This document shows, in pieces, positions 1-64,000 of a DNA stretch of 64,000 nt. The DNA is from Levilactobacillus yonginensis (GTDB taxonomy: Bacteria > Bacillota > Bacilli > Lactobacillales > Lactobacillaceae), in assembly GCF_003946265.1 (NCBI RefSeq), contig NZ_RHNO01000003.1, positions 62,001 to 126,000 on the forward strand, given 5' to 3'. Under the pieces are notes generated by a model. That model saw only the letters and a list, made by a program, of their open reading frames with translations, did no database searches and was not told the origin of the DNA. Position 1 is the stretch's first letter; each line of letters starts with the position of its first letter. Both the position numbers and the translations under genes were made by a program.

Positions 1-270
1 AATAGCGGCAAAGTGTTGTACTCTACTAAGAAAAAGGGGTCGCAACGACTCTATGTTAAAAAATACAAAAAAGGGTACGGCGGCGTCAACTATTGCTTAA
101 ATGGTAAATTTAAGTATGGCTACCAGACCATGGGAAACTTTTGGCTGTCTAAGAAAAAGGTTCACGGTAAACGAATTATGCAGTCCTATTACAACATGGG
201 CTATTTCCAAGCTTATACCCGTACTAAGCTTGCCCACAACTACTCCTATCAATATGATGGGGCCGACTGA
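1..270 (+). CDS. C-terminal part of a small secreted-protein family member (cut by window start)
   Basis: An open frame runs in from the left edge and stops at 268-270, so only about 89 C-terminal residues are present. The segment is rich in Lys and Tyr. Its end (KKKVHGKR, then NMGYFQAYTRTKLAHNY) resembles the C-termini of the two minus-strand proteins at 1232-1720 and 1737-2207 (KIAGKQ, then YTHSKVKHGY or YTHAKLKHDY). I therefore read it as a third member of the same exported family, facing them from the plus strand. The signal peptide would lie outside the window. No enzyme motif is visible and the function is unknown. Confidence 0.6.
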   Translation, partial: NSGKVLYSTKKKGSQRLYVKKYKKGYGGVNYCLNGKFKYGYQTMGNFWLSKKKVHGKRIMQSYYNMGYFQAYTRTKLAHNYSYQYDGAD

Positions 271-300
271 CTATATGAATAAGATTGGCCGCTAGCCTAA

Positions 301-341
301 AAATACCTCACCAACGCAAAGAAGTTGGTGAGGTATTTCTT
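301..341. terminator. Rho-independent terminator, bidirectional
   Basis: Perfect 15-bp arms (301-315 and 324-338) around an 8-nt loop. Arms begin AAATACC and end GGTATTT, giving a T-run on both strands. It serves the truncated plus-strand gene and the convergent toxin gene. Confidence 0.9.
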
Positions 342-361
342 AATTCTAGACATTGAATTTC

Positions 362-619
362 CTACGCCGCGTGGTCTCGGCAGGAAAGCACGATGACCGT
401 TTGCCCCTCGACACGGTAGATCAAGCGATGACGCGCATCGATCCGTCGTGTCCAGCATCCCCCAAAGACGCCGTGCAAGGCTTCTGGTTGTCCCGGTCCC
501 TTAGTTGGGTTCTCCATAATAGCGGTCAATAAGTCGTTGACCCGTAGCAACAAGCCCAAGTCGGCCCGTTGTAAGGCTAAATAATCGGACCACGCATTCG
601 TGGTGAACAAACTATTCAT
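362..619 (-). CDS. yoeB: Txe/YoeB-family mRNA interferase toxin, altered C-terminus
   Basis: An 85-residue RelE-fold toxin that should cleave mRNA at the ribosome. The family signature is clear: WSDYL near the N-terminus, GQPEAL with the conserved Glu, WTRRIDARHRLIYRV with the catalytic Arg, and a Cys-Arg-x-His near the end. E. coli YoeB ends Cys-Arg-Tyr-His-Tyr, and that final Tyr contributes to catalysis. Here the tail is Cys-Arg-Asp-His-Ala-Ala, so the Tyr is missing although Glu, Arg and His remain. The gene overlaps the upstream antitoxin by 8 bp and is translationally coupled. It may be a weakened or inactive toxin. Confidence 0.9.
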   Translation of the reverse strand: MNSLFTTNAWSDYLALQRADLGLLLRVNDLLTAIMENPTKGPGQPEALHGVFGGCWTRRIDARHRLIYRVEGQTVIVLSCRDHAA

Positions 620-890
620 CCTGTTCAGCCACCTCCTGCTCAGTCAGCAAGGTATGCGTTGCCACCTTACCGGCGTTGACCTGAATCAAAGATTCTTGTA
701 GCCAGGCCAGATTTTCTGGCTTATTCAGGACGTAACGACTTTCCAACAGATTGTTGTACTCCTCGACCGAAATCAAGACCGCGTTACTCTTATTTTTACG
801 CGTGATAATAATGGCTTCGTAGTCATTTGTCGCTTGGTCCATGAACCGTTTCATTTCCTTACGAAAACGTGCAAAAGTTGTTGCGTTCAC
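612..890 (-). CDS. yefM: YefM/Phd-type antitoxin
   Basis: A 92-residue protein with the Phd/YefM N-terminal fold: residues 1-50 include NDYEAIIITRKNKSNAVLISVEEYNNLLE, the usual DNA-binding and dimerisation segment. The acidic C-terminal half would wrap the toxin. The start is GTG at 888-890, preceded by AGGAGG at 897-902. It is the first gene of the toxin-antitoxin operon and overlaps the toxin by 8 bp. By family precedent it represses its own promoter, probably within 891-1160, but I do not see an obvious palindrome there. Confidence 0.93.
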   Translation of the reverse strand: MNATTFARFRKEMKRFMDQATNDYEAIIITRKNKSNAVLISVEEYNNLLESRYVLNKPENLAWLQESLIQVNAGKVATHTLLTEQEVAEQDE

Positions 891-1160
891 TTAAGCTCCT
901 CCTCTAGTCAAACCCTTACCAGATACCCGTTCTTCGGTGCCAGGCCATGCTTTCGACCACAGCGAGTTGCGTGAGTATCAGCCAAATTGAACGTGACTCT
1001 TGGCGATACATTTTTGGTTTCTTCAAGTCCGATTCTTCCCCCCACAAAAGAGATTAGACCCAGCATAGCGTAGTTTTAGTAAATAGGCAACAATAAATAT
1101 AGTGTTATCTACATTGCTAGATTTATGGCAGCAGTTTCATCGCCAACTTGACGGTATCAG
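891..1160. other. Non-coding stretch upstream of the toxin-antitoxin pair
   Basis: About 270 bases with no convincing gene. It must hold the yefM promoter. No repeat, palindrome or RNA structure stands out. Confidence 0.4.
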
Positions 1161-1163
1161 AAA

Positions 1164-1193
1164 GGCCGTGAATACCAGTGAATTCACGGCCAA
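1164..1193 (-). terminator. Rho-independent terminator for the 1232-2207 operon
   Basis: 10-bp perfect arms GGCCGTGAAT and ATTCACGGCC with an 8-nt loop. A short T-run follows on the minus strand. Confidence 0.75.
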
Positions 1194-1231
1194 TTTAATT
1201 TTTTATATTTTTCTAATTGCTACCTCCGACC

Positions 1232-1720
1232 TTAACGAAGATGCTGATTAACCGCAACGGGCGCAAAGTAACCGTGTTTAACCTTACTATGTGTATAAAC
1301 TGTGGCCGCGATTCCCATATCCTGAGTAACTGTCGCCAACACGTTACGTTGCTTGCCCGCAATCTTCATCCGGTACGTAAAGTACTCTGCTGGTTCTGGC
1401 CCAAATACATTTTTCTGTTCAAACGCGTAAGTGGCCCACTTCTTGTGCCGATACCCCATCTGAATCACGAGCTTTTTACCTTTGATGGTCTGTGTCTTGT
1501 GCTTATTCAACTTTTCACTGTAAGAATGCCGCTTGATCACCAATTTTTGATAGAAGTGGTGCTTTTTATTGTAATGATACCAGGTTCCACGCAACTTCTT
1601 CGGAACCGTTTTAAATGTACGATTCGTGTACGAGGCAGCGTGGCCGGTAACCGTCGCCAGTCCACCGAAACTGATTAACGCCATCGCTACCACTGCTACT
1701 CGTAAAATCAACTTTTTCAC
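1232..1720 (-). CDS. Small secreted protein, LRGTWYH family
   Basis: 162 residues beginning at GTG 1718-1720, chosen because AGGAGG (1731-1736) sits about 10 bases upstream; an ATG further upstream has no such site. Residues 1-29 are a clear Sec signal peptide (VKKLILR, a hydrophobic core, then Ala-x-Ala cleavage). The mature part carries KLRGTWYHYNKKHHF, then Lys/His/Tyr-rich beta-type sequence and YTHSKVKHGYFAP at the end. It is a paralogue of the protein encoded 16 bp upstream (1737-2207). No catalytic motif is visible. The role is unknown, probably extracellular or wall-associated. Confidence 0.85.
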   Translation of the reverse strand: MKKLILRVAVVAMALISFGGLATVTGHAASYTNRTFKTVPKKLRGTWYHYNKKHHFYQKLVIKRHSYSEKLNKHKTQTIKGKKLVIQMGYRHKKWATYAFEQKNVFGPEPAEYFTYRMKIAGKQRNVLATVTQDMGIAATVYTHSKVKHGYFAPVAVNQHLR

Positions 1721-1736
1721 CTTGCTAAATCCTCCT

Positions 1737-2207
1737 CTAAACGCGTAGATGTTTTTTAACAGACTGTGGCGCCCGATAATCATGCTTCAGCTTAGCATGC
1801 GTATAGACTCGTGGCTTCATCGACGCCCCCTGTGGTGATTCTACCATCACGTGTTGCTGCTTGCCGTTAATCCTCATGTGATAGGAGAAGAACAACCCCG
1901 TCTCGCCACCAGTCGTGTGACTCATGAAACCATACTGCGTGTAGTTTCCCTTAGCAGCCACCTTGATCACTTCCAGGTTCTTGACCCACTTGCCGTGACG
2001 TCCCATCCGATTGTAAAAAATTTGGTGCTTGCGAATGATCCGCTTATCGTATCCGGTTCGCTTATCCCAATGATACCAGGTTCCCCGTAACGTTTGCGGC
2101 GTAGTCCGCGACATTGCCTGCGCTGAAGTCGTTGGCAGCGTAAGCCCAACTAAACCTAATCCGACAACCAACACCGTCAGGATAACCAATTTATGTAAGT
2201 AATGCAT
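1737..2207 (-). CDS. Small secreted protein, LRGTWYH family (tandem paralogue)
   Basis: 156 residues from ATG 2205-2207. AGAAGG is placed 8 bases upstream; an in-frame GTG nine bases earlier would overlap that site. Signal peptide of about 30 residues ending SAQA. The mature protein opens with TLRGTWYHWDKRTGYDKRI, matching the next gene's TWYHY motif, and ends YTHAKLKHDYRAP. The first gene of a two-gene operon with the 1232-1720 paralogue (16-bp gap). Tandem duplication followed by divergence is evident. The function is unknown. Confidence 0.85.
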   Translation of the reverse strand: MHYLHKLVILTVLVVGLGLVGLTLPTTSAQAMSRTTPQTLRGTWYHWDKRTGYDKRIIRKHQIFYNRMGRHGKWVKNLEVIKVAAKGNYTQYGFMSHTTGGETGLFFSYHMRINGKQQHVMVESPQGASMKPRVYTHAKLKHDYRAPQSVKKHLRV

Positions 2208-2369
2208 TTTCCCCACCTTCTGCAGTGACCATGCGCTATCTTCCGCGTGGCCCCGCCCAACCTTTCCATCATTTTTTCAGTAAAATCCATGACTACTTAT
2301 AGTTTAATCAATTTTTCCTCTTTGGAAAGCCTAATTTCCTTTTTCCAGAACGACCTCATCCAAACCACT

Positions 2370-2421
2370 AAAAAAGCATTGCCAGCAGCCCACCATCAAA
2401 TGGCCACTTACTAGCAACGCT
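2370..2421 (-). terminator. Rho-independent terminator for 2434-3528
   Basis: AGCATTGC (2375-2382) pairs with GCAACGCT (2414-2421), one wobble, with an inner hairpin between. Six A's on the plus strand give a T-run on the minus transcript. Confidence 0.75.
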
Positions 2422-2433
2422 TCTTTAAAATTT

Positions 2434-3528
2434 CTACCAATTCAACGAACTGCCTGCTAAAATCTCCGGTTGGTGGTTACTCATCAGATAAGCCTGACCA
2501 TCGCTTCCGAAGGTCAACCCCTCAAACTCCCGGTGAGATGTGAAACCAGTCCACTTAACATCCCCACTGCTGAGATGTTCGATCTTCTTAGCTGGTAAAC
2601 TGGCAATTGAGTCATCTGCCACCAGGTATAGCCGCCCATTGTTGGGATTGTACGCCATACTCTGGACACGGGTCCCAGGGCCGTGTGCCAAAATCTGCTT
2701 CGTCAGCCGGAAGCTAACGTGATTTCGGTGAATGTTCCCCTGATAAATGTAAACTTCATTCGCGCGTGGTCGCGTCCAAAAGTAGGCGTGGCCCGCCTTA
2801 TCAAACGCCAACACGTGACCACCAGGAACCGCAAAGTGCTTGGCCTTCAACCGAAATTGAATCCGGTGAACTGGCTGCAAGGACGTCGCATTAATTTGTT
2901 GTAGGACCCCATACTGACTCATGTTGACGCGAGGAGCAGACTCGCGGTCACACCACATATAGAACTGATGATTATGCCAGTCGTAGGCTAACGATTGACC
3001 GTGGCCCGTCGTAAAGGCTGGCCCCACTTTGATAGCAGAACGAATCATCATTTCTTGCGCCGACTGTGCCGCAGCGTTCGTGTACACCATCTGTAACTGC
3101 CGCGGTGTTGCCTTCAGATCGGCCAATGTCTGTAAATTAAACCGGACGATGCGGCCACGGTTATGCCAAGCCGTCGGACAGTACACGACGTAGAGGTAAT
3201 GCCCCACGACTGCCGAGCTCTGGGGATCACCCCAAGCCTGATGCCGATAGCCTGGAATTGGTAACAAGTATTTCGTTTTAAACGTCACCGCGCTGCCCCG
3301 ATCACTGGCAATGATATTTACGCCTTGTGGGTGAGTTGCGTCGGCATAACTACTTGGCACGGGTACGTAATGTACTTGGCGATCATTCAACGTTGTCATG
3401 CGCTTAGACGTGACTAAGGCTGCCGAAGTTTGTTTGACGGTTGTGGCCGCCGCGTGTGCTGGCACCGTCGCAGCTAGGTCGAGGCCCAGACTAAGGATTA
3501 GTGCCCCAGCTAAATGAATTGTTCTCAT
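2434..3528 (-). CDS. Secreted protein of unknown function, beta-propeller-like
   Basis: 364 residues with an N-terminal signal peptide (hydrophobic residues 5-22, cleavage after AHA). The mature protein has repeating aromatic strands of the kind GHYLYVVYCPTAW, GQSLAYDWHNHQFYMWCD, GHVLAFDKAGHAYFW and QSMAYNPNNGRLYLVAD. Each holds a Gly-x-x-Leu-x-Tyr core, which suggests a beta-propeller or similar repeat fold. Two conserved Cys residues might form a disulfide. It is 60% or more alike by eye to the gene directly upstream (3614-4702), so the pair is a tandem duplication. No enzyme signature is recognised. Probably extracellular. Confidence 0.85.
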   Translation of the reverse strand: MRTIHLAGALILSLGLDLAATVPAHAAATTVKQTSAALVTSKRMTTLNDRQVHYVPVPSSYADATHPQGVNIIASDRGSAVTFKTKYLLPIPGYRHQAWGDPQSSAVVGHYLYVVYCPTAWHNRGRIVRFNLQTLADLKATPRQLQMVYTNAAAQSAQEMMIRSAIKVGPAFTTGHGQSLAYDWHNHQFYMWCDRESAPRVNMSQYGVLQQINATSLQPVHRIQFRLKAKHFAVPGGHVLAFDKAGHAYFWTRPRANEVYIYQGNIHRNHVSFRLTKQILAHGPGTRVQSMAYNPNNGRLYLVADDSIASLPAKKIEHLSSGDVKWTGFTSHREFEGLTFGSDGQAYLMSNHQPEILAGSSLNW

Positions 3529-3541
3529 AATCCCTCATCCC

Positions 3542-3582
3542 CCAATCTTTTGCGCAAGTATAAGACCTGTGCGAAAGATTGG
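3542..3582 (-). promoter_or_regulatory. Inverted repeat in the spacer between the secreted paralogues
   Basis: Arms 3542-3556 and 3568-3582 pair over about 15 positions with two imperfections. There is no T-run on either side. It lies only a few bases before the ribosome site of the downstream gene (2434-3528), so it looks more like a leader or processing hairpin than a terminator. Confidence 0.5.
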
Positions 3583-3613
3583 CGGACTTCAGAACTCTTT
3601 TAACGATTTAAAC

Positions 3614-4702
3614 TTACCAACTGGTGCGGTTACTCGTCAGGACCTCGGGATTATGGTTACTCAAGAGGTAAGCTCGGCCGTTGCGCGCGAAGGTTAAACC
3701 TTCCAGTTCACGTCGCGGTGAGAACTTATTCCATTTAACGTTGTGTTTCGTCAGATGGCCGTTCCCATTCAACTTCTTAGCTGGCAGGTTAGCAATCGAC
3801 CCATCAGATACCAGATAGAGTTTGCCCGTGTGGGGGTTGTACCCCATGCTCTGCACCCGCGTGCCGGGACCGTGCGATAAGACCTGATGCGTCAGCCGGA
3901 AATGAACCTTATTCCGCGAGATTCGACCCTTGTAAATGTAGGCGCGATACGTGGATGGCCGAGACCAGAAATAGGCGTTCCCATACTTATCAAACGTCAG
4001 AACATGCCCACCGGGGACCGAGAACTTGCGACTCCGCAAGCGGAAACGAATCTTGTGCAGCACCTTCATTTTACTGGTACTAATTTCACTGATATAGCCA
4101 TACTGATTCATGGGTTGGCGTGGTGCCGATTCCTTGTCACACCACATGTACAAGTGATGATTCTTCCAATTGTACGCCAGTGATTGACCGTGACCGGTCG
4201 TGAAGACCGGGCCCACTTTAATGGCCTTTCGAATAGCGCGTTCTTTCTTAGCATTGGAAGAATATGCCTTTTGAACTTGGCGAGGTGTGGCCCGCAAGCC
4301 ATCCAACTTCGTCATGTCATACCGGACGATTCGGCCCTTGTTCTTCCAGGCCGTTGGACAGTAAACCACGTACAAGTAGCGCCCACTAGTGGCGATACTC
4401 TGCGGATTTCCCCAGGCTTGATGCTTATAACCCGGATACGGTAAGAGGTACTTCGTCTTAAATTTAACGGATGCCCCCTTGATACTCTTAATTAGGTTAC
4501 TGCTATGTAAATGCTTGGCATGGGTATACCGGCGGGGTACCCCCGTATAGTGCACGGCACTATCATTGATGCTCCGTAAACGACCAACACTCAAAGCGGA
4601 CGACCGCTGATGGACGATTTTATACGCATGAGCCGGTACGCTGGGCGCCAGACTGAACCCCAATCCGACCAGTAGCACCAACCAAATATGTCTAAATTTC
4701 AT
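3614..4702 (-). CDS. Secreted protein of unknown function, paralogue of 2434-3528
   Basis: 362 residues. The signal peptide covers residues 1-26 (MKFRHIWLVLLVGLGF... ending AHA). It shares long blocks with its neighbour: KFKTKYLLPYPGYKHQAWGNPQ, GRYLYVVYCPTAWKNKGRIVRYD, KVGPVFTTGHGQSLAYNWKN and SHGPGTRVQSMGYNPHTGKLYLV in the same order. It is first in the minus-strand unit, and the downstream copy follows after an 85-bp spacer containing a hairpin. Start ATG 4700-4702 is preceded by AGAAAGGA. No known domain is recognised. The aromatic repeat strands suggest a propeller that might bind a wall polymer. Confidence 0.85.
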   Translation of the reverse strand: MKFRHIWLVLLVGLGFSLAPSVPAHAYKIVHQRSSALSVGRLRSINDSAVHYTGVPRRYTHAKHLHSSNLIKSIKGASVKFKTKYLLPYPGYKHQAWGNPQSIATSGRYLYVVYCPTAWKNKGRIVRYDMTKLDGLRATPRQVQKAYSSNAKKERAIRKAIKVGPVFTTGHGQSLAYNWKNHHLYMWCDKESAPRQPMNQYGYISEISTSKMKVLHKIRFRLRSRKFSVPGGHVLTFDKYGNAYFWSRPSTYRAYIYKGRISRNKVHFRLTHQVLSHGPGTRVQSMGYNPHTGKLYLVSDGSIANLPAKKLNGNGHLTKHNVKWNKFSPRRELEGLTFARNGRAYLLSNHNPEVLTSNRTSW

Positions 4703-5036
4703 GGATGCGTTCCTTTCTTTCTAATAACTTGTTCTCGAAATTATTCAACATATAAAGTGTATCGCATAAGATTCGGACCATCAATTGGAATATTATTTTT
4801 TTGATAATAATGGTAGCGGTTCCAACTAAGCTGACAGTGCTTTTGCGGTCAGGCGTTTCGACAAATGTTAAATTAATTTCATGAAAACAATTGTAAAATA
4901 ATGAATCGGCGCAGTCCAAAAAACTCCGCCAGGTCGTTAGACCCAACGGAGCTTCAATTTAAGGTTAAATCTAAAGGTTGAAAGTTCGAAAACCATTATC
5001 AAGTCAAGAATAGTAAGGCCTTATAGACTTATCCAG
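4703..5036. other. Non-coding spacer, AT-rich
   Basis: About 330 bases. It holds the promoter region of the secreted-protein pair. A short open frame here overlaps the real start and looks accidental. No other structure is seen until the repeat at 5037. Confidence 0.4.
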
Positions 5037-5216
5037 CCACCTGCGGCTGTCAGAGATTCCGCCTGCTGTGGGGAACGCCTACGGCCTGAAAACCGGTCCT
5101 TCGACTCGGTTTGAAGCCTGGAAAAACCACCAGTCTCCAAACACGTCCCACGCTGTAAGCCGAAAATCGGCTAACACCGTCGACACAGCTGGCTCCACCG
5201 CTGACCACCTCCGGTT
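5037..5216 (-). repeat. Structured intergenic repeat R1 (long type, reverse orientation)
   Basis: Read on the minus strand it opens CCGGAGG and closes CCGCAGG. It carries the junction GCTGTGTCGA ... CCCCACAGC. It has arm P2 (GTGTTAGCCGA/TCGGCTTACAGC, a TTA/TTA pairing), arm P3 (GTTTGGAGACTGG/CCAGGCTTCAAAC with the shared A-G mismatch) and a degenerate P4 (GGACC...GGCC). The outer stem is only partly preserved. Confidence 0.8.
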
Positions 5217-5295
5217 AAACGGGTTCCTGGGAATTAAGCTAGCTCAAATGCATGAATGACAGAACTTACTCAATATTACTGGCGCGCCACTAGGT

Positions 5296-5467
5296 AGCCG
5301 AGAGTGAGCCAAATTTGCACTCAGCCGTGGGATTTTTAAGTGATTTTCTTGAAAATGGCGACTTGAAGACGTGTTTTGCGGCTTCAAGCGAGGGGCAAGA
5401 CCGCCCTTTGGCTTGTCCCGTCCTTCCCACCGCGTTCCAGTCCAAATTTGGCGAACGGTAAGGCGGC
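5296..5467 (+). repeat. Structured intergenic repeat R2 (GCCGAGAG type with P3 and P4)
   Basis: Opens AGCCGAGAG and closes CGGTAAGGCGG. The outer stem GCCAAATTTG pairs with CAAATTTGGC. Arm P3 is CTTGAAGACG/CGGCTTCAAG and arm P4 is GGGCAAGACC/GGCTTGTCC. It ends about 20 bp from the luxS stop. Its last 117 bases recur at 16157-16274 with about six differences. Confidence 0.85.
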
Positions 5468-5487
5468 AATTTTTAAATTTAAATTCG

Positions 5488-5961
5488 TTAGATGACTTCG
5501 CGTTTGAATGGATCCTTAGAAATCCCCTTGTCGAGAATATCCTTGCACCATTCCTGAGCGGAAAACAGACTGTGGTCGCGGTAGTTTCCACAACTGTATT
5601 TGTCAGTCCCCTGAACGTCTTTCCATTCAGTGTCAAAGGCAATCCGGTGAAGGGCCACCTTCAAAGCTTTAGCAACTTCTTCAGTGGATTGTTCACCCCA
5701 AGTAATCAGGTGGAAGCCGGTCCGGCAACCGAATGGCGAACAATCAATAACGCCAGACATTTCGTCGCGGAGGTACCCCGCCAAGAGATGTTCAATCGTA
5801 TGTAACCCGGCTGTTGGAATTGCGTTTTGGTTCGGTTGAACCAATCGTAAATCAAAGTTAGAGATAACGTCGCCTTTATTCCCGGTCTCGCGAGTAATCA
5901 ACCGAACGTAAGGTGCTTTAACAGCTGTGTGATCCAAAGTGAAACTTTCGACTTTTGCCAT
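5488..5961 (-). CDS. luxS: S-ribosylhomocysteine lyase (autoinducer-2 synthase)
   Basis: 157 residues, the standard LuxS length. It splits S-ribosylhomocysteine into homocysteine and DPD, the AI-2 precursor, in the cytosolic activated methyl cycle. The metal site is complete: H54-T-I-E57-H58 and the later C124 ([10 protein letters not shown]). The catalytic Cys of PFGCRTG is C79. Start ATG 5959-5961 follows GGGAG. The gene stands alone between copies of the structured repeat (R1 and R2 downstream, R3 upstream). No SAM-related riboswitch is visible in the leader. Confidence 0.98.
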
Positions 5962-6032
5962 TATGTGCCAACTCCCTTTTAATTTATCTGTACTTTGCTT
6001 GCAACCCTAATATGTGATGAGCGGCCTGTGTC

Positions 6033-6182
6033 AGCCGAGAGGGCGGGAAAAATAGGCTCAGCCGTGGCACTGCCTTAGCACGGTGACTTGCCGTGGTTAG
6101 GCAGAACCGAGTTTCGAGACCGCTCTTTGGCTCGAAATCGCGTTCACAGCGTTCCAGCCTATTTTTTCCGCCCGGTAAGGCG
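6033..6182 (+). repeat. Structured intergenic repeat R3 (GCCGAGAG type)
   Basis: The 18-bp outer stem opens GGGCGGGAAAAATAGGCT and pairs with one wobble near the 3' end. Arm P2 is CTGCCTTAGCACGG/CCGTGGTTAGGCAG. Arm P4 is TTTCGAGACC/GGCTCGAAA. It closes CCCGGTAAGGCG. It is nearly identical to R6 (23009-23160) except in the distal part of P2. Confidence 0.88.
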
Positions 6183-6398
6183 CAAATCCAACTCCTTAAG
6201 AAATTGCAGACACGTGTACTTCCTTACTGTAACCAAATTATTAAAAAATTGCCATTATTTTCTCTGAACGTTAGGTTTCCTTTCTGAATAGATGACAGAT
6301 CTGCTAAGAAACCGTAAAAACCGATGGCTCGCACCGCCACTCTAGCTATGAGTGGGTATACTAGATTGCGGATTAAGAGAGTAAGGGGAGGAATCATC

Positions 6399-7394
6399 AT
6401 GCAAAATACACCATTACCACCACGCCGAGAGAGCTTTGCCCCGCGTCGGCATCATTTACGCCACTGGCTCATTGCACTGTGTAGTCTACTGGCGATTGGC
6501 GGTGGCGTCTACGGCTGGCGTGCTTGGCATGCAGCTCAGCAGACCTTTTCCGCCACCTATCACGCCGTCGGCAAACCCAATGACACCACCATTACCAGCG
6601 GTAAGCCGTTTGCCGTACTCCTCTTGGGAACCGACACGGGCGCCCTTGGCCGTCACGATGTTGGCCGCACAGATACCATGATTGTTGCCACCATCAATCC
6701 CCAAAAACAGACGGCTAAATTAACGAGCATCCCCCGTGACACGCTGGTCAACATCTGGGGGAGCCAACAGGACGAGGAAAAAATCAACGCGGCTTACCCA
6801 CTATATGGTGCCCACACTACCATCAAAACGGTGGAGCACCTGGTAAACGTCCCCATTCCCTATTACGTGCTTCTCAACATGGGCGGCCTTAAGAAAATGA
6901 TCAACGCCGTGGGTGGCGTCACGGTCGACCCCCTCCTGACTTTTCACTACCAACAGGCTAACGTGACTAAGGGCGTTAAGATTCATTTGAACGGCGCCAG
7001 CGCCTTGGCCTACTCCCGCATGCGCGACCAAGACCCCCAAGGTGACTACGGCCGGCAAGCACGGCAACGCCAAATCATCAAAGCTTTAGTTCTAAAGGAA
7101 GCTAGCATCGGGTCCTTGCCGCGCTACCAATCCGTCCTGGACTCGCTGACCAACAACCTCCAGACCAACTTGACCTTCCAAGACCTCGTCTGGCTACGCG
7201 CCAAGGATGGCCACACCAGCCGCCACATTCAATCGCAAACACTACAGGGGCAACCAGCGACCATCAACGGTATCGATTACCAAATTGCCCCTCAGGCTGA
7301 GATCGACAAAGTCTCTACCAGCCTGCGGCAGGCCTTGAACCTATCAGACAATTCTAGCTTTCAAACAGATGCGTTGGACCCGGTTGGGTTTTAA
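6399..7394 (+). CDS. LytR-CpsA-Psr (LCP) family wall-polymer ligase
   Basis: 331 residues from ATG 6399, preceded by GGGGAGG. LCP enzymes transfer teichoic acid or polysaccharide from undecaprenyl pyrophosphate to peptidoglycan outside the membrane. Residues 19-42 are a single membrane anchor after a basic N-terminus. The LCP core follows: VLLLGTDTG, GRTDTMIVATINP, LTSIPRDTLVNI, INAAYPLYGA, INAVGGVTVD, LNGASALAYSRMRDQDPQGDYGRQARQRQIIKAL. The arginines and aspartates that bind pyrophosphate are all present. A short Ser/Asp tail ends DPVGF. Single-gene unit with a terminator 70 bp downstream. Confidence 0.95.
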   Translation: MQNTPLPPRRESFAPRRHHLRHWLIALCSLLAIGGGVYGWRAWHAAQQTFSATYHAVGKPNDTTITSGKPFAVLLLGTDTGALGRHDVGRTDTMIVATINPQKQTAKLTSIPRDTLVNIWGSQQDEEKINAAYPLYGAHTTIKTVEHLVNVPIPYYVLLNMGGLKKMINAVGGVTVDPLLTFHYQQANVTKGVKIHLNGASALAYSRMRDQDPQGDYGRQARQRQIIKALVLKEASIGSLPRYQSVLDSLTNNLQTNLTFQDLVWLRAKDGHTSRHIQSQTLQGQPATINGIDYQIAPQAEIDKVSTSLRQALNLSDNSSFQTDALDPVGF

Positions 7395-7460
7395 GGCCAA
7401 TCGGCGGGCGTTATTTGTCAGCTGACGTCCGTTTAAGCATTCTAAATTTAGGATAAATAA

Positions 7461-7494
7461 AAGGGACCTGGAAAAAATTCCAGATCCCTTTTGC
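7461..7494. terminator. Rho-independent terminator, bidirectional
   Basis: AAGGGACCTGG pairs with CCAGATCCCTT around an A-rich loop. It sits between the convergent LCP gene and the membrane protein gene. Confidence 0.85.
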
Positions 7495-7533
7495 GTAGTT
7501 AACTTAAGAAACACGATTAGCTGACCAGGATTC

Positions 7534-8124
7534 CTATGACTGGTCCTGACCTTGCTCATTTTGCCGAGCAATCCAGATGTGCCAACCAATCACTAAGACG
7601 CTGACATCCCCGAGAATCGTCCCCAACGCAATCAACCAGCTACCGGCTGAGGTGACCATCAGACTAGATGTCAGTGGGATTCGGGCTAATAGAGCTAGCA
7701 ACGTCGTAATCCACAGGCTCCCCAGAATCGCCGGGAACCAGGAATTAGCGTGCCGTCGCTGATGCCACCAAGTCAATCCAGTTACGATCACCGCAAATAA
7801 CAGTAGTGCGATACTCCCGCCAACACGGGTCAAGTAGACCAATCCCATAGCCGGGACGGTGCGGGCTGCAATCCACATTGCCACCAACAGGCCAATAATA
7901 ATGACCAACCAGCCAATGATACTGCCCCGGGCGGATGCGCGTTGCGTCAACCACAGGCCCAAGGCCATGGCAATCACGAACAGACCATACTGCACGGCCA
8001 CTAACAAGAGTTGAAACGGCACTGCTGGCAAAATCACACTCGGTAAAATGGTTCCTAACGTAAAAATCAACAGTGGCACCAAGAGATCCCAGCTCCACCA
8101 TTGGGGCTTCGTTTGTTTGGTCAC
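7534..8124 (-). CDS. Six-helix integral membrane protein, unknown
   Basis: 196 residues from GTG 8122-8124, preferred because GAAGGGAG lies about 9 bases upstream; the frame continues to a TTG with no ribosome site. Six hydrophobic segments are visible at roughly residues 18-37, 42-62, 70-90, 95-118, 130-148 and 158-182. The C-terminus is short and polar. No family motif is recognised. It is downstream of the fluC pair on the same strand with an 80-bp gap, so co-transcription is possible but unproven. Confidence 0.75.
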   Translation of the reverse strand: MTKQTKPQWWSWDLLVPLLIFTLGTILPSVILPAVPFQLLLVAVQYGLFVIAMALGLWLTQRASARGSIIGWLVIIIGLLVAMWIAARTVPAMGLVYLTRVGGSIALLLFAVIVTGLTWWHQRRHANSWFPAILGSLWITTLLALLARIPLTSSLMVTSAGSWLIALGTILGDVSVLVIGWHIWIARQNEQGQDQS

Positions 8125-8202
8125 AACGCTTGCTCCCTTCTTTTTCTTCAATGTGTTCAATGATAAAGAAGTTCCAGAGAAAATACCACTGATTTATCGT
8201 GA

Positions 8203-8562
8203 TCAGCCGTGGATAAGGCCCCACCAGAAGCCCGCCGCGGCCAATAGAACTCCGCCTAAGACACTCAACAGTATGTAACCCAGCACTGCGCCAAAACGCC
8301 GCTGATCGGCCAGCATCACAACTTCATGGCTAAAGGTCGAGAAAGTCGTGAATCCACCGAGAATTCCCGTCCCCAATAAAATGGCCAGAAGATTGCTAAC
8401 CTGCAAGCCGGTCAAACCACCTAATAGCAGGCATCCCACCCAGTTGATAGTTAGGGTGGCCACCGGCCAATGATTACCGGACCAGCGTTGGACCAGCCGA
8501 GTTGTCCCGTAGCGGCCCAGAGCACCGAGCATGGCACCTAACCCTGCCAGTGCCGCCATCAT
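8203..8562 (-). CDS. fluC2: Fluoride ion channel subunit FluC/CrcB
   Basis: 119 residues and four hydrophobic segments, the usual CrcB length. It exports fluoride by passive flow through a dual-topology dimer. Family signatures: GAMLGALGRYGTTRL near the N-terminus, the central NWVGCLLLGG, and GGFTTFSTFSHEV, which lines the pore and binds the bridging sodium. ATG 8560-8562 overlaps the TGA of the upstream fluC1 (four-base ATGA overlap). Gram-positive bacteria often carry two such genes, which may form a heterodimer. Confidence 0.95.
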   Translation of the reverse strand: MMAALAGLGAMLGALGRYGTTRLVQRWSGNHWPVATLTINWVGCLLLGGLTGLQVSNLLAILLGTGILGGFTTFSTFSHEVVMLADQRRFGAVLGYILLSVLGGVLLAAAGFWWGLIHG

Positions 8563-8951
8563 CCTTCAACCACCGGGAACGTCCCCCATTTACGGGCGCT
8601 CCACAGGCCGAGCCAGCTACAGAGCAAGCCACCCACCAACGTCACCGCCAAGTAACCCGCCGCGAGACCCCACCGTTGTTGCTGCAATAAGCGAACCACA
8701 TCGACACTGAACGTCGAGAACGTCGTGAAGGCACCGACACCGCCAACACCCAAACCAACGGTAATGGCACTCGGCCAGTGGGCCGTCACCCGTTTGGCAT
8801 GCGACAACCAGGCTAACCCGCCACTCCCTATCAAGTTGACCAAGACAGTGGCCCACGGAAATCCGGTAGGCGTCGGTATTCCCTGACCAATCAGGTATCG
8901 GCCACTGCCACCTAAGAACGCAAAAAATGCAATTGAAACAATGTTTGCCAA
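8559..8951 (-). CDS. fluC1: Fluoride ion channel subunit FluC/CrcB
   Basis: 130 residues. Starts at TTG 8949-8951, supported by AAGGAGG eight bases upstream. CrcB motifs: FLGGSGRYLIGQ, TVLVNLIGSGGLAWL and GAFTTFSTFSVDVV. It is first of the two overlapping channel genes. I looked in the 75-base leader for a fluoride (crcB) riboswitch and did not see one. The leader instead carries the terminator of the preceding csoR gene. Confidence 0.95.
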   Translation of the reverse strand: MANIVSIAFFAFLGGSGRYLIGQGIPTPTGFPWATVLVNLIGSGGLAWLSHAKRVTAHWPSAITVGLGVGGVGAFTTFSTFSVDVVRLLQQQRWGLAAGYLAVTLVGGLLCSWLGLWSARKWGTFPVVEG

Positions 8952-8987
8952 GCCGTTGGCCTCCTTGTAAATGCTTCGCCCATTATA

Positions 8988-9013
8988 GCAAAAAAGGCCG
9001 CCCCACGGCGACC
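8988..9013 (-). terminator. Rho-independent terminator of the trxA-csoR operon
   Basis: On the minus strand GGTCGCC pairs with GGCGGCC (one wobble) across a GTGG loop, followed by six T's. Confidence 0.85.
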
Positions 9014-9025
9014 CTCCTTCACGTT

Positions 9026-9289
9026 CTAATGCGTTTTAACCACGAGGTCTAAAGCATCTTGGAGCGCAGCCTGTTGATTATCACTGAGCTCTTCCTCAAC
9101 GATACACTGCTTAACATTCTCTGCAACGACCACACCCATCATGCGTTCCACCCCGGAACGAACGGCAGCCAATTGCGTCAGAATATCCTGACACTCCCGC
9201 CCCTCGTCGACCATCTTCAGAATACCCTGGAGTTGGCCATCGGCGCGCCGCAAGCGATTCTTCAATTGGTTAGAGGTTGTTTGTACCAT
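9026..9289 (-). CDS. CsoR/FrmR-family transcriptional repressor, CstR-like
   Basis: 87-residue all-helical DUF156 repressor. Two conserved cysteines are C33 (GRECQDIL) and C62 (VKQCIVEE). Copper-sensing CsoR has a His three residues before the second Cys; here that position is Asn (N58). A thiol-only Cys-Cys pair of this kind fits the persulfide/sulfur-sensing CstR branch better than copper sensing. Its ATG overlaps the trxA stop by one base (TAATG). An inverted repeat of the CsoR/CstR operator type lies upstream of trxA at 9654-9669, so autoregulation is likely. Partner choice (thioredoxin) also points to thiol chemistry. Confidence 0.9.
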   Translation of the reverse strand: MVQTTSNQLKNRLRRADGQLQGILKMVDEGRECQDILTQLAAVRSGVERMMGVVVAENVKQCIVEEELSDNQQAALQDALDLVVKTH

Positions 9290-9615
9290 TAGGCTTTCAC
9301 CTCAGTCAGCTTCTCATCGAGATATTTCTTTAAAGCGGCCTTAGGATGGAAACCCACCACTTTTTCAGTTGGCATACCATTCTTGAAGACGACCATGGAA
9401 GGAATACTCATGATTCCCAACGACTGAGCCAATTCCTGGTTCTGGTCGACATCCAAAGAAGCAAACTTGACCTGGTCACCATATTCCTGGTCTAAAGCTT
9501 CCAAGACCGGTGTCTGCATCTTACATGGACCACACCAATCGGCCCAAAAGTCGACAACGGTTACCGCGGTATCGTCACCCACGTGTTCAAAATCCTTACT
9601 CGTAATTGCTTGCAT
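9289..9615 (-). CDS. trxA: Thioredoxin
   Basis: 108 residues with the canonical active site W27-C28-G-P-C31, the cis-Pro segment MSIPSMVVFKNG and the FWADWC lead-in. It reduces protein disulfides in the cytosol using thioredoxin reductase. It is first in an operon with the CsoR/CstR-like repressor (one-base overlap), downstream of a palindromic operator. This linkage suggests a stress-induced thioredoxin and not the housekeeping copy. Start ATG 9613-9615 has a GGGGGA site about 7 bases upstream. Confidence 0.97.
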   Translation of the reverse strand: MQAITSKDFEHVGDDTAVTVVDFWADWCGPCKMQTPVLEALDQEYGDQVKFASLDVDQNQELAQSLGIMSIPSMVVFKNGMPTEKVVGFHPKAALKKYLDEKLTEVKA

Positions 9616-9653
9616 GAAAGAATCCCCCTTATGTTTTTATCAGTGTAGCCAGT

Positions 9654-9669
9654 ATACCCCAAGGGGTAT
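9654..9669 (-). promoter_or_regulatory. CsoR/CstR-type operator upstream of trxA
   Basis: Inverted repeat ATACCCC-AA-GGGGTAT, 7-bp perfect arms with a 2-bp centre. This is the form known for CsoR/CstR operators (ATACCCC..GGGGTAT). It lies about 40 bases before the trxA start, where it would overlap the promoter. Confidence 0.85.
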
Positions 9670-9797
9670 TAAAAAGCGAGACTTTTGTTTTCAGCCAACC
9701 TGCTAACCGAATTCGACGAACAGTTACGAGCAACCCGACCACAAAAAAACGAGGTGCGACCTTCGTCTCACCCCGTTTCCGGTTCATTGCGTTTCGT

Positions 9798-11204
9798 TTA
9801 ATTTTCAGGAAGTTCAGGGTCTGGATCTATGCCCGCGGTCAACCGTGGATTGTTATGCCCCCGCTTAGTTTCCTTCTCAACGGCTTGTTGGGCCACAATG
9901 TTAAGGAAGTTAAACGGATCATCAAAGTTCGGATTGAACAGCATGTCCACAAAGGCCAAGTCATCAATCGTGTTCCGATTTTGGATCGCGATTGAAATAG
10001 CGTTGGCTGATTGCGCAACTTCATGCTTACTGAGGAGCTGAGCCCCCAGAATCCGACGATTCTTCCGATTGTAGACCAAGTTGATGGTCAAGTCATCGGT
10101 AGATGGCATGTAGCTTGGCCGCCAAGTCCCTTGGAAGGTGACCTGATCAGCGTCAAAGCCAGCTGCCAGTGCATGGTCGATGGTCAACCCCGTTGAGGCC
10201 AACGTCCGTCCGAAGATCTGCATTGCTGAAGTGGCTTGCGTCCCCATGTATTTCTGAATGTTACCAAAGACGTTGATACCAGCCAGCATCCCTTGCCGAA
10301 CCGCGTTAGTAGCCAATGGTGTGTACGCTGGCTTACCCGTTGGGTTGAAGTTAACGACACTGGCGTCCCCGCAAGCAAAGATGTCTGGGTTAGACGTCTG
10401 AACGTAGTCGTTGATGATGATGGCACCGTGCTTGTCCATATCCACTTGGCCCCGTAAGAGCTCAGTGTTCGGAACAAATCCGGTACATACAACGGCTAAG
10501 TCAGCCGTGTACTCACCGTTCGTCGTTTCAATGACTAATTCGCCATCGTCATTTCCAGTGAAGGACGTTACCCGCCGGTTCAACAGCACTTCTACGCCGT
10601 TATCCTGCAGTAAATGAACGATGTGATCAGACAATTCGCTATCAACATAATGGTTCAAAATGATGTCCCGTGATTGAATCAGTTGAACATCATGACCGGT
10701 CCGAGCATAACTTTCAGCCAGTTCCGTACCAATATAACCAGCACCAATGATGGCAATTCGCTTGTTACCTTTAGCTGCGGCATCAATTGCCACGGCTTGT
10801 TCGTAGTTCTTGCAAAGCATAACCTTATCTTCATCAATCCCAAAGATTGGTGGCACGGTCACAGTGGAGCCAGTTGCCATAATTAATTTATCGTAAGTAT
10901 CAGTGGTCAAGTCGCCAGAATCCATATCAACGACATCGAGTGACTTATTTTCTGAATCGATCTTAACGACGTTGTGCCGCGTTAAAACCTTATCACCCGC
11001 TTCCGCTAGTTGTTCTGGTGAAGAATAAAACATGTCCTCCAAGTGCTTGACTTGTCCGTCTAAGAACAGAGAAATACCACAAGACAAGAACGAAACGTTC
11101 GTGTGTCGTTCGTAAATGGTCACATCTGTATCTGGATGGTCACGCAAAATTTGTAGCGCGGCGTTAGTGCCAGCGTGTGTACTCCCAACAATGATGACTT
11201 TCAT
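9798..11204 (-). CDS. FAD-dependent NADH oxidase / CoA-disulfide reductase family
   Basis: 468 residues from ATG 11202-11204, with GGAGG eight bases upstream. Two Rossmann motifs: VIIVGSTHAGTNAAL at the N-terminus for FAD and IAIIGAGYIGTELAE near residue 155 for NADH. The redox Cys lies in VSFLSCGISLFLDG (about residue 42). The FAD-closing motif NPDIFACGDASVV and a C-terminal dimerisation domain follow. The architecture fits the water-forming NADH oxidases common in lactobacilli, which remove oxygen and regenerate NAD+. CoA-disulfide reductase activity cannot be excluded. The Asp/Glu/Pro-rich tail is a little longer than usual. Monocistronic with a long upstream spacer. Confidence 0.88.
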   Translation of the reverse strand: MKVIIVGSTHAGTNAALQILRDHPDTDVTIYERHTNVSFLSCGISLFLDGQVKHLEDMFYSSPEQLAEAGDKVLTRHNVVKIDSENKSLDVVDMDSGDLTTDTYDKLIMATGSTVTVPPIFGIDEDKVMLCKNYEQAVAIDAAAKGNKRIAIIGAGYIGTELAESYARTGHDVQLIQSRDIILNHYVDSELSDHIVHLLQDNGVEVLLNRRVTSFTGNDDGELVIETTNGEYTADLAVVCTGFVPNTELLRGQVDMDKHGAIIINDYVQTSNPDIFACGDASVVNFNPTGKPAYTPLATNAVRQGMLAGINVFGNIQKYMGTQATSAMQIFGRTLASTGLTIDHALAAGFDADQVTFQGTWRPSYMPSTDDLTINLVYNRKNRRILGAQLLSKHEVAQSANAISIAIQNRNTIDDLAFVDMLFNPNFDDPFNFLNIVAQQAVEKETKRGHNNPRLTAGIDPDPELPEN

Positions 11205-11660
11205 GTTTACCCTCCTACGTGAAAAACGATTCTGCATTAAGTCTACTTGAAAGTTAGCGAAAGATAAATGACTTCGTCTTGGAAAAACGATGATTTAGCC
11301 CCAAAACCTCACACATCGTCAAGATTGACGGAATTATGTGCTTTTTGCACACTTATTTCCCGCTAAAATTCACATAATCGTTACATAAATGATTGCTTAA
11401 ACAACCGTCATAATCACGTTGAGAGCATTTCCTGACTTTTTTAAAATCTGCTTAGTTTGTTCAGTTACTCAGCTAATGTCGACACCATAATCCGTATACT
11501 CCGATGAAAGACTAACGGTTAATCGGCAACGGGTTAAACTGTCAGAAAGTCCGCTACCATTAGGAATACCGGGGGATTAGGCTTTTCCCTATCACCTGCT
11601 AACCTAATTGGGACAGTCAGCTTACTTAAGGTAGGTGGTCACTAGCCACTTTTTAGAAAT
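11205..11660. other. Long non-coding spacer upstream of the NADH oxidase gene
   Basis: It holds the nox promoter region and no open frame that looks real. Some short dyads are present, but none matches an operator I recognise. The adjacent 11674-11857 stretch carries a candidate small RNA. Confidence 0.4.
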
Positions 11661-11673
11661 AGTCACATTTTGG

Positions 11674-11702
11674 TTGCAGTGTTTTTCAGAACTGACTATG
11701 AT
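11674..11702 (+). promoter_or_regulatory. Promoter of candidate small RNA 1
   Basis: TTGCAG, 17-base spacer, TATGAT. The predicted start is near 11708. No open reading frame with a ribosome site follows before the terminator. Confidence 0.7.
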
Positions 11703-11707
11703 AGCGA

Positions 11708-11857
11708 TAGTTAGTTCGTGATACGTTCTGACCTTAAGCACTGTGATAGATGATAGGAATCACTGTCTATAGATGCACTCCCCCCAAAACAAGTGATTTA
11801 TTAACAGATTCCTAATATTGGCCCTAAGTAATCCGCATGTTACTTAGGGTTTTTTTG
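11708..11857 (+). ncRNA. Candidate trans-acting small RNA 1 (C-rich loop)
   Basis: About 150 nt with its own promoter and a strong terminator. TAGGAATC (11754-11761) pairs perfectly with GATTCCTA (11807-11814). Between them lies an unpaired GCACTCCCCCCAAAAC. C-rich loops of this kind are how Gram-positive small RNAs such as RsaE/RoxS engage G-rich ribosome sites. A sister with the same layout lies at 13103-13243. The loop has 12 contiguous complementary bases in the ndh leader (22596-22607). No coding potential with a plausible ribosome site was found. Existence and targets are inferred. Confidence 0.6.
11822..11857 (+). terminator. Terminator of small RNA 1
   Basis: CCCTAAGTAA and TTACTTAGGG (10-bp perfect arms), then seven T's on the plus strand only. 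The minus strand has no T-run after the stem, so this does not belong to dedA. Confidence 0.88.
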
Positions 11858-11867
11858 TTGCCTAATT

Positions 11868-12506
11868 TTAAGCGCGGTGGGTCCGCAAATAGTGCCAGCC
11901 TTGCCGAACTAAGAACGGAACTGCCAGTAGAATTAGGAATAACCAGGTGAAGTTTTGTTGAATGAAGGGCGTATTGCCAAAGAAGTAGCCGACCGCCGAA
12001 CAGCTAAAGACCCAGATGAAGCTGCCGGCCAAATTCAGGGCCCGAAATTGTCGCCAATTCATGTCGGTCGTCCCAGCAATAATCGGAACAAACAGGCCGA
12101 CAAACGGAATAAACCGGCCAATCAATAACGTTTGATCTTGATTACGGTTAAAAACTGCCGTGGCCTGGGCAACTTTTTGTTCGGGTAGCTTGCTGATCAG
12201 ATGCTCCTGTAGGTCACCCCACCGCAGCGTCGTTAGATACTTGACCGCGGACCCGGCTGTGGCTGCCAAGGTAAACATCAAAACGAGCCACCAGATGTTA
12301 AGCTGTGATTGGGGACTCGCCGCAATCGAACCAACCATGAATAAGAGCGACTGCCCAGGGATAAATGAAAAAATCAACATCCCCGACTCCAGGAAAATCA
12401 AAAAGAAGAGCACCGGGTAGATACCAGTCCCCAATTGATTCGTTAATGGAACTAACACGGTTAAGGGATGCCAGATCACATCCCAAATCATTGTTACCAA
12501 ACTCAT
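11868..12506 (-). CDS. DedA family membrane protein
   Basis: 212 residues, typical DedA size. The family is linked to lipid-carrier (undecaprenyl phosphate) recycling and membrane homeostasis. Two re-entrant/helix motifs are seen: FLESGMLIFSFIPGQSLLFMVG and GRFIPFVGLFVPIIAGTTDMNWRQF, the latter with the conserved Arg and the Gly-x-Phe-x-Pro pattern. Four to five hydrophobic segments are visible. Start ATG 12504-12506 follows AGGGGGA, a ribosome site complementary to the C-rich loops of the flanking small-RNA candidates. It stands alone between the two. Confidence 0.93.
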   Translation of the reverse strand: MSLVTMIWDVIWHPLTVLVPLTNQLGTGIYPVLFFLIFLESGMLIFSFIPGQSLLFMVGSIAASPQSQLNIWWLVLMFTLAATAGSAVKYLTTLRWGDLQEHLISKLPEQKVAQATAVFNRNQDQTLLIGRFIPFVGLFVPIIAGTTDMNWRQFRALNLAGSFIWVFSCSAVGYFFGNTPFIQQNFTWLFLILLAVPFLVRQGWHYLRTHRA

Positions 12507-13000
12507 ACGGTCCCCCTAACTGCGTCCCATTTTGTGAGACGCATTTTTCTTGAATGTCTTCAATTATACGCTGACTTCGTGAAATACATAGGTTGCTGTC
12601 TCCCAATCTAAATCTAAGACTCTAATTTTCTCGAACATTGCTGGTGACTATCAGCGTGGCAAACACCCACCAAGCCTGAACTTTGCCATTATTATCCTAT
12701 AAACGATTAACGGGTACTTAGCCACATATTCATGGGAAATATTGGCCATTCCCCTCCTACTCCTACCGACCAAAATAACATGTTAACTACCGGCCACTGT
12801 TTCATTCACCAACTAGCCACTCAGCCAGAAGTGTCGCCACCGGCCGGCTTTACGTCCTGAATCTCTAAACGTAAACCTTGCATCCCACAGCAATCGCCCA
12901 GCCAATCCGTTAGAAACACTGATGTCATCGGGTTCGCAGGTTAGTCAGTTGCTTTTAACACTGTCCGTTTTGTCGATTAGCCACCGGATATTTCAAGTAA
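12507..13000. other. Long non-coding spacer upstream of dedA
   Basis: About 490 bases with no credible gene. A hairpin TGCGTC/GACGCA lies at 12521-12543 in the dedA leader. The remainder shows nothing I can name. Confidence 0.4.
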
Positions 13001-13031
13001 AAAGCCGTTGACGATACTCATCGTCAGCGAC
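12998..13031 (-). terminator. Minus-strand terminator, probably of degV
   Basis: On the minus strand GCTGACGAT pairs with ATCGTCAAC (one wobble) over a 4-nt loop and runs into TTTTT. The nearest minus-strand gene upstream is degV, so the degV message would read antisense through small RNA 2. Confidence 0.7.
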
Positions 13032-13067
13032 CTTTGGTGTTATTAGTAAATTTATGAAACCAATCAA

Positions 13068-13096
13068 TTGCACCTAATCAGGCTAGGGGTTACACT
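13068..13096 (+). promoter_or_regulatory. Promoter of candidate small RNA 2
   Basis: TTGCAC, 17-base spacer, TACACT; the same architecture as the promoter at 11674-11702. Confidence 0.65.
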
Positions 13097-13102
13097 ACAA
13101 GC

Positions 13103-13243
13103 AAGTTAGTAACAACGAGTGTTACTGACGAGGTTGTACCAAATTCTTAATACTCTTTTACGAGCAGCACTTAGCACTCCCCCAAAGTTTCTATATTCTG
13201 CTCGTATCCCCCCTCAAGCCACGACGTGAATCGTGGCTTTTTT
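13103..13243 (+). ncRNA. Candidate trans-acting small RNA 2 (C-rich loop)
   Basis: About 140 nt. ACGAGCAG (13160-13167) pairs perfectly with CTGCTCGT (13198-13205) and encloses GCACTCCCCCAAAG. A second C-run (ATCCCCCCTC) sits between this stem and the terminator. The layout (TTGCA promoter, GTTAGT near the 5' end, C-rich loop, terminator) mirrors small RNA 1, suggesting a duplicated regulator family. It is antisense to the likely degV 3' region. No plausible ORF. Confidence 0.6.
13216..13243 (+). terminator. Terminator of small RNA 2
   Basis: GCCACGA and TCGTGGC, 7-bp arms, followed by six T's on the plus strand. Confidence 0.85.
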
Positions 13244-13250
13244 GTTGGCA

Positions 13251-14105
13251 TCAATCCAGAACTTGTACGCCGACACCAATCAAACCTGGTCCCGTATGGA
13301 CGCCTAAGGCCGGTGACACGTCACCAGCATACCATTGTTCCACGTTAGGATGAGCTTCCTTCAGTTTGGTCAGTACCCGCTCTCTGAGGTCGGGATTGGC
13401 CCCGTCACACACGGCAATGTTGACGCGCTTCGCGTCGCCCACAGCATCACTGACGAGCGCTAGCAATTTGGCCAGCGTCTTCTTCTCGCCACGAACCTTG
13501 GCGATTGGGTAATAGATACCTTCACTGTCGCACGAAATAATTGGTTTGACGTTTAACAGGGTCCCAGCCATGCCGGCCACCTTGCCAATCCGACCGCCAG
13601 CCTGGAGATACTTTAGCGATGGCACGTAAAAGAAGACCTTGGTCTGCTGGGTAACGCGTTCCACCTCAGCAATGATCTGATCAAAGGTCAACCCCTGTGA
13701 ACGCAATCTAGAGGCGTAAATAGCCGCAAAACCACTTCCAATACCAACGCTACAGGTATTGATCACATGGACCTTCAGCGGCGAATCTTGGGCTAATAGC
13801 TGGGTCTCCTGAAAGGTCCCGGACAAAGCTGCGGAAATCGTCACGGCAATGACGTGGGTGTAACCCGAAGCTTGAATCCGTTCCAAAGCTTCGACAATAC
13901 GTTTACCCGTGGGACTGGCCGTTGAGGCCTTCTCAGTAGCCTGGCGACGATAAAATTCTGTTGGCGTAATGGTCAACCGGTCTTCGTAGACGTGATCCCG
14001 AAAAATCACGTTCATGGGCATCAGTGCCATATCCGCTGCCTCCAGAACGGCGGTCGGAACGTCAGAACATGAGTCCACTAAAATGGCAATCTTTTCTGGT
14101 TGCAT
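13251..14105 (-). CDS. DegV family fatty-acid-binding protein
   Basis: 284 residues with the two-domain DegV fold: KIAILVDSCSDVPTAVLE at the N-terminus, the FYRRQ segment, the fatty-acid head-group motif SPTGKRI, TISAALSGTFQ and SVGIGSGFAA, and the C-terminal GDVSPALGVHTGPGLIGVGVQ. DegV/FakB proteins present acyl chains to a fatty-acid kinase for phospholipid synthesis. No kinase gene is adjacent. Start ATG 14103-14105 follows GAGG. The message seems to continue to the terminator at 12998-13031. Confidence 0.93.
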   Translation of the reverse strand: MQPEKIAILVDSCSDVPTAVLEAADMALMPMNVIFRDHVYEDRLTITPTEFYRRQATEKASTASPTGKRIVEALERIQASGYTHVIAVTISAALSGTFQETQLLAQDSPLKVHVINTCSVGIGSGFAAIYASRLRSQGLTFDQIIAEVERVTQQTKVFFYVPSLKYLQAGGRIGKVAGMAGTLLNVKPIISCDSEGIYYPIAKVRGEKKTLAKLLALVSDAVGDAKRVNIAVCDGANPDLRERVLTKLKEAHPNVEQWYAGDVSPALGVHTGPGLIGVGVQVLD

Positions 14106-14540
14106 GGGGGTTACCTCGTTTCTCCTAGTATCGTGCTCTCATAATAAATGTCATTATAACGCAATCATCTAGTTTTGAAAACTAGATGTGATATTGTTTG
14201 TAACTTACCACGTCGTAACAGTGGTGTCTAGCTTGCTTTTTAAGCCTTACTGACGCCACTCTTAACGGCTATTACTAATGACGCCCGGTTACGATTAAAA
14301 AAATTTTTTGAGCGAGTTAATTAACGTGACACTAATAGTTAAATTAGCTTACCTCCCCGAAAAAATAGCAGTCATTAATGACCTGTTTTTTGTATGAGAC
14401 TTCACACACTTTGCTGGGACAACCATGAAAACGGCACCAGTCTAAAACTTCAGTTAACACTGCTACCAGTAGGCCTTAGCAAATAAATCGTTACTTGAAT
14501 ATAAAATCTTTTTTGGCTCACCAAAATTAATTCCCGTCAT
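14106..14540. other. Non-coding spacer between degV and mntH
   Basis: About 430 bases, AT-rich. A small dyad CAGTCATTAATGACCTG at 14369-14385 is followed by T's, possibly a weak plus-strand terminator. No gene or known riboswitch is recognised. Confidence 0.35.
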
Positions 14541-14542
14541 GG

Positions 14543-14570
14543 TTGACATTACGGCCAAATAGCCTATACT
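14543..14570 (+). promoter_or_regulatory. mntH promoter
   Basis: TTGACA, 16-base spacer, TATACT, about 155 bases before the mntH start. The intervening leader has no ORF. I could not assign an MntR site or manganese riboswitch. Confidence 0.65.
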
Positions 14571-14726
14571 TACGGGTGGAATTAAAGCGCGTCATTAGAG
14601 TTAGTTTCGTTAATTTTGCCATTATTCGCACCATTTACGCCACGCTGACGCTGACTCGCGTTTACCAGGAAAGGCAGAAGTCAATCGACTACCTGAATTT
14701 CTAAGCCAATAGAAAAGAGGGATTTT

Positions 14727-16106
14727 ATGAAGAATCATGAAACCGACGAAAAGACCAAGCACCATATGATTCAGTCAACCGGGAGTAACCAAAAGAGCCT
14801 GGATGAAGTCAATGGGACGGTGGAAGTGCCGCAAGATGCGGGCTTCTGGCGTACCCTGATGGCTTATACCGGGCCTGGTGCCCTGATTGCCGTGGGGTAT
14901 ATGGACCCCGGGAACTGGATTACGTCTATCGCCGGTGGTGCCCAGTACAAGTATACGTTACTGACAATCGTCCTACTCTCCAGTTTAGTTGCCATGTTGC
15001 TACAAGCCATGTCAGCACGACTCGGGATCGTGACGGGAAAAGATTTGGCCCAACTCACGCGTGAGCGAACCGGTAAGCGAACCGGCCTGTTCCTGTGGGT
15101 GGTCACCGAATTAGCAATCATGGCCACCGATATCGCCGAAATTATCGGGTCGGCGATTGCCTTGAAGTTGCTATTCGGTTTCCCACTGATTGTTGGTATC
15201 ATCATCACCGCCATGGACGTGTTAATCCTGTTGGTCCTGATGAAGTTAGGGTTCAGAAAGATCGAAGCCATCGTGGCAACCTTAGTTGCCGTGATTCTCT
15301 TCGTCTTTCTGTACGAAGTTATCCTCGCACAGCCGCACATGGCTGAGGTGCTCGAAGGGTATATTCCTTCCAGCAGCGTGGTAACAAACAAAGGGATGCT
15401 CTATCTTTCCTTAGGGATCGTCGGGGCGACCGTGATGCCCCATGACTTATACTTGGGGTCATCGATCTCGCAAACCCGGAGTTTTGACCGCAAGGATCGT
15501 AAGAGTGTTGCCAAGGCCATCAAGTTCACGACTATCGACTCAAACATTCAACTGACTTTGGCATTCGTTGTCAACAGTCTGTTACTGATTTTGGGAGCTG
15601 CCCTCTTCTTCGGAACGAACAGTGACTTAGGACGATTCGTTGACTTGTTCAACGCCCTGAGTGATAGCCAAATCGTTGGTGCCATTGCCAGTCCGATTCT
15701 CAGTATGTTATTTGCCCTAGCCCTCTTGGCTTCCGGGCAAAGTTCCACCATTACAGGGACCTTGGCTGGTCAAATCATCATGGAAGGGTTCATCAACCTG
15801 AAGATGCCACTTTGGGCACAACGGTTGATTACCCGATTGCTCTCCGTGACACCTGTTATCATCTTCGCCATTGTCTACCATGGCAATGAGGCTAAGATTG
15901 AAAACCTACTGACGCTGTCACAGGTATTCCTAAGTATCGCGTTACCATTCGCCATGATTCCACTGGTTATTTTCACCAGTAGCAAGAGTCTGATGGGCGA
16001 ATTCGTTAACAAGACTTGGGTCAAGGTACTCGGCTGGATCATCGCCGTCATCCTGATTATCCTGAACGTCTACCTGATTTTACAAACCTTACACATCGTG
16101 AAGTAA
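14727..16106 (+). CDS. mntH: NRAMP family Mn2+/H+ symporter
   Basis: 459 residues with about 11 membrane segments. It imports Mn2+ (and other divalent metals) with protons. The metal-site motifs are intact: D60-P-G-N in helix 1 ([10 protein letters not shown]) and [11 protein letters not shown] in helix 6 (Met-Pro-His). The extended hydrophilic N-terminus of about 40 residues is seen in other lactobacilli. Lactobacilli accumulate Mn2+ as an antioxidant in place of superoxide dismutase, which fits the oxygen-related neighbours. RBS GAGGG lies before ATG 14727. Single gene with a strong terminator. Confidence 0.96.
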
Positions 16107-16110
16107 ACCT

Positions 16111-16144
16111 AAGTGGTTGAGACCTTCGTCTCGACCACTTTTTT
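16111..16144 (+). terminator. mntH terminator
   Basis: 13-bp perfect arms AAGTGGTTGAGAC and GTCTCGACCACTT over a CTTC tetraloop, then T-run. Confidence 0.93.
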
Positions 16145-16156
16145 GTTTGGTCTTCA

Positions 16157-16274
16157 TTGAAAATGGCGACTTGAAGCCGTGCTTTATGGCTTCAAGCGAG
16201 GGGCAAGACCGCCCTTTGGCTTGTCCCGTCCTCCCCACCGCGTTCCAGTCCAAATTTGGCGAACGGTCAGGCGG
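16157..16274 (+). repeat. Structured intergenic repeat R4 (5'-truncated copy of R2)
   Basis: Matches R2 positions 5350-5466 with about six differences over 117 bases. It lacks the 5' arm of the outer stem and P2. P3 (CTTGAAG.../...CTTCAAG) and P4 (GGGCAAGACC/GGCTTGTCC) are complete. It lies between the mntH terminator and the promoter at 16307. Confidence 0.88.
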
Positions 16275-16306
16275 TATTTTCCCACTATTCTCAACGTGTA
16301 AGCGTT

Positions 16307-16335
16307 TTGACTTTCCCGGACAGAACAGGTATAAC
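16307..16335 (+). promoter_or_regulatory. Promoter of the acetyltransferase gene
   Basis: TTGACT, 17-base spacer, TATAAC, 35 bases before the ATG. Confidence 0.75.
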
Positions 16336-16369
16336 AAAATTATACTTATAAAAACCTGAGGTGGATTTC

Positions 16370-16897
16370 ATGCAATTATCCATTACGGACAATATCTATA
16401 TTGAAACACCGGCCATTAGCGATGCTGCTGGCCTGTATCCGTTGATTGAGCAAGACCGTGAGAACTTAGCAAAATGGCTACCCTGGGCGGCTACGACTCA
16501 ATCTGTCATTGATGAAGCCGGCTTTATCCGGGACTGCCTCCAGCGTATCGAGGACCAACAACTCTGGTTGGGCGTTATCTGGGTCGACCATCATCCAGCT
16601 GGTATGATCGATCTGCATGATTTTAAGGATAGCCACGCGGCCATTGGTTACTGGCTGGGCAAAGACTACCGTGGTCAGGGCGTTTTGGCCCAGTCCTTGG
16701 CCGCCCTTGAGAAATTTGGGTTTGGCCGTTACCGACTCCATAAGATCAGCATCCTGGCTGAACCTGACAACGCGGCAAGCCGAGCAGTTGCCGAACGGGC
16801 TAATTACCGTCAAGATGGCACGTTGCGGGAACATATCCCCCATCAGGACAGTTTTGCCGACGCCGTGGTTTACTCGAAGCTAAGCGACGAAGCGTAA
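16370..16897 (+). CDS. GNAT acetyltransferase, RimL-like
   Basis: 175 residues from ATG 16370 with GAGGTGG upstream; an in-frame GTG at 16361 overlaps that site and is less likely. The GNAT core is clear: IGYWLGKDYRGQGVLAQSLAALEKFGF is the acetyl-CoA pyrophosphate loop (Arg-Gly-Gln-Gly), and ILAEPDNAASRAVAERANYRQDG is the motif B region. It belongs to the RimJ/RimL group that acetylates N-terminal amino groups of ribosomal or other proteins. The substrate is not known here. It has its own promoter and terminator. Confidence 0.9.
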   Translation: MQLSITDNIYIETPAISDAAGLYPLIEQDRENLAKWLPWAATTQSVIDEAGFIRDCLQRIEDQQLWLGVIWVDHHPAGMIDLHDFKDSHAAIGYWLGKDYRGQGVLAQSLAALEKFGFGRYRLHKISILAEPDNAASRAVAERANYRQDGTLREHIPHQDSFADAVVYSKLSDEA

Positions 16898-16925
16898 TCC
16901 GTTAACATAAATTTTGTCGCAAAAT

Positions 16926-16966
16926 AAAAGTGAGGTCCGAACGTCATGTTCAGGCCTCACTTTTTT
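16926..16966. terminator. Bidirectional terminator
   Basis: AAGTGAGG pairs with CCTCACTT around an inner GAAC/GTTC stem. It ends the acetyltransferase gene and the convergent SDR gene. Confidence 0.88.
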
Positions 16967-16986
16967 AGATTTAATTTGTAAAATAA

Positions 16987-17736
16987 TTAAGCGCGTTGGC
17001 CGCCATCAACAGTAAACTCAGCACCGTTAGCGAAGTGTGATTCGTCACTCCCTAGGTAGACACAGACTTCACCAATGTCTTCTGGCTTGCCCATGTGACC
17101 AACGGGAATCGACTTGATAATCTGGTCTTTAGCCGCAGCCGGCACGATCGACGTATCGATCCAACCAGGATGAACGGAGTTGACCCGAATATCAACGTGC
17201 CGTTGCGCCAGGTTCAGGGCCGTCGCGTGCGTTAACATCCGACTGCCACCCTTGCTGGCAGAGTAAGCTGGGGCAAATGGTAATCCAACCAATCCAGCAA
17301 CGGAGGAAACGTTAATAATCGCCCCCTTAGCGTCGTTCGTTTCTTTCATGGCTTTGATAGCAACCTTTTCGCCTAAGAAGTTCGCCGTCAAGTTGACGTC
17401 AATGACGGATTGCCAGTCGGCTAACGATAAGTCTTCGATGGCACCATTAACGCCACCAATTCCGGCATTGTTCACCAGAATATCCAGCTTACCAAACTTT
17501 TCAAGCGTGGCATCAATCACTTTTTGCCAGCCTTCCTCAGTCGCAACGTCCATTTGAACAAAGAGACTAACGTCGTTACCAAACTTTTCGACCGCGGCTT
17601 TCCCACCATCGACGTTATGGTTAGCGGTTACAACTACTTTCGCACCTTCACGAACGTAGCATTCTGCAATCCCTAAACCAATACCTGCAACGCCACCAGT
17701 AATGATAGCAACTTTACCTTTTAACCGATCTGCCAT
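16987..17736 (-). CDS. Short-chain dehydrogenase/reductase (alcohol dehydrogenase-like)
   Basis: 249 residues from ATG 17734-17736, AAGGGG eight bases upstream; an in-frame GTG three codons earlier sits inside that site. Classical [14 protein letters not shown] nucleotide loop, NNAG, catalytic Ser in [13 protein letters not shown] (Tyr and Lys) and [10 protein letters not shown]. The sequence recalls the R-specific alcohol dehydrogenase family of lactobacilli, including the short HPG-x-I-x-T segment and the C-terminal FTVDGGQRA. The cofactor is probably NAD(P)H and the substrate unknown. Confidence 0.92.
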
Positions 17737-17852
17737 TCCTGTCACCCCTTAGTTATATTCTTACTCGTTCAGAGTATCACACTATGAGGGGTTGGAAAAA
17801 TAATTATGCTCAATTACCTCGACAAATCATGAATAACCAGTCTAACTATTCT

Positions 17853-17890
17853 AAAAACGCCAGACCGTGGTCTTAACCGGTCTGGCGTTT
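17853..17890. terminator. Bidirectional terminator
   Basis: 13-bp arms AAACGCCAGACCG and CGGTCTGGCGTTT; A-run and T-run on the two sides. Confidence 0.88.
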
Positions 17891-17933
17891 GTTAAATTGA
17901 ATTTATTTTTAATTTCGGTAGCTGACAATCTAG

Positions 17934-19349
17934 TTAAAACTTGTGTGGCAAAATCAACCCACCAGTTTCATCATCGTTAGGATGTTCCCGCTTAACCACG
18001 AGTTCTTGGTTCACAAAGCTTGAAATCCCAGTTTGACCCAATTCACGACCAAACCCGGACTTCTTAACCCCACCAAATTCGAGTTCTGGCAATGAACTGA
18101 AGAACGTATTTACGAAAACCATTCCAGTCTCAATCCGTGACGCCAGTGCGGCACCAGATTCGGCGCTCCCAGCAAAGACGATTCCACCCAAACCGTAGTC
18201 AGCATCATTAGCCAGTTCAACGGCTTCATCGTCGTTAGCGACTTTGTAAACCTGGGCAACGGGACCAAACATTTCTTTACCGTAAGCAGGATTATCCTTG
18301 TCAATATCCGTTAGAATCGTTGGCAAGAAGAACTGACCATCGCTCGCCACAGCATCGTGAACAAAGTAAGCAGTGGCGCCACCGGCAATCGCTTCATCAA
18401 CCTGTGCTTGTAACTTTTCCTTGGCCTTCTTGGAGTTCATTGGTGCCAGGGTCGTGGTTGGATCCATTGGGTCCCCCAACTTGACGCTACCAAAGGCTGC
18501 CTTCAAAGATTCCAAGAATTCATCATAGTGATTAGCCGTAACAATGAACCGCTTGGAAGAGGTGCAGACTTGGCCTGCGTTATACAGTCGTGCTCGTGGG
18601 GCTACGGCGTTTACGTCAGCCATATTGGCATCTTCGGCGACAATAAAGGCATCGACACCGCCGAGTTCCATGGTATTCTTCTTCAAATATTTACCAGCAA
18701 CTTCAGCGACGGCAACCCCGCCCCGTTCGGAACCAGTCAAGGCAACCCCTTGGACCCGCTTATCAGCAACAACCTGTGACACTTGATCGTAAGATAAGAA
18801 GAGATTGGTCAGCGAACCGTCTGGTGCTCCGGCCCGACGAACAGCATCTTCAAACGCCAGCGCTGAACCTGGTGTAATGGCAGCGTGTTTAAACACAATC
18901 GGGTCACCTACCGCAAAGTTAGGCGCGAAAATCCGCATCATTTGGTAGTAAGGAAAGTTCCACGGTTCCACGGCCATCAATACACCCAAGGGGTGATTTT
19001 CCAGCTGGGCTTCTCCGGCAATCGTTTCAATTGCGCGAGGCTTTAACATTTCTTCTGCATGGTCAGCGTAGTAATCCGCAATCATCGCACAGAGTTCAAC
19101 TTCACCCTGTGCTTCCGTAAATAATTTACCCATTTCAGTGGTTAACACTTTGGCTAAGCTATCCGATTCGTCGCGGAATAACTGAGCTAACTGGTGGAGT
19201 ACGGGAATGCGGGTGGCAACTGGATCGTTCCGCCATTCCTTATAGAGTTTTTGTGCCTTAGCTAAACTTGCTTCAACATATTCGGGCGTGGCGTTTTCAT
19301 AAGTCTTGACGACTTCATTGGTATAGGGATTGGTCGTTTGATAAGCCAT
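17934..19349 (-). CDS. Aldehyde / succinate-semialdehyde dehydrogenase (ALDH superfamily)
   Basis: 471 residues from ATG 19347-19349 with AAGGAGG upstream. It oxidises an aldehyde to the acid with NAD(P)+. Catalytic residues: Cys in NAGQVCTSSKRF, Glu in TMELGGVDAFIV, Asn in EPWNFPYYQ. The closest recognised branch is the GabD/YneI succinate-semialdehyde type (GRELGQTGISSFVNQE end). It follows the TetR gene on the same strand, with a perfect inverted repeat in its promoter, so it is a good candidate target of that regulator. Its substrate may be an aldehyde produced by alcohol metabolism. Confidence 0.92.
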   Translation of the reverse strand: MAYQTTNPYTNEVVKTYENATPEYVEASLAKAQKLYKEWRNDPVATRIPVLHQLAQLFRDESDSLAKVLTTEMGKLFTEAQGEVELCAMIADYYADHAEEMLKPRAIETIAGEAQLENHPLGVLMAVEPWNFPYYQMMRIFAPNFAVGDPIVFKHAAITPGSALAFEDAVRRAGAPDGSLTNLFLSYDQVSQVVADKRVQGVALTGSERGGVAVAEVAGKYLKKNTMELGGVDAFIVAEDANMADVNAVAPRARLYNAGQVCTSSKRFIVTANHYDEFLESLKAAFGSVKLGDPMDPTTTLAPMNSKKAKEKLQAQVDEAIAGGATAYFVHDAVASDGQFFLPTILTDIDKDNPAYGKEMFGPVAQVYKVANDDEAVELANDADYGLGGIVFAGSAESGAALASRIETGMVFVNTFFSSLPELEFGGVKKSGFGRELGQTGISSFVNQELVVKREHPNDDETGGLILPHKF

Positions 19350-19473
19350 ACTATAATTCCTCCTTGATAGGTCCATTCGCGTTCACAATGTAACCTCTTA
19401 CAAAAGTAACTATACCCCCGTCAACCGCTTAATACCAGCAACTCGTTTGTGATATAATAATCAAAACGTTTGT

Positions 19474-19498
19474 GAAACAACCAACCCTTGGTTGTTTC
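19474..19498 (-). promoter_or_regulatory. Inverted-repeat operator upstream of the aldehyde dehydrogenase gene
   Basis: Perfect 11-bp arms GAAACAACCAA and TTGGTTGTTTC around CCC. It lies over the presumed -35 region of the dehydrogenase gene. The neighbouring TetR protein is the obvious candidate to bind it. A direct repeat CGTTTGTGA (19444 and 19467) flanks one side. Confidence 0.75.
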
Positions 19499-19528
19499 AA
19501 CCGGTTGCAATTATCAAAAATTGGTCTA

Positions 19529-19561
19529 CAAAAAAAGTTGTTAGCCCACGCCAACAACTTT
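19529..19561 (-). terminator. Terminator of the tetR gene
   Basis: AAGTTGTT and AACAACTT, 8-bp arms, with a T-run on the minus strand. Confidence 0.85.
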
Positions 19562-19572
19562 ACACAAACATC

Positions 19573-20139
19573 TTAACTTAACTTCCAACGATCCAAAATC
19601 CCGTTCATCAGCCGGTTGGCCGTCGTGATTTGGTCGAGGACCGTTCTTGGGCTGGCGGTAAAGTTATCTTCCGCCCATTTGTTGATCAGGCCCAATGAGC
19701 CCGCGGCAATAAATTCCGCTGACGTGTCAATCACGTCTTCTTTCAAATACCGATACTCCGGCATTGCATGTAGCAAAATTGACAGTCGTGAAGCCACAAA
19801 TTCATTCATTGACTGGCGCCAAACCCCATCATCGTAAGGGTAAGCATTCAGGAAAATCTTTGAATTGTCAGCGATCCGTTCCAATAGTTGGATAACAGCC
19901 GGACGCCAATTCTCCAGAGTCAAGGTCAAAGGTTGTTCGCGGCGTGGCGCTTCAACAATGAAGTGCTCGTAAACAAACGCTAACAACTCATATTTGTCCG
20001 CGAAGTAGTAGTAAAAAGTTTTGCGGTGGACATCTGCCTCATCCGCAATTTCTCGAACAGTTACCTTATCAAATGTATTGTGGTTCAACAACGAAGCCAA
20101 GGCCTCAGCAATCCGCTCCTTAGTTTCTGATGCAGCCAT
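19573..20139 (-). CDS. TetR/AcrR family transcriptional regulator
   Basis: 188 residues from ATG 20137-20139, GGAGG seven bases upstream; the upstream in-frame ATG at 20157 overlaps the ribosome site. Residues 1-55 hold the TetR helix-turn-helix: ERIAEALASLLNHNTFDKVTVREIADEADVHRKTFYYYFADKYELLAFV. The ligand-binding half is not assignable. It probably binds the palindrome at 19474-19498 and regulates the downstream aldehyde dehydrogenase. Inducer unknown. Confidence 0.93.
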   Translation of the reverse strand: MAASETKERIAEALASLLNHNTFDKVTVREIADEADVHRKTFYYYFADKYELLAFVYEHFIVEAPRREQPLTLTLENWRPAVIQLLERIADNSKIFLNAYPYDDGVWRQSMNEFVASRLSILLHAMPEYRYLKEDVIDTSAEFIAAGSLGLINKWAEDNFTASPRTVLDQITTANRLMNGILDRWKLS

Positions 20140-20435
20140 CGTGATACCTCCAATCATTCACACACCATATTTTATTTATATTTCGTTCAACTAGTAATCC
20201 CCCCCGGATGCTAGTAAACCTAACTAACGCCCTAAGCTGACTAAAATTATACGCGTTCTAACGAAAGAAGAAACCCTTTTCGTGAAAAAACACACGTTAA
20301 ATTTTACTGGTTATGTATATTAACTGTGATAGACCCCAGCTTTTGAACACGCTTGATTATAGCATAACTAGCAACTCATTGTACGATAGATTTGTGCACA
20401 ACAAGTAATAAATCGGTAAACGTTCAGCAAACACC

Positions 20436-20960
20436 CTAGTTCTTTGTGAAAGTCACCCGGTCCTCTGCGTCTGTCAGTTGTCCTTCCAGCCGTAGCAGGG
20501 CTACTTTACGGTCCAATCCACCGGCATAACCAGTGAGTTCACCGTTTCCTGCAACCACCCGGTGACAGGGAATCACGATGCTAATCGGGTTATGTCCCAC
20601 CGCACCGCCAACCGCTTGACCACCCACCAAGTGGCCGACTCGTTCAGCTGCAAGACTTGCTAACTCCCCGTACGTACGAACTTCACCGTACGGAATTTCT
20701 TGCAGTAATGACCAAATCGTTTGGCGAAACGGCGTCCCTTGCGATTTCACTGGAAAATCAATGATTGGTTGTTCCCCAGCAAAGTAGGCATTTAACCACG
20801 CTTGTACCCGATCGAACACCGGCCGGTTGCTGACCACCGTTAGTCTCGGCATCGTACTCCCGTAGTATTTCTGATCGGTAAACCACAATCCTGTCAAAGC
20901 GAGGCCATCGGACATTGCCGTGACCGGACCTAGTGGCGTGGTTAGACGTTTCTGTAGCAT
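20436..20960 (-). CDS. ogt: Methylated-DNA--protein-cysteine S-methyltransferase
   Basis: 174 residues. It removes O6-alkyl groups from guanine onto its own cysteine in a suicide reaction. The active site is I-P-C132-H-R-V with the Asn hinge GHNPIS just before it. The DNA-binding helix GTPFRQTIWSLLQEIPYGEVRTYGELA precedes it. The N-terminal domain is the usual short Ogt type. Start ATG 20958-20960. Monocistronic. The 296-base stretch upstream of tetR and downstream of this gene shows no further feature. Confidence 0.95.
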   Translation of the reverse strand: MLQKRLTTPLGPVTAMSDGLALTGLWFTDQKYYGSTMPRLTVVSNRPVFDRVQAWLNAYFAGEQPIIDFPVKSQGTPFRQTIWSLLQEIPYGEVRTYGELASLAAERVGHLVGGQAVGGAVGHNPISIVIPCHRVVAGNGELTGYAGGLDRKVALLRLEGQLTDAEDRVTFTKN

Positions 20961-21177
20961 CGTCTTCCCCCTTTTCTAATCATTTTACCATTAAATAGGC
21001 CAGCCGGCTAACTTTACCCACCCATTAACGGAATTTTTTTATATTTACTTTATTTATGCCGCCGCCCTACCCGGAACGAATAAAATCGGACTAATCAATC
21101 TTATAAGCTCAACTACTTTGTTGCTAGATAGGCATTACGTACCCCCTTGATAGTCTCACCCTTTTGGGATGTCACAC
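20961..21177. other. Non-coding spacer between ndh and ogt
   Basis: Holds the ogt promoter on the minus strand. No gene, repeat or structured RNA is seen besides the ndh terminator next to it. Confidence 0.4.
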
Positions 21178-21207
21178 AAAAAGGCCTGGCAAATTCATGC
21201 CAGGCCC
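21178..21207 (-). terminator. ndh terminator
   Basis: GGCCTGGC and GCCAGGCC arms with a T-run on the minus strand. Confidence 0.88.
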
Positions 21208-21286
21208 TTAATTGTTTTCCTACCAGTTCCGTCAATGTGTAACAGAACGTGATTAATCCTCTATCGGTTAGTAGCTCACTTCTGCT

Positions 21287-22498
21287 TTAGTGATACAAGT
21301 CAAATCGGCCCTTAGCCAGCGTGGTACTCAGGTGAGCACTCTCCATCAATGAACGGTCCGTGATAACTTTCTTCATAGCGGAAGCAATGTACCCGTGAAT
21401 CTTACGCTTGCTAGCAAAGATTTCACCAATACCATCCCGGTCACTCAGAGAGGCAACGGTCCCACTAGACTTGTAAACGAATGGACGCGTTGCATGTCCT
21501 CGTAAGGATAGACCGATGTTTTTAGCAGCCTGAGCCCCACAAGCCAACGCAATTTGCGCGGTAGTTGGGTATGGTCGACCGCTTTCAGGATCCATCACAG
21601 CCGAAACATCTCCCACGATGAAGACTTCTGGATGACCTTCCAAACTCAAGTCATCCTTCACAACGACCCGGTTCCGGCGTTGTTCGAAGCCAGAGTCGGC
21701 AATGACTTGGGAACCACTGACCCCAACGGTCCAAACAATCGTGTTCGCGGCAACTTCGTGTTCCGTGTCGTCTTCACTGTCCTTGTCCTTGTAAACCACG
21801 GCGCCTGGTTTGATTTCAGTAATAGCTGCACCGAGCTTCATTTCAATGTTGTTCTTAGCCATGAAGTTCAGGGCGTAATCAGCCAATGACTTGTCAAACA
21901 TTGGCAGAATCGTCTTCCCCATTTCTAAACACACGACCTTGATAGCTGGTGTGTTGTAGCGGGTCTGTAGCTTTGGTAAGGATTGGCTCAGTTCACCTAA
22001 TAATTCGATTCCAGTAAACCCGGCACCACAAACGGCAATGGTTAAGTCATTCTCGTCTTTGGTCTCCGCGTAACCCTTGATCTTATCTTCAATGTGGCGG
22101 TAGACGGCCTCTGACGTTTCCAAGTCATCCATTGGTAAGGCATTCTCAGCCGCACCCTTCAAGCCAAAGGTTTCGGACTGGAAGCCCAATGCTAAGACTA
22201 AATAGTCGTACGTAATAGGCTCGTGGTCGGCTAAGGTTACCTGCTTTTGATCAACATCAACGTTCGTAACCGCGTCCTGAATAAACTCGACCCGACTGCC
22301 AATAACGTCGTTGATTTCGTACGTAATCCGATCAGGTGCAATGGTTCCTGCGGCCACCTCATGTAAGTTGGTCTTTTCTGTATGCGTTCCAGTCTTATCG
22401 ACTAAAACAATCTTATCTTGACTGGGAACCTCTTTTTGCAGGAACTTGATGGCACGCATGCCAGCATATCCGCCACCTAGAACTAAAATCGTTGCCAT
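21287..22498 (-). CDS. ndh: Type II NADH dehydrogenase (NADH:quinone oxidoreductase)
   Basis: 403 residues. A peripheral membrane FAD enzyme that passes electrons from NADH to a quinone without pumping protons. Motifs: ILVLGGGYAGMRAIK (FAD), TIAVCGAGFTGIELLGEL (NADH), VFIVGDVSAVMDPE (FAD), PTTAQIALACGAQ (quinone-site region). In lactobacilli it serves quinone-dependent respiration or extracellular electron transfer. ATG 22496-22498. A 145-nt leader with a G-run complementary to candidate small RNA 1 precedes it. Confidence 0.95.
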   Translation of the reverse strand: MATILVLGGGYAGMRAIKFLQKEVPSQDKIVLVDKTGTHTEKTNLHEVAAGTIAPDRITYEINDVIGSRVEFIQDAVTNVDVDQKQVTLADHEPITYDYLVLALGFQSETFGLKGAAENALPMDDLETSEAVYRHIEDKIKGYAETKDENDLTIAVCGAGFTGIELLGELSQSLPKLQTRYNTPAIKVVCLEMGKTILPMFDKSLADYALNFMAKNNIEMKLGAAITEIKPGAVVYKDKDSEDDTEHEVAANTIVWTVGVSGSQVIADSGFEQRRNRVVVKDDLSLEGHPEVFIVGDVSAVMDPESGRPYPTTAQIALACGAQAAKNIGLSLRGHATRPFVYKSSGTVASLSDRDGIGEIFASKRKIHGYIASAMKKVITDRSLMESAHLSTTLAKGRFDLYH

Positions 22499-22537
22499 AA
22501 TTTAACGACCCCTTTTCTAATAAAGTTCTCCCCGATC

Positions 22538-22656
22538 ACAGTTAGTCCGATACGTTCAGTTTAGTTAAAACGGTTACATTTAACTAGCCACCACTACTCC
22601 CCCCAAACGGAACCAGTGGGTGATCTAACTGTCAGGGATGCTTTGTCTCTATTATA
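22538..22656 (-). promoter_or_regulatory. ndh promoter and structured leader
   Basis: Minus-strand -10 TATAAT at 22651-22656. In the leader ACAGTTAG (22634-22641 on the plus strand as CTAACTGT) pairs with 22539-22546. The loop region carries GTTTGGGGGGAGT (22596-22608), complementary to the small RNA 1 loop. It may be a post-transcriptional control element; this is inferred. Confidence 0.5.
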
Positions 22657-22761
22657 CGGCTTATCAGGCGAAAAACCAGTTGAAAGCTATCGTAATCTAC
22701 TTCACAAACAAGTGTACACAATTGAATCGTTACTCAGTCAATGATTACAATTGTTTAGATG

Positions 22762-22917
22762 GCCGCCTTACCGGGTGAGCTGGTAGGTGCTGGAACGCCA
22801 TGGGTACGGTTTCGAGCCAAAGACCGGTCTCAAAAGCCGACCTTTCACTAATCTGAGAAGACCACTCAGCTAAGAGAAATTTCATGGCTGAGCACCTACC
22901 AGCTCACCCTCTCGGCT
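22762..22917 (-). repeat. Structured intergenic repeat R5 (GCCGAGAG type, reverse orientation)
   Basis: On the minus strand it opens AGCCGAGAG. The outer stem is 19 bp and perfect: GGGTGAGCTGGTAGGTGCT with its complement, quite unlike R3/R6 in sequence. P2 keeps TTA/TTA. P4 is TTTTGAGACC/GGCTCGAAA. It closes CCGGTAAGGCGGC. Confidence 0.87.
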
Positions 22918-23008
22918 AATGTAGATACGCCAATGCAACAATCATATGTTTTAAAAACTTAGCAAACTAACTTGAATAACGAACCTCCATTAATAGACAA
23001 GCAGGCTC

Positions 23009-23160
23009 AGCCGAGAGGGCGGGAAAAATAGGCTCAGCCGTGGCACTGCCTTAGCGAAGTGTTTTTCTTCGGTTAGGCAGAACCGAGTTTCGAGACCGCT
23101 CTTTGGCTCGAAATCGTGTTCACAGCGTTCCAGCCTATTTTTCCCGCCCGGTAAGGCGCC
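23009..23160 (+). repeat. Structured intergenic repeat R6 (GCCGAGAG type)
   Basis: Nearly the same as R3. The outer stem GGGCGGGAAAAATAGGCT is perfect over 18 bp. P2 is CTGCCTTAGCGAAG/CTTCGGTTAGGCAG: relative to R3 both sides of the distal stem have changed together. P4 is the same as in R3. Oriented head to head with R5. Confidence 0.9.
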
Positions 23161-23276
23161 AATCTTGCCAATCATCTATGAATTTGAGCATAATTCACAA
23201 GTCGTTATTAATGAAATTATGACTAAAAACATTTATGGTGAAGTTTGTAAGGTAACTTTCGAATGGAGGTATTTTG

Positions 23277-23918
23277 ATGACAACATTAATTATTGGTGCG
23301 CATGGCCACGTCGGCCAGCACATTGTGGAACAACTCGCAGCGACTGGTGAAACCGTCTACGGCGGTATTCGTAAACCAGAACAAGCTGAAGCCATTACGA
23401 AACTAGGTGGCCAGGTTCGCGATGTTAATTTGATGGGCACCGTTGAAGACTTGCTGCCGGCCATGAAAGACGTTGACACGGTTATCTTCTCCGCTGGTTC
23501 CGGTGGCAGTACCGGTGATGATATGACCATCAACATTGATTTAGATGGGGCAATCAAGTCAATGATTGCTACGGAAAAGGCTGGCATCAAACGGTTCATC
23601 ATCGTCAGTGCGATGGGGACCGACGACCGCTCCTTCTGGGACAAGTCAGGCATCCGTCCTTACTACGTAGCCAAGTACTACGCCGACCAGTGGTTACGTC
23701 ATCGGACTGCCCTGGACTACACAATTGTCCGGCCAGGAATCTTAACCAACGACGCGCCAACCGGAAAAATCACAACCGATTCCGCTGCTAGTGAAAATAA
23801 GAAGATTAGTCGGGCAGACGTTGCGGCCACGGTGGTTGCCATCGTTCAACACCCACAACCAAAGCAGATTATCGAAATGGTTAACGGCAATGACCCAATT
23901 GCCGACGTCATTAAATAA
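23277..23918 (+). CDS. NAD(P)-binding oxidoreductase, NmrA/atypical SDR type
   Basis: 213 residues from ATG 23277, with GGAGG seven bases upstream. N-terminal Rossmann loop TTLIIGAHGHVGQHIVEQL, then VIFSAGSGGSTGDD, and FIIVSAMGTDDR with YYVAKYYADQWLR, giving a Tyr-x-x-x-Lys-like pair. It belongs to the atypical SDRs (YwnB/YhfK group) that sense or reduce with NAD(P)H. Substrate unknown. It follows repeats R5 and R6 and ends in a strong terminator. Confidence 0.85.
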   Translation: MTTLIIGAHGHVGQHIVEQLAATGETVYGGIRKPEQAEAITKLGGQVRDVNLMGTVEDLLPAMKDVDTVIFSAGSGGSTGDDMTINIDLDGAIKSMIATEKAGIKRFIIVSAMGTDDRSFWDKSGIRPYYVAKYYADQWLRHRTALDYTIVRPGILTNDAPTGKITTDSAASENKKISRADVAATVVAIVQHPQPKQIIEMVNGNDPIADVIK

Positions 23919-23934
23919 TAGCAATTAGCCTATT

Positions 23935-23977
23935 GAGAGGAAAGTACTGAAAATTTGGTATTTTCCTCTCTATTTTT
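23935..23977 (+). terminator. Terminator of the NmrA-like gene
   Basis: GAGAGGAAA and TTTCCTCTC with inner TAC/GTA pairing, then T-run. Confidence 0.9.
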
Positions 23978-23996
23978 GTATCCTACTAAGCCGCAC

Positions 23997-24044
23997 TTAA
24001 GCATACTTCATTGTGCACAATTGATACCGCTAAAGTATGCTAAA
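23997..24044. promoter_or_regulatory. Inverted repeat of unknown role
   Basis: TTAAGCATACTT and AAGTATGCTAAA pair over 12 bases with one mismatch across a 24-base loop. No T-run follows. Operator or RNA hairpin cannot be told apart. Confidence 0.4.
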
Positions 24045-24151
24045 ATAGGCTAGGTAAGTGCTACATAGCACCCTAATATAAGCCTCAAGCACTACCGCCT
24101 AACCAAGGACTACGACCTGTTGCCAATCATTCTATTTAACTTGTCATCGTA

Positions 24152-24336
24152 GCCGCCGAATGCCAGGGTGGGACGGCTGTGTCGACGGTGTTGGCCAGCG
24201 TTTTTTAGCTGGCCTACAGCGTGGGACGAGCTTAGAGACTCTCGTGAACTTCGGGAGGCTCTAAGTCGAGGTGCAAGACCACTTCTCAGGCTTGCACCGT
24301 TCCCCACAGCAGGCCCGCCCTGGCAGTCGGCGGCGG
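24152..24336 (+). repeat. Structured intergenic repeat R7 (long type, complete)
   Basis: Outer stem GCCAGGGTGGG/CCCGCCCTGGC plus GCCGCCGA/TCGGCGGC. Junction GGCTGTGTCGA ... CCCCACAGC. P2 TTGGCCAGC/GCTGGCCTA. P3 CTTAGAGACTCTCG/CGGGAGGCTCTAAG with the shared A-G mismatch. P4 GTGCAAGACC/GGCTTGCAC. It lies between convergent genes. Confidence 0.9.
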
Positions 24337-24458
24337 CCGCTCGCAAACTTAAGCGCCAAACTAAAAAATCAGCAACGGTCCCGCCGCTGCTGGTCAGATA
24401 GCTTCTATTCTGGTTGGTTGGTATCAAGCTGACTAGCTGGCATCGTTGGCAATGTCGC

Positions 24459-24758
24459 TTACTTCAGCTGGCTGTCCGTGTGGCGGTTATCCAGGTTCAA
24501 CGCACTGGCATCGACCACCGTCTGCACTTGACTGGAAATGGCTTTGGTTGTCACCCGCTTCAAGCGAATTTTGGTTGGCTGAATCTCAGCGTTGGGCCGG
24601 GAACCAATCTCAACGGTCGTGTCCACGTCTAACCGTGGCGTGGCTACCGTTGCTGTTGAGGTGGTTGCCGCTGAGGCCCCCGCCGAAGTTGCCAATAAAG
24701 TCGTTACCGTCATTGCCCCGAGCATTACTTTAATCATCATTGATTTAATCTTAGTCAT
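24459..24758 (-). CDS. Small secreted protein, unknown
   Basis: 99 residues from ATG 24756-24758, with AAGGAG about 8 bases upstream. A signal peptide occupies residues 1-30 (KIKSMMIKVMLGAMTVTTLLATSAGASA). The mature part is short (about 68 residues), Thr/Val-rich, and without cysteine or a recognised domain. It sits beside, and divergent from, the two-component system at 24934-26989 and could be one of its targets, though only position supports this. Confidence 0.7.
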   Translation of the reverse strand: MTKIKSMMIKVMLGAMTVTTLLATSAGASAATTSTATVATPRLDVDTTVEIGSRPNAEIQPTKIRLKRVTTKAISSQVQTVVDASALNLDNRHTDSQLK

Positions 24759-24933
24759 GTTCACCACTCCTTGGTTTGATTGTCTGATTGCTTTCGATGT
24801 ATTAGTTATACCATCCGGAGTGGGGCAAATCTTGAACCTACTTTAAGCTTAAAATATGAATTTCTTATTTTCGAAAACCTTTTTTATGATACGATGCCAC
24901 TAAAGCCCTTCAAATAAAGGAGTCAGACCACTT

Positions 24934-25635
24934 ATGAAGAATACGATTTTACTCGTTGAGGATGAAGAAGGCCTCGCCAGCTACGTTGCTAAAGAACTTA
25001 CTTTTGAGGACTTTGACGTGCTGACTGCCGCCGATGGTGAGACTGCCTGGGAAACCTACCAGCAGGAAAAAGATAAATTGCTCTTAGTTCTTCTCGACTG
25101 GATGCTCCCTAAGATGGACGGTATGGAGGTCCTCCGCCGAATTCGCAAGCACGACGACCTCCCCGTCATCATGATGACGGCCCGCGACTACCTCGGCGAT
25201 AAAGTTACGGGACTGGACAATGGGGCCGACGATTACATTACGAAACCATTTGAAATTGAAGAACTGCTCGCTCGGATTCGGGTGATTCAACGCCGGACTG
25301 CCCATCAGAGTGGCCTAGATCAGACCTATCACCTTGGCGACCTCACCCTAGTCACTAAGACCCGCCAGGTCGACCGCGCTGGTGAAACCATTCAATTGAC
25401 CCAACGGGAATACGACCTACTGCTCTTCTTAATGCAACACCCGGGCCAAGTTTTCACCCGCGACGAACTCCTCGACAACGTCTGGGGAGTCGACTTCTTG
25501 GGTCAACAGAACGTGGTCGACGTCTACATTGGTTACCTCAGAAATAAAATCGACGTGGCGGACGCTCCTAATTTATTCCATACCATTCGGGGCGTTGGCT
25601 ACAGTCTAAAGGAAGATGATCGTGATGCGCACTAA
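24934..25635 (+). CDS. OmpR-family response regulator
   Basis: 233 residues. Receiver domain 1-118 with acidic pair E9-D10, phospho-acceptor D55 (LLDWMLPKMDG), Thr in MMTARD and Lys in TKPFE. A winged-helix DNA-binding domain fills 130-228 (LTQREYDLLLFLMQHPGQVFTRDELLDNVWG, then RNKI and TIRGVGYSL). It overlaps the kinase gene start, so both are made from one message. A -10-like TATGAT lies 40 bases before the ATG. The stimulus is unknown. Confidence 0.95.
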   Translation: MKNTILLVEDEEGLASYVAKELTFEDFDVLTAADGETAWETYQQEKDKLLLVLLDWMLPKMDGMEVLRRIRKHDDLPVIMMTARDYLGDKVTGLDNGADDYITKPFEIEELLARIRVIQRRTAHQSGLDQTYHLGDLTLVTKTRQVDRAGETIQLTQREYDLLLFLMQHPGQVFTRDELLDNVWGVDFLGQQNVVDVYIGYLRNKIDVADAPNLFHTIRGVGYSLKEDDRDAH

Positions 25636-26989
25636 CTCTCAGCCACGAACGTACGAAGATATTATCCGTCACTCCGTCACCAGCCTCCTGATGACCATTG
25701 GCCTGATTATCGTGCTTACGGTCAGTGTCACCCTAACCGTTGACCAACTTCTCCGTGCCCAAGATCAAGCACAACAACTAAGTACCAGTTTACAAACGAC
25801 TCAGGTCAGCAATTTCAAAGACTGGCTCATGGTCAACAAAGGCAGTGGGCTGAACTCACATAACACCTTTGTTCTTGTTAAAAATGCGAAGGGGGAGACC
25901 ACTTCCCTGTTACCCCACGCCGCTTCGTTGGCTAAGGCCAATACTTGGTCAGTGCCGTTTACCCACCTGGTGTATATCAAGGGCTGGGGGCTCTATTTTT
26001 CAGAAACGTTAAAGACTAGCTCGCAAACCTACTTCCTCTTCATTGGCATGCACGTGCTAGTGGGTAACCTTCACGTTTTAATCGCTGTGCTGATTATCGC
26101 CATTGGCTTGAGCCTGTTAATTGGCCTACTCTACGTCCGGCGGTTGGCCAAGCGGCTGAGTGCCCCCACTATCGCCCTCGCCAATGCTGCCCAACAAGCA
26201 GCGGCCACTCCTGAACTCACGCAGCCAGAATTACCTCAGCCACAGGAACCGGTCGAAGTGGCCCAGTTAGCTCGCGACTTCAATCAATTATTGGCTGCTC
26301 AAAATGGGCGCTTAAAGCGGGAGCGTCAGTTTATTTCCGACGCCTCGCACGAACTCAGAACACCCATTGCCACGATTCGGGGCAATATTAAACTCATTGA
26401 GCGGCGAGGTGATAAGCATCCCGAGGTCATCCCCGAATCAGTTGGGTTTATTGACCAAGAATCGCTGCGCATGCAACATTTGATTGAAAACCTGCTACAC
26501 TTGTCCCGCGCCGACAGAGCAGCGGTCACCCTACAACCACTTGATTTGGCCGAACTGACCACCAGTGTAGTCAACCACTATCAACCCTTGATCTCACAAC
26601 CAATCACGTTAGCCGTTCCGGACCACCCCACACTGGCATTGGGCAATACCGACATGCTCCACCAAGTATTAACGGCCCTATTGGATAATGCCCACAAATA
26701 CTCGCCCGCTGACCAACCCATTCAAGTAACCGTCACCCAGCAGCCTGGTCTGATCAGTCTGGCAGTTGGCGACAACGGTCCAGGGATTCCCGAATCTGAG
26801 CGTGCCCACGTCTTCGAACGCTTCTACCGAGTTGATGCTTCCCGCTCTACTAAAATTGAAGGAAACGGCTTAGGATTAGCCATTGTCTCCCAACTCGTCA
26901 AGCTCAATGCGGGCCACATCACCATCACGGACCACGCTCCCCACGGTGCGCTGTTTACCGTGACACTGAAGGACGCTAAGGAAAACTAA
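25625..26989 (+). CDS. Sensor histidine kinase
   Basis: 454 residues from ATG 25625; ATG 25616 and GTG 25622 in the same frame are alternatives. Transmembrane helices near residues 19-41 and 143-171 enclose an extracellular loop of about 100 residues. A HAMP linker follows. The HisKA motif SDASHELRTP holds the phosphorylated His (about residue 242). The ATPase has DNAHKYSP, VGDNGPGIP and GNGLGLAIV. It pairs with the overlapping response regulator. An Ala/Gln/Pro-rich stretch (about 190-212) within the linker is unusual. Confidence 0.94.
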   Translation: MRTNSQPRTYEDIIRHSVTSLLMTIGLIIVLTVSVTLTVDQLLRAQDQAQQLSTSLQTTQVSNFKDWLMVNKGSGLNSHNTFVLVKNAKGETTSLLPHAASLAKANTWSVPFTHLVYIKGWGLYFSETLKTSSQTYFLFIGMHVLVGNLHVLIAVLIIAIGLSLLIGLLYVRRLAKRLSAPTIALANAAQQAAATPELTQPELPQPQEPVEVAQLARDFNQLLAAQNGRLKRERQFISDASHELRTPIATIRGNIKLIERRGDKHPEVIPESVGFIDQESLRMQHLIENLLHLSRADRAAVTLQPLDLAELTTSVVNHYQPLISQPITLAVPDHPTLALGNTDMLHQVLTALLDNAHKYSPADQPIQVTVTQQPGLISLAVGDNGPGIPESERAHVFERFYRVDASRSTKIEGNGLGLAIVSQLVKLNAGHITITDHAPHGALFTVTLKDAKEN

Positions 26990-27080
26990 GAAATTCTCAG
27001 ATAATCCTTAACGAAAATCGCTAGTTTCCTTCACGCTTTCTCGATATACTGGGTTCATAACTTGAAAGGAAGCGTGTAAT

Positions 27081-27329
27081 ATGCTGATTGATGACAACCC
27101 GAAAATTCACACGATTACTCCCGCCCGGATCACGAAGGTCTTCTACCCTTACGTCATTGCCAAAACGGAAGCCGGGCATTACGTCAACATTAACCTGAGT
27201 GATCAGGAACGTCAGGACCCCCTGTTCTGGGAGTCCATCGCCAACATTGCCAAAGCTAAACTTTGGGTCCCCATTGGTGAACGGTTCCATCAGCTCCTCT
27301 CATATGACTGGACTTATGCAGCCGAGTAA
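27081..27329 (+). CDS. Small cytoplasmic protein, unknown
   Basis: 82 residues from ATG 27081 with AAGGAAG eight bases upstream. No signal peptide or membrane segment. Aromatic and charged, with KVFYPYVIAKTEAGHYVNINLSDQERQDPLFWES. It follows the sensor kinase by 91 bases on the same strand, with no terminator in between that I can see, and ends in one. The family is not recognised. The good ribosome site and codon usage support a real gene. Confidence 0.7.
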   Translation: MLIDDNPKIHTITPARITKVFYPYVIAKTEAGHYVNINLSDQERQDPLFWESIANIAKAKLWVPIGERFHQLLSYDWTYAAE

Positions 27330-27352
27330 TCTTACAACTAAATACAATCTGG

Positions 27353-27374
27353 AAAGCGCTGATCAAGCGTTTTT
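27353..27374 (+). terminator. Terminator after 27081-27329
   Basis: AAAGCGCT pairs with AAGCGTTT (one wobble), then T's. Confidence 0.7.
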
Positions 27375-27427
27375 CACAAAAAACTTGGAGTCCGGGACTA
27401 ATCGTCTTGGACTTCTTTTTGTCATGC

Positions 27428-27464
27428 AACAAGGGCCTGAGACAAAAGTCTCAAGCCCTTGTTG
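27428..27464. terminator. Bidirectional terminator
   Basis: AACAAGGGC-TGAGAC and GTCTCA-GCCCTTGTT around an AAAA loop, one mismatch. Placed between convergent genes. Confidence 0.85.
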
Positions 27465-27489
27465 TGCGCCAAACGTTTAAAGTTCACCT

Positions 27490-27906
27490 TCACCGTAACG
27501 AATTCCGCAGAATCTCAGCCTTTTTCCGTAGTTGTGCACGGGTCTGGGTCAGCTGAATCTTCGTCGGTTTAGCGAGATACCCATCCAACGTTCCACCCAG
27601 ACTCGCCAGGCTAAACGCTAACAGGCCCCACTCGTGGGCCGACCAGCCACTCCCCAGCAATAACGCCAGCATCGCGATCAGGCCGAATAAGCCGAGGTCG
27701 ATCAACGCTGAAGGTCCCTGTCGACCGAAGCGATTGAAGTAAGGGTACTGCCACGTCCAGAAGCTGTCGATAATCAGGAAGGCCAACACCACCCCGGCCG
27801 TTAAGCGTAGCGCGTGATGTTGTGCGACCACTGACGTACTCAATAAAATTACTAAAACCATTAAATACCAGAATGAATGAAACGCATACCGCCAGTCAAA
27901 TTTCAT
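27490..27906 (-). CDS. Small multi-spanning membrane protein, unknown
   Basis: 138 residues from ATG 27904-27906 (GAGG nine bases upstream); the frame extends to 27969 but without a ribosome site. Three or four hydrophobic segments (about residues 9-28, 33-48, 66-84 and 88-105). A basic C-terminal tail (QTRAQLRKKAEILRNSLR) follows. No known family recognised. Single gene. Confidence 0.7.
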   Translation of the reverse strand: MKFDWRYAFHSFWYLMVLVILLSTSVVAQHHALRLTAGVVLAFLIIDSFWTWQYPYFNRFGRQGPSALIDLGLFGLIAMLALLLGSGWSAHEWGLLAFSLASLGGTLDGYLAKPTKIQLTQTRAQLRKKAEILRNSLR

Positions 27907-27974
27907 GTCGTTCGCCTCACTTTCATCAGTCCATTTGACCTTTTGTAAGTGAAGTTTAGCACGCGTCAAATCAA

Positions 27975-28017
27975 TAAAAAATAGCGTTACCCTCCTAAGT
28001 TAGGACAGTAACGCTAC
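27975..28017 (-). terminator. Terminator of the MarR-MFS operon
   Basis: TAGCGTTAC and GTAACGCTA arms with a T-run on the minus strand. Confidence 0.88.
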
Positions 28018-28040
28018 CAACTTGACACCAGTCTCAGTAA

Positions 28041-29444
28041 TTACTGGACGGTGGTCGCTTTATTCAAATTCAATCCAATAATCATGCATCCCAGTGCCCC
28101 AGCACTCGCCACCAGTAAGACCAACAAGGCCCACTGTGAACCAGCCGCCGTCTTGACCAGCGTACTGCCCACAGTGCCTGCCTGACTAGCGCCAATGATG
28201 GCCGACACGATAGCCGTCCCCATTGCGCCAGCAAACTGCTGCATGGCATTCAGTAACGCGTTACCGTCGGCCTTTAAGCTACTGTCTAAATGCTTCAAGC
28301 CAGCGGTCATGATGTTCCCAAATGCCAGACCTATGCCGACCATGTAGCCCACGTAGAGGCCCAGAATCGCTAAGACGGACAGCCCACGAGCAAAGCCCAT
28401 CATTACCGCCAACATGATAGCGACCAGCGTCAACCCCAACAGAATTGGTCGTTTGGCGCCGAACCGGTCCAGGATTTGTCCACCAATTGGTGAAAAAGCG
28501 GCCCCAATAACGGCCCCCGGTAAGACAACCAGGCCTGCGGTAAAGGCTGATTGTTGATCAACCAACTGGAGGTAATTTGGTAAGACGAATGATAGCCCCA
28601 GCGCCGTGATCTGCACCAAGAAGAAGGCTGCCAAATGCCAGGCAAACGCCGGATTAGCGACCGCTGCCAACTGAATCAACGGGTGCGAACTCCGCTTAGA
28701 GCGATTAACAAAGTAGAGTAGACCAAGTACCCCCAGTAGGAGCGCACCGCCCACCGACCAGCTGAAAAACGGTTGGCTACTCAGTGAGCTAAAGCCAAAG
28801 ATGAGGCCACCAAAGGTCACGACGACCCCGATCATACTCAAGAAATCAAACCGCTCATGCGTAGTCGGCGCCACCTGTTTAATAGTCTTAATGCCCACAA
28901 AGAATGAAATCACTAAAAATGGCAGGAGGATCCAAAAAATATACCGCCAATTTAAATGCGTGACTAGTAGACCACCATACGTGGGGCCAATAGCCGGCCC
29001 AATCGCAGTAATCAGGGTCCCAATCCCCGTCATCATGCCAATTCGATTAAGTGGTACCTGTTCCAGGATGATGTTAAACATCAGGGGCAAGGCGATCCCG
29101 GTCCCAAATCCTTGAATGGCTCGGCCGGCCAACAGCCATGGAAAACTAGTTGCGCAAGCGTCCACGACCAGCCCCGTGATAAAGAGTAGGTTGGCAACGA
29201 TAAACAGCTGCTTTAGCTTAAAACGCCGCTTGAGGTACGACGAAATTGGGACGATGCACGCCACAATCAGGAGATACAGGGTCGTCATCCACTGCACGGT
29301 CCCAGTCGTCACATTAAACTGCTTCATTAAGGTGGGGAAAGTAATATTCATCGCTGTCTCAACGATGACCCCACTCAGGGACATCAGGCCAGTTGCCAGC
29401 ACGGCACCTACGACCCGTGGTTCAATTCTGTCTGTCTTCGCCAT
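28041..29444 (-). CDS. MFS drug:H+ antiporter, DHA2 (14-helix) type
   Basis: 467 residues from ATG 29442-29444. About 14 membrane segments. It resembles EmrB/QacA/LmrB exporters: ETAMNITFPTLMKQFNVTTGTVQWMTTLYLL (helix 1-2), GRAIQGFGTGIALPLMFNIILEQVP (motif C-like region), and GGLIFGFSSL. It expels hydrophobic drugs or toxic metabolites with proton influx. It is co-transcribed with the upstream marR (8-bp gap) and so probably repressed by MarR. Substrate unknown. Confidence 0.92.
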   Translation of the reverse strand: MAKTDRIEPRVVGAVLATGLMSLSGVIVETAMNITFPTLMKQFNVTTGTVQWMTTLYLLIVACIVPISSYLKRRFKLKQLFIVANLLFITGLVVDACATSFPWLLAGRAIQGFGTGIALPLMFNIILEQVPLNRIGMMTGIGTLITAIGPAIGPTYGGLLVTHLNWRYIFWILLPFLVISFFVGIKTIKQVAPTTHERFDFLSMIGVVVTFGGLIFGFSSLSSQPFFSWSVGGALLLGVLGLLYFVNRSKRSSHPLIQLAAVANPAFAWHLAAFFLVQITALGLSFVLPNYLQLVDQQSAFTAGLVVLPGAVIGAAFSPIGGQILDRFGAKRPILLGLTLVAIMLAVMMGFARGLSVLAILGLYVGYMVGIGLAFGNIMTAGLKHLDSSLKADGNALLNAMQQFAGAMGTAIVSAIIGASQAGTVGSTLVKTAAGSQWALLVLLVASAGALGCMIIGLNLNKATTVQ

Positions 29445-29452
29445 TTTAAAAA

Positions 29453-29893
29453 CTATTCCTCCTCTGATGCTGAATGATGCCACTGTGAAATTTGAATCAA
29501 TGCGCGTTGAAAAGCCGCTGCCTCACTGGCTGATAACCCTGCGACCATCTTGGCATCGTGTTTCACCAGGTGCGCGGTGACGATGGGAACCAGCTCCTGC
29601 CCCTTCGCGGTCAGTTGTAACTGCCGCTTGCGGCTATCCGTATCTGCCACGATCCGCGTCACCAGGTCCCGTTCGACCATGCGTCTCACTAGCAGTGACG
29701 CCGTCGACCGCTGAACATGAAATTCCCGTTCAACGTCTACCTGATAGGTCACCGCCCCTCCTCGTCGACCGAGGTAGTCAATGACGGACATTTGCATCCC
29801 CGTGAGCCCGTAGTCCCGCGCGAAGTCATTCATTTCTTGATTCATTTGGTGCTCGGCATCTCGCAGCCAAGCCCCTAGTCTTCGATTCGTCAA
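29453..29893 (-). CDS. MarR family repressor
   Basis: 146 residues from TTG 29891-29893, with GGGAGG eight bases upstream. Winged helix: GLTGMQMSVIDYLGRRGGAVTYQVDVEREFHVQRSTASLLVRRMVERDLVTRI, with the wing DTDSRKRQLQLTAKG. First gene of the operon with the DHA2 exporter. A perfect inverted repeat at 29911-29928 lies between the promoter and the start, so the operon is likely autorepressed and released by a drug-like ligand. Confidence 0.94.
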   Translation of the reverse strand: MTNRRLGAWLRDAEHQMNQEMNDFARDYGLTGMQMSVIDYLGRRGGAVTYQVDVEREFHVQRSTASLLVRRMVERDLVTRIVADTDSRKRQLQLTAKGQELVPIVTAHLVKHDAKMVAGLSASEAAAFQRALIQISQWHHSASEEE

Positions 29894-29910
29894 AATTTTT
29901 GCCTCCCGTT

Positions 29911-29928
29911 TTGTTAGTCAGCTAACAA
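29911..29928 (-). promoter_or_regulatory. MarR operator
   Basis: TTGTTAG-TCAG-CTAACAA, 7-bp perfect arms, 18 bases before the marR start codon. Confidence 0.8.
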
Positions 29929-29974
29929 TTTTAACTCGGTCCTCACCGGATTACAAGTGCAAACTGGCGGCAAC

Positions 29975-30015
29975 CAAAAAATCTCGGACTAGCCACCGGC
30001 CAATTCGAGATTTCT
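29975..30015 (-). terminator. Pyruvate oxidase terminator
   Basis: AAATCTCG and CGAGATTT arms with a long GC-rich loop and a T-run on the minus strand. Confidence 0.85.
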
Positions 30016-30052
30016 TTGATTGATAACGATTATTTTAATGACAAGTTACAGT

Positions 30053-31813
30053 TTATAAATTGTCACCCTTAGCCCGTAACAATGCACCTAAGGATGGTTG
30101 CTTGGCAACGTCGATGTTATTCGCTTCAGCGTAAGCCTTCACCGTATCCTCACCGTACAATTCAGGATCCAGTGGCATAAAGGCCGTTCCAATTGGGTCG
30201 TCATCCTTGATCACGGCGTTGACCACGATTGGCTTCTGATTGCCTTGCGCCTGCAGGTCTTTAATCTGGTCAAAGACCTGTTCCACTTCAGCGTTATTGG
30301 TGACCGTGAAGCCAATGCCACCCAGTCCTTCGGCAACCTTAGCCCAATCAGCATCAGTCAAGTCGACCCCGTACAAGTGTTGCTTCGTGTCGACCTGTTC
30401 TCTGTAAATGAATCCAAAGCGCCGGTTACTGAAGACCACGTTGATAACTGGTAACTTGTACCGGGCTTCCGTGATGATGTCTGGTGCAACCATGGCAAAG
30501 CCACCGTCACCAGATAGTGACCACGCCTGTGCGTCAGGAACACTCAACGCGCCAGCCAACCCAGCTGGCAGTCCGTAACCCATCGTGGCAAATAAGCCAG
30601 ATAACGCAAACCGTTGTTGCTTATTCATTGGTAATCCACGGACAGCCCACTCGGAGACGTTCCCAGTGTCAACACCGTACGTATCCTTAGGTCCCACCAT
30701 TGACGCAATCTTTTGGGTAACTGCTTCAGGAGCCAGGCCCTTACTGTCGTCAGCAGCTTGTTCTGCCAACCAGGCATTCCAGTTCTGTTTATTTTGCCGG
30801 TTAGCCGTCAACCAATCAGTTGCTGGCAGCGTCTCACCCGTAACGATCATGGCCTGCAAATAGCTCTTCGCATCACTGAGAACGGCGTAATCAACGGGTA
30901 CCATTTTCCCAATATCAAACGAGTTATTGTTAACTTGAATGATCTTGATGTTCTTTGGCCAGAACTGGGCAAATGGAAATTCGGAACCCAGGAAGAGGAT
31001 CAAGTCAGCATGCTGTAAAGCTTCAAAACCAGACTTAGACCCCAAACGGCCAAACGTTCCAATGGCGTTAGGATGATCAGTGGGAATCACACCCGTCGCT
31101 GGTACCGTGTTTAAGACTGGCACGTTGAATTGTTCGCTGAACTTGACCAGTTCTTCTCTAGCCCCCAGCAAACCACGACCCGCGTAAACCAACGGGTGCT
31201 TAGCCTGCTTTAACAACTTAAGCGTTGCCTGAACGGCGACTGGATCGATAACTTGGGTGTACGTGTTGGAAACAACGTTAGGTGTCTTGACTGGTTCATA
31301 GTCAATTTCCTTAGCGGATAAATCTTCAGGGATGATGACGACAGCTGGCCCCTTTTGCCGGTATGCTTCCCGAATGGCTTGGTTGACCATGTACGGCAGT
31401 TGTTCCGCCGTCGTGGCCGTCCGGTTGTAAACCGCAACGTCACCAAACATAGGTGTTTCATCCATTTCTTGGAAGTAGTTGGTGTTCATCGTTGGCTGAG
31501 GAACTTGACCAACTAAGGCCAACATTGGGACGTGATCCATCTTGGCATCGTAGAGACCGTTGAACAAGTGCGTTGCACCAGGACCTGCTGACCCAAAGGC
31601 TACCCCAATTTTACCAGTGAACTTCGCATCAGCGGCAGCGGCCAGAGCGCCCACTTCTTCATGACGCACCTGAATATAGTCGACCTTATCCTTTTCAAGG
31701 TACAACCCTTCAACCGTATGGTTAATTGAGCCACCAGGAATCCCGTAAATGTGGTCAACGTCCCATGCTTCTAAAACCTTTACTAATGCTTGTCCCGCAA
31801 TCATTTTTGTCAT
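30053..31813 (-). CDS. pox: Pyruvate oxidase (TPP- and FAD-dependent)
   Basis: 586 residues from ATG 31811-31813 with AAGGAG upstream; a longer frame to 31906 lacks such a site. It converts pyruvate, phosphate and O2 to acetyl phosphate, CO2 and H2O2. N-terminal TPP pyrimidine domain (YGIPGGSINHTVEGLY, the conserved Glu in VRHEEVGALAAAADAKFTGKIG, and GSAGPGATHLFNGLYDA), central FAD domain, and C-terminal TPP motif GDGGFAMVAPDIITEARYKLPVINVVFSN. The length and YFQEMDET segment favour the phosphate-dependent oxidase over acetolactate synthase. Monocistronic. Confidence 0.93.
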   Translation of the reverse strand: MTKMIAGQALVKVLEAWDVDHIYGIPGGSINHTVEGLYLEKDKVDYIQVRHEEVGALAAAADAKFTGKIGVAFGSAGPGATHLFNGLYDAKMDHVPMLALVGQVPQPTMNTNYFQEMDETPMFGDVAVYNRTATTAEQLPYMVNQAIREAYRQKGPAVVIIPEDLSAKEIDYEPVKTPNVVSNTYTQVIDPVAVQATLKLLKQAKHPLVYAGRGLLGAREELVKFSEQFNVPVLNTVPATGVIPTDHPNAIGTFGRLGSKSGFEALQHADLILFLGSEFPFAQFWPKNIKIIQVNNNSFDIGKMVPVDYAVLSDAKSYLQAMIVTGETLPATDWLTANRQNKQNWNAWLAEQAADDSKGLAPEAVTQKIASMVGPKDTYGVDTGNVSEWAVRGLPMNKQQRFALSGLFATMGYGLPAGLAGALSVPDAQAWSLSGDGGFAMVAPDIITEARYKLPVINVVFSNRRFGFIYREQVDTKQHLYGVDLTDADWAKVAEGLGGIGFTVTNNAEVEQVFDQIKDLQAQGNQKPIVVNAVIKDDDPIGTAFMPLDPELYGEDTVKAYAEANNIDVAKQPSLGALLRAKGDNL

Positions 31814-32057
31814 GTTAATCGCGCTCCTTAGGTCAGGTGTCCTGGCAGTGAACCGTTCGTCGAGCACCCCAAAATTATTGATTGGTGTCATCATAGTCCC
31901 CTTCAACTGAGAATGCCAGTAATTATGCTTACTTTTTGTTAGTGAATGTTTTCACGGATGAAAGCGGTTAACTCCATTCGGGTAGCGGTCACTGCGGGAG
32001 CCATCTATGACCTGAAACCTTACCCAAGCACCCCTAACCATAATGCGTGTTCAGAAC

Positions 32058-32097
32058 GCAATCAGGGTCAAGGACAAAAGTCCTTGACCCTGATTGC
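32058..32097. other. Perfect 18-bp hairpin without T-run
   Basis: Arms 32058-32075 and 32080-32097 are exact complements around an AAAA loop. It lies between the corA stop and the pox promoter. It could act as a bidirectional transcript end or mRNA stabiliser. Confidence 0.7.
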
Positions 32098-32142
32098 GGT
32101 CCAAACCTATATAGCTGAAACGTACGACATCAATCCACGTAT

Positions 32143-33060
32143 CTACCAAAAATGACGATGACGGAGCATCATGGCTACGAGACCCATGACCCCCAGCATC
32201 AACAGTACCGTGAAGACCCAGGAAATGGCATCGTTCGCAAACGGCAATTTGACGTTCATCCCGTAAAAACCGGTGACAATCGTTGGAATCGTCAGGACCA
32301 GTGACCAAATCGTTAAGAACTTCATCGTGTCGTTCAGGTTATTGTTCAAGACGTTGTTAAACGTATTCGATATCCGGTCGACAACGTCCGCCTCAATCGC
32401 CGTCATTTCAGACGTTTGCCGTGCTTCAATCACGGCGTCCGCCAAATGTTCATTGTTCTTGTCGGATAGCTGTTTTCCAAACGGCGTGCTATTTAAGTTC
32501 ACGACCATCATGGCGTTATTTCGGGTTGCACTCACGAAATACGCCAGACTCTGTTGTAAATTCGACAGGGCAATTAAGTCCTTGTTGTCTGGCGCCTTGT
32601 TCAGTTGCCGATCCAGCCGATTCTGTTCGGCGTTGATTTTACGAATCGGCGGAATAAATTGGTCAAATAGGATAAACATCCCAATCAACATAAATTCATT
32701 GGTATCCGAAATCTGCGGTAATTTTAGCCGCTCGGTCAACGTCTGGTTGACCCACTGCGTCCGCTTGGTGGTAATCGAGAAGACCTGATTACCCTTCAAT
32801 AGAAATGTTACCGGCCGTGTGATATATCGCTGTGACACCTGATCGATCACAACAGGCACGTGCAGTACGAATAATTGCGTGTTCAAATACTCATCACGGT
32901 CATAGTGGGACCGTTCGTTTTCATCGGTTACGTAGGTCAAAATCTCATCGGTCAATCCATAAGTCGTCTGCAAAGCGGTTCGGTCCTCTTCGCCTTCAAC
33001 CATGGCCATGACCCACACCAGGTCCTGTTCCCCCGTCCCAATCTTTCTCTCGACAATCAT
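32143..33060 (-). CDS. CorA-like magnesium/divalent cation channel
   Basis: 305 residues. A large cytosolic N-terminal domain is followed by two C-terminal helices. The selectivity signature Y-G-M-N (VTGFYGMNVKLPF) lies between them. It imports Mg2+ (possibly Co2+ or Ni2+) as a pentamer gated by cytosolic Mg2+. The acidic gating residues are not assigned. The C-terminal end MLRHRHFW is short and basic. Start ATG 33058-33060 with AGAGGG upstream. Monocistronic. Confidence 0.93.
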   Translation of the reverse strand: MIVERKIGTGEQDLVWVMAMVEGEEDRTALQTTYGLTDEILTYVTDENERSHYDRDEYLNTQLFVLHVPVVIDQVSQRYITRPVTFLLKGNQVFSITTKRTQWVNQTLTERLKLPQISDTNEFMLIGMFILFDQFIPPIRKINAEQNRLDRQLNKAPDNKDLIALSNLQQSLAYFVSATRNNAMMVVNLNSTPFGKQLSDKNNEHLADAVIEARQTSEMTAIEADVVDRISNTFNNVLNNNLNDTMKFLTIWSLVLTIPTIVTGFYGMNVKLPFANDAISWVFTVLLMLGVMGLVAMMLRHRHFW

Positions 33061-33174
33061 TGGGGAATCCCTCTTCTCTTATTAAACAATTGCTTTAAGT
33101 GTACCACGAGCGACAGGGAAATTCTCTAAGATTATCCGAACGGAGTAAGCAGCTTGACCAACCACCGCAACTGA

Positions 33175-33927
33175 CTAATTGTTCGACTCTAAGCTGGCCG
33201 CATACGCCGTTTCCTGCTTGATGACCCGTTGGCGTTCCTTCTCGTTATACCAGGGAGAAATCGTAAACGCCAGCACGTCATTGGCCAGGTAAACGGAACT
33301 GTTGATGAACATAGCCAACGTTGCCGACCCCTGCCGGAAGGAAATGAACCACAGCACCATTTGTGCTAAACCGGAGGCAATCCACCAAACGTATTGGTTG
33401 TTAAAACGCAGGAAGCAGATGATACCAGCCGCTAAACTAATGGCAAAACTGATAGCATCGACCCATGGTCGCGGATCATCCGTGAAAGCGCCAATGGCCC
33501 AACCTGAAAGCAGGTAGACTGCCACCGTCGAAACGATAGCGATTAGCCAACTCCGACCAGTAAACTTCCGAATTTTAGCCGCCATATTGACGTTCCAACT
33601 AGCGCTAATCAACACGGGGATATCCAAGGTCGCCACGTAGGCAATCTGCTCAAAGATACTCAAGTAGTTCTTGGCAGCGAAGCCCGTAACGATGAAACAT
33701 AACGCTGAGACGATTCCCAGAAAACCGTTAACGGACTTAGCGGCGTTAATGGCTAAGACGCAGAGTACCCCCAGTGTGGTCCCTACAAACGTAAGTAGCG
33801 TCAGTGGCGTAATGGGCGAACTAACTAAGGTCATCACCTGACACCCTAAGCTAAAGAAGAACAGGTAGTAATTCTGTTGTGACCACCCTTTGAGTTGGTG
33901 AGCTAGAAATTGAAAATAGTGTGTCAT
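33175..33927 (-). CDS. pnuC: PnuC-family nicotinamide riboside transporter
   Basis: 250 residues from ATG 33925-33927, GGGAG nine bases upstream; the frame extends upstream to 34029 but the leader shows promoter elements. Seven or so membrane helices with the PnuC core LDIPVLISASWNVNMAAKIRKFTGRSWL, plus NNQYVWWIASGLAQMVLWF (the W-x-x-W segment that stacks on the substrate). It lets vitamin B3 ribosides in for NAD synthesis. The leader holds a perfect 14-bp palindrome at 33999-34012. I tried to fit the NAD+-II (pnuC) riboswitch there and could not do so with confidence. Confidence 0.92.
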   Translation of the reverse strand: MTHYFQFLAHQLKGWSQQNYYLFFFSLGCQVMTLVSSPITPLTLLTFVGTTLGVLCVLAINAAKSVNGFLGIVSALCFIVTGFAAKNYLSIFEQIAYVATLDIPVLISASWNVNMAAKIRKFTGRSWLIAIVSTVAVYLLSGWAIGAFTDDPRPWVDAISFAISLAAGIICFLRFNNQYVWWIASGLAQMVLWFISFRQGSATLAMFINSSVYLANDVLAFTISPWYNEKERQRVIKQETAYAASLESNN

Positions 33928-33998
33928 GCTGATGATCTCCCTCGTATTTTTAATTTGCCATATCTGGTAGTTTTCTCGCCGGCTAGGTGCGATTTCAG

Positions 33999-34012
33999 CA
34001 CAATATATTGTG
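33999..34012 (-). promoter_or_regulatory. Palindromic operator candidate in the pnuC leader
   Basis: CACAATATATTGTG, a perfect 14-bp palindrome about 20-30 bases after an extended -10 (TGCTATAAT, minus strand, 34038-34043 core). A niacin-type repressor such as NiaR would be the expected binder. Confidence 0.6.
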
Positions 34013-34205
34013 GTGCCCGTTTTGAGCAACAGATTTGATTATAGCACTTTCATTTTATCCTGCGGGGCCCATTTTGTAATTTGTTTCATGCAATTCGCCC
34101 CGGATTTAAGCGATTACATCCCCGCAGATTCGGCTGTGAAACAGCATTTTCGCCAAGATAGCCATCCTCACACATCGCCTTGGTTGGGGTGAAAATGGTC
34201 AAAAC

Positions 34206-34239
34206 AAAAAGGATTAGTCGCGTACGACTAATCCTTTCA
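34206..34239 (-). terminator. Terminator of the marR gene at 34257
   Basis: AAAGGATTAGTCG and CGACTAATCCTTT, 13-bp perfect arms, T-run on the minus strand. Confidence 0.92.
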
Positions 34240-34256
34240 ACGAAATTATTTAAGTA

Positions 34257-34736
34257 TTATTCTTCAGCCTCTGCTGGATCTTCCTTGCTAGTAACGGCCG
34301 CTAACATTTGCGTCAACTGCCCCACCGTCAAGGCGCTCCCATTGCTGTCCAACTGAACACCACTCATCGTTTTAGCGGCTTCCCGCAGCGCATCTAAACA
34401 GGTGATTTCCAGTTGTTCACCACTGGGCGTCAATGACAACGGGCGAACCCGCCGGTCAGAGCTCTGATAACTTTGCACGACATAGCCTCGCCGAATCAAC
34501 TGGGAAATTCCCCGTGATACCGCGGCTCTTGAGATACCCCGACTATCCGCCACAGTAGCGGACGTAAGCTTGCCTGGGTTCTCTAAAATATGGTGCAAAA
34601 TTGCGTACTGGTCCACCGAGATCCCCATGGTCCGTTGGAAGCGCGTAGCTGCCTTTTCTAATTCTCTTTTCAACTCCATGAAAGACTCAAAGAAGCTTTC
34701 TTCATGTACGACCTTACTCTTTACCATAGTATTCAT
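34257..34736 (-). CDS. MarR family transcriptional regulator
   Basis: 159 residues. Start taken at ATG 34734-34736; the adjacent ATG 34739 and a later ATG are alternatives since the AAGG site is close. Winged helix: GISVDQYAILHHILENPGKLTSATVADSRGISRAAVSRGISQLIRRGYVVQS with wing SSDRRVRPLSLTPSG. An acidic C-terminus ends EDPAEAEE. No obviously linked target gene: neighbours are pnuC and a GH13 enzyme with their own controls. Confidence 0.9.
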   Translation of the reverse strand: MNTMVKSKVVHEESFFESFMELKRELEKAATRFQRTMGISVDQYAILHHILENPGKLTSATVADSRGISRAAVSRGISQLIRRGYVVQSYQSSDRRVRPLSLTPSGEQLEITCLDALREAAKTMSGVQLDSNGSALTVGQLTQMLAAVTSKEDPAEAEE

Positions 34737-34894
34737 CATATCCTTATCTTCACTTACTAACCCTGAATATAATTAACATGATTAGCAATACGCAAAATGG
34801 TTGACCCCATAGAAATATCTATATAATTAATAATAAAGAACAACCTTACAAAAATCAAGCACTATTCACCGATTTGTAAAAAAGTTTACGGTAT

Positions 34895-34926
34895 AAAAAA
34901 GGAACCGAAGATTTGTTCTCGGCCCC
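34895..34926 (-). terminator. Terminator of the GH13 gene
   Basis: GGCCGAGA pairs with TCTTCGGTTCC over a short loop, T-run on the minus strand. Confidence 0.75.
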
Positions 34927-34933
34927 ATACGTT

Positions 34934-36571
34934 TCATTCTAACTTTCGTAGGTGGTAGAGTCGGGCTTCCCACGGCTGAATTTGCGGCTCATCGGAGTCC
35001 GCATCCACAGCCATATTGGTCAAAATCAACTCACTGGTGTTCAGGTCAAACTCCTGTGTCGTCGCAATTTGATTGCTCATGTTGACGACTACCAACCAGT
35101 TATCGCCATTCAGAGTCCGCCGATAAACGTACAGCTGATCGTCCTGGGTATCAATCAGCTCGTAGCGTCCCGTTGTCAGGGTCGGAACGGACTTCTTCAG
35201 TCGAATCAACTGTTGGTAGAAGTTTAAAACACCATGTGGGTCGTGCCGTTCCTGTTCCACGTTTAAGCCACCCGATCCCGATCCCATATCAATCCAAGGG
35301 GTGTGGTCGGAGAAGCCACCATACTGCGCGTGCGTCCAAGACAAGGGGGTCCGTGCATTGTCCCGGCTCTTCATGGCTAAGTTATGAAGAACCGTTGACG
35401 TCGACACCCCGGCAGCCGTCTGTTGCTGGTAGAACAGGCGACTGTCCAAATCCCGGTACTGACTCGCTTGGGTGAACGCAGCGTTGGCCATCCCTAGTTC
35501 CTGTCCCTGATAAATGAAGGGAGTCCCCTTCATCAGGAAGTACCAGAGCGCCAAGGCTTTTGCGGAACGCCACTGATAGTCAGTGGCATTCCCGTAGTAT
35601 GAAACAGCACGAGGTAAATCATGATTTTCAATGAACAAGGCGTTCCAACCGATACCCTCTAGGCCAAGCTGCCACTTTGAAAGTGTCTCGCGTAACGCGG
35701 CAACTGGGAGTTTGGGTTCAGCCTTTTCCCAGAAATGCACATGATCAAATTCCAAAAGTAAGTCGAAGTATCCCGTCTGTGGGTTCAACCAGCGTTGGGC
35801 GGTCGCCATATCTATCCCGCCGGCTTCCCCAATGACAAAGGCGTTATTCCGTTGCAGCACGGGCTTTAAAGCAGAAAGGAAGGCGTCCGTTCCGGCAACA
35901 TCTCCTGTGTAACCGGTCCGTGGACGACCAACGTTGGCAAAGTCTTGCCGCTTCTTCAGATGCATGACACCATCCAGCCGAAAGCCGTCAACACCACGGT
36001 CCGCCCACCATTGAATGGTAGCGCCCATTTCTTGACGAACGGCCGGATTTTCCCAGTTCAAGTCAGGTTGCCCTTCAGCAAACGTGTGGAGGTATGCCGC
36101 CTGTGCTTCGGCGCTGTAAGTCCACGCGGAACCGCCAAAGACGGATTCCCAATTGTTAGGCGCAACACCTGGCCGGGTATCTCGCCAAATGTAGTAATCG
36201 TGGTAGGGACTGGTCGTGTCGGTCAAAGCTGCTTGGAACCAGGGATGTTGGCTGGACGTGTGATTCAGCGCCAGATCGATAACCACTTTGATACCAGCGG
36301 CGTGAAGGGCGTCAACCAAACGAGTAAAGTCGTTAATGGTCCCAAATTGGGGGGCAACGGCCCGGTAATCCGTCACGTCGTAGCCGTTATCCACGTCACC
36401 AGATGGGTAAAATGAGGACAACCAGACGAAATCAACGCCCAGTTCCACTAGGTAGTCGATTTTTGCTTGGATGCCTGCAAGGTCGCCCACCCCATCGTGG
36501 TTACTATCCAAAAAACTTTGCGGGTAAATCTGGTACCCTACCGCGTGTTGCCACCATTGTGCGTCAGCCAT
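34934..36571 (-). CDS. GH13 alpha-glucosidase (oligo-1,6-glucosidase / isomaltase type)
   Basis: 545 residues, cytosolic. It hydrolyses alpha-glucosides from the non-reducing end. The (beta/alpha)8 motifs: WWQHAVGYQIYPQSFLDSNHDGVGDLAGI, DLALNHTS, nucleophile D200 in GVDGFRLDGV, acid E249 in VIGEAGG, D319 in IENHDLPR. The motif-II residue after the nucleophile (Gly-Val) gives a slight lean to alpha-1,6 or trehalulose-like substrates, but specificity cannot be fixed. A full-consensus CRE lies upstream at 36631-36645, so it is probably catabolite repressed. Confidence 0.92.
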   Translation of the reverse strand: MADAQWWQHAVGYQIYPQSFLDSNHDGVGDLAGIQAKIDYLVELGVDFVWLSSFYPSGDVDNGYDVTDYRAVAPQFGTINDFTRLVDALHAAGIKVVIDLALNHTSSQHPWFQAALTDTTSPYHDYYIWRDTRPGVAPNNWESVFGGSAWTYSAEAQAAYLHTFAEGQPDLNWENPAVRQEMGATIQWWADRGVDGFRLDGVMHLKKRQDFANVGRPRTGYTGDVAGTDAFLSALKPVLQRNNAFVIGEAGGIDMATAQRWLNPQTGYFDLLLEFDHVHFWEKAEPKLPVAALRETLSKWQLGLEGIGWNALFIENHDLPRAVSYYGNATDYQWRSAKALALWYFLMKGTPFIYQGQELGMANAAFTQASQYRDLDSRLFYQQQTAAGVSTSTVLHNLAMKSRDNARTPLSWTHAQYGGFSDHTPWIDMGSGSGGLNVEQERHDPHGVLNFYQQLIRLKKSVPTLTTGRYELIDTQDDQLYVYRRTLNGDNWLVVVNMSNQIATTQEFDLNTSELILTNMAVDADSDEPQIQPWEARLYHLRKLE

Positions 36572-36630
36572 TCCCGTCTTCCTTTCATTGCTCGTTCTGC
36601 AACCGGTTGTCCCTCTTCATATTCGGGGAT

Positions 36631-36645
36631 TGCATTCGCTTACAA
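36631..36645 (-). promoter_or_regulatory. CcpA binding site (CRE)
   Basis: Minus strand TTGTAAGCGAATGCA fits the consensus WTGNAANCGNWNNCW at every position. It overlaps a possible -35 (TTGTAA) paired with TATGAA 18 bases on. Confidence 0.7.
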
Positions 36646-36829
36646 TTGTAACAATAATTATCTTATTTGTCGGCTGATTTAGCAAATTTATTGCTCACAA
36701 CTAATTGAGAAGTTAAATATTACGACCATTATTAATTGCGGTGAGGGCTGATAACGTGGCTACGATTGACCAAAATCACCTGACACTAAATTATTGCCAG
36801 CTCGATACATTTTGACTGAAGACTCAAAA
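36646..36829. other. Non-coding spacer
   Basis: Part of a 395-base gap between the GH13 and FAD-oxidase genes. Apart from the CRE, the promoter and the terminator at 36830, I see nothing in it. Confidence 0.4.
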
Positions 36830-36860
36830 TAGGCTAGTAGAAACTAAATCTACTAGCCTA
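36830..36860. terminator. Terminator of the FAD-oxidase gene
   Basis: 12-bp perfect arms TAGGCTAGTAGA and TCTACTAGCCTA with a 7-base loop and a TTTT on the minus strand. Confidence 0.75.
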
Positions 36861-36966
36861 CCAATTAATTCTCATAAAAGTATCGCTAATATTTACAAAA
36901 TGTTCAACGGAGAAAGCCACAGCAGATTGTCAGTATTGGTTTTCGGAACGAACTCATTTCGCAAGG

Positions 36967-38361
36967 TTAGTCAATTTTACGCTTAGGGTTCAAGAGGTTC
37001 ATTGGATCGAACAACGTTTTGACCTGATGCTGTAATACGTCGACAGTTTCACCAAGTTCAGGATTGTTCCACTGGTTCTTCAACATTCCCACGGCGTGTT
37101 CACCGGAAATAGTTCCGCCCAGTTCCAACGTCTTCCAGAAGGTTTGCCGTAAGGCCTCGATAACCACTTCAGGAACCTCGTCTTCATCCTCAGACCAAGT
37201 GAAGGTGGGGTGCACGTTTCCATCACCAGCGTGGCCGGCCGTGTAGATCTTAATCCCCAACTTTTTGCCCAATTCCTGGAGATAATCCATCATCGGCGCC
37301 AACTTAGACAGTGGCATGGCCATGTCTTCCATCAGGTGATTATTGCCGGAGAAGACGGCTGGTAGCATATCCTGCCGGAGCTTTTCCAGCGCAGCTTGTT
37401 CGTCGGGGTCGGTCGTCACCTGAACGTGTTGCCCATTGTACTTAGCCAACAAATCGTTCAAAACGCCAACGCTTTCGTCACTACTGCCATCTAACCGGAA
37501 AATCAACATGGATCCGCTATTTTCAGCGTAATGCGTGCCTTCGAAACGGTCCAGAGCAATAACCGTATTCCCATCCAGAGCCTCCAGCATTGTTGGATAA
37601 ACCCCTGACATCCGAATGGCCGAAACACCTTTAGCCAAGGCACTCATGTCATCGAAGAAGGCCACCCCCATGACAGACTTACCCAGTGGAATCGGCATTA
37701 GCTTAACTGTGACTTCGAAAACAATCCCTAAGGTCCCTTCAGAACCCACAAAGAGTTGTGTCAGGTCATACCCGAAAGCCTGTTTCAACGTCCGGCCACC
37801 AAGTTTCACGACGCGACCATCAGCTAAGACGGCCTTCAAGCCTAAAACGTTGTCCTTGGTTGCACCAAACCGGACAGTACTCATCCCACCAGCATTGGTT
37901 GAAACGTTGCCACCGATGGATGAAAATGGCTTGGAGCCTGGATCTGGCGCGTAGAATAAGCCCTCTTTACGAGCGGCCTTATCCAAATCACCATTAACGA
38001 CCCCGGGTTGAACGACAGCCACGGAATCTTCCTTGCTGAGTTCCAGAATCTGGTCCATCTTACGTGTCGACAGAATAATAGCACCATCGATTCCGTCTGA
38101 ACCAATCACCGTGCTGCTAAACGCGGTTTGTGGAATGACCGCGATGTGAAATTTTCGAGCAGCCCGTAAGACGCCTTGAATGTCTTCAACACTGGCAACT
38201 TCTACAAATGCCCGTGCCAGTCCAGTCTCTCCGCCCGAGGCATTGGGGTTGAAAGATTGCTTCTTCAACATTGCTTCATCGGTGTGAACCGTTCCGTCCT
38301 TGACCTGGTCTTGCAGGTAACTCAAAATATCTTCGTCAGAGTATGCACTAAATACTGTCAT
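36967..38361 (-). CDS. FAD-binding oxidase, GlcD / D-lactate dehydrogenase type
   Basis: 464 residues. The PCMH-type FAD domain covers about 50-230: VIPQTAFSSTVIGSDGIDGAIILSTRKMD, DPGSKPFSSIGGNVSTNAGGMSTVRFGATKDNVLGLKAV, FVGSEGTLGIV. The C-terminal cap has HAGDGNVHPTF (catalytic His region) and GTISGEHAVGMLKN, ending FDPMNLLNPKRKI. It oxidises a 2-hydroxy acid, such as D-lactate or glycolate, passing electrons to a quinone or oxygen. Monocistronic, GAAGG before ATG 38359-38361. Confidence 0.92.
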   Translation of the reverse strand: MTVFSAYSDEDILSYLQDQVKDGTVHTDEAMLKKQSFNPNASGGETGLARAFVEVASVEDIQGVLRAARKFHIAVIPQTAFSSTVIGSDGIDGAIILSTRKMDQILELSKEDSVAVVQPGVVNGDLDKAARKEGLFYAPDPGSKPFSSIGGNVSTNAGGMSTVRFGATKDNVLGLKAVLADGRVVKLGGRTLKQAFGYDLTQLFVGSEGTLGIVFEVTVKLMPIPLGKSVMGVAFFDDMSALAKGVSAIRMSGVYPTMLEALDGNTVIALDRFEGTHYAENSGSMLIFRLDGSSDESVGVLNDLLAKYNGQHVQVTTDPDEQAALEKLRQDMLPAVFSGNNHLMEDMAMPLSKLAPMMDYLQELGKKLGIKIYTAGHAGDGNVHPTFTWSEDEDEVPEVVIEALRQTFWKTLELGGTISGEHAVGMLKNQWNNPELGETVDVLQHQVKTLFDPMNLLNPKRKID

Positions 38362-38620
38362 GGTACCGGCCTTCTTTTCTCAAAATTAAGTTTGCACGAT
38401 CAGTGTAACACGTAATTTTTAAAAGTACAGGTTAAATACTTTCAACCCGTAGACTTGAACTAACAGAGCGACTATTTTATCCAGCTCTGGCTACACTGAT
38501 TTGATCTCATTGCTCATAATAAATAACATTGAAAGATACACCATCTAGGCTTCACTAACATCGATAGGACCCAACTGCTGACACAGTCACGCCAGTTCTA
38601 TAGCCACCGACCAACGACGC
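38362..38620. other. Non-coding spacer
   Basis: Promoter region of the FAD-oxidase gene on the minus strand. No gene or structured element before repeat R8. Confidence 0.4.
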
Positions 38621-38621
38621 C

Positions 38622-38716
38622 ACTGGCTGGCAGGGATGGGGCCGGCCGTGTCGAGGAGTAAGACCGCCTTTTGGCTTGCTCCGGTCCCCACAGCAGGCGC
38701 CGTTCCTGCCAGCCAG
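38622..38716 (+). repeat. Structured intergenic repeat R8 (short form: only P4 kept)
   Basis: Outer stem CTGGCTGGCAGG... with ...CCTGCCAGCCAG, 17 bp including wobbles. The junction GTGTCGAGG runs straight into P4 (GAGTAAGACC/GGCTTGCTC) and GGTCCCCACAGC. Arms P2 and P3 are absent without disturbing the rest. Confidence 0.87.
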
Positions 38717-38743
38717 AGGCGGCCCATTACATAAAAAAGGACA

Positions 38744-38780
38744 ACAAAAAAGGGCCCAAGCGCTGTCTTGGGTCCTTTCG
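38744..38780 (-). terminator. Minus-strand terminator (second, distal)
   Basis: AAAGGACCCAAG and CTTGGGCCCTTT arms, one mismatch, T-run on the minus strand. Downstream of the ABC operon. Confidence 0.8.
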
Positions 38781-38987
38781 TGAAAACTAATCGCTTATCA
38801 AATGATGTAGTTTTTTAAAGACGTATCAAATAAGCATTATTGATGCTCATGAGGTTATCATACGCTTCAATTTATCAAAGTTCAATAATTTTTATCTTAA
38901 CGAATGTATAACTATTTTGTGAAAATTCACACGAAATCGGATAAATCCTTACTTGTTAATTTATCCAATTTCCTCTGAATTTGCAAG

Positions 38988-39024
38988 GAAAAGCATCGGT
39001 CAACTCTCGCAGTAGTTGCCCGGT
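38988..39024 (-). terminator. ABC operon terminator (proximal)
   Basis: CACCGGGCAACT and AGTTGACCGATG, 12-bp arms with two wobbles or mismatches, followed by CTTTTCC on the minus strand. Confidence 0.65.
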
Positions 39025-39031
39025 GTTTCCC

Positions 39032-39691
39032 TTAGGCTAGCTCTACAAACTGTTTATTCTCTAACCGAAATTGGTGATCACACTGATTCGCGACGTCCGG
39101 CTCATGGGTCACGATAATGACACATTTTCCTTGCTCATGTGCAATCTTTTGGAACTGTTGAATGACTTCTTTAGTATTATCTTCGTCTAAATTTCCTGTC
39201 GGTTCATCGGCCACGACCAGTTTTGCATCGCAACACATCGTCCGAGCAATGGCTACCCGTTGTTGTTGACCCCCAGAGAGGTGTTGGACGTTGCGCTCAG
39301 CTAAATCAGCCCCAATGCCCAAGTCGTTTAACACCTGCCGGGCATATGCTTTATCACCAGCGTGCGCCGCGTCCGTAATGGCCATGGCTGTGAGCAAGTT
39401 ATTTAACGGCGACATATAGGTAAAGAGGTTGTAGGCCTGAAACACAATGGAAACATCGTGGCGGCGGAAGTTGGTCAAGCCAATTTGCTTAAGAGAACGA
39501 TCATTTAATTTAATGTCCCCCTCCTTGGGCTTGTCCAACCCAGCAATCAACGATAGAAACGTGGTCTTTCCTGAACCAGAATGACCAAGAATGGCGTAGG
39601 ACTGGCCAACGTCAAATTCCAGATCAATCCCCTGAAACAGCGGCTGGTCCTTATCCTGATACCAGTAACCCAAACCTTCTGTTTTTAACAT
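39032..39691 (-). CDS. ABC transporter ATP-binding protein (MacB/LolD type)
   Basis: 219 residues from ATG 39689-39691, with GGAGG seven bases upstream; an ATG two codons earlier abuts the site. Walker A GHSGSGKTT, Q-loop VFQAYNLF, signature [13 protein letters not shown], Walker B KLVVADEPTGNLD, H-loop VTHEP. The MacB/LolD subfamily pairs with FtsX-like permeases, as here (12 bp downstream of the permease gene). Substrate unknown: candidates are antimicrobial peptides or lipoproteins. Confidence 0.95.
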   Translation of the reverse strand: MLKTEGLGYWYQDKDQPLFQGIDLEFDVGQSYAILGHSGSGKTTFLSLIAGLDKPKEGDIKLNDRSLKQIGLTNFRRHDVSIVFQAYNLFTYMSPLNNLLTAMAITDAAHAGDKAYARQVLNDLGIGADLAERNVQHLSGGQQQRVAIARTMCCDAKLVVADEPTGNLDEDNTKEVIQQFQKIAHEQGKCVIIVTHEPDVANQCDHQFRLENKQFVELA

Positions 39692-39703
39692 GTGCATTCC
39701 TCC

Positions 39704-41161
39704 TTAGGAAATCAAAACTTTCTTCGGCTCTAGTCGGAGGATTCCGCCAGAAGCAATCATGATCGATAGGAACGTAATGGCTAAGCCAAAACCACCCAGT
39801 TCGGCCAGATTAACGGCGCTCACCGTCACCTCTAGTTTCGTGTCAGTTGCCTGCTTAGTTGTTTGGCTAGTGTTGCCAGGGCCACCATTGCCACCCCGCA
39901 TGCCACTACCACCGTTACCGCTAGGTTCGCCACCGCCGGGTTGACCGGTACTGCTACTCGTCGTCTGCGTGGTAGTTGCACTCTGCGAGACTAACTGGGA
40001 CCCTAGCTGATTACCGACAAACTTGCCACCAACACCGGCAATCGCCACGGCCACTACAATCACCATCAGCATTTCCGTAAAGAATTGGGCAATGACTTTC
40101 CACCGGGCTTCACCCAGAGACAGCAGCACGCCAATTTCAAAACGACGTTCCCGAATCATCAAGATGACGATCAGTGCCAGAATAATGGTTCCCGCGATAG
40201 CTACCAACCAAACGATCTTGTTGGCAAAGCCTTCTACGTTGTCCATAGATGCCTTGACCGTTTGATAGCTAGCATCATCGGTACTCAGCGAATACTTGCT
40301 AGTATTGATCAGCTTCTTACCCGCTGTCTTGACGCTGCTGACCTTAGCGGGATTGCTGACGTTAAAGGTCACAGAATCAGCCGTACCGGCGTATTTACTG
40401 CCCTTAAAGGTGTTGGCCAAGGTATATGACGTGTACATCGTGTTGGCTGGATCCGTACTCATTGGACTGGCAGCACTGGAACTTGTAGAGCTGGCCTTGT
40501 AGATACCAACGACTTTCAGTTTGACCTTATCCTTGTCGCCAGTGGCCTCCTTAACGGTAAGTGTGTCGCCGACCGTCAAATTATTCTGGCTTGCCAAGTC
40601 CTTTTCAATCACGACGTTGTTCGTATTCTTATCCGCCGCAGTAATGCCGCGGCCCTTGGTAATTTTGCTCTGCTTGTTGCTAAAAGCAGTGGTCAGGCTC
40701 GTTGCCGTAACCCCGTCGATCTGCGTATCACCTGTACTAGTCGACGATTTCATGCCACCAGGACCGCCACCGGTGCTACTGCCCATCCCCGTGCTCATGG
40801 AAACTGTATCGTAGGAACTGGCATTGACTGAGGTACTACTTGTGACATTGTAACCACTGATATTGCTAAGCTGAGCCACCTTAGCCGCATCACTCAGTTT
40901 TACTGGTGTCAGCGTCATCTTACTCGACTTACTGCTAGTCGTACGACTCTGCATTTTCTTAAAAGCTGCCTGCCGGTTTGCCGACAGCGTGACGGTCGCA
41001 CCGACGTCCGCCTTTGCTTGACTGGTCGCCTTGACCGCCGCACTCTGAATCAGTAATCCTGCCAAGACAAACATTAAGATGGCGGACGAGACTAGGATCA
41101 GTAAGACTGACCGGCCCTTCTTCGCCCACACGTTTAACCAGGCCCGTTTGAAAAAATTCAT
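39704..41161 (-). CDS. ABC transporter permease, FtsX/MacB family, with Gly/Ser-rich extracytoplasmic insert
   Basis: 485 residues from ATG 41159-41161 with GGAGG upstream. One N-terminal helix (18-44), a large extracellular MacB-like domain (45-325) very rich in Ser/Thr, then three helices (about 330-350, 370-395 and 455-475). The last FtsX domain bears RERRFEIGVLLSLGEARWKVIAQF. Between helices 3 and 4 is an unusual Gly/Ser/Thr-rich loop (about 400-440, GQPGGGEPSGN, then GMRGGNGGPGN), and a similar Gly-rich patch lies near 130. The partner ATPase follows. Confidence 0.92.
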   Translation of the reverse strand: MNFFKRAWLNVWAKKGRSVLLILVSSAILMFVLAGLLIQSAAVKATSQAKADVGATVTLSANRQAAFKKMQSRTTSSKSSKMTLTPVKLSDAAKVAQLSNISGYNVTSSTSVNASSYDTVSMSTGMGSSTGGGPGGMKSSTSTGDTQIDGVTATSLTTAFSNKQSKITKGRGITAADKNTNNVVIEKDLASQNNLTVGDTLTVKEATGDKDKVKLKVVGIYKASSTSSSAASPMSTDPANTMYTSYTLANTFKGSKYAGTADSVTFNVSNPAKVSSVKTAGKKLINTSKYSLSTDDASYQTVKASMDNVEGFANKIVWLVAIAGTIILALIVILMIRERRFEIGVLLSLGEARWKVIAQFFTEMLMVIVVAVAIAGVGGKFVGNQLGSQLVSQSATTTQTTSSSTGQPGGGEPSGNGGSGMRGGNGGPGNTSQTTKQATDTKLEVTVSAVNLAELGGFGLAITFLSIMIASGGILRLEPKKVLIS

Positions 41162-41267
41162 TGGGGTCGCCTCCATTTCATAACATGTCGTTGATTATGG
41201 CAAACCGGACTTGTCGGAAACTTAAAGTCGCGACAAACGCCGCGTAAATTAAGCAACTCACTGGCCA

Positions 41268-41304
41268 CAAAAAAACGACGAACCCCCGCGGGTCCGCCGT
41301 TTTA
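41268..41304 (-). terminator. Terminator of the AI-2E family gene
   Basis: AAAACGGCGGACCC and GGGTTCGTCGTTTT, wobble-rich stem, T-run on the minus strand. Confidence 0.8.
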
Positions 41305-41341
41305 CGTACATTTTTAACTTTATAACGTCATTAATAAATCG

Positions 41342-42511
41342 TTAAGGCTCAAACTCGTCTGGCGGTAAAACATCCGGGTAAAGCGACGAGAATTCTTGAT
41401 ACCAGGTGAAACCAGTCGTGGCCAATACCTTGAGGACCGCAAAACCAGGCACACCGAAAATCACACCGACCAGTCCGAACATCTTGCCGGCTGCCAGTAA
41501 CACGAAAACAATTGTAATGGGATGCATCGCCAGGCTGTTCCCCATGATAAGCGGCGACAGAACCTGTGTTTCCAAGACCCATTCAATCAGATAGACGATG
41601 ACCACGCCCAGTAGCATTGACGGGCTGGTGACCACCCCAATAATCAGGGCTGGCACCAAAGCAATGGCCGACCCGAAGTACGGAATCAAGTTCAATGGCC
41701 CTGCCAATAACCCAATCAGCAGTGCGTAACGCAACCCAATAATGGAATACCCCGTCGTAAAGATGATCATGACACACAGCGCCACGGTCAGTTGTCCTCG
41801 TACGTATGAACTAACCTTCACGTTCATCTGGTCCAACATCACGATGAACCGGTCACGGTAAGCGGTTGGTACGACCTGGCTCACAAATTTAGGGAACCGG
41901 GAACCGTCCTTCAACATGAAGAATAGAACCAACGGTGCCGTGATGATCGTGATGATCCAGTCTGAAACCGTCGTGACCACGTTGCCCAAAGAACTCAGAG
42001 TCCCCGTCAACAGATTCAATCCCCGCTTCGAGAAGTAGGTGGTCACCCGTTCGTTGATGTCGGTCAAATTTTTAGTCGACAGCCAGTGGTGTTCCTGGTT
42101 TAAATGATTGATGTTGCGCAGCATATCGTTGGCAAACTGAGGCAGCGCACCAATCGCCCCGGCAGTCTGCCGTGCTAGGAACGGAATCAGATTTAGAAAA
42201 ATCAGGACAATAATGGCCGCTGTGAGAATCATCGCCGTGGCAATGGCGACCCCCTGCCGCATGTGCCAGCGACGCTCCATGAAGTGAACAAACGGGTCTA
42301 ACACGTAGAACAGAATCCCCGCCACCACAACGGCTGGCATAGCAATGCCGATAAACTTCCACAGCGGATCAAGTAGTCCCGCGTTCTGAACGATTTCGTT
42401 GAGCACCAACAAGAATAGAAAAATATTTAATAGCAGAATCGTAATATGATTGTTTAAAAATCGCTTATAGAACCAGGAGAATCCCGATTCAGGTTGACGC
42501 AAATTATTCAA
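41342..42511 (-). CDS. AI-2E (PerM/YdgG) family transporter
   Basis: 389 residues from TTG 42509-42511, selected for the AGGAGGGG site seven bases upstream; the longer frame lacks one. About eight membrane segments with the family's central amphipathic part (DRFIVMLDQMNVKVSSYVRGQL) and C-terminal GLVGVIFGVPGFAVLKV. Members have been linked to autoinducer-2 export or Na+/H+ antiport. The window also encodes LuxS, but the genes are 36 kb apart and a link is not shown. Confidence 0.9.
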   Translation of the reverse strand: MNNLRQPESGFSWFYKRFLNNHITILLLNIFLFLLVLNEIVQNAGLLDPLWKFIGIAMPAVVVAGILFYVLDPFVHFMERRWHMRQGVAIATAMILTAAIIVLIFLNLIPFLARQTAGAIGALPQFANDMLRNINHLNQEHHWLSTKNLTDINERVTTYFSKRGLNLLTGTLSSLGNVVTTVSDWIITIITAPLVLFFMLKDGSRFPKFVSQVVPTAYRDRFIVMLDQMNVKVSSYVRGQLTVALCVMIIFTTGYSIIGLRYALLIGLLAGPLNLIPYFGSAIALVPALIIGVVTSPSMLLGVVIVYLIEWVLETQVLSPLIMGNSLAMHPITIVFVLLAAGKMFGLVGVIFGVPGFAVLKVLATTGFTWYQEFSSLYPDVLPPDEFEP

Positions 42512-42547
42512 TGCGACCCCTCCTGTAAGTATGCATAGCTTTAGTTT

Positions 42548-42580
42548 AAGGCTGGTAGGGGCTGGTGACCAGCCTTTTTT
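42548..42580 (+). terminator. Plus-strand terminator in the AI-2E gene leader
   Basis: AGGCTGGT and ACCAGCCT with an 11-base loop and T6 on the plus strand. No plus-strand gene leads into it, so it may end antisense transcription or act as a leader hairpin on the minus strand. Confidence 0.6.
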
Positions 42581-42591
42581 AACGATAGTCG

Positions 42592-42622
42592 CAAAAAGGG
42601 GCAGACCGCAGTCTAACCCCTT
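42592..42622 (-). terminator. Terminator of the secreted-protein gene at 42659
   Basis: AAGGGGTTAGAC and GTCTGCCCCTT around TGCG with T-run on the minus strand. Confidence 0.85.
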
Positions 42623-42658
42623 CAAAGCTATCATGTTAACAATTAAGGCATCAACAAC

Positions 42659-43306
42659 TTAATTCGTCGTATTCTGAGCGACCTTCACCGTCGTATCGGC
42701 GGTAGTGCCACTAACTTTGTAAACCTGCTTACCGTCCTGCCAAGTCACGGAATTCGCTTCCTGATTCTCATCTTGACTGTAGACGGTCACCGCCCCAGTA
42801 TCAGCACTCTTAGGAAGGGACTTCTTAGCAAGTTGCTGGTTGACCTGCTTAGCAAACTGGGTTGGTGTCCCCGACTCATCAGCATTGCTGGTAACGGCCG
42901 TCACCGACCAGTCGCCCTTGGTCCAGTGAACGTAGGTGTGTCCCATAGTACCCTGAACAACGGCCCGCGTTTGCTTGTTCAACTTAACCGTCGCACCATC
43001 TGCGCTTCCAACGTAGTCCACCTGGTCCTGCGCTGTACTCGTCGTGCCATAGGTTTTCTTCTGAAACGTTGCCGAATCATCGCTATTGGTTCTATCTGAA
43101 TAAGTCACTTTATAGTTCTGCTTAGTCCCACTTGCACGATTAGCCGTCAGTTTTGTGCTGTCGGCACTGGCCGTTTTAGGGGCAGCCGTCTGGCCCACCG
43201 AACTGACATCATTGGCAGCGTGCATCTGAATCACAGTGCCAGAACCCAACGCCAGAAAGGCTAACGTAGCCGTTACAGCCGTCATGATCTTTGTTTTTCG
43301 TTGCAT
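42659..43306 (-). CDS. Secreted protein of unknown function
   Basis: 215 residues with a signal peptide (1-31, ending MHAA). The mature protein is rich in Thr, Ser, Ala, Asn, Gln and Asp, with no cysteine. No domain is recognised. It includes a segment VVQGTMGHTYVHWTKGDWSVTAV that suggests a beta-rich module. It lies 20 bp downstream of the GH25 lysozyme gene on the same strand, so it is probably co-expressed and wall-associated. Confidence 0.75.
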   Translation of the reverse strand: MQRKTKIMTAVTATLAFLALGSGTVIQMHAANDVSSVGQTAAPKTASADSTKLTANRASGTKQNYKVTYSDRTNSDDSATFQKKTYGTTSTAQDQVDYVGSADGATVKLNKQTRAVVQGTMGHTYVHWTKGDWSVTAVTSNADESGTPTQFAKQVNQQLAKKSLPKSADTGAVTVYSQDENQEANSVTWQDGKQVYKVSGTTADTTVKVAQNTTN

Positions 43307-43325
43307 CTCTATTCAACCTCCTTCG

Positions 43326-44675
43326 CTATTCCGTTACGTGGCTCTGTAGCGCCGTCACGTATTTACCATTACTCAAGACAAAATAACGGGAACCAGTCGA
43401 CCGCTTCTTCACACCCGTGACCGTCAACTTAGTCCCCTTCTTAACTGCCGTTGACCGACTAGATTTCTTGAAGGAAGACTTCGTGTATTCGTAGATTTTT
43501 TGCTTGGTCGTAATCTGTTTGGCAGACCCCAACGATTCGTAGTAGGCGTGATCAGAGTACTTGCTGTTCCCAGAAATGTACCCCAAATTGGTCTTGATTC
43601 GATAAGAATGACCACTCGGTGCCTTGACCACTTTTCCAGTGACCTTATCACCAGCCACGTAGTAACTCCCGGTCTTCTTAGTCAAAGCGGCATCGGAATA
43701 AATATTTAGCTTGTGCGTCAAATTAAAGGCCCCGTGTTGGCCAACCCAATAACCGGTAGCATCCTGAGAAAGGACCCACTTACCTAACGCACTGATGTAC
43801 AGAGCTTGTTGCGATTTGGACTGGGTCAGACTCTTTACTTTAGAAATCTTGTAGAACTTCTGCCGGTCTGAAGACGCAATCGCCGAACCATCGGTATATT
43901 TCGTTGCGCCCTTATGTAGGTAGATGTGTTGGCCCGCTTTATAACTGCTATAAGCATACGTCACGTGGTCCAGCGCCGTCGTCACACCATCCGTCCACCA
44001 AGTAATTGGATGGACAGAGGTGACCGCCTTGCTGTTATCCGTGTACTCACTTAGCGCCGACAGGTAGTTGTGGTCCGTGTACTGCCATAAAGCATACGAA
44101 ATCGTTGGCGTCGTTGAGTAGTTCGCAATCCACTGCGCATCAAAACTCTGTCGAGCTGTGTTGGCATAGCTTGTCGCAAACGATTGATAGGAATAGAAAA
44201 TCAATTTTTTATTCGTCAACGCACTCATTTCCGTATACCAGGCCTTAACGGCGGCATTCGTGGTCCCAGAAGTCACGTCGTTTTCTTCAAAGTCCAAAAC
44301 GTAAAATTGGGCATTTTTATTCGAACGATTGTAAAAATCCTTAGCCTCCTGCTTGGCACTAGCCGCACTGGTAAAGCGGGCGTAGTCGTATTCTCCAAAC
44401 GGAATCCCATATTTCACATACAGGGACGTATTGTTCGCGGCATAAAGATCTTGATATGACGACCCGTATTGCCGCCGATTAATCACGAACGAAACCTGAC
44501 TCTTTAAGTTGGCTACTTGGCTGGAAGACAGTTTGCCTTGCCATTCGGAAATATCCGGAATGGCCAAGGTACTGGCATGAGCAACTGTTTGACCGCCCAA
44601 GCCAATTCCAATGAGGGCACTCGCAGCAACAACAGCCTGTGTTAACCGCTTGGTCCAATGATAATTGATCAACAT
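43326..44675 (-). CDS. GH25 lysozyme (N-acetylmuramidase), secreted
   Basis: 449 residues. Signal peptide 1-34 (AHA-S). GH25 catalytic domain 36-220: IPDISEWQGKLS (Asp nucleophile region), SFVINRRQYG, YGIPFGEYDYARF, FYVLDFEEND (catalytic Asp/Glu pair), KLIFYSYQSF and YALWQYTDHN. Residues 240-449 hold repeated SH3-like or SLAP-type modules rich in Lys/Tyr that should bind the wall. It cleaves the glycan backbone during autolysis or growth. Start ATG 44673-44675 with GGGAAG. Confidence 0.95.
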   Translation of the reverse strand: MLINYHWTKRLTQAVVAASALIGIGLGGQTVAHASTLAIPDISEWQGKLSSSQVANLKSQVSFVINRRQYGSSYQDLYAANNTSLYVKYGIPFGEYDYARFTSAASAKQEAKDFYNRSNKNAQFYVLDFEENDVTSGTTNAAVKAWYTEMSALTNKKLIFYSYQSFATSYANTARQSFDAQWIANYSTTPTISYALWQYTDHNYLSALSEYTDNSKAVTSVHPITWWTDGVTTALDHVTYAYSSYKAGQHIYLHKGATKYTDGSAIASSDRQKFYKISKVKSLTQSKSQQALYISALGKWVLSQDATGYWVGQHGAFNLTHKLNIYSDAALTKKTGSYYVAGDKVTGKVVKAPSGHSYRIKTNLGYISGNSKYSDHAYYESLGSAKQITTKQKIYEYTKSSFKKSSRSTAVKKGTKLTVTGVKKRSTGSRYFVLSNGKYVTALQSHVTE

Positions 44676-45175
44676 AACTTGGCACTTCCCTATTTAAATT
44701 TGGTGTGCCCTACTCCTATTGGTGCCCGTCACTTCCCCGACACCTAAAAACTCCCCGCTAACTGTTCACCACCTCGTTCCACCATCTTCTAAGATAGCCC
44801 TCTTAAATGTACCTAACGTAACAACGCGATTGCAGTTCAATTACCGCGTTTTACAATCATATTTATTACAGAAACGCCGTTAAATCAACGATATGCAGCA
44901 TTGTTGGTATCTTAAATTAATTGTCATTACCATTAAAAACTAGAGTCCACGTAGATTAGGCACATTTCTTGCCATTGTTCGTGTTCAATAAAAATAATAA
45001 TGTCGTTAATCTCTCTATAAGCTAAGTTATTAAAACGTTAGTTCGTTAAATTAGTTTGTAAATCAAGTCAAAGGAAGTTCGCGAGTTATCCATAATATAC
45101 GAATATTTATATTTTGTTCTGGTTGATTGTTCAGAATAATTCGCGTATGATAAATCTAACGCAAAACGACTACAG
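44676..45175. other. Non-coding spacer between the lysozyme and purH genes
   Basis: About 500 AT-rich bases between divergent genes. Several GTTCG-containing sites (45041, 45077) resemble half of a PurR box but are not spaced as a normal pair. No gene or riboswitch is recognised. Confidence 0.35.
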
Positions 45176-45186
45176 GAGGTTACCTT

Positions 45187-46716
45187 ATGCGCCGTGCCCT
45201 ATTAAGTGTTTCCGATAAATCGGGAATCGTTGAATTCGCAAAAATGTTGACTGCCCACCAGTTTGAAGTTGTCTCGACTGGCGGTACCCAGGCCGTGCTG
45301 GCAGAAGCTGGCGTTGCCGTGACCCCCATTGAAGAGGTCACGCACTTTCCAGAGATGTTAGATGGCCGGGTCAAGACCTTGAACCCACTGGTCTTTGGCG
45401 GCATCTTAGCCAAGCGCGACAATCCAGAACACCAACAAACACTGGTTGACCACGATATTACACCCATTGACTTGGTCTGCGTCAATCTATATCCGTTTGC
45501 CCAGACAATCAGCCAACCCAACGTCACTTTGGAAAATGCCGTTGAACAGATTGATATCGGCGGTCCCTCACTCATCCGCGCTGCCGCCAAAAACTATGCG
45601 GACGTCTTAGTCGTCTGTGATTCAGCCGATTACGATCAAATTGGGGAAGCTCTCGAGAGTCACACGGACAACCTGCGGCTCCGCAAGCACCTGGCGGCCA
45701 AGGTCTTCCATCACACAGCCCATTACGATGCACTCATCGCCAACTACTTAACGGACGAGGCAAAGCCCGACACGCTGACCCTCACGTACGAACGCCAACA
45801 GGCACTCCGTTACGGTGAAAATCCGCAGCAAACAGCAACCCTTTACCGCGATTGTCAACCGGTACCCTTTTCCATTACTGCCGCAAATCAACTTCACGGG
45901 AAGCCGCTATCCTTTAATAATATCAAGGACGCCGACGCTGCCTTGGGCCTGATTCGTGAGTTTGAGGCGCCCACCGTCGTTGCCCTAAAGCACATGAATC
46001 CTTGCGGTATCGGGTCAGCCGACGTACTGGAAGCTGCTTGGGACAAGTGTTACGCCGCTGATTCCATGTCTATCTTTGGTGGCATCATCGTCTTGAATCG
46101 CCCAGTTGATCTCGCAACAGCCACCAAAATGCACAAGCTTTTCTTGGAAATCATCATTGCTCCTGGCTTTGATGACGACGTCTACGATTTACTCGCTAAG
46201 AAGAAAAATCTGCGTTTACTAACTGTCGACTTCGCCAACGCCAAAGATCCCGAAGCCGATGAGCTCGTCAGCATTCGTGGCGGACTATTACGACAAGAAC
46301 GGGATGACGTCTTTGATGACCCCAACGAATTCAACGTTGTCAGTCACGCGCAACCAACTACTGACCAACTTGCAGCCATCGAATTCGGGCTAAAAGCCAT
46401 TAAATTCGTCAAGAGTAACGCCATTCTGGTCAACACTGCTGATCAAACATTAGGTGTCGGCCCCGGCCAAATGAACCGAATCGATGCAGTTAAAATCGCC
46501 GTGGGTAAAGCTGAAGAAAAAGACCATTTCAATCAAGGTGTCTTGGTCTCAGACGCCTTCTTCCCAATGGATGATTGCGTTGAATATGCCGCCAAGCACG
46601 GTATCAAAGCCATCGCTGAACCTGGTGGTAGCATTAAGGACGAAGAATCCATTGCCATGGCGAACAAGTACGGTGTCGCTTTGATTTTCACTGGCAACCG
46701 TCACTTCCGTCACTAA
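45187..46716 (+). CDS. purH: Bifunctional AICAR formyltransferase / IMP cyclohydrolase
   Basis: 509 residues, full length. It performs the last two steps of IMP synthesis. The N-terminal MGS-like cyclohydrolase domain covers 1-200 (LSVSDKSGIVEFAK, STGGTQAVLAEAGV, GRVKTLNPLVFGGIL). The C-terminal formyltransferase includes LRYGENPQQTA, VALKHMNPCGIG, KSNAILV, GVGPGQMNR and SDAFFPMDD. It stands apart from other pur genes in this window; no purM, purN or purD flanks it. ATG 45187 has AGGAGG. Confidence 0.98.
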   Translation: MRRALLSVSDKSGIVEFAKMLTAHQFEVVSTGGTQAVLAEAGVAVTPIEEVTHFPEMLDGRVKTLNPLVFGGILAKRDNPEHQQTLVDHDITPIDLVCVNLYPFAQTISQPNVTLENAVEQIDIGGPSLIRAAAKNYADVLVVCDSADYDQIGEALESHTDNLRLRKHLAAKVFHHTAHYDALIANYLTDEAKPDTLTLTYERQQALRYGENPQQTATLYRDCQPVPFSITAANQLHGKPLSFNNIKDADAALGLIREFEAPTVVALKHMNPCGIGSADVLEAAWDKCYAADSMSIFGGIIVLNRPVDLATATKMHKLFLEIIIAPGFDDDVYDLLAKKKNLRLLTVDFANAKDPEADELVSIRGGLLRQERDDVFDDPNEFNVVSHAQPTTDQLAAIEFGLKAIKFVKSNAILVNTADQTLGVGPGQMNRIDAVKIAVGKAEEKDHFNQGVLVSDAFFPMDDCVEYAAKHGIKAIAEPGGSIKDEESIAMANKYGVALIFTGNRHFRH

Positions 46717-46734
46717 ACTTTAAATTTAATTCGG

Positions 46735-46769
46735 TTAGGCGTCATAGACTTGTGCTCTATGACGCCTAA
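46735..46769 (+). terminator. purH terminator
   Basis: 14-bp perfect arms TTAGGCGTCATAGA and TCTATGACGCCTAA with a 7-base loop and a weak T-run. Confidence 0.85.
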
Positions 46770-46775
46770 TTTACC

Positions 46776-46794
46776 CTCTCAGCCAATGTTAATC
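46776..46794 (-). repeat. Possible remnant end of the structured repeat family
   Basis: CCCTCTCAGCCAATGT resembles the outer end of R5 (CCCTCTCGGCTAATGT at 22908-22923). The rest of an element is absent. Short enough to be chance. Confidence 0.3.
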
Positions 46795-46908
46795 TCCCTT
46801 AAAAATCACTTATTTTTGGAAGACTTTTCACCTTTAACCCCGCAATCGGTTTATCATAGTAGCTATATAACAAGGGGCTCCAGGGGTCTTTGAGGGAGAT
46901 AATTAAAC

Positions 46909-47928
46909 ATGAAACTAGTCAGTCAACCACGGCTAACCATTGTGGTGCCGTGCTATAACGAAGAACCTGTCCTGCAGACCAGTGCTCAGGTTCTCAACGG
47001 AATCTTACAAAAATTGATCACCACCAACCAAGTACGGCCAGATAGTAAAATTCTCTTCGTCGATGATGGCAGTCAGGACATCACGTGGGACTTAATTACC
47101 CAGTTGGGCCATCAGGATGCTGTTTTTACTGGTCTTAAATTCAGTCGCAACTACGGTCAGGAATCCGCGCTGATTGCCGGGATGGAAGTTGCCAATCGCT
47201 ATTCCGATCTCATCATTACGATTGACGCCGATTTGCAGGATGACCCGCATATCATCCCCGACATGGTCGCCCAAGCGCAGCAAGGCATCGACGTCGTCTA
47301 TGGCGTTCGTAACGACCGAGCTAGCGATTCCTGGTTCAAACGGACCAGTGCAGAGGGTTTCTATTGGTTCATGAAGAAGCTCGGTGTTGAGCTGGTTCCT
47401 AATCATTCAGACTTTCGATTGCTCACTAACCGCGTCGTGACTGCACTCATGGAATGTAAGGAAACCAATCCCTTTATTCGGGGGATCATTCCCCAACTGG
47501 GATTCCCATCTGCCAGACTTTACTACAAACGCCAGCCACGGCAGGCCGGTGAATCAAAATACCCGCTCCACAAAATGATTCAGTTTGCCCTGGATGGCAT
47601 TCTATCCTTCTCCATTGCGCCGATCCGCATGGTCCTATACTTTGGGCTGCTAGTCTGTGGTGGGGCCTTGGTTATGTTGCTCTGGATTCTCATCCAACAT
47701 GCCCATGGGGATGTCGTGACCGGTTGGAGTTCCATCATGCTCTCCGTCTGGTTCTTAGGCGGCTTTCAACTCATTGCTATCAGTATTATTGGAGAATACG
47801 TGGGTCGAACCTTCACTGAAGTCAAACACCGTCCCCGATTCATTATTCAGACCGACACTTACTCGAAAACATTTAAATCGACCGAACCAACCAAATTTAG
47901 ACTCACGCATCACACAGTCACTAAATAA
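46909..47928 (+). CDS. GT2 polyprenyl-phosphate glycosyltransferase (GtrB/CsbB type)
   Basis: 339 residues. It loads a sugar from a nucleotide donor onto undecaprenyl phosphate at the cytosolic face. GT-A motifs: TIVVPCYNEE, FVDDGSQD, the DADLQDDP metal site, RQAGESKYPL. Two C-terminal helices (about 245-270 and 280-300) anchor it. GAGGG before ATG 46909. It is followed after 11 bp by a large multi-pass GT-C-like protein. The pair matches the three-component glycosylation scheme for teichoic acids or other wall polymers, but no GtrA-type flippase is nearby. Confidence 0.9.
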   Translation: MKLVSQPRLTIVVPCYNEEPVLQTSAQVLNGILQKLITTNQVRPDSKILFVDDGSQDITWDLITQLGHQDAVFTGLKFSRNYGQESALIAGMEVANRYSDLIITIDADLQDDPHIIPDMVAQAQQGIDVVYGVRNDRASDSWFKRTSAEGFYWFMKKLGVELVPNHSDFRLLTNRVVTALMECKETNPFIRGIIPQLGFPSARLYYKRQPRQAGESKYPLHKMIQFALDGILSFSIAPIRMVLYFGLLVCGGALVMLLWILIQHAHGDVVTGWSSIMLSVWFLGGFQLIAISIIGEYVGRTFTEVKHRPRFIIQTDTYSKTFKSTEPTKFRLTHHTVTK

Positions 47929-47939
47929 GGAGTCCGCTC

Positions 47940-50006
47940 ATGAAAATTCGCCAACACTTAACCATTGGCTTAGGCGGTCTAATTAGCCTAACCCTATTCG
48001 CAGTCTTTGCTTTGGCACTCTGGCCAGTCGTTATTCGGGTGGATCACGACTGGCTCCAACCCTTAGCCTTACTGATTGGTTGCGCTATTTATCTAGGCGG
48101 TGTGGGACTCCTTTTTCGTGGCCTCCACCGTCTCAGTAAACGTGCCAACCAAGCTGTCACCATAGGGCTCTGGCTGATTCTACTGATTATCCAACTGTGG
48201 GTCGCAACTGCATGGGTTGCGGCGCCTCGAGCTGATTTATACTTTGTTCATCAGCAAGCCGTGTCGCTGCTCAAGGGAAGCTACGACTGGTTACCTTACT
48301 TCTACACCTACCCGAACAATGTTACTTATACCTTAGTTCTAGCTGGGTTATTAAAGCTAGCCAACACATTAGGCATTAACGACACTGGGGTCTTCCTAAA
48401 CATCGTTCAGTTCATTTGGATTGACCTAGGTGTGCTGGTTATTTGGCGCGAACTCAAGCACCGTAATCCCGCCCGGTCCAACCTGCTCATGGTCCTCGTC
48501 ATCACTGCTATTCCGCTATATGCGTATGGACTTAATGCGTACAGCGATACCGCAATTCTACCGTTGGCCCTCTTTGCCATCGTCGCGTTTAGACACCTGC
48601 GTCACGCTAATACGTGGCAACGAATTACCTGGTGGAGCATTCTACTGAGTTTAGTCTTAACCGCCGCACTACTGCTTAAGCCCAACTTTCTCGTTTTAAT
48701 CATTGCAGCACTAATGGTCCTGTGGTTCCGCGCAAACCGTTCCCCTCATCAGGGAACAACTCGCGCTGTGGCAACCTTACTGCTGCTCGCTACATTGGTA
48801 ACCGGCACCGGATTGGTCCACAACCTACAAAAATCCTACGGGTACCAAGTCGATAACGACCAAGCACTCCCGGTAATGAGTTGGGTTGCCATGAGCTGGA
48901 ATCCCGACTACTACGGGCAATACAACCGTCACGACGTCACCCAAATGATGAAAGCTCCCACGAAGGAAGCCAAGGCGACGCTCGCCAAACAAACGCTGAC
49001 CGACCGCCTACACCAACTGGGAACTGGCGGCATTCTCTACCATTTGATGCAGAAGGCGCGGCTCTTTATTGCCAATGGAACCTTTGATAGCTTTCAAATT
49101 AATCCCGCTTTTACCCGGGTACCTAACTGGTACCGCCAGCACCGAGCAACTAGTGATTGGTTCCTAGCAAACTGGTGCCAAATCAGTTATCTCGCCCTGC
49201 TCCTGGTCAACGCAGGCTGGGGCTTACAACAGATCCGGCGCCGTCACCTATCAACCGGTTACCTCTTAGGGGGTGTCTTCATCATTGGCCTGATCTGCTT
49301 CCACGTTATCTTCTGGGAAACTGAAGAACGTTACGCCTTACCGCTGCTTCCTTTGTTGCTAGCAGGAACCGCAGCCGGCTACCGTCAGCCCTTGAATATC
49401 CTCCATTATTCAGAGCGGTCGCGTTGGTTACCCCTTGGCATGGCGGCGGCCTTCACCGTGCTCCTTTCCTTGGCCGCTTGGCAAAGTAGCGGTCTCATGA
49501 CGCATTCCAACAGCGAACCAGTCAGCGTCCTCAGTCAAAATGAGGGCCGCTACTATCAAAACCATCGCGTCCGGCTCAAGCCTAATGCCAGTCTGACCCA
49601 GCCATTTACAACCACGTTGCCGTTTGACCAACTAATCGTCAACAATGGCGAACGCTTTCCTGGCCAATTAACGTTAAAGAAAGCTAACGGTCGAACCGTC
49701 TGGCAATCCAAGGGGCGGGCCCCTCTACTGGCCCAAGTACTACCACTACAGCCAGCGGGTAAGTACACTTTAACCGTCACGAATCACGGTAAGCGACGGA
49801 CCAAGCTCGTCACCGCGCCAGCCAATTACGACTTACTACCACAGTCTCTGATTGGTCGTCCTCACCAATACCTCCGTTTCGAGGTCCAGCAAAGCAGTGT
49901 GGCACCAGTTCTCTCCAATGGTAAGTTCTGGCTACTCTTTGGTGGCATGTGGTTAACTGGACTACTAGTAGTCGACCGTTTTTACTGGTATCGCCGTCAT
50001 ATTTAA
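47940..50006 (+). CDS. Large multi-pass membrane glycosyltransferase (GT-C like)
   Basis: 688 residues with at least 11 helices in the first 510, then an extracellular C-terminal segment (510-660) and a final helix. Acidic residue in a first external loop (AAPRADLYFVHQQAV) and FHVIFWETEERYALPLLPLLL fit the GT-C pattern of GT39/GT83-like or YfhO-like enzymes, which take sugar from a lipid carrier and put it on a polymer outside. It is in an operon with the GT2 enzyme (AAGGAG before ATG 47940). Acceptor unknown; teichoic acid is a reasonable guess. Confidence 0.82.
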   Translation: MKIRQHLTIGLGGLISLTLFAVFALALWPVVIRVDHDWLQPLALLIGCAIYLGGVGLLFRGLHRLSKRANQAVTIGLWLILLIIQLWVATAWVAAPRADLYFVHQQAVSLLKGSYDWLPYFYTYPNNVTYTLVLAGLLKLANTLGINDTGVFLNIVQFIWIDLGVLVIWRELKHRNPARSNLLMVLVITAIPLYAYGLNAYSDTAILPLALFAIVAFRHLRHANTWQRITWWSILLSLVLTAALLLKPNFLVLIIAALMVLWFRANRSPHQGTTRAVATLLLLATLVTGTGLVHNLQKSYGYQVDNDQALPVMSWVAMSWNPDYYGQYNRHDVTQMMKAPTKEAKATLAKQTLTDRLHQLGTGGILYHLMQKARLFIANGTFDSFQINPAFTRVPNWYRQHRATSDWFLANWCQISYLALLLVNAGWGLQQIRRRHLSTGYLLGGVFIIGLICFHVIFWETEERYALPLLPLLLAGTAAGYRQPLNILHYSERSRWLPLGMAAAFTVLLSLAAWQSSGLMTHSNSEPVSVLSQNEGRYYQNHRVRLKPNASLTQPFTTTLPFDQLIVNNGERFPGQLTLKKANGRTVWQSKGRAPLLAQVLPLQPAGKYTLTVTNHGKRRTKLVTAPANYDLLPQSLIGRPHQYLRFEVQQSSVAPVLSNGKFWLLFGGMWLTGLLVVDRFYWYRRHI

Positions 50007-50121
50007 CTTTTTTTGCCAAAGGACTTGCCTTAAGGCCACTCTAAGGGACTACGATAATACGTATAGAGGTTAACCTCTTAAATCTAGTCCCCTCATCGGC
50101 AAAAAGGAGTCGAACCATATT

Positions 50122-50979
50122 TTGACAAAAACATTAAATCAGCAAACATTTACGGGCGAACGCGCCCTCTTTCAGGCCCACGACCTTCATATTACGAATA
50201 GCACCTTTGTGGACGGCGAATCCCCATTGAAACACGGGGCGAACCTCGCCATCGATCACACGATTTTCAAATACAAGTACCCATTGTGGTATACCAACAA
50301 TGCCCAGCTCGACGACACAACGTGGCAACCTGATGCCCATGCTGGTATCTGGTACACCACCAACCTCACCATGAACAATTCAATGATCCGTGCCACCAAG
50401 ACTTTTCGGCATGCTAGTTATCTCAAAATGAACGATGTAACCTTCTCAAACGCCGACGAAACACTCTGGTGGTGCGACCACGTAGAGTTGAATAACGTCA
50501 CTGCAACTGGCGACTACTTTGGTATGAACAACGACCACGTGGTGGCTAACAATCTGAAAATTACCGGTAACTACGCCTTCGATGGGAGCAAGAACGTTGA
50601 GGTCCATAATTCCACGTTTATCACGCACGATGCCTTTTGGAACTGTGACAACGTGACCGTGTACGATTCCACCATCATCGGCGAGTACCTGGCTTGGAAC
50701 ACCAAGAACATCACCTTCGTCAACTGTTGGCTGGAAAGTGATCAGGGGCTGTGTTACGTTGAACACCTAACGTTAAAGAATTGTTCGCTGCTCAATACCG
50801 ACCTGTCCTTCGAATACTGTTCAGATATCGATGCCGACATCAACACCACCATTGACAGTGTTAAGAACCCCATTAGTGGTAGGATTTCTGCACCAAAGAT
50901 CGGCCAAGTAATCTTCGACGATCCACAGATTGACGCTTCGCGAACGACTATTACAACGACTGAGGAGGAACATAACTAA
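50122..50979 (+). CDS. DUF3737 family protein, right-handed beta-helix
   Basis: 285 residues from TTG 50122 (AAGGAG about 12 bases upstream). It reads as a ladder of short strands with Asn/Asp/Thr turns (HDLHITNSTFVDG, NLTMNNSMI, HVELNNVTAT, NVTVYDSTIIG, NITFVNCWL), the mark of a parallel beta-helix. No signal peptide. DUF3737 genes commonly precede a MalY/PatB aminotransferase in lactobacilli, as here with a one-base stop/start overlap. The biochemical role is unknown. Confidence 0.88.
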   Translation: MTKTLNQQTFTGERALFQAHDLHITNSTFVDGESPLKHGANLAIDHTIFKYKYPLWYTNNAQLDDTTWQPDAHAGIWYTTNLTMNNSMIRATKTFRHASYLKMNDVTFSNADETLWWCDHVELNNVTATGDYFGMNNDHVVANNLKITGNYAFDGSKNVEVHNSTFITHDAFWNCDNVTVYDSTIIGEYLAWNTKNITFVNCWLESDQGLCYVEHLTLKNCSLLNTDLSFEYCSDIDADINTTIDSVKNPISGRISAPKIGQVIFDDPQIDASRTTITTTEEEHN

Positions 50980-52139
50980 TGCGTTATAACTTTTCTGAAA
51001 TGGTCGACCGTCGCCACACTAGTTCTATCAAGTGGGACGTTAAGGACAACGAACTCCCAATGTGGGTGGCCGACATGGATTTTCGAACAGCTCCCGAAAT
51101 CGTAGCGGCCATCAAACAAAAAGCAGATACTGGCATCTTTGGCTACGAAGAAGTGCCTGCCGCCTACTTTGAGGCAGTCCAACACTGGTATGCCACCGAA
51201 CACGATTGGGCACCCAACACCGATTGGATGCGCTTTGTAACCGGTGTTGTCCCAGCACTTTCATCAGCTGTGCGCCGTATTAGTCACCTTGGCGATAACG
51301 TCCTGATCCAAGCGCCTGTTTACAATATCTTCTATAATTCCATTCTCAACAATGGCCGCCACGTTCTTTCCAGCGACCTAGTTGAAGATAACGGAAGTTA
51401 CAGCATTGATTGGGCAGACTTAGAAGCTAAGATGGCGGACCCGCTCACCACTATGATGATTCTATGTAATCCACATAATCCAATCGGTCTCATCTGGCAA
51501 CCGGCTGACCTCAAACGAATTGCGGACCTGGCTGCAGCAAACCACGTGACCGTCTTCGCTGATGAAATTCATGGCGATATTACCGACCCTGGATACGCCT
51601 ACACGCCATTTGCATCCGTTAGTGATGCCGCTGCCATGAATAGTATTACCGCTGTGTCTCCCAGCAAAACCTTCAATGTCGCCGCCCTGCATGCGGCAAC
51701 GTTAATCATCCCTAACGAGAACCTGCGTAACCAGGTCGACCGGGGAATCAACAGCGAAGAGTTGGCCGAACCCAACGCCTTTGCCGTTCCTGGAAGTATC
51801 GCTGCTTATACCAAGGGCGCTGACTGGGTGCACGAGCTAAACACCACTATCACGGCTAACAAGCAACTACTGACCAAATTTATCGGTAAACAGTTACCAA
51901 AGCTCCACGTGATTGCCGGCCACGCTACTTACTTGGTGTGGATCGACTGTCATGAAATTACTAACGACACCACTGCGCTCTGCGACCATATTCGGCAAAC
52001 TACTGGCTTATACATTTCAGCCGGCGAAGTTTACGGTGGTGACGGCCATCGCTGCATTCGAATTAATGTTGCCTGTCCGGCTGAGCGCCTTGAAGACGGC
52101 CTGAACCGGTTGGCCAAAGGGGTGGCCAGTTTTAAATAA
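50979..52139 (+). CDS. MalY/PatB-type PLP C-S lyase (cystathionine beta-lyase)
   Basis: 386 residues. Fold-type I aminotransferase relative that cleaves cystathionine or cysteine conjugates to a thiol, pyruvate and ammonia. N-terminal signature SSIKWDVKDNELPMWVADMDFRTAPEI, then NPHNPIGLIW, DEIHGDI and the PLP lysine K230 in SPSKTFNVAAL, and RINVACP near the end. Its ATG overlaps the DUF3737 stop (TAATG), so translation is coupled. The transcript probably continues to near 52150. Confidence 0.94.
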   Translation: MRYNFSEMVDRRHTSSIKWDVKDNELPMWVADMDFRTAPEIVAAIKQKADTGIFGYEEVPAAYFEAVQHWYATEHDWAPNTDWMRFVTGVVPALSSAVRRISHLGDNVLIQAPVYNIFYNSILNNGRHVLSSDLVEDNGSYSIDWADLEAKMADPLTTMMILCNPHNPIGLIWQPADLKRIADLAAANHVTVFADEIHGDITDPGYAYTPFASVSDAAAMNSITAVSPSKTFNVAALHAATLIIPNENLRNQVDRGINSEELAEPNAFAVPGSIAAYTKGADWVHELNTTITANKQLLTKFIGKQLPKLHVIAGHATYLVWIDCHEITNDTTALCDHIRQTTGLYISAGEVYGGDGHRCIRINVACPAERLEDGLNRLAKGVASFK

Positions 52140-52297
52140 TCAACGACTCGATGACGCTTGTTAACTAACTTAACGGGCGCCATTTTTCTAACCGTAGTCA
52201 CTGCACAAATCTCAGACCGTTAAGCGCCAACTCATCCGCCGACCATGCTATACTCGTTGCAACGACTGATTATTGAACTCCAGAGGAGGAACCTTAC

Positions 52298-53251
52298 ATG
52301 CCTATTAATCCCGCCGATGCGCAAGATGTTTACCGCGATGCTGGTGACAACATCATGTTCACCACCTATCTGATTGACCGTGACCACCTCGATTCAGACC
52401 GTGACGCTCTCGCCGAATTTACCGACCGACTCGCGGCCATCGAACGAAGTATGGCCATCCGCTATCCAGACGCCCAGTTGAGAGTGGCATTTGGCATTGG
52501 GGCGACCGCTTGGCAACTCCTCTTTCCGACCGCTAATCGGCCCAAAGAACTCGTTGACTTTCAGGAGGTTCAGGGACCTAAATACACGGCACCTGCCACG
52601 CCAGGCGACCTGTTCCTCCACGTCCGCGCCAAGGAAATGGCCGTGGTTTATGAAGTTTTAGATCAGGCGCGCGAGTTTCTCCGCGACTGGACGACCGTCG
52701 TTGACGAAACACCGGGGTTCCGGTACTTTGAGGGCCGCGCCATCATCGGCTTTATTGACGGTACGGAAAACCCTGCCGGTCCCGACGCAACGCAGTACGC
52801 CCTGATTGGTGACGAAGACCCAGAATTCAGCAATGGTTCTTACGCCTTTGCCCAAAAGTACGAACACAATATGGACGCGTGGAACGCCCTCAAGACTGAA
52901 GACCAGGAAAAATCCATCGGTCGTCACAAATTTAGTGACCGCGAGTTGGAAGACGATGAAAAGCTACCTAACGCCCACAACATTGCTTCGCAGGATAACG
53001 AGGATGATATTGAACACAAAATCGTGCGGATGAACGTGCCCTATGCCCAGCCAGGTCATGGTATCGTGGGAACCTACTTCATCGGCTACGCGCGTCACTT
53101 CACCGTGACCCAACGCATGCTGAATAACATGTTCAGCCAAAGCGACCGGCTATTAGACTTCAGCACCCCCATCACGGGCAGTGCCTTCTTTATCCCATCG
53201 CGCCGGCTGCTTGAACGAATTGCCGCGGGTGATTACTTCCCAGAAGCTTAA
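52298..53251 (+). CDS. Dye-decolourising (DyP-type) heme peroxidase
   Basis: 317 residues. It uses H2O2 to oxidise organic substrates; bacterial forms are usually cytosolic. The family motif G151-F-I-D154-G-T is complete with the catalytic Asp, and the likely proximal heme His is H227 in LPNAHNIASQ. IGRHK and FTVTQRMLNNMFSQ complete the fold. No Tat signal. Lactobacilli do not make heme, so activity depends on heme uptake. RBS AGAGGAGG before ATG 52298. Single gene ending in a strong terminator. Confidence 0.95.
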   Translation: MPINPADAQDVYRDAGDNIMFTTYLIDRDHLDSDRDALAEFTDRLAAIERSMAIRYPDAQLRVAFGIGATAWQLLFPTANRPKELVDFQEVQGPKYTAPATPGDLFLHVRAKEMAVVYEVLDQAREFLRDWTTVVDETPGFRYFEGRAIIGFIDGTENPAGPDATQYALIGDEDPEFSNGSYAFAQKYEHNMDAWNALKTEDQEKSIGRHKFSDRELEDDEKLPNAHNIASQDNEDDIEHKIVRMNVPYAQPGHGIVGTYFIGYARHFTVTQRMLNNMFSQSDRLLDFSTPITGSAFFIPSRRLLERIAAGDYFPEA

Positions 53252-53273
53252 CCAATCACTGACTACCCAAAAT

Positions 53274-53312
53274 AACAGCGAGTACGCCAACTAAACGGCG
53301 TACTCGCTGTTT
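53274..53312 (+). terminator. Dyp peroxidase terminator
   Basis: 15-bp perfect arms AACAGCGAGTACGCC and GGCGTACTCGCTGTT. Confidence 0.9.
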
Positions 53313-53575
53313 GCGTTTAGTCATCACCATGATTGCCCGCCGTCATTTGGACTTCAAAAAACCTCCTAGCTCGTCCGTCATTCAAGAATTTTTGAATTCC
53401 ACGCATCGCTATGGTCGCAACCACTTGCGAGCGCATACAAATAAGCACTAAGCGTTGACCTTCCAGGAATATGGGGGTATGTTAGTATGGTTGCCATTTC
53501 GATTAAGTCACGATTAGTTTGCGTTACTACGGGTAATCTCACTAATCAATTCATTCAATAAGGAGTTGAACCACT

Positions 53576-54808
53576 TTGGACGAAACTGAAAGAGAACACG
53601 GACTCTGGCGTCGTAATCTGCGGGTTCTCTGGTTTTGTACGTTCGTTGCCGGCATGGCTTTCAGTGAAATCATGCCATTTCTATCGTTATATATTAGTAG
53701 TTTAGGTGATTACACCAAGTCACAAGTCACCATGTATAGTGGGTTAGTCTACGCGGCCGACTTCTTTGTCAGCGCCATCGCATCCCCACTTTGGGGCATG
53801 GTCGCTGACCGTAAGGGTCGGAAACTCATGCTACTGCGGGCATCACTAGGAACGGCTGGTGCCATGGCGTTGATGGGATTTGCCACCAGCGTTTGGCAGT
53901 TGGTCGCTCTGCGAGCCCTCCAAGGGGTCTTCGCCGGTTTCATTTCCAACGCACAGGCTTTAGTCGCCTCACAGACACCGCGGAATCACAGTGGTGCTTC
54001 TCTCAGTACCCTCATGACCGGGGTTACCAGCGGAATGTTGCTGGGACCCGTCATCGGTGGTGTGTTAGCACAGGTCTTCTCAATTCGACTGACCTTCTTC
54101 ATCACCGCCGCCCTGTTATTTATCACCTTTATCATGAGTTGGGTTTTAGTAGAAGAAAAGTTCAAACCGGTTCAGAAGAAACCAGCGGCCGAACGCAGCC
54201 ACAATCCACTGGCCGCCTTTCCAAATCCCAAACTAATTTTGGTTCTTTTGACGTCCACCTTGATCGTCCAATTCGGGAACATTTCTATTTCTCCCATCAT
54301 CAGTCTCTACGTCAAAGAACTGATGCATAACGTCGGCCCAATCACCGTGGTCGCCGGGGTCATTGCGGCCCTACCCGGGATTTCAAACATCTTTGCGTCA
54401 CCACGACTGGGGCGTTATGGTGACGAGCACGGTTCTGGTAAGGTGCTCATCTTCGGTTACGTTTTCGCGTTTCTGATGTACCTGCCACAAGGGTTGGTCA
54501 CCAGCGTCTGGGTCTTAGGGATTCTACGCTTCATGATCGGTATTTCCGACGGCGCCTTGTTCCCCGAAATCCAAACGTTATTGACTAAAAATTCGCCAGT
54601 CGAGTTGACCTCCACCGTCTTCAGTTGGAACCAGTCCTTTCAAGCAATTGGAAATATGCTGGGATCACTACTAGGTGGCTGGATTGCCGGGGTCTTCAAC
54701 TACAATGCAGTCTTCTTCTCAACGGCGGCTCTCATGCTGATCAACCTCGCATTGATTTGGTGGCTCGTTCCAGAAATTCGCAAGTCTAAGGTCCAATCGG
54801 CCGCTTAA
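53576..54808 (+). CDS. MFS multidrug efflux transporter, DHA1 (12-helix) type
   Basis: 410 residues from TTG 53576 with AAGGAG ten bases upstream. Twelve membrane segments. Motif A GMVADRKGRKLMLLRA after helix 2, helix-4 Arg in LRALQGVFAGF, motif C-like GVTSGMLLGPVIGGVLAQ. The fold is close to PmrA/TetA-like exporters of lactic acid bacteria. Substrate unknown. The spacer at 53313-53575 shows no operator that I recognise. Ends in a long terminator. Confidence 0.92.
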   Translation: MDETEREHGLWRRNLRVLWFCTFVAGMAFSEIMPFLSLYISSLGDYTKSQVTMYSGLVYAADFFVSAIASPLWGMVADRKGRKLMLLRASLGTAGAMALMGFATSVWQLVALRALQGVFAGFISNAQALVASQTPRNHSGASLSTLMTGVTSGMLLGPVIGGVLAQVFSIRLTFFITAALLFITFIMSWVLVEEKFKPVQKKPAAERSHNPLAAFPNPKLILVLLTSTLIVQFGNISISPIISLYVKELMHNVGPITVVAGVIAALPGISNIFASPRLGRYGDEHGSGKVLIFGYVFAFLMYLPQGLVTSVWVLGILRFMIGISDGALFPEIQTLLTKNSPVELTSTVFSWNQSFQAIGNMLGSLLGGWIAGVFNYNAVFFSTAALMLINLALIWWLVPEIRKSKVQSAA

Positions 54809-54820
54809 TTACACGCACAA

Positions 54821-54887
54821 AATAGACGCTGTCGCAGAACGGCTTGATCTCATCAAGTCCTTCCGCGACAACGCCTATTTATTTTTG
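54821..54887 (+). terminator. MFS gene terminator (long imperfect stem)
   Basis: AATAGACGCTGTCGC pairs with GCGACAACGCCTATT with inner CTTGAT/ATCAAG pairing, then ATTTTT. Confidence 0.85.
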
Positions 54888-54906
54888 TTCAAAATTCGTA
54901 TGGCCC

Positions 54907-55086
54907 GCACCAGCAGGTCAGGAATTTCGCTAGCTGTGGGGACCGGGGAAAGCCACAGAACGGTCTTTCCCCTCGACTTGAAGCCGCGCAGATCACGCGT
55001 CTCCAAGCTCGTCCCATGGCCTAAGCTGACAAAACAGTCAGCCAAGGCCATCGACACAGCTAGCTACATCCCTGACCTTCTGGTGC
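54907..55086 (-). repeat. Structured intergenic repeat R9 (long type, reverse orientation, complete)
   Basis: On the minus strand the outer stem begins GCACCAG and pairs over 19 positions with one mismatch (AGGTCAGG/CCTGACCT inside). P2 ATGGCCTTGGCTGA/TCAGCTTAGGCCAT; P3 CTTGGAGACGCG/CGCGGCTTCAAG with the A-G mismatch; P4 GGGGAAAGACC/GGCTTTCCCC; then GGTCCCCACAGC. Confidence 0.9.
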
Positions 55087-55282
55087 TACACTGTCCAACT
55101 TTACAAATAAATTAAGTAGTCGTGAAGCTGATAATATTTATCATAATTACTAAAACTCACTTGAGTATGCTAATTCAATGCTGAAATTTCGACAAATTTT
55201 TCCTACAAATAATCAGGTAACATTACCCAACTCCAATTAGCATTATCTAATCACTGCAGTTGCCAGCACCCCACTGCCATAA

Positions 55283-55464
55283 CCGGAGGTCGCCAGGAAT
55301 GGTGGCAGCTGTGTCGGTGTTCTTAGTCCGGTGAACTGTCGGACTTAGAACACGGGACGATCTTGGAAACTCGGTGGTCTTCCGAGGTTTCAAGTCGAGG
55401 AGTAAGACCGCTTCTCAGGCTTACTCCGGTCCCCACAGCAGACGCCATTACTGGCGGCCGCAGG
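55283..55464 (+). repeat. Structured intergenic repeat R10 (long type, complete)
   Basis: Opens CCGGAGG, closes CCGCAGG. Outer stem CGCCAGGAATGG/CCATTACTGGCG. P2 GTGTTCTTAGTCCG/CGGACTTAGAACAC. P3 CTTGGAAACTCGG/CCGAGGTTTCAAG. P4 GAGTAAGACC/GGCTTACTC. Head to head with R9 in the same spacer between convergent genes. Confidence 0.9.
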
Positions 55465-55482
55465 TGACAATTAGTGGCGTGC

Positions 55483-55965
55483 TTACCCCGCGAACTTAGT
55501 TAGGGGCACGTCAGCATCGTCGCTCCCAAAAACCTTAACGGGAGCCGGATTAACTGCCAAGAGTGTGTTGATTTCGCCAAAACCATCCACGAGGTCAAAG
55601 TCCAGGCCAGCCGTCATCAGTTGCCGCCGGGCATCCCTAATTTGGCCAGGCAATTCAACGATGTCGTCGGTCCGACCGACCAACAACCGGTGCGTACCCG
55701 CGGCCTGTGCCGCAGTAATCAGCGTCGTCACCGTCTGGGTCAATTTGATAGTTGGCACCAAGGCCACCACCATGTCTTGGTCAAGCATGGCGGCCGTTAA
55801 CCCACCCTCGTCCAGCGTCTCACCGGTCAGAGCCATGACGGATTGCGGCAAGTCGACCGCACTCGGTGTGTACACGGTTAAACTCACGTGATTATTTTGA
55901 CTGAGTTGGCGGACAAAGGTTTGGCTGGTCGTGTCTAACGCCCCAGCAAGCAGGATTCGTTTCAA
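55483..55965 (-). CDS. Short NAD(P)-binding protein, NmrA-like
   Basis: 160 residues: MKRILLAGALDTTSQTFVRQL as a Rossmann-like start, then VALVPTIKLTQTVTTLITAAQAAG and RLLVGRTDDIVELPG. It keeps only the N-terminal two-thirds of a normal NmrA/SDR fold, so it may be a compact regulator or sensor. The Gly loop (GALDTTS) lacks the usual second and third Gly, so nucleotide binding is uncertain. A 22-bp perfect palindrome lies about 97 bases upstream. Confidence 0.7.
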   Translation of the reverse strand: MKRILLAGALDTTSQTFVRQLSQNNHVSLTVYTPSAVDLPQSVMALTGETLDEGGLTAAMLDQDMVVALVPTIKLTQTVTTLITAAQAAGTHRLLVGRTDDIVELPGQIRDARRQLMTAGLDFDLVDGFGEINTLLAVNPAPVKVFGSDDADVPLTKFAG

Positions 55966-56061
55966 GGTCGTAACTCCCTTTCGTTTTGATGATGTTTCTT
56001 AGTATAAGGGGTTAGACTTAGTCGAAGGCAAGCCCTATTTTTAAAATAATTTCCGCTAAGA

Positions 56062-56083
56062 TTAATAAGAAATTTCTTATTAA
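56062..56083. promoter_or_regulatory. Perfect 22-bp palindrome between divergent genes
   Basis: Arms TTAATAAGAAA and TTTCTTATTAA meet with no spacer. Located about 97 bases before the NmrA-like gene and about 290 before opuCA. Good candidate operator for a dimeric repressor not encoded nearby. Confidence 0.65.
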
Positions 56084-56200
56084 AAACTCATTTTTCTGAG
56101 CGAGTTTTGGAGGCGGTTCATTGCTTACTCCTATACGGGATAAGGGCTTACGTGAATTCGTTCACACTCACATATCATCAACAGTAGCAATGGTTATCTT

Positions 56201-56229
56201 TTGGATTGCGGGGGTAATTCGTGTACAAT
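56201..56229 (+). promoter_or_regulatory. opuC promoter
   Basis: TTGGAT, 17-base spacer, TACAAT. The leader of about 140 nt contains a hairpin CGCCGA/TCGGCG near 56321-56341. Confidence 0.65.
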
Positions 56230-56373
56230 GAGTACTAATCGAGAGTTGAGAATTCAAATACGACCGGTCTCCAGGTTGCTTCGTGACTAACGCGTGCTGC
56301 CGGCACACCGATCGTTATTTTTACGCCGAAGAACTGTCGGCGAACGTGACACCATCACACAGGAGGTTAATCT

Positions 56374-57579
56374 ATGCTACTTTCAATGGAACATCTACGT
56401 AAAGAATATCCTAACGGTAAAATAGCCGTCGACGACTTCAACTTAGAGGTCGACCGCGGCGAATTCATTGCCTTTATCGGAACGTCTGGCTCAGGCAAGA
56501 CCACGACCATGCGGATGATCAATCGCATGCTCAATCAAACTTCCGGTACCATCAAGATCAACGGTAAGGATATTTCTAAGATGGATCCAGTCAAGCTCCG
56601 GCGGTCAATTGGCTACGTGATTCAAAACACCGGGCTGATGCCCCACATGACCATTCAAGAAAACATTGAAATGGTTCCGAAACTACTTGGCTGGTCCAAG
56701 GAAAAGCGCGAAGAACAAGCGCACAAAATGATTGCCCTGGCACAGTTGCCAGATGAAATGCTGCAACGCTACCCCGGAGAGCTCTCCGGTGGGCAGCAGC
56801 AACGGATTGGGGTCGTTCGCGCCCTAGCCGCCGATCAAGAACTCATTTTAATGGATGAACCCTTTGGGGCCTTGGACCCCATCACGCGTGAATCTCTCCA
56901 GGATTTGGTCAAGCATTTACAAAAAGACCTCGGCAAGACCTTCATCTTCGTCACCCATGATATGGATGAAGCGCTGAACCTCTCAACTAAGGTCGTTATC
57001 ATGAGCCAGGGTAAGCAGGTCCAAGTCGACACACCCGAAAACATCTTACGCCACCCCGCCAACGAGTTCGTCACAAACTTGATTGGGGAGGAACGCCTGA
57101 TCAGAGCGCAACCAAACATTCTGACGGTTAGTCAAATCATGTTAAAGAACCCCGCCGCCATCACTCCTGACAAGACGTTGGAAGACGCCATTGAACAAAT
57201 GCATGAACGGCGAGTTGATACGCTGTTAGTTACCGACAAAACCGGTGTTCTGCAAGGCTTCGTTGACTTGGATGATATCAACCGTATCGCGGATGCCCAT
57301 ACGCCAGTCAGCCGGTTCACACAAGACCGGGTCTTCTACGTTAAGGCCAATGCGTTGATTGGTGATACCGTCGACCGCATCCTGAAAAAAGGTGTGAAGA
57401 ACGTGCCCGTCGTCGACGAAGACAAACGCTTAGTCGGTATCGTCACGCGGACCGCCCTCGTGGATATCGTCTACGATGCCTTACATGGTGCACCCGACGC
57501 CAATGAGAAACCTGCTTCACCAATTAATGCTGATATCCATGCTGCCGCAACCCGTGAAGGAGGCGAAATGCCACAATGA
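56374..57579 (+). CDS. opuCA: Glycine betaine/carnitine/choline ABC transporter ATPase
   Basis: 401 residues. ABC domain 1-240: Walker [11 protein letters not shown]-loop [13 protein letters not shown], signature [15 protein letters not shown], Walker [21 protein letters not shown]. Tandem CBS domains at about 255-375 probably gate activity by ionic strength. It is first of a four-gene operon for osmoprotectant uptake. AGGAGG before ATG 56374. The stop overlaps the opuCB start. Confidence 0.95.
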
Positions 57580-58202
57580 TGCACTTTTTAGCAACTTATG
57601 GGACTCAACTGCTCAGTAAGACGGGGCAACACCTGTTGATCTCCGCAGCTGCCCTGGGGCTAGGTGTCATCGTGGCCGTTCCGCTGGGAATCTTACTCAC
57701 CCGCATGAAACACGGTGCTAACCTTGTAATGTCACTGGCCGGGGTGCTACAAACCATCCCCGCCATGGCCCTGTTAGCGATGATGATTCCCATCTTTGGT
57801 ATCGGCTCCACGCCCGCCATTGTGGCCCTCTTCATTTACTCGTTGTTACCGATTCTCCGCAACACTTATTTAGGCATGCAAGGGGTCTCACCGACCGTCC
57901 GCGACGCTGCCAAAGGGATGGGAATGACTTGGTGGCAAATGATGACGCGGGCTGAGATTCCGTTGGCTGCGCCCGTCATCATGTCTGGTATTCGGCTCTC
58001 CGCCACCTACGTGATTGCTTGGGCGACGTTAGCTTCCTACATTGGTGCTGGTGGCCTCGGGGACTTCATTTTCAACGGGTTGAACCTTTACCGGTCCGAC
58101 CTGATCCTCGGCGGCTCGATTCCCGTTATCCTGTTGGCGCTCCTGGTCGACTACCTGTTGGGTAAAGTGGAACGTGCCGTCATGCCTAAGCCATTACGAT
58201 AG
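57576..58202 (+). CDS. opuCB: Betaine/carnitine ABC transporter permease
   Basis: 208 residues and about five helices. The binding-protein-dependent permease signature is [38 protein letters not shown] (EAA loop). Starts ATG 57576, overlapping the opuCA stop by four bases. Forms the channel with OpuCD. Confidence 0.95.
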
Positions 58203-58212
58203 GAGGTCCGTT

Positions 58213-59151
58213 ATGCGAAAACATTTACGCAAATGGCTCGCCGGACTTCTGGTAGTCATTGCAATATTACCGTTAAGTGGGTGCAGCTTCAGCTTTCCTG
58301 GGCTATCCGGTTCGGGCGATAACACCATCCGCATCGCCTCTCAGAACACGACTGAACAACAGATCATGGCCTACATGATTCAAGGCATGATCACCCACTA
58401 CACCAAATTAGATTCAACCATCATCAACAACCTGGGGTCTGGTAACGTGAGTTTCAACGCCCTGAAGAATAAACAAGCTGACATCTCGTCCATTCGGTTC
58501 TACGGGACCGACCTGACGACCATCCTGAACGAAAAATTCGAACGGGACCCCGCCAAGGTCAAGACGACCGTCAGGGATGAATTTCAGAGCCGTTACCACA
58601 TGACCTACCTTAAAAACTATGGGTTCTCAGATACGTACGCCTGGATGGTCAAGCAGAGTTACGCCAAGAAGCATAACTTACAGACGGTCAGTGACCTGCA
58701 AAAGCTTTCGCCCAATATGACCGTTGGGATCGACCAAATCTGGCAAAACCGTCAAGGAGACGGTTACCCCGCCTTCCAAAAGATGTACGGTTTCGGCTTT
58801 GGCAAAGTTTTGCCGATGCAGACCGGACTGCTCTACGACGCACTGTCTGCCGATAAAATGAACGCCATCTTGGGTTATTCCACCGACGGCCGGGTCTCCA
58901 GCTATCATTTGAAATTGCTGAAGGACGACAAGAACTTCTTCCCACCTTACGATGCCGCACCGGTTGCGACCGACGCCATCCTGAAGGCCCATCCGGAATT
59001 GAAGCCCGTCTTAAACCGGTTGGCCGGCAAGATTTCTTTGAAGACCATGCAGACCTTGAACTACAAGGTGGACGACCAACTCGAAGAACCACAGACCGTG
59101 GCCAACGACTTCTTGAAGGCGCACCACTACTTTGAAGGGGGGAACGACTAG
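58213..59151 (+). CDS. opuCC: Betaine/carnitine-binding lipoprotein
   Basis: 312 residues from ATG 58213 (AGGAGG upstream). Lipoprotein signal with lipobox L-S-G-C (about residue 26). The OpuAC-like binding fold has NTIRIASQNTTEQQIMAYMIQGMI at the N-terminus and SADKMNAILGYSTDGRV, a usual segment of the choline/betaine type. Lipid-anchored outside, it hands substrate to OpuCB/OpuCD. Exact ligand cannot be read from sequence. Confidence 0.94.
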   Translation: MRKHLRKWLAGLLVVIAILPLSGCSFSFPGLSGSGDNTIRIASQNTTEQQIMAYMIQGMITHYTKLDSTIINNLGSGNVSFNALKNKQADISSIRFYGTDLTTILNEKFERDPAKVKTTVRDEFQSRYHMTYLKNYGFSDTYAWMVKQSYAKKHNLQTVSDLQKLSPNMTVGIDQIWQNRQGDGYPAFQKMYGFGFGKVLPMQTGLLYDALSADKMNAILGYSTDGRVSSYHLKLLKDDKNFFPPYDAAPVATDAILKAHPELKPVLNRLAGKISLKTMQTLNYKVDDQLEEPQTVANDFLKAHHYFEGGND

Positions 59152-59152
59152 T

Positions 59153-59815
59153 ATGAAAGACATGGATCTGTTCAATCAGTTAATTTACTATTTTAGTCAT
59201 AACGGGATGTACGTCCTCAGTCAATTCAACCAGACGTTCCTAGTTTCCATCTATGGCGTGCTTCTGGGCGCCATCGTGGGGATTCCGCTGGGTATTTGGA
59301 TTTCCCAATACCGCCGGCTCTCACCAGTGATCATCGGGATTGCAAACGTGATTCAGACGGTGCCCTCACTGGCGATGCTGTCGATTCTGATGTTAGGATT
59401 GGGACTCGGGGAAAATACGGTAATTGCGACCGTCTTCCTCTACTCCCTCCTGCCAATCATCAAGAACACCTATACTGGGATGCTCAGTGTCGACGGCGAC
59501 GTACTGGACGCTGGGAAAGGGATGGGGATGACGCGGTTCCAGGTCATGAAGACCATTCGGATTCCGCTGTCACTCTCCGTCATCATTGCTGGGATTCGTA
59601 ACGCGCTGGTTATCGGAATTGGGATTACCGTTATCGGCTCGTTCATCGGTTCTGGTGGGCTCGGGGACATCATCGTCCGCGGGACCAACGCAACGAATGG
59701 TGGGGCCATCATCTTGGCCGGTGCATTGCCAACCGCTTTAATGGCAATCATCACCGACCTGGTACTGTCCTTCATCGAAAAACGCTTAACGCCGAAGACT
59801 TCTTCGGAGGGTTAA
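59153..59815 (+). CDS. opuCD: Betaine/carnitine ABC transporter permease
   Basis: 220 residues from ATG 59153, one base after the opuCC stop, with a GGGGGG ribosome site. EAA loop GMGMTRFQVMKTIRIPLSLSVIIAGIRNALVIGIGITVIGSFIGSGGLGDII. Last gene of the operon. A terminator follows at 59829. Confidence 0.95.
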   Translation: MKDMDLFNQLIYYFSHNGMYVLSQFNQTFLVSIYGVLLGAIVGIPLGIWISQYRRLSPVIIGIANVIQTVPSLAMLSILMLGLGLGENTVIATVFLYSLLPIIKNTYTGMLSVDGDVLDAGKGMGMTRFQVMKTIRIPLSLSVIIAGIRNALVIGIGITVIGSFIGSGGLGDIIVRGTNATNGGAIILAGALPTALMAIITDLVLSFIEKRLTPKTSSEG

Positions 59816-59828
59816 TTTTAATTTGTTT

Positions 59829-59866
59829 GACGTCAGTATGCCGCTTGGGTATGCTGGCGTTTTTTG
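59829..59866 (+). terminator. opuC operon terminator
   Basis: GTCAGTATGCC pairs with GGGTATGCTGGC using G-U wobbles, then T6. Confidence 0.85.
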
Positions 59867-59915
59867 TTTGCTCCTAAATTGTTAGTCTTAGATCAAAGTG
59901 CAGGTAGTGGGCAGT

Positions 59916-60019
59916 TGGCCGCCTGTGGCTGCCAGGTAGTACGCTGTGGGGCAACCCATGTTCTAAGCGGCAAAACCGCTAAGAACATCGACACTGCGCA
60001 CCACCTGGCTTCCTCCGGC
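59916..60019 (-). repeat. Structured intergenic repeat R11 (short form: only P2 kept)
   Basis: On the minus strand the outer stem GCCAGGTGGTGCGC pairs with GCGTACTACCTGGC (two wobbles). GTGTCGA is followed by P2 (GTTCTTAGCGG/CCGCTTAGAAC) and then CCCCACAGC. P3 and P4 are absent, the reverse of what is lost in R8. Confidence 0.85.
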
Positions 60020-60106
60020 TCTGAATTGCGTATCAATTTGAACGAGACCAATAAGTATCCAACTGGCGCATGATAACCTAACTAAAACACTAAAGGAGAT
60101 GGTGAG

Positions 60107-61447
60107 GTGCACAGCGTCCGCCAAATGGGCATCGACTTCTCCGTCGGCACCCTCAACTTTTTAGCTAACATTGGCATCATGCTGCCCTACATCCTGATGC
60201 TACTAAAGTATCAACAGACCCAGAGTGAGACGTTTCTGATTGCCCTGGTTGCCTTCTACATTTCCCGAGCCGCCAGCATCTTCTACACCAAGCGGCTCAA
60301 CCTGCGTTCTACGACCTATCTCATCGTGAGTCTAGTCTTTGGGGCCGTCGGTAGCCTGACGTTTGCCCTAAACAGTGCCGTTGGCTGGCTGATTGTCGGC
60401 AGTCTGTTGTGGGGCTACAGCGCCGCCACAATTTGGCCGTATTTTCTGACCGTCAAGCTCCACCTAAGTACCAGTTCCGGCTTCAAAATGAAGCGGCTTT
60501 ACTGGGCCATCTTTCTAGGGCTGGGCCTCATCCTCGCTGTTGATCTGGCAGTGGGTCTCAATTACTCGCTGACTTTCATCCTGCTCGCCGTACTCTACTT
60601 GGCCGCAGTGCCCGGTGGCATCCTGCTTGATAACTTTACCAATGACTTTTATCAAAACCGCCATCTGCGGCCCCACCGGCTCCATCAAATTTGGCGGTGG
60701 GTGTTGTCCCTGATTGGGTTCGCAGCAATTGCCGTCCTGACCACTCTACGTAAGCAAAGCCTCAACCTCCCCGGCGGGCTGCTCTTGACGATCATTGCGG
60801 TGGCCCTCTTGGTCTTGGCCATCGAACTGTATAGCGACCGCCACGTGTTGCCCAACTACAAGATTCGCCTACTGAACCGCGGTTTTCTGGTCAGCCTGGT
60901 TTTGCTCTTCAACGGTTTCTTTGCCTACTTCTATTTTGGCACTGTTGGCATGTACGTGGTGTTTGCCCTGTATCTCGTCGGTTTTGAGACGGGTTACCCG
61001 GTCTTTCGTAAACTTGGTCACGGTGACCCCACTCGCGCTCTGAAGTACAGCCAAGTGGCTCTGGTGGCCGGTCACCTTTTTCTCCTGATTCCGTGGTGGC
61101 CAGCTTATGCGCTTGGCATCCCGTTCATCACCCTCTTCGTGGGCTACGATAACCCCACCATCAACGCCACCCTCTACGGCTTACCAGAAATCGATAGCGA
61201 CACCGCTATCGTCCATAAATACCGGTTCTCCACCTATGGTGGTCTACTCTGCCAGCTAGTGCTCTTCGGACTCCTGATTGTCGTCAGCACGGTTCAGGGA
61301 ACGTCTATTCTGGGATTCTTCAAACCCACGACAATCGCTAATTTCTGGCTGTATACTTGGACGTTAAGCTGGCCGTTGATCCTGATTTCCTTGGGGATTT
61401 CGATTGGCAATATTTGCCATGACCCTCATGAGGAGCAATCTCGTTAG
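60107..61447 (+). CDS. Polytopic membrane protein, MFS-like, unknown
   Basis: 446 residues from GTG 60107 with AAGGAG eight bases upstream. About twelve hydrophobic segments in an MFS-like spacing. No recognisable motif A between helices 2 and 3. Short polar loops throughout. Two histidine/arginine-rich inner loops (about 185-200, NRHLRPHRLHQIW). No close family recognised, so transport of an unknown solute is only a guess. Single gene ended by a bidirectional terminator. Confidence 0.75.
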   Translation: MHSVRQMGIDFSVGTLNFLANIGIMLPYILMLLKYQQTQSETFLIALVAFYISRAASIFYTKRLNLRSTTYLIVSLVFGAVGSLTFALNSAVGWLIVGSLLWGYSAATIWPYFLTVKLHLSTSSGFKMKRLYWAIFLGLGLILAVDLAVGLNYSLTFILLAVLYLAAVPGGILLDNFTNDFYQNRHLRPHRLHQIWRWVLSLIGFAAIAVLTTLRKQSLNLPGGLLLTIIAVALLVLAIELYSDRHVLPNYKIRLLNRGFLVSLVLLFNGFFAYFYFGTVGMYVVFALYLVGFETGYPVFRKLGHGDPTRALKYSQVALVAGHLFLLIPWWPAYALGIPFITLFVGYDNPTINATLYGLPEIDSDTAIVHKYRFSTYGGLLCQLVLFGLLIVVSTVQGTSILGFFKPTTIANFWLYTWTLSWPLILISLGISIGNICHDPHEEQSR

Positions 61448-61480
61448 GTATATCAGCATGCTGCTATCTAAGTGTGACCA

Positions 61481-61528
61481 AAAATAACACCGCGTTTAGG
61501 AAAAGATCCCAACCGCGGTGCTATTTTA
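61481..61528. terminator. Bidirectional terminator
   Basis: AATAACACCGCG and CGCGGTGCTATT, 12-bp arms with one mismatch; T-runs on both sides. Confidence 0.85.
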
Positions 61529-61557
61529 TGGCCTAATCCCCGATAACATGGAAAAGA

Positions 61558-62109
61558 TTAATGCTTAGACCATTTCCAAGTCGGATGCCAACCGTACCCT
61601 TTAGAGGCATGGTGCATTGAATTGATAATAGTTAAGTAAATATTGTTGTTCGAATAATATGTAACGGTATGTTTATTTTTGAACTCCGGCATATACAGAC
61701 TATCCATAGCATTTTCAGAATCACGGAAACTGTTGTTAACAACCTTGGTATGATGCGGTTTTACCGTAACGTACTTGTGAGGCCGATTGACATGAAAAGT
61801 TGAATCTTCATTATAATCATTATCTAACGGTGCAAAATAAAGTTTGGAAAAGTAGAATCTGACCGATTTTTTACTGCGATTCTTGATCTGAGTATCGTAA
61901 ACCGCAACATTGTTCCAAGTGTTCGGGTTATTTGAAACGTGGCTCAGATGCCGATTGAACTTAAACCGGACGTAAACCCCGTGATAGGATGAGCCCCTAG
62001 CAATCGAACCATAATTGATGGTCTTAGCATTAGCGGTAGTTGAGGTCGTAGCTAATCCTAACCCCAGCGAAACCATTGCTAGACCAATAAATACAATGTT
62101 TCTTTTCAT
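61558..62109 (-). CDS. Small secreted protein, unknown, AT-rich
   Basis: 183 residues. Signal peptide 1-28 (ending ANA). The mature part is rich in Asn, His, Lys, Tyr and Ser (VYVRFKFNRHLSH, KNRSKKSVRFYFSKLYFAPLDND, HTVTYYSNNNIYLTI). It suggests an immunoglobulin-like beta fold, similar to DUF4352-type extracellular domains. The gene is visibly lower in G+C than its neighbours, which may mark acquisition. Start ATG 62107-62109 with GGGGG. Confidence 0.75.
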   Translation of the reverse strand: MKRNIVFIGLAMVSLGLGLATTSTTANAKTINYGSIARGSSYHGVYVRFKFNRHLSHVSNNPNTWNNVAVYDTQIKNRSKKSVRFYFSKLYFAPLDNDYNEDSTFHVNRPHKYVTVKPHHTKVVNNSFRDSENAMDSLYMPEFKNKHTVTYYSNNNIYLTIINSMHHASKGYGWHPTWKWSKH

Positions 62110-62163
62110 GTTCCAGCCCCCAATTTAATTACTCTTAAAAGAATATCATGGATACTAACAGTT

Positions 62164-62221
62164 TAATAGAACCAACATAGACGGCTAGGACAAAATCCTA
62201 ACCACCGCTGCTGGTTCTATT
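62164..62221. terminator. Hairpin/terminator downstream of the Crp/Fnr gene
   Basis: AATAGAACCA and TGGTTCTATT arms with a nested TAGGA/TCCTA hairpin. Confidence 0.55.
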
Positions 62222-62405
62222 TGTTCAATCGAAAGCTAGTCCCCAACACAGGCGATGCCGTCACAAACTGCCCATTACGTGGTGAGGTGATAGGACTGGT
62301 TAAAAAACTGGGGTGGCATGAATCGCTACACAGTTTTTCTGTTATCCGTTATAAATTATGGAGAAATCCCAGCCCCACCGTTCCCGAGTACTCAAAAACG
62401 TTAAT

Positions 62406-63050
62406 CTACAGCAAAGTTACCCGTTTCCCCGCTAAAGCAATCAAACCATCATCTACCAGAAGTCCCAACTGGCGACTCAAAGTCTCCGGCGTAATACCCA
62501 GAAAACTAGCCAATTCCTTCTTCCGAACCGGCAACTCAAATTGTGCCGCCTGTTTTTCCCGACCGATCTGCTGGAGATAAGCCAATACCCGATTCTTAGA
62601 TTTTAAATTACCAGTCAACGCTGACACGGACTCCAGTTCGGTTAGCCGCTCACCTAGGATATTCAACAAATTAAAGGCCACCGCGGGTTCCCGATGCATC
62701 AATGATTGAAAATCGTCCCGTCTGATGGAACAAATTTTAGCGTCCTCGACGACCTCGGCATAGTTAAAGTGATTCCGATTGGCAAACAGTGCCGCTTCGC
62801 TATCAATGGCACCATCCCGCAACATGTAGAGCACCTTCTCCTTACCATTTTCGTTGAGCTGATAGACTTTGACCCGTCCCTGATCGACAATCATCATTCG
62901 GTCAAGCTTGGTGGTGGGATCGTACAACACAGTCCCCTTCTTCACGGCCTGTTGGTGAACGGAAATCTTCGCCAGTTCAGCAATTGCAGCATCGTCCAAT
63001 CCGCGAAAAATTGGGGCGCCCTGGACACATTTAAACGGTGAATGGGTCAT
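62406..63050 (-). CDS. Crp/Fnr family transcriptional regulator
   Basis: 214 residues. Cyclic-nucleotide-like beta-roll 15-120, dimer helix, and helix-turn-helix near 165-195 (VRKKELASFLGITPETLSRQLGLLVDDGLIAL). The E-x-x-S-R recognition helix (ETLSRQ) matches the Fnr/FLP type, expected to read TTGAT..ATCAA. Exactly that palindrome lies 16 bases upstream (63066-63079). Only Cys8 near the N-terminus and one other Cys are present, too few for an Fnr-type Fe-S cluster, so the signal may be thiol redox or a ligand. Confidence 0.92.
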   Translation of the reverse strand: MTHSPFKCVQGAPIFRGLDDAAIAELAKISVHQQAVKKGTVLYDPTTKLDRMMIVDQGRVKVYQLNENGKEKVLYMLRDGAIDSEAALFANRNHFNYAEVVEDAKICSIRRDDFQSLMHREPAVAFNLLNILGERLTELESVSALTGNLKSKNRVLAYLQQIGREKQAAQFELPVRKKELASFLGITPETLSRQLGLLVDDGLIALAGKRVTLL

Positions 63051-63065
63051 CTTTTTCTTCCTTTC

Positions 63066-63079
63066 TTGATAATTATCAA
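63066..63079. promoter_or_regulatory. FNR-type box
   Basis: TTGATAATTATCAA, an exact match to TTGAT-N4-ATCAA and a perfect palindrome. Shared intergenic region of the Crp/Fnr gene and the divergent 63137-63694 gene. Confidence 0.85.
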
Positions 63080-63136
63080 TTTTTTATTATTAGAATCATT
63101 ATATACTAAGCTCATCAATTCGAGGAGGCTTTTCAC

Positions 63137-63694
63137 ATGAAAATTTATCAAGCAAATATCGTCCCATTAAATGACCAAGTTATTGGTACTGCCGCCCACG
63201 GGACGGCCCTGTTCACCGTCAATGGCGGCTCACTGACCATCAACATCGAGATGTTCGATACGCCAGCCAATCTCCAACACTGGGAACATTTTCACGGTTT
63301 TCCCGATGGCAAGCCGGCTGAAATTGCTACGGCTGCTCAGGACGTCAACCACGATGGCTTTGTCGACCTCCCCGAAACCGGTGCAGTATCCGGAACCACA
63401 ATGGTCCCTTTCAACGACGCTCCTCACGAGATGGACATTCCCAACGATGCCTACCCAGTGTCCGACGCCAACGGCTACTTCGCGTACACTAAAGTGGTGC
63501 CCCTAGCTGCCCTGAGTAAAAAGTTCAAGGAAACCTTCAACGATAGTGACCTAGAACTTGATAAGCGGGTCATCTACATTCATGGTGTCACAGACGATGT
63601 AACGTTGCCAGAGACAGTTGCTGGGGCAGTCGGCCACTACTCAACTCACGTAACGTTACCCATCGCCGTCGGCAAGATTACGGCGCTCAACTAA
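63137..63694 (+). CDS. Uncharacterised protein with an EF-hand-like loop
   Basis: 185 residues from ATG 63137 (GAGGAGG upstream). No signal peptide. Contains HWEHFHGFPDGKPAEIATAAQDVNHDGFVDLPETG; the DVNHDGFVDLPE stretch has the Asp/Asn/Asp spacing of a calcium-binding loop. The His-rich HWEHFHG and CHRD-like strand pattern suggest a metal-binding beta protein. It diverges from the Crp/Fnr gene and shares the FNR box. A tiny membrane ORF overlaps its stop by one base. Confidence 0.8.
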   Translation: MKIYQANIVPLNDQVIGTAAHGTALFTVNGGSLTINIEMFDTPANLQHWEHFHGFPDGKPAEIATAAQDVNHDGFVDLPETGAVSGTTMVPFNDAPHEMDIPNDAYPVSDANGYFAYTKVVPLAALSKKFKETFNDSDLELDKRVIYIHGVTDDVTLPETVAGAVGHYSTHVTLPIAVGKITALN

Positions 63695-63843
63695 TGACTC
63701 GTCGAAAAACCTGGCGATTGATTGCCGTCATTTTTTACTTTGCCGTCTTCCTACTGGTGGCTTTCCATCAAGATATGCTCGCCATGTACGGCATGGCCCT
63801 AGGGATGTTGGTGGAAGCATTGATGCAATTCATTCAAAAATAG
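63694..63843 (+). CDS. 49-residue membrane microprotein
   Basis: ATG 63694 overlaps the TAA of the upstream gene (TAATG), as in translationally coupled pairs. The product has a basic start (MTRRKTWR), a hydrophobic helix (LIAVIFYFAVFLLVAF), then a second amphipathic stretch rich in Met (MLAMYGMALGMLVEALMQFI). A strong terminator follows seven bases later, which supports it as the real operon end. Family unknown. Confidence 0.7.
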   Translation: MTRRKTWRLIAVIFYFAVFLLVAFHQDMLAMYGMALGMLVEALMQFIQK

Positions 63844-63849
63844 CCAACT

Positions 63850-63908
63850 AAATAGAGACCCATCACGGGAACCACAATAGGTAAGGTTCCCGTGATGGGT
63901 CTCTATTT
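63850..63908. terminator. Strong bidirectional terminator
   Basis: Perfect 24-bp arms (63850-63873 and 63885-63908) around an 11-base loop, with A/T ends. Placed between convergent genes. Confidence 0.93.
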
Positions 63909-63914
63909 ATTCGG

Positions 63915-64000
63915 TTAAAAACCACTATTCACAATCGGTCTCGTCGACCCACTCTCTGAGCTGGCGTCCGCATTATTAACAATGCTACTATCAGACGAGT
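63915..64000 (-). CDS. C-terminal tail of a Ser/Asn-rich protein (cut by window end)
   Basis: A minus-strand frame enters from the right edge and ends TAA at 63915-63917. The visible 28 residues are Ser/Asn/Asp-rich and finish PIVNSGF, recalling the Ser-rich tail of LCP proteins such as the one at 6399-7394 (ending DPVGF). The position right behind a convergent terminator supports a true gene end. Product unknown. Confidence 0.45.
   Translation of the reverse strand, partial: SSDSSIVNNADASSESGSTRPIVNSGF

What the first reader, a model, noticed from the sequence alone, without database searches (positions are those of the whole stretch)
5037..60019. A superfamily of at least 11 dispersed, highly structured intergenic repeats
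Copies: 5037-5216(-), 5296-5467(+), 6033-6182(+), 16157-16274(+), 22762-22917(-), 23009-23160(+), 24152-24336(+), 38622-38716(+), 54907-55086(-), 55283-55464(+), 59916-60019(-). All lie between genes, in both orientations. Each folds into a long outer stem closing a junction with up to three arms (P2, P3, P4). Short motifs are shared (GTGTCGA, GGGACG, GTCGAGG, GGTCCCCACAGC, or GCCGAGAG and GGTAAGGCG ends), while the stems differ. I do not recognise it as a named RNA or mobile element. It could be a conserved non-coding RNA, an RNA-processing module or a hairpin-DNA element mobilised in trans.
Basis: partly seen in the sequence, partly recalled or inferred. Interest (0 to 1): 0.9.

Follow-up and report, generated by a model that had tools for sequence, protein, structure and literature searches.

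The report
Folded repeats scattered at gene ends
Some lactic acid bacteria carry a few hundred copies of an undescribed, intricately folded, mobile-looking DNA repeat that sits mostly just behind genes in a fixed direction, which gives a new system for studying how short folded sequences spread through genomes and what they do there.

Summary
All 11 copies are real; one covariance model finds all 11 and no other place in the window. By motif counts corrected for controls the 2.69-Mb genome carries about 175 A-type and 64 B-type copies. The fold covaries strongly: 64 of 68 pairs show double changes over 149 copies. Rfam has no match at gathering score. Copies occur in 48 of 201 family genomes, 10 of 40 genera; plasmid and phage records gave no match.

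New anatomy: the elements have a polarity. The 3' end lies within 160 bp of a gene stop in 57 of 99 A copies, the 5' end in 6 of 99; close neighbours are mostly divergent, 24 of 31. One gene end is occupied in 17 of 33 related genomes by members of different subfamilies, and a hairpin arm can be swapped whole. One subset is a MITE with 7-bp target duplications; solo copies show none.

Best reading: an undescribed family of non-autonomous mobile structured repeats that works like REP/REPIN sequences but is far larger and has no demonstrated RAYT. A selected 3'-end RNA role remains open.

The parts
4971..4984 (+). terminal inverted repeat CTAAAGGTTGAAAG, left end of the A3-B MITE (right repeat missing in this copy)
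   Evidence: other copies of this MITE have both ends and 7-bp duplications
4971..5477 (.). A3-B composite (MITE), absent at this place in relative G243; end coordinate approximate
5036..5218 (-). A3-type element, full fold
   Evidence: R1 E 3.2e-39
5294..5467 (+). B-type element; 3' end 21 bp from the stop of a convergent gene (luxS by eye)
   Evidence: R1 E 2.2e-14; context
6031..6184 (+). B-type element
   Evidence: R1 E 5.3e-13; orthologue in G243
16157..16280 (+). B-type element, 5' part missing
   Evidence: R1 partial match 16165-16231, E 1.5e-6; repeat D2
22762..22919 (-). B-type element
   Evidence: R1 E 2.3e-16
23007..23160 (+). B-type element, divergent partner of the previous one; a stump in G243
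   Evidence: R1 E 2.7e-13
24149..24337 (+). A1-type element, full fold; a stump in G243
   Evidence: R1 E 8.6e-42
38616..38723 (+). A-type element, short form without P2 and P3; full in G243
   Evidence: R1 E 7.4e-13
54904..55089 (-). A1-type element behind the stop (54808) of a convergent gene; a non-alignable A element stands here in G242 and G243
   Evidence: R1 E 9e-40
55279..55468 (+). A1-type element, divergent partner of the previous one, 15 bp from the stop of a convergent gene; orthologues in G242 and G243
   Evidence: R1 E 2.4e-50
59918..60022 (-). A-type element, short form (P2 only), 103 bp behind the stop of the opuD-like gene; full-arm form in G242
   Evidence: R1 E 6.4e-17

Best explanation
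A large family of non-autonomous mobile elements whose recognised feature is a folded single strand: an outer stem closed near its base by a symmetric 5'-GNA/5'-GNA purine loop, two linked three-way junctions, and three arms with a fixed T.T mismatch (P2), an A.G mismatch (P3) and a bulged A (P4). Copies are mobilised in trans by an enzyme not identified here, land directionally behind stop codons (3' end of the element toward the gene, in some cases ahead of the gene's terminator) and afterwards lose arms or are deleted between short end repeats. One lineage (A3-B) also moves as a MITE with terminal repeats and 7-bp target duplications. Shown: one family, copy number, covariation, polarity, repeated occupation of one site, arm exchange in single cases, stumps, the MITE. 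Inferred: trans mobilisation of the solo copies, the folded strand as the recognised form, and that the preference for gene 3' ends is targeting and not selection.
For: About 240 dispersed copies in 10 of 40 genera, patchily, 48 of 201 genomes. Covariation with fixed non-canonical positions. G.T outnumbers A.C 65 to 18 on the unfitted alignment and 450 to 131 on the fitted one, so the annotated strand folds. Polarity 57 against 6 of 99 A copies, neighbours '-+' 24 of 31. Same gene end occupied by different subfamilies in the same direction in 17 of 33 genomes. MITE subset: duplication of 7 bp or more in 10 of 17 copies (7 exact, 3 with one mismatch) against 5% in shuffled flanks; clean filled/empty pair G240/G234 by eye.
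Against: No mobilising enzyme found; a Y1 transposase is present in only 21 of 48 carriers and in 37 of 153 non-carriers, and none in this genome has an element nearby. Solo copies show no target duplication and only one clean filled/empty pair was seen, which could be a deletion between AAT repeats. Most differences between close species look like deletions that leave stumps. Paired positions of orthologous copies change less often than unpaired ones (44 of 1118 against 57 of 484), which hints at selection in place.
Confidence: 0.5

Rival explanations
1. A selected cis-acting RNA module of gene ends. Transcription that runs from the intergenic centre toward a gene's 3' end (convergent read-through or antisense) makes the element's annotated strand, whose fold halts or degrades that transcript and so guards the gene; on the gene's own mRNA the reverse complement forms a 3' UTR barrier.
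For: Fixed polarity toward stops; repeated occupation of the opuD-like gene end with changing sequence but constant direction; slower change at paired positions of orthologues; more G.T than A.C; 0 of 42 genes with an element within 45 bp of the stop have an intrinsic terminator in the first 160 nt, against 123 of 334 controls.
Against: 16 of 33 genomes do without an R1-detectable element at that gene end; copies are often reduced to stumps; of 40 changed pairs in orthologues 16 are broken; no transcript data are held; in tandem gene pairs the needed transcript would have to be antisense.
Confidence: 0.27
2. Ordinary MITEs and their debris: the fold is only the long terminal region of transposons such as A3-B, solo copies are leftovers, and covariation arises because whole hairpin arms are exchanged by recombination.
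For: The A3-B subset is a MITE. Whole P2 arm replaced with the rest nearly identical: G011/G237 1.00 outside P2 and 0.53 inside, G193/G007 0.97 and 0.44.
Against: Solo A copies show no terminal repeat beyond the element and no duplication. Arm exchange was not seen in the 149-copy set for P2 (0 of 97 close pairs) or P4 (0 of 106). Fixed mismatches persist while stems change. Polarity is not expected of debris.
Confidence: 0.15
3. A multicopy family of stand-alone non-coding RNA genes, each with its own promoter in the centre of a divergent pair.
For: Structure and covariation resemble a functional RNA; divergent pairs with their 5' ends facing.
Against: Centres of A pairs look unrelated in sequence and differ in length; copies are lost or truncated between close species; promoters were not scanned for.
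Confidence: 0.06

Closest known systems
GTAG-tagged REP sequences / REPINs mobilised by RAYT (PMC3733652: abstract and 12 of 30 matching passages seen)
   Same: Over 100 extragenic copies per genome, close copies often in opposite orientation, preference for places downstream of coding regions and between convergent or tandem genes, GTAG-like 5' start in many A copies, no target duplication seen in solo copies.
   Different: 100-190 nt with two three-way junctions, not a 20-40 bp palindrome; no RAYT linked; a MITE subset with 7-bp duplications. That paper does not mention Lactobacillus or Firmicutes (word search).
MITEs with terminal inverted repeats (general kind)
   Same: The A3-B composite has 14-bp terminal repeats, no coding gene, many copies and 7-bp duplications.
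   Different: Only this subset qualifies; the solo copies have neither feature.
BOX and RUP repeats of Streptococcus pneumoniae (recalled; only listed as such in passages of PMC2267715)
   Same: Interspersed structured repeats of a Gram-positive coccus or rod, around 100-200 nt, intergenic.
   Different: No sequence or structure comparison was made here; polarity toward gene ends and the double junction are not features I recall for them.
Structured non-coding RNA families (Rfam)
   Same: Depth of covariation and fixed non-canonical positions.
   Different: No family at gathering score in the window. At E up to 5 four sub-threshold hits: a microRNA model on the minus strand of 38616-38722, a Tetrahymena snoRNA, NsiR1 and sR14.

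Membership tests
GTAG REP / REPIN | small (20-40 bp) palindrome | tested here: not met
   full copies are about 150-190 nt with two three-way junctions
GTAG REP / REPIN | GTAG tag at the 5' base | tested here: inconclusive
   first four element positions in 138 solo copies: G 0.42, T 0.64, A 0.91, G 0.86; A3, A2 and B differ
GTAG REP / REPIN | many extragenic copies, close copies inverted | tested here: met
   182 and 64 motif places; '-+' 24 of 31 close neighbours
GTAG REP / REPIN | associated RAYT (Y1) transposase gene | tested here: not met
   5 Y1 matches in this genome, no R1 match in their 5 loci; Y1 in 21 of 48 carriers and 37 of 153 non-carriers. RAYT-specific models were not run (one search failed)
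MITE | terminal inverted repeats and target duplication, A3-B composite | tested here: met
   CTAAAGGTTGAAAG ends; duplication of 7 bp or more in 10 of 17 copies against 5% shuffled
MITE | terminal inverted repeats and target duplication, solo A copies | tested here: not met
   best z 2.6 among some 600 boundary choices in 138 copies
MITE | autonomous parent element with the same ends | tested here: inconclusive
   105 end-like sites with up to 2 mismatches (control 32), about 100 listed; no facing pair 1-3 kb apart noticed among those; other genomes not searched
structured non-coding RNA | covarying secondary structure | tested here: met
structured non-coding RNA | transcription | not testable with these tools
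   no expression data held
described Rfam family | score above a family's gathering threshold | tested here: not met
   0 matches in the window
integron attC-like folded recombination sites | attC core sites and linked integrase | not tested
   considered only; no call made

The most novel reading that the evidence does not exclude
A new class of bacterial mobile element in which the thing recognised and moved is a folded single strand with two three-way junctions, inserted without target duplication behind stop codons in one direction by an unknown trans-acting enzyme, and evolving partly by exchange of whole hairpin arms as cassettes: in effect a bacterial counterpart of a SINE.
Probability: 0.2. 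Interest if true: 0.88.

Novelty: new variant of a known kind. Interest (0 to 1): 0.64.

Why it matters
A family this abundant (about one copy per 11 kb by motif count) and this structured, in ten genera of a family of food and probiotic bacteria, was not found described in Rfam or in the open-access searches made. Its polarity toward gene ends, the repeated occupation of one site by different subfamilies and the whole-arm exchange make it a tractable natural system for two open questions: how short non-autonomous repeats are mobilised and aimed in bacteria, and whether they become 3'-end regulators.

Tried and rejected
Rfam match: none at gathering score; at E up to 5 four hits, all far below their cut-offs. 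RAYT/HUH transposase as the mobiliser: weak, non-obligatory association. Spread by plasmid or phage: no match in 72,556 plasmid and 50,697 phage records; the A query was run on both, the composite on plasmids only; own or near-own records may be left out there. A divergent pair as one transposon: the centres of the 12 A pairs printed look unrelated and differ in length, so most pairs are two elements each facing a gene end; A3-B is a real unit. Conserved 5' UTR regulator: first thought for B copies, dropped because stops dominate for A; B counts are small (3' side: stop 6, start 6 of 19 in the same three sets). Target duplication for solo copies: not found. The element as an intrinsic terminator of the gene: 0 of 42 by a simple scan. 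Folding energy as a strand test: + more stable in 97% of 149 copies, by 12.3 kcal/mol on average, but shuffles of the first 60 give 10.2, so it was not used. Arm exchange as a general rule: 0 of 97 close pairs for P2, 0 of 106 for P4, 8 of 123 for P3 (the four printed all involve one copy with an enlarged P3, L198); it rests on two cases at one site. Literature: eight searches, several with capped lists, found no description; PMC2267715 gives one coding-region family for L. johnsonii (passages). Mostly open-access papers are held.
Full report
What is there. The 11 reported repeats are real and belong to one superfamily. Covariance model R1, built from 22 A-type copies of this genome (21 outside the window, one, 55279-55468, inside), finds all 11 window copies, B-type included, and no other place. 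Two motif counts size the family in the window's own genome (2,693,691 bases, 63 contigs): 182 places with GGTCCCCACAGC at up to 1 mismatch against 7 for the reversed pattern, and 64 B 3' ends against 0.

Host. G001, of the same genus as this genome, has a contig of 175,389 bases, the length of contig NZ_RHNZ01000007.1 of Levilactobacillus fuyuanensis; I infer from this that the window comes from a Levilactobacillus.

The fold. As I read the 22-copy alignment: outer stem P1, interrupted near its base by a symmetric purine loop (GCC-GNA-GG / CC-GNA-GGC); a first three-way junction of P1, P2 and a short stem P5 (GGGAC/GTCCC); a second of P5, P3 and P4. P2 carries a recurring T.T mismatch, P3 an A.G mismatch, P4 a bulged A. 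On that alignment 92.3% of cells pair (77.9% shuffled), 47 of 68 pairs have double changes, and 222 cells do so against 72 shuffled. Over 149 copies, all that passed E <= 1e-22 in 80 chosen sources, it is 64 of 68 pairs and 1916 cells against 550; that alignment is fitted to the model. B-type copies alone: 26 non-redundant of 39, 35 pairs, 171 double-change cells against 49. G.T cells outnumber A.C cells 65 to 18 on the unfitted alignment and 450 to 131 on the fitted one, which points to the annotated strand as the one that folds.

Distribution. R1 matches 23 of 24 genomes of the genus (at most 65 candidates scored per genome, so counts are lower bounds; G015 had 9, G021 none) and 0 of 16 genomes of other families in the order. 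In 201 genomes drawn from the family, 48 match, in 10 of 40 genera (stricter filters). A DNA pattern scan gave 37 stretches in Levilactobacillus parabrevis, fuyuanensis, tongjiangensis and hammesii, Lactiplantibacillus herbarum and mudanjiangensis, and an uncultured Lactobacillus MAG. No plasmid or phage record matched. No Rfam family matches at gathering score.

Polarity. For A copies found by a motif scan in three sets (21 in own contig C1 plus window, 24 in relatives G242/G243, 54 in the named loci; 99 in all) the 3' side lies within 160 bp of a gene stop in 57 and of a gene start in 18; the 5' side lies within 160 bp of a gene stop in 6. Neighbouring elements (A or B) less than 700 bp apart are '-+' 24 times, '+-' 2, '--' 4, '++' 1 in those sets. 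A fourth set (own search loci, 49 A) overlaps the first and gives 26 stops against 3. B copies in the three sets: 3' side stop 6, start 6, of 19. So most A elements read toward a gene end, and divergent pairs follow from this. Gene calls are simple ORF calls, and the motif scan misses some copies that R1 finds (compare, 39 elements).

Place in the transcript. Of 42 genes with an element within 45 bp behind the stop, tail to tail, none has an intrinsic terminator in the first 160 nt, against 123 of 334 control genes; 11 of 42 have one in the 170 nt after the element, against 29 of 334 controls at a similar distance. In part of the cases, then, the element seems to lie between stop codon and terminator.

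Turnover. Compared with the nearest relatives, G242 (91-94% identical) and G243 (87-91%): the A3-B composite at 4971-5477 is absent in G243; 23007(+) and 24149(+) are stumps there; 59918(-) is short in own and G243 but has P3 and P4 in G242; 38616(+) is short in own but full in G243; at 54904(-) the relatives carry an A(-) element that does not align with it. Several other copies on C1 are stumps, absent or replaced in one relative. Stumps can join short direct repeats at the element ends, for example GCCGGA (G016 against G018 and G002). One clean filled/empty pair was found (own C1:240170 against G243), which could be insertion or deletion between AAT repeats; G242 has a truncated copy there.

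A gene end occupied again and again. Behind the opuD-like gene (59132-59815; name by eye, no family search) a tail-to-tail element matches R1 in 17 of 33 genus genomes examined, 18 to 103 bp after the stop; one search had found 35 genomes, two of which (G003, G006) I did not fetch. Of the 16 others, G240 and G234 show B-type ends by eye and G009 a stump. The occupants belong to different subfamilies: B in G001 and G014, A2 in G193 and G007, A3-like in G008 and G023, others A1-like (my reading). Mean identity within this site is 0.65, within a second site 0.67, between the two 0.62, and to elements elsewhere 0.61. Place and direction are kept while the occupant changes; recurrent insertion, conversion and fast divergence were not separated.

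Arm exchange. At this site G011 and G237 are identical outside P2 (1.00) and 0.53 alike inside it; G193 and G007 are 0.97 and 0.44 alike (14 close pairs among 325). By eye each foreign arm pairs with itself. In the 149-copy set there was no such case for P2 (0 of 97 close pairs) or P4 (0 of 106), and 8 of 123 for P3, the four printed all involving one odd copy. Arm exchange can create covariation without point-by-point compensation, which weakens covariation as proof of selection.

Constraint in place. In nine orthologous comparisons of six elements, 44 of 1118 paired positions differ against 57 of 484 unpaired; of 40 changed pairs 24 still pair and 16 do not. This hints at selection on single copies, from a small sample.

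How they move. The A3-B composite is a MITE: ends CTAAAGGTTGAAAG, 284-595 bp in the 17 copies listed, target duplication of 7 bp or more in 10 of the 17 (7 exact, 3 with one mismatch) against 5% in shuffled flanks, and a clean insertion in G240 against G234 by eye. Solo copies show no duplication signal in 138 copies. A Y1 HUH transposase, the enzyme type of REPs, is present in 21 of 48 carriers and 37 of 153 non-carriers (my cross-count), and the five Y1 loci of this genome hold no R1 match. The mobiliser of the solo copies is unknown.

Verdict. The family works like REP/REPIN sequences (abundance, inverted neighbours, preference for gene 3' ends, no duplication) but two defining features were tested and not met (small simple palindrome; linked Y1 transposase), so it is not filed as a REP. 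Part of it is a MITE. The best-supported account is a non-autonomous mobile structured repeat placed directionally behind stop codons; a selected role at gene ends is the main rival and could also be its later fate. No description was found in the eight literature searches made, of which I saw the listings and, of two papers, passages or the abstract.

Noticed in passing
window 63841-63917 and 32049-32106: Two other inverted repeats (arms of 33 and 27 nt, 91% and 89% complementary) that do not match the family; they look like terminators.
   Followed up: no
window 2434-3528 and 3614-4702: Two adjacent ORFs of 364 and 362 aa on the minus strand with similar sequences, apparently tandem paralogues with signal-like N-termini (by eye).
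   Followed up: no
G000 contigs C17, C18, C19, C29 and C36, bases 52-65: The same 14-mer CTTAAGGTTGACAG stands at the same distance from the start of five contigs, as if one repeated element broke the assembly there; a similar 14-mer lies just behind a partial Y1 transposase on C24.
   Followed up: no
L198:4467-4716: An A element with a much enlarged P3 arm (250 nt match), otherwise about 90% identical to copies in other loci.
   Followed up: no
L179:3057-3340 (G242) against C1:222011 of this genome: At the place of an A2 element in this genome, G242 carries a shortened A3-B MITE with both terminal repeats, so one site has hosted two kinds of element.
   Followed up: partly
G243 against the window, 57402-64000: Identity is 97.5% over this stretch but 87-91% over most of the rest of the window, as after recent recombination between species.
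   Followed up: no
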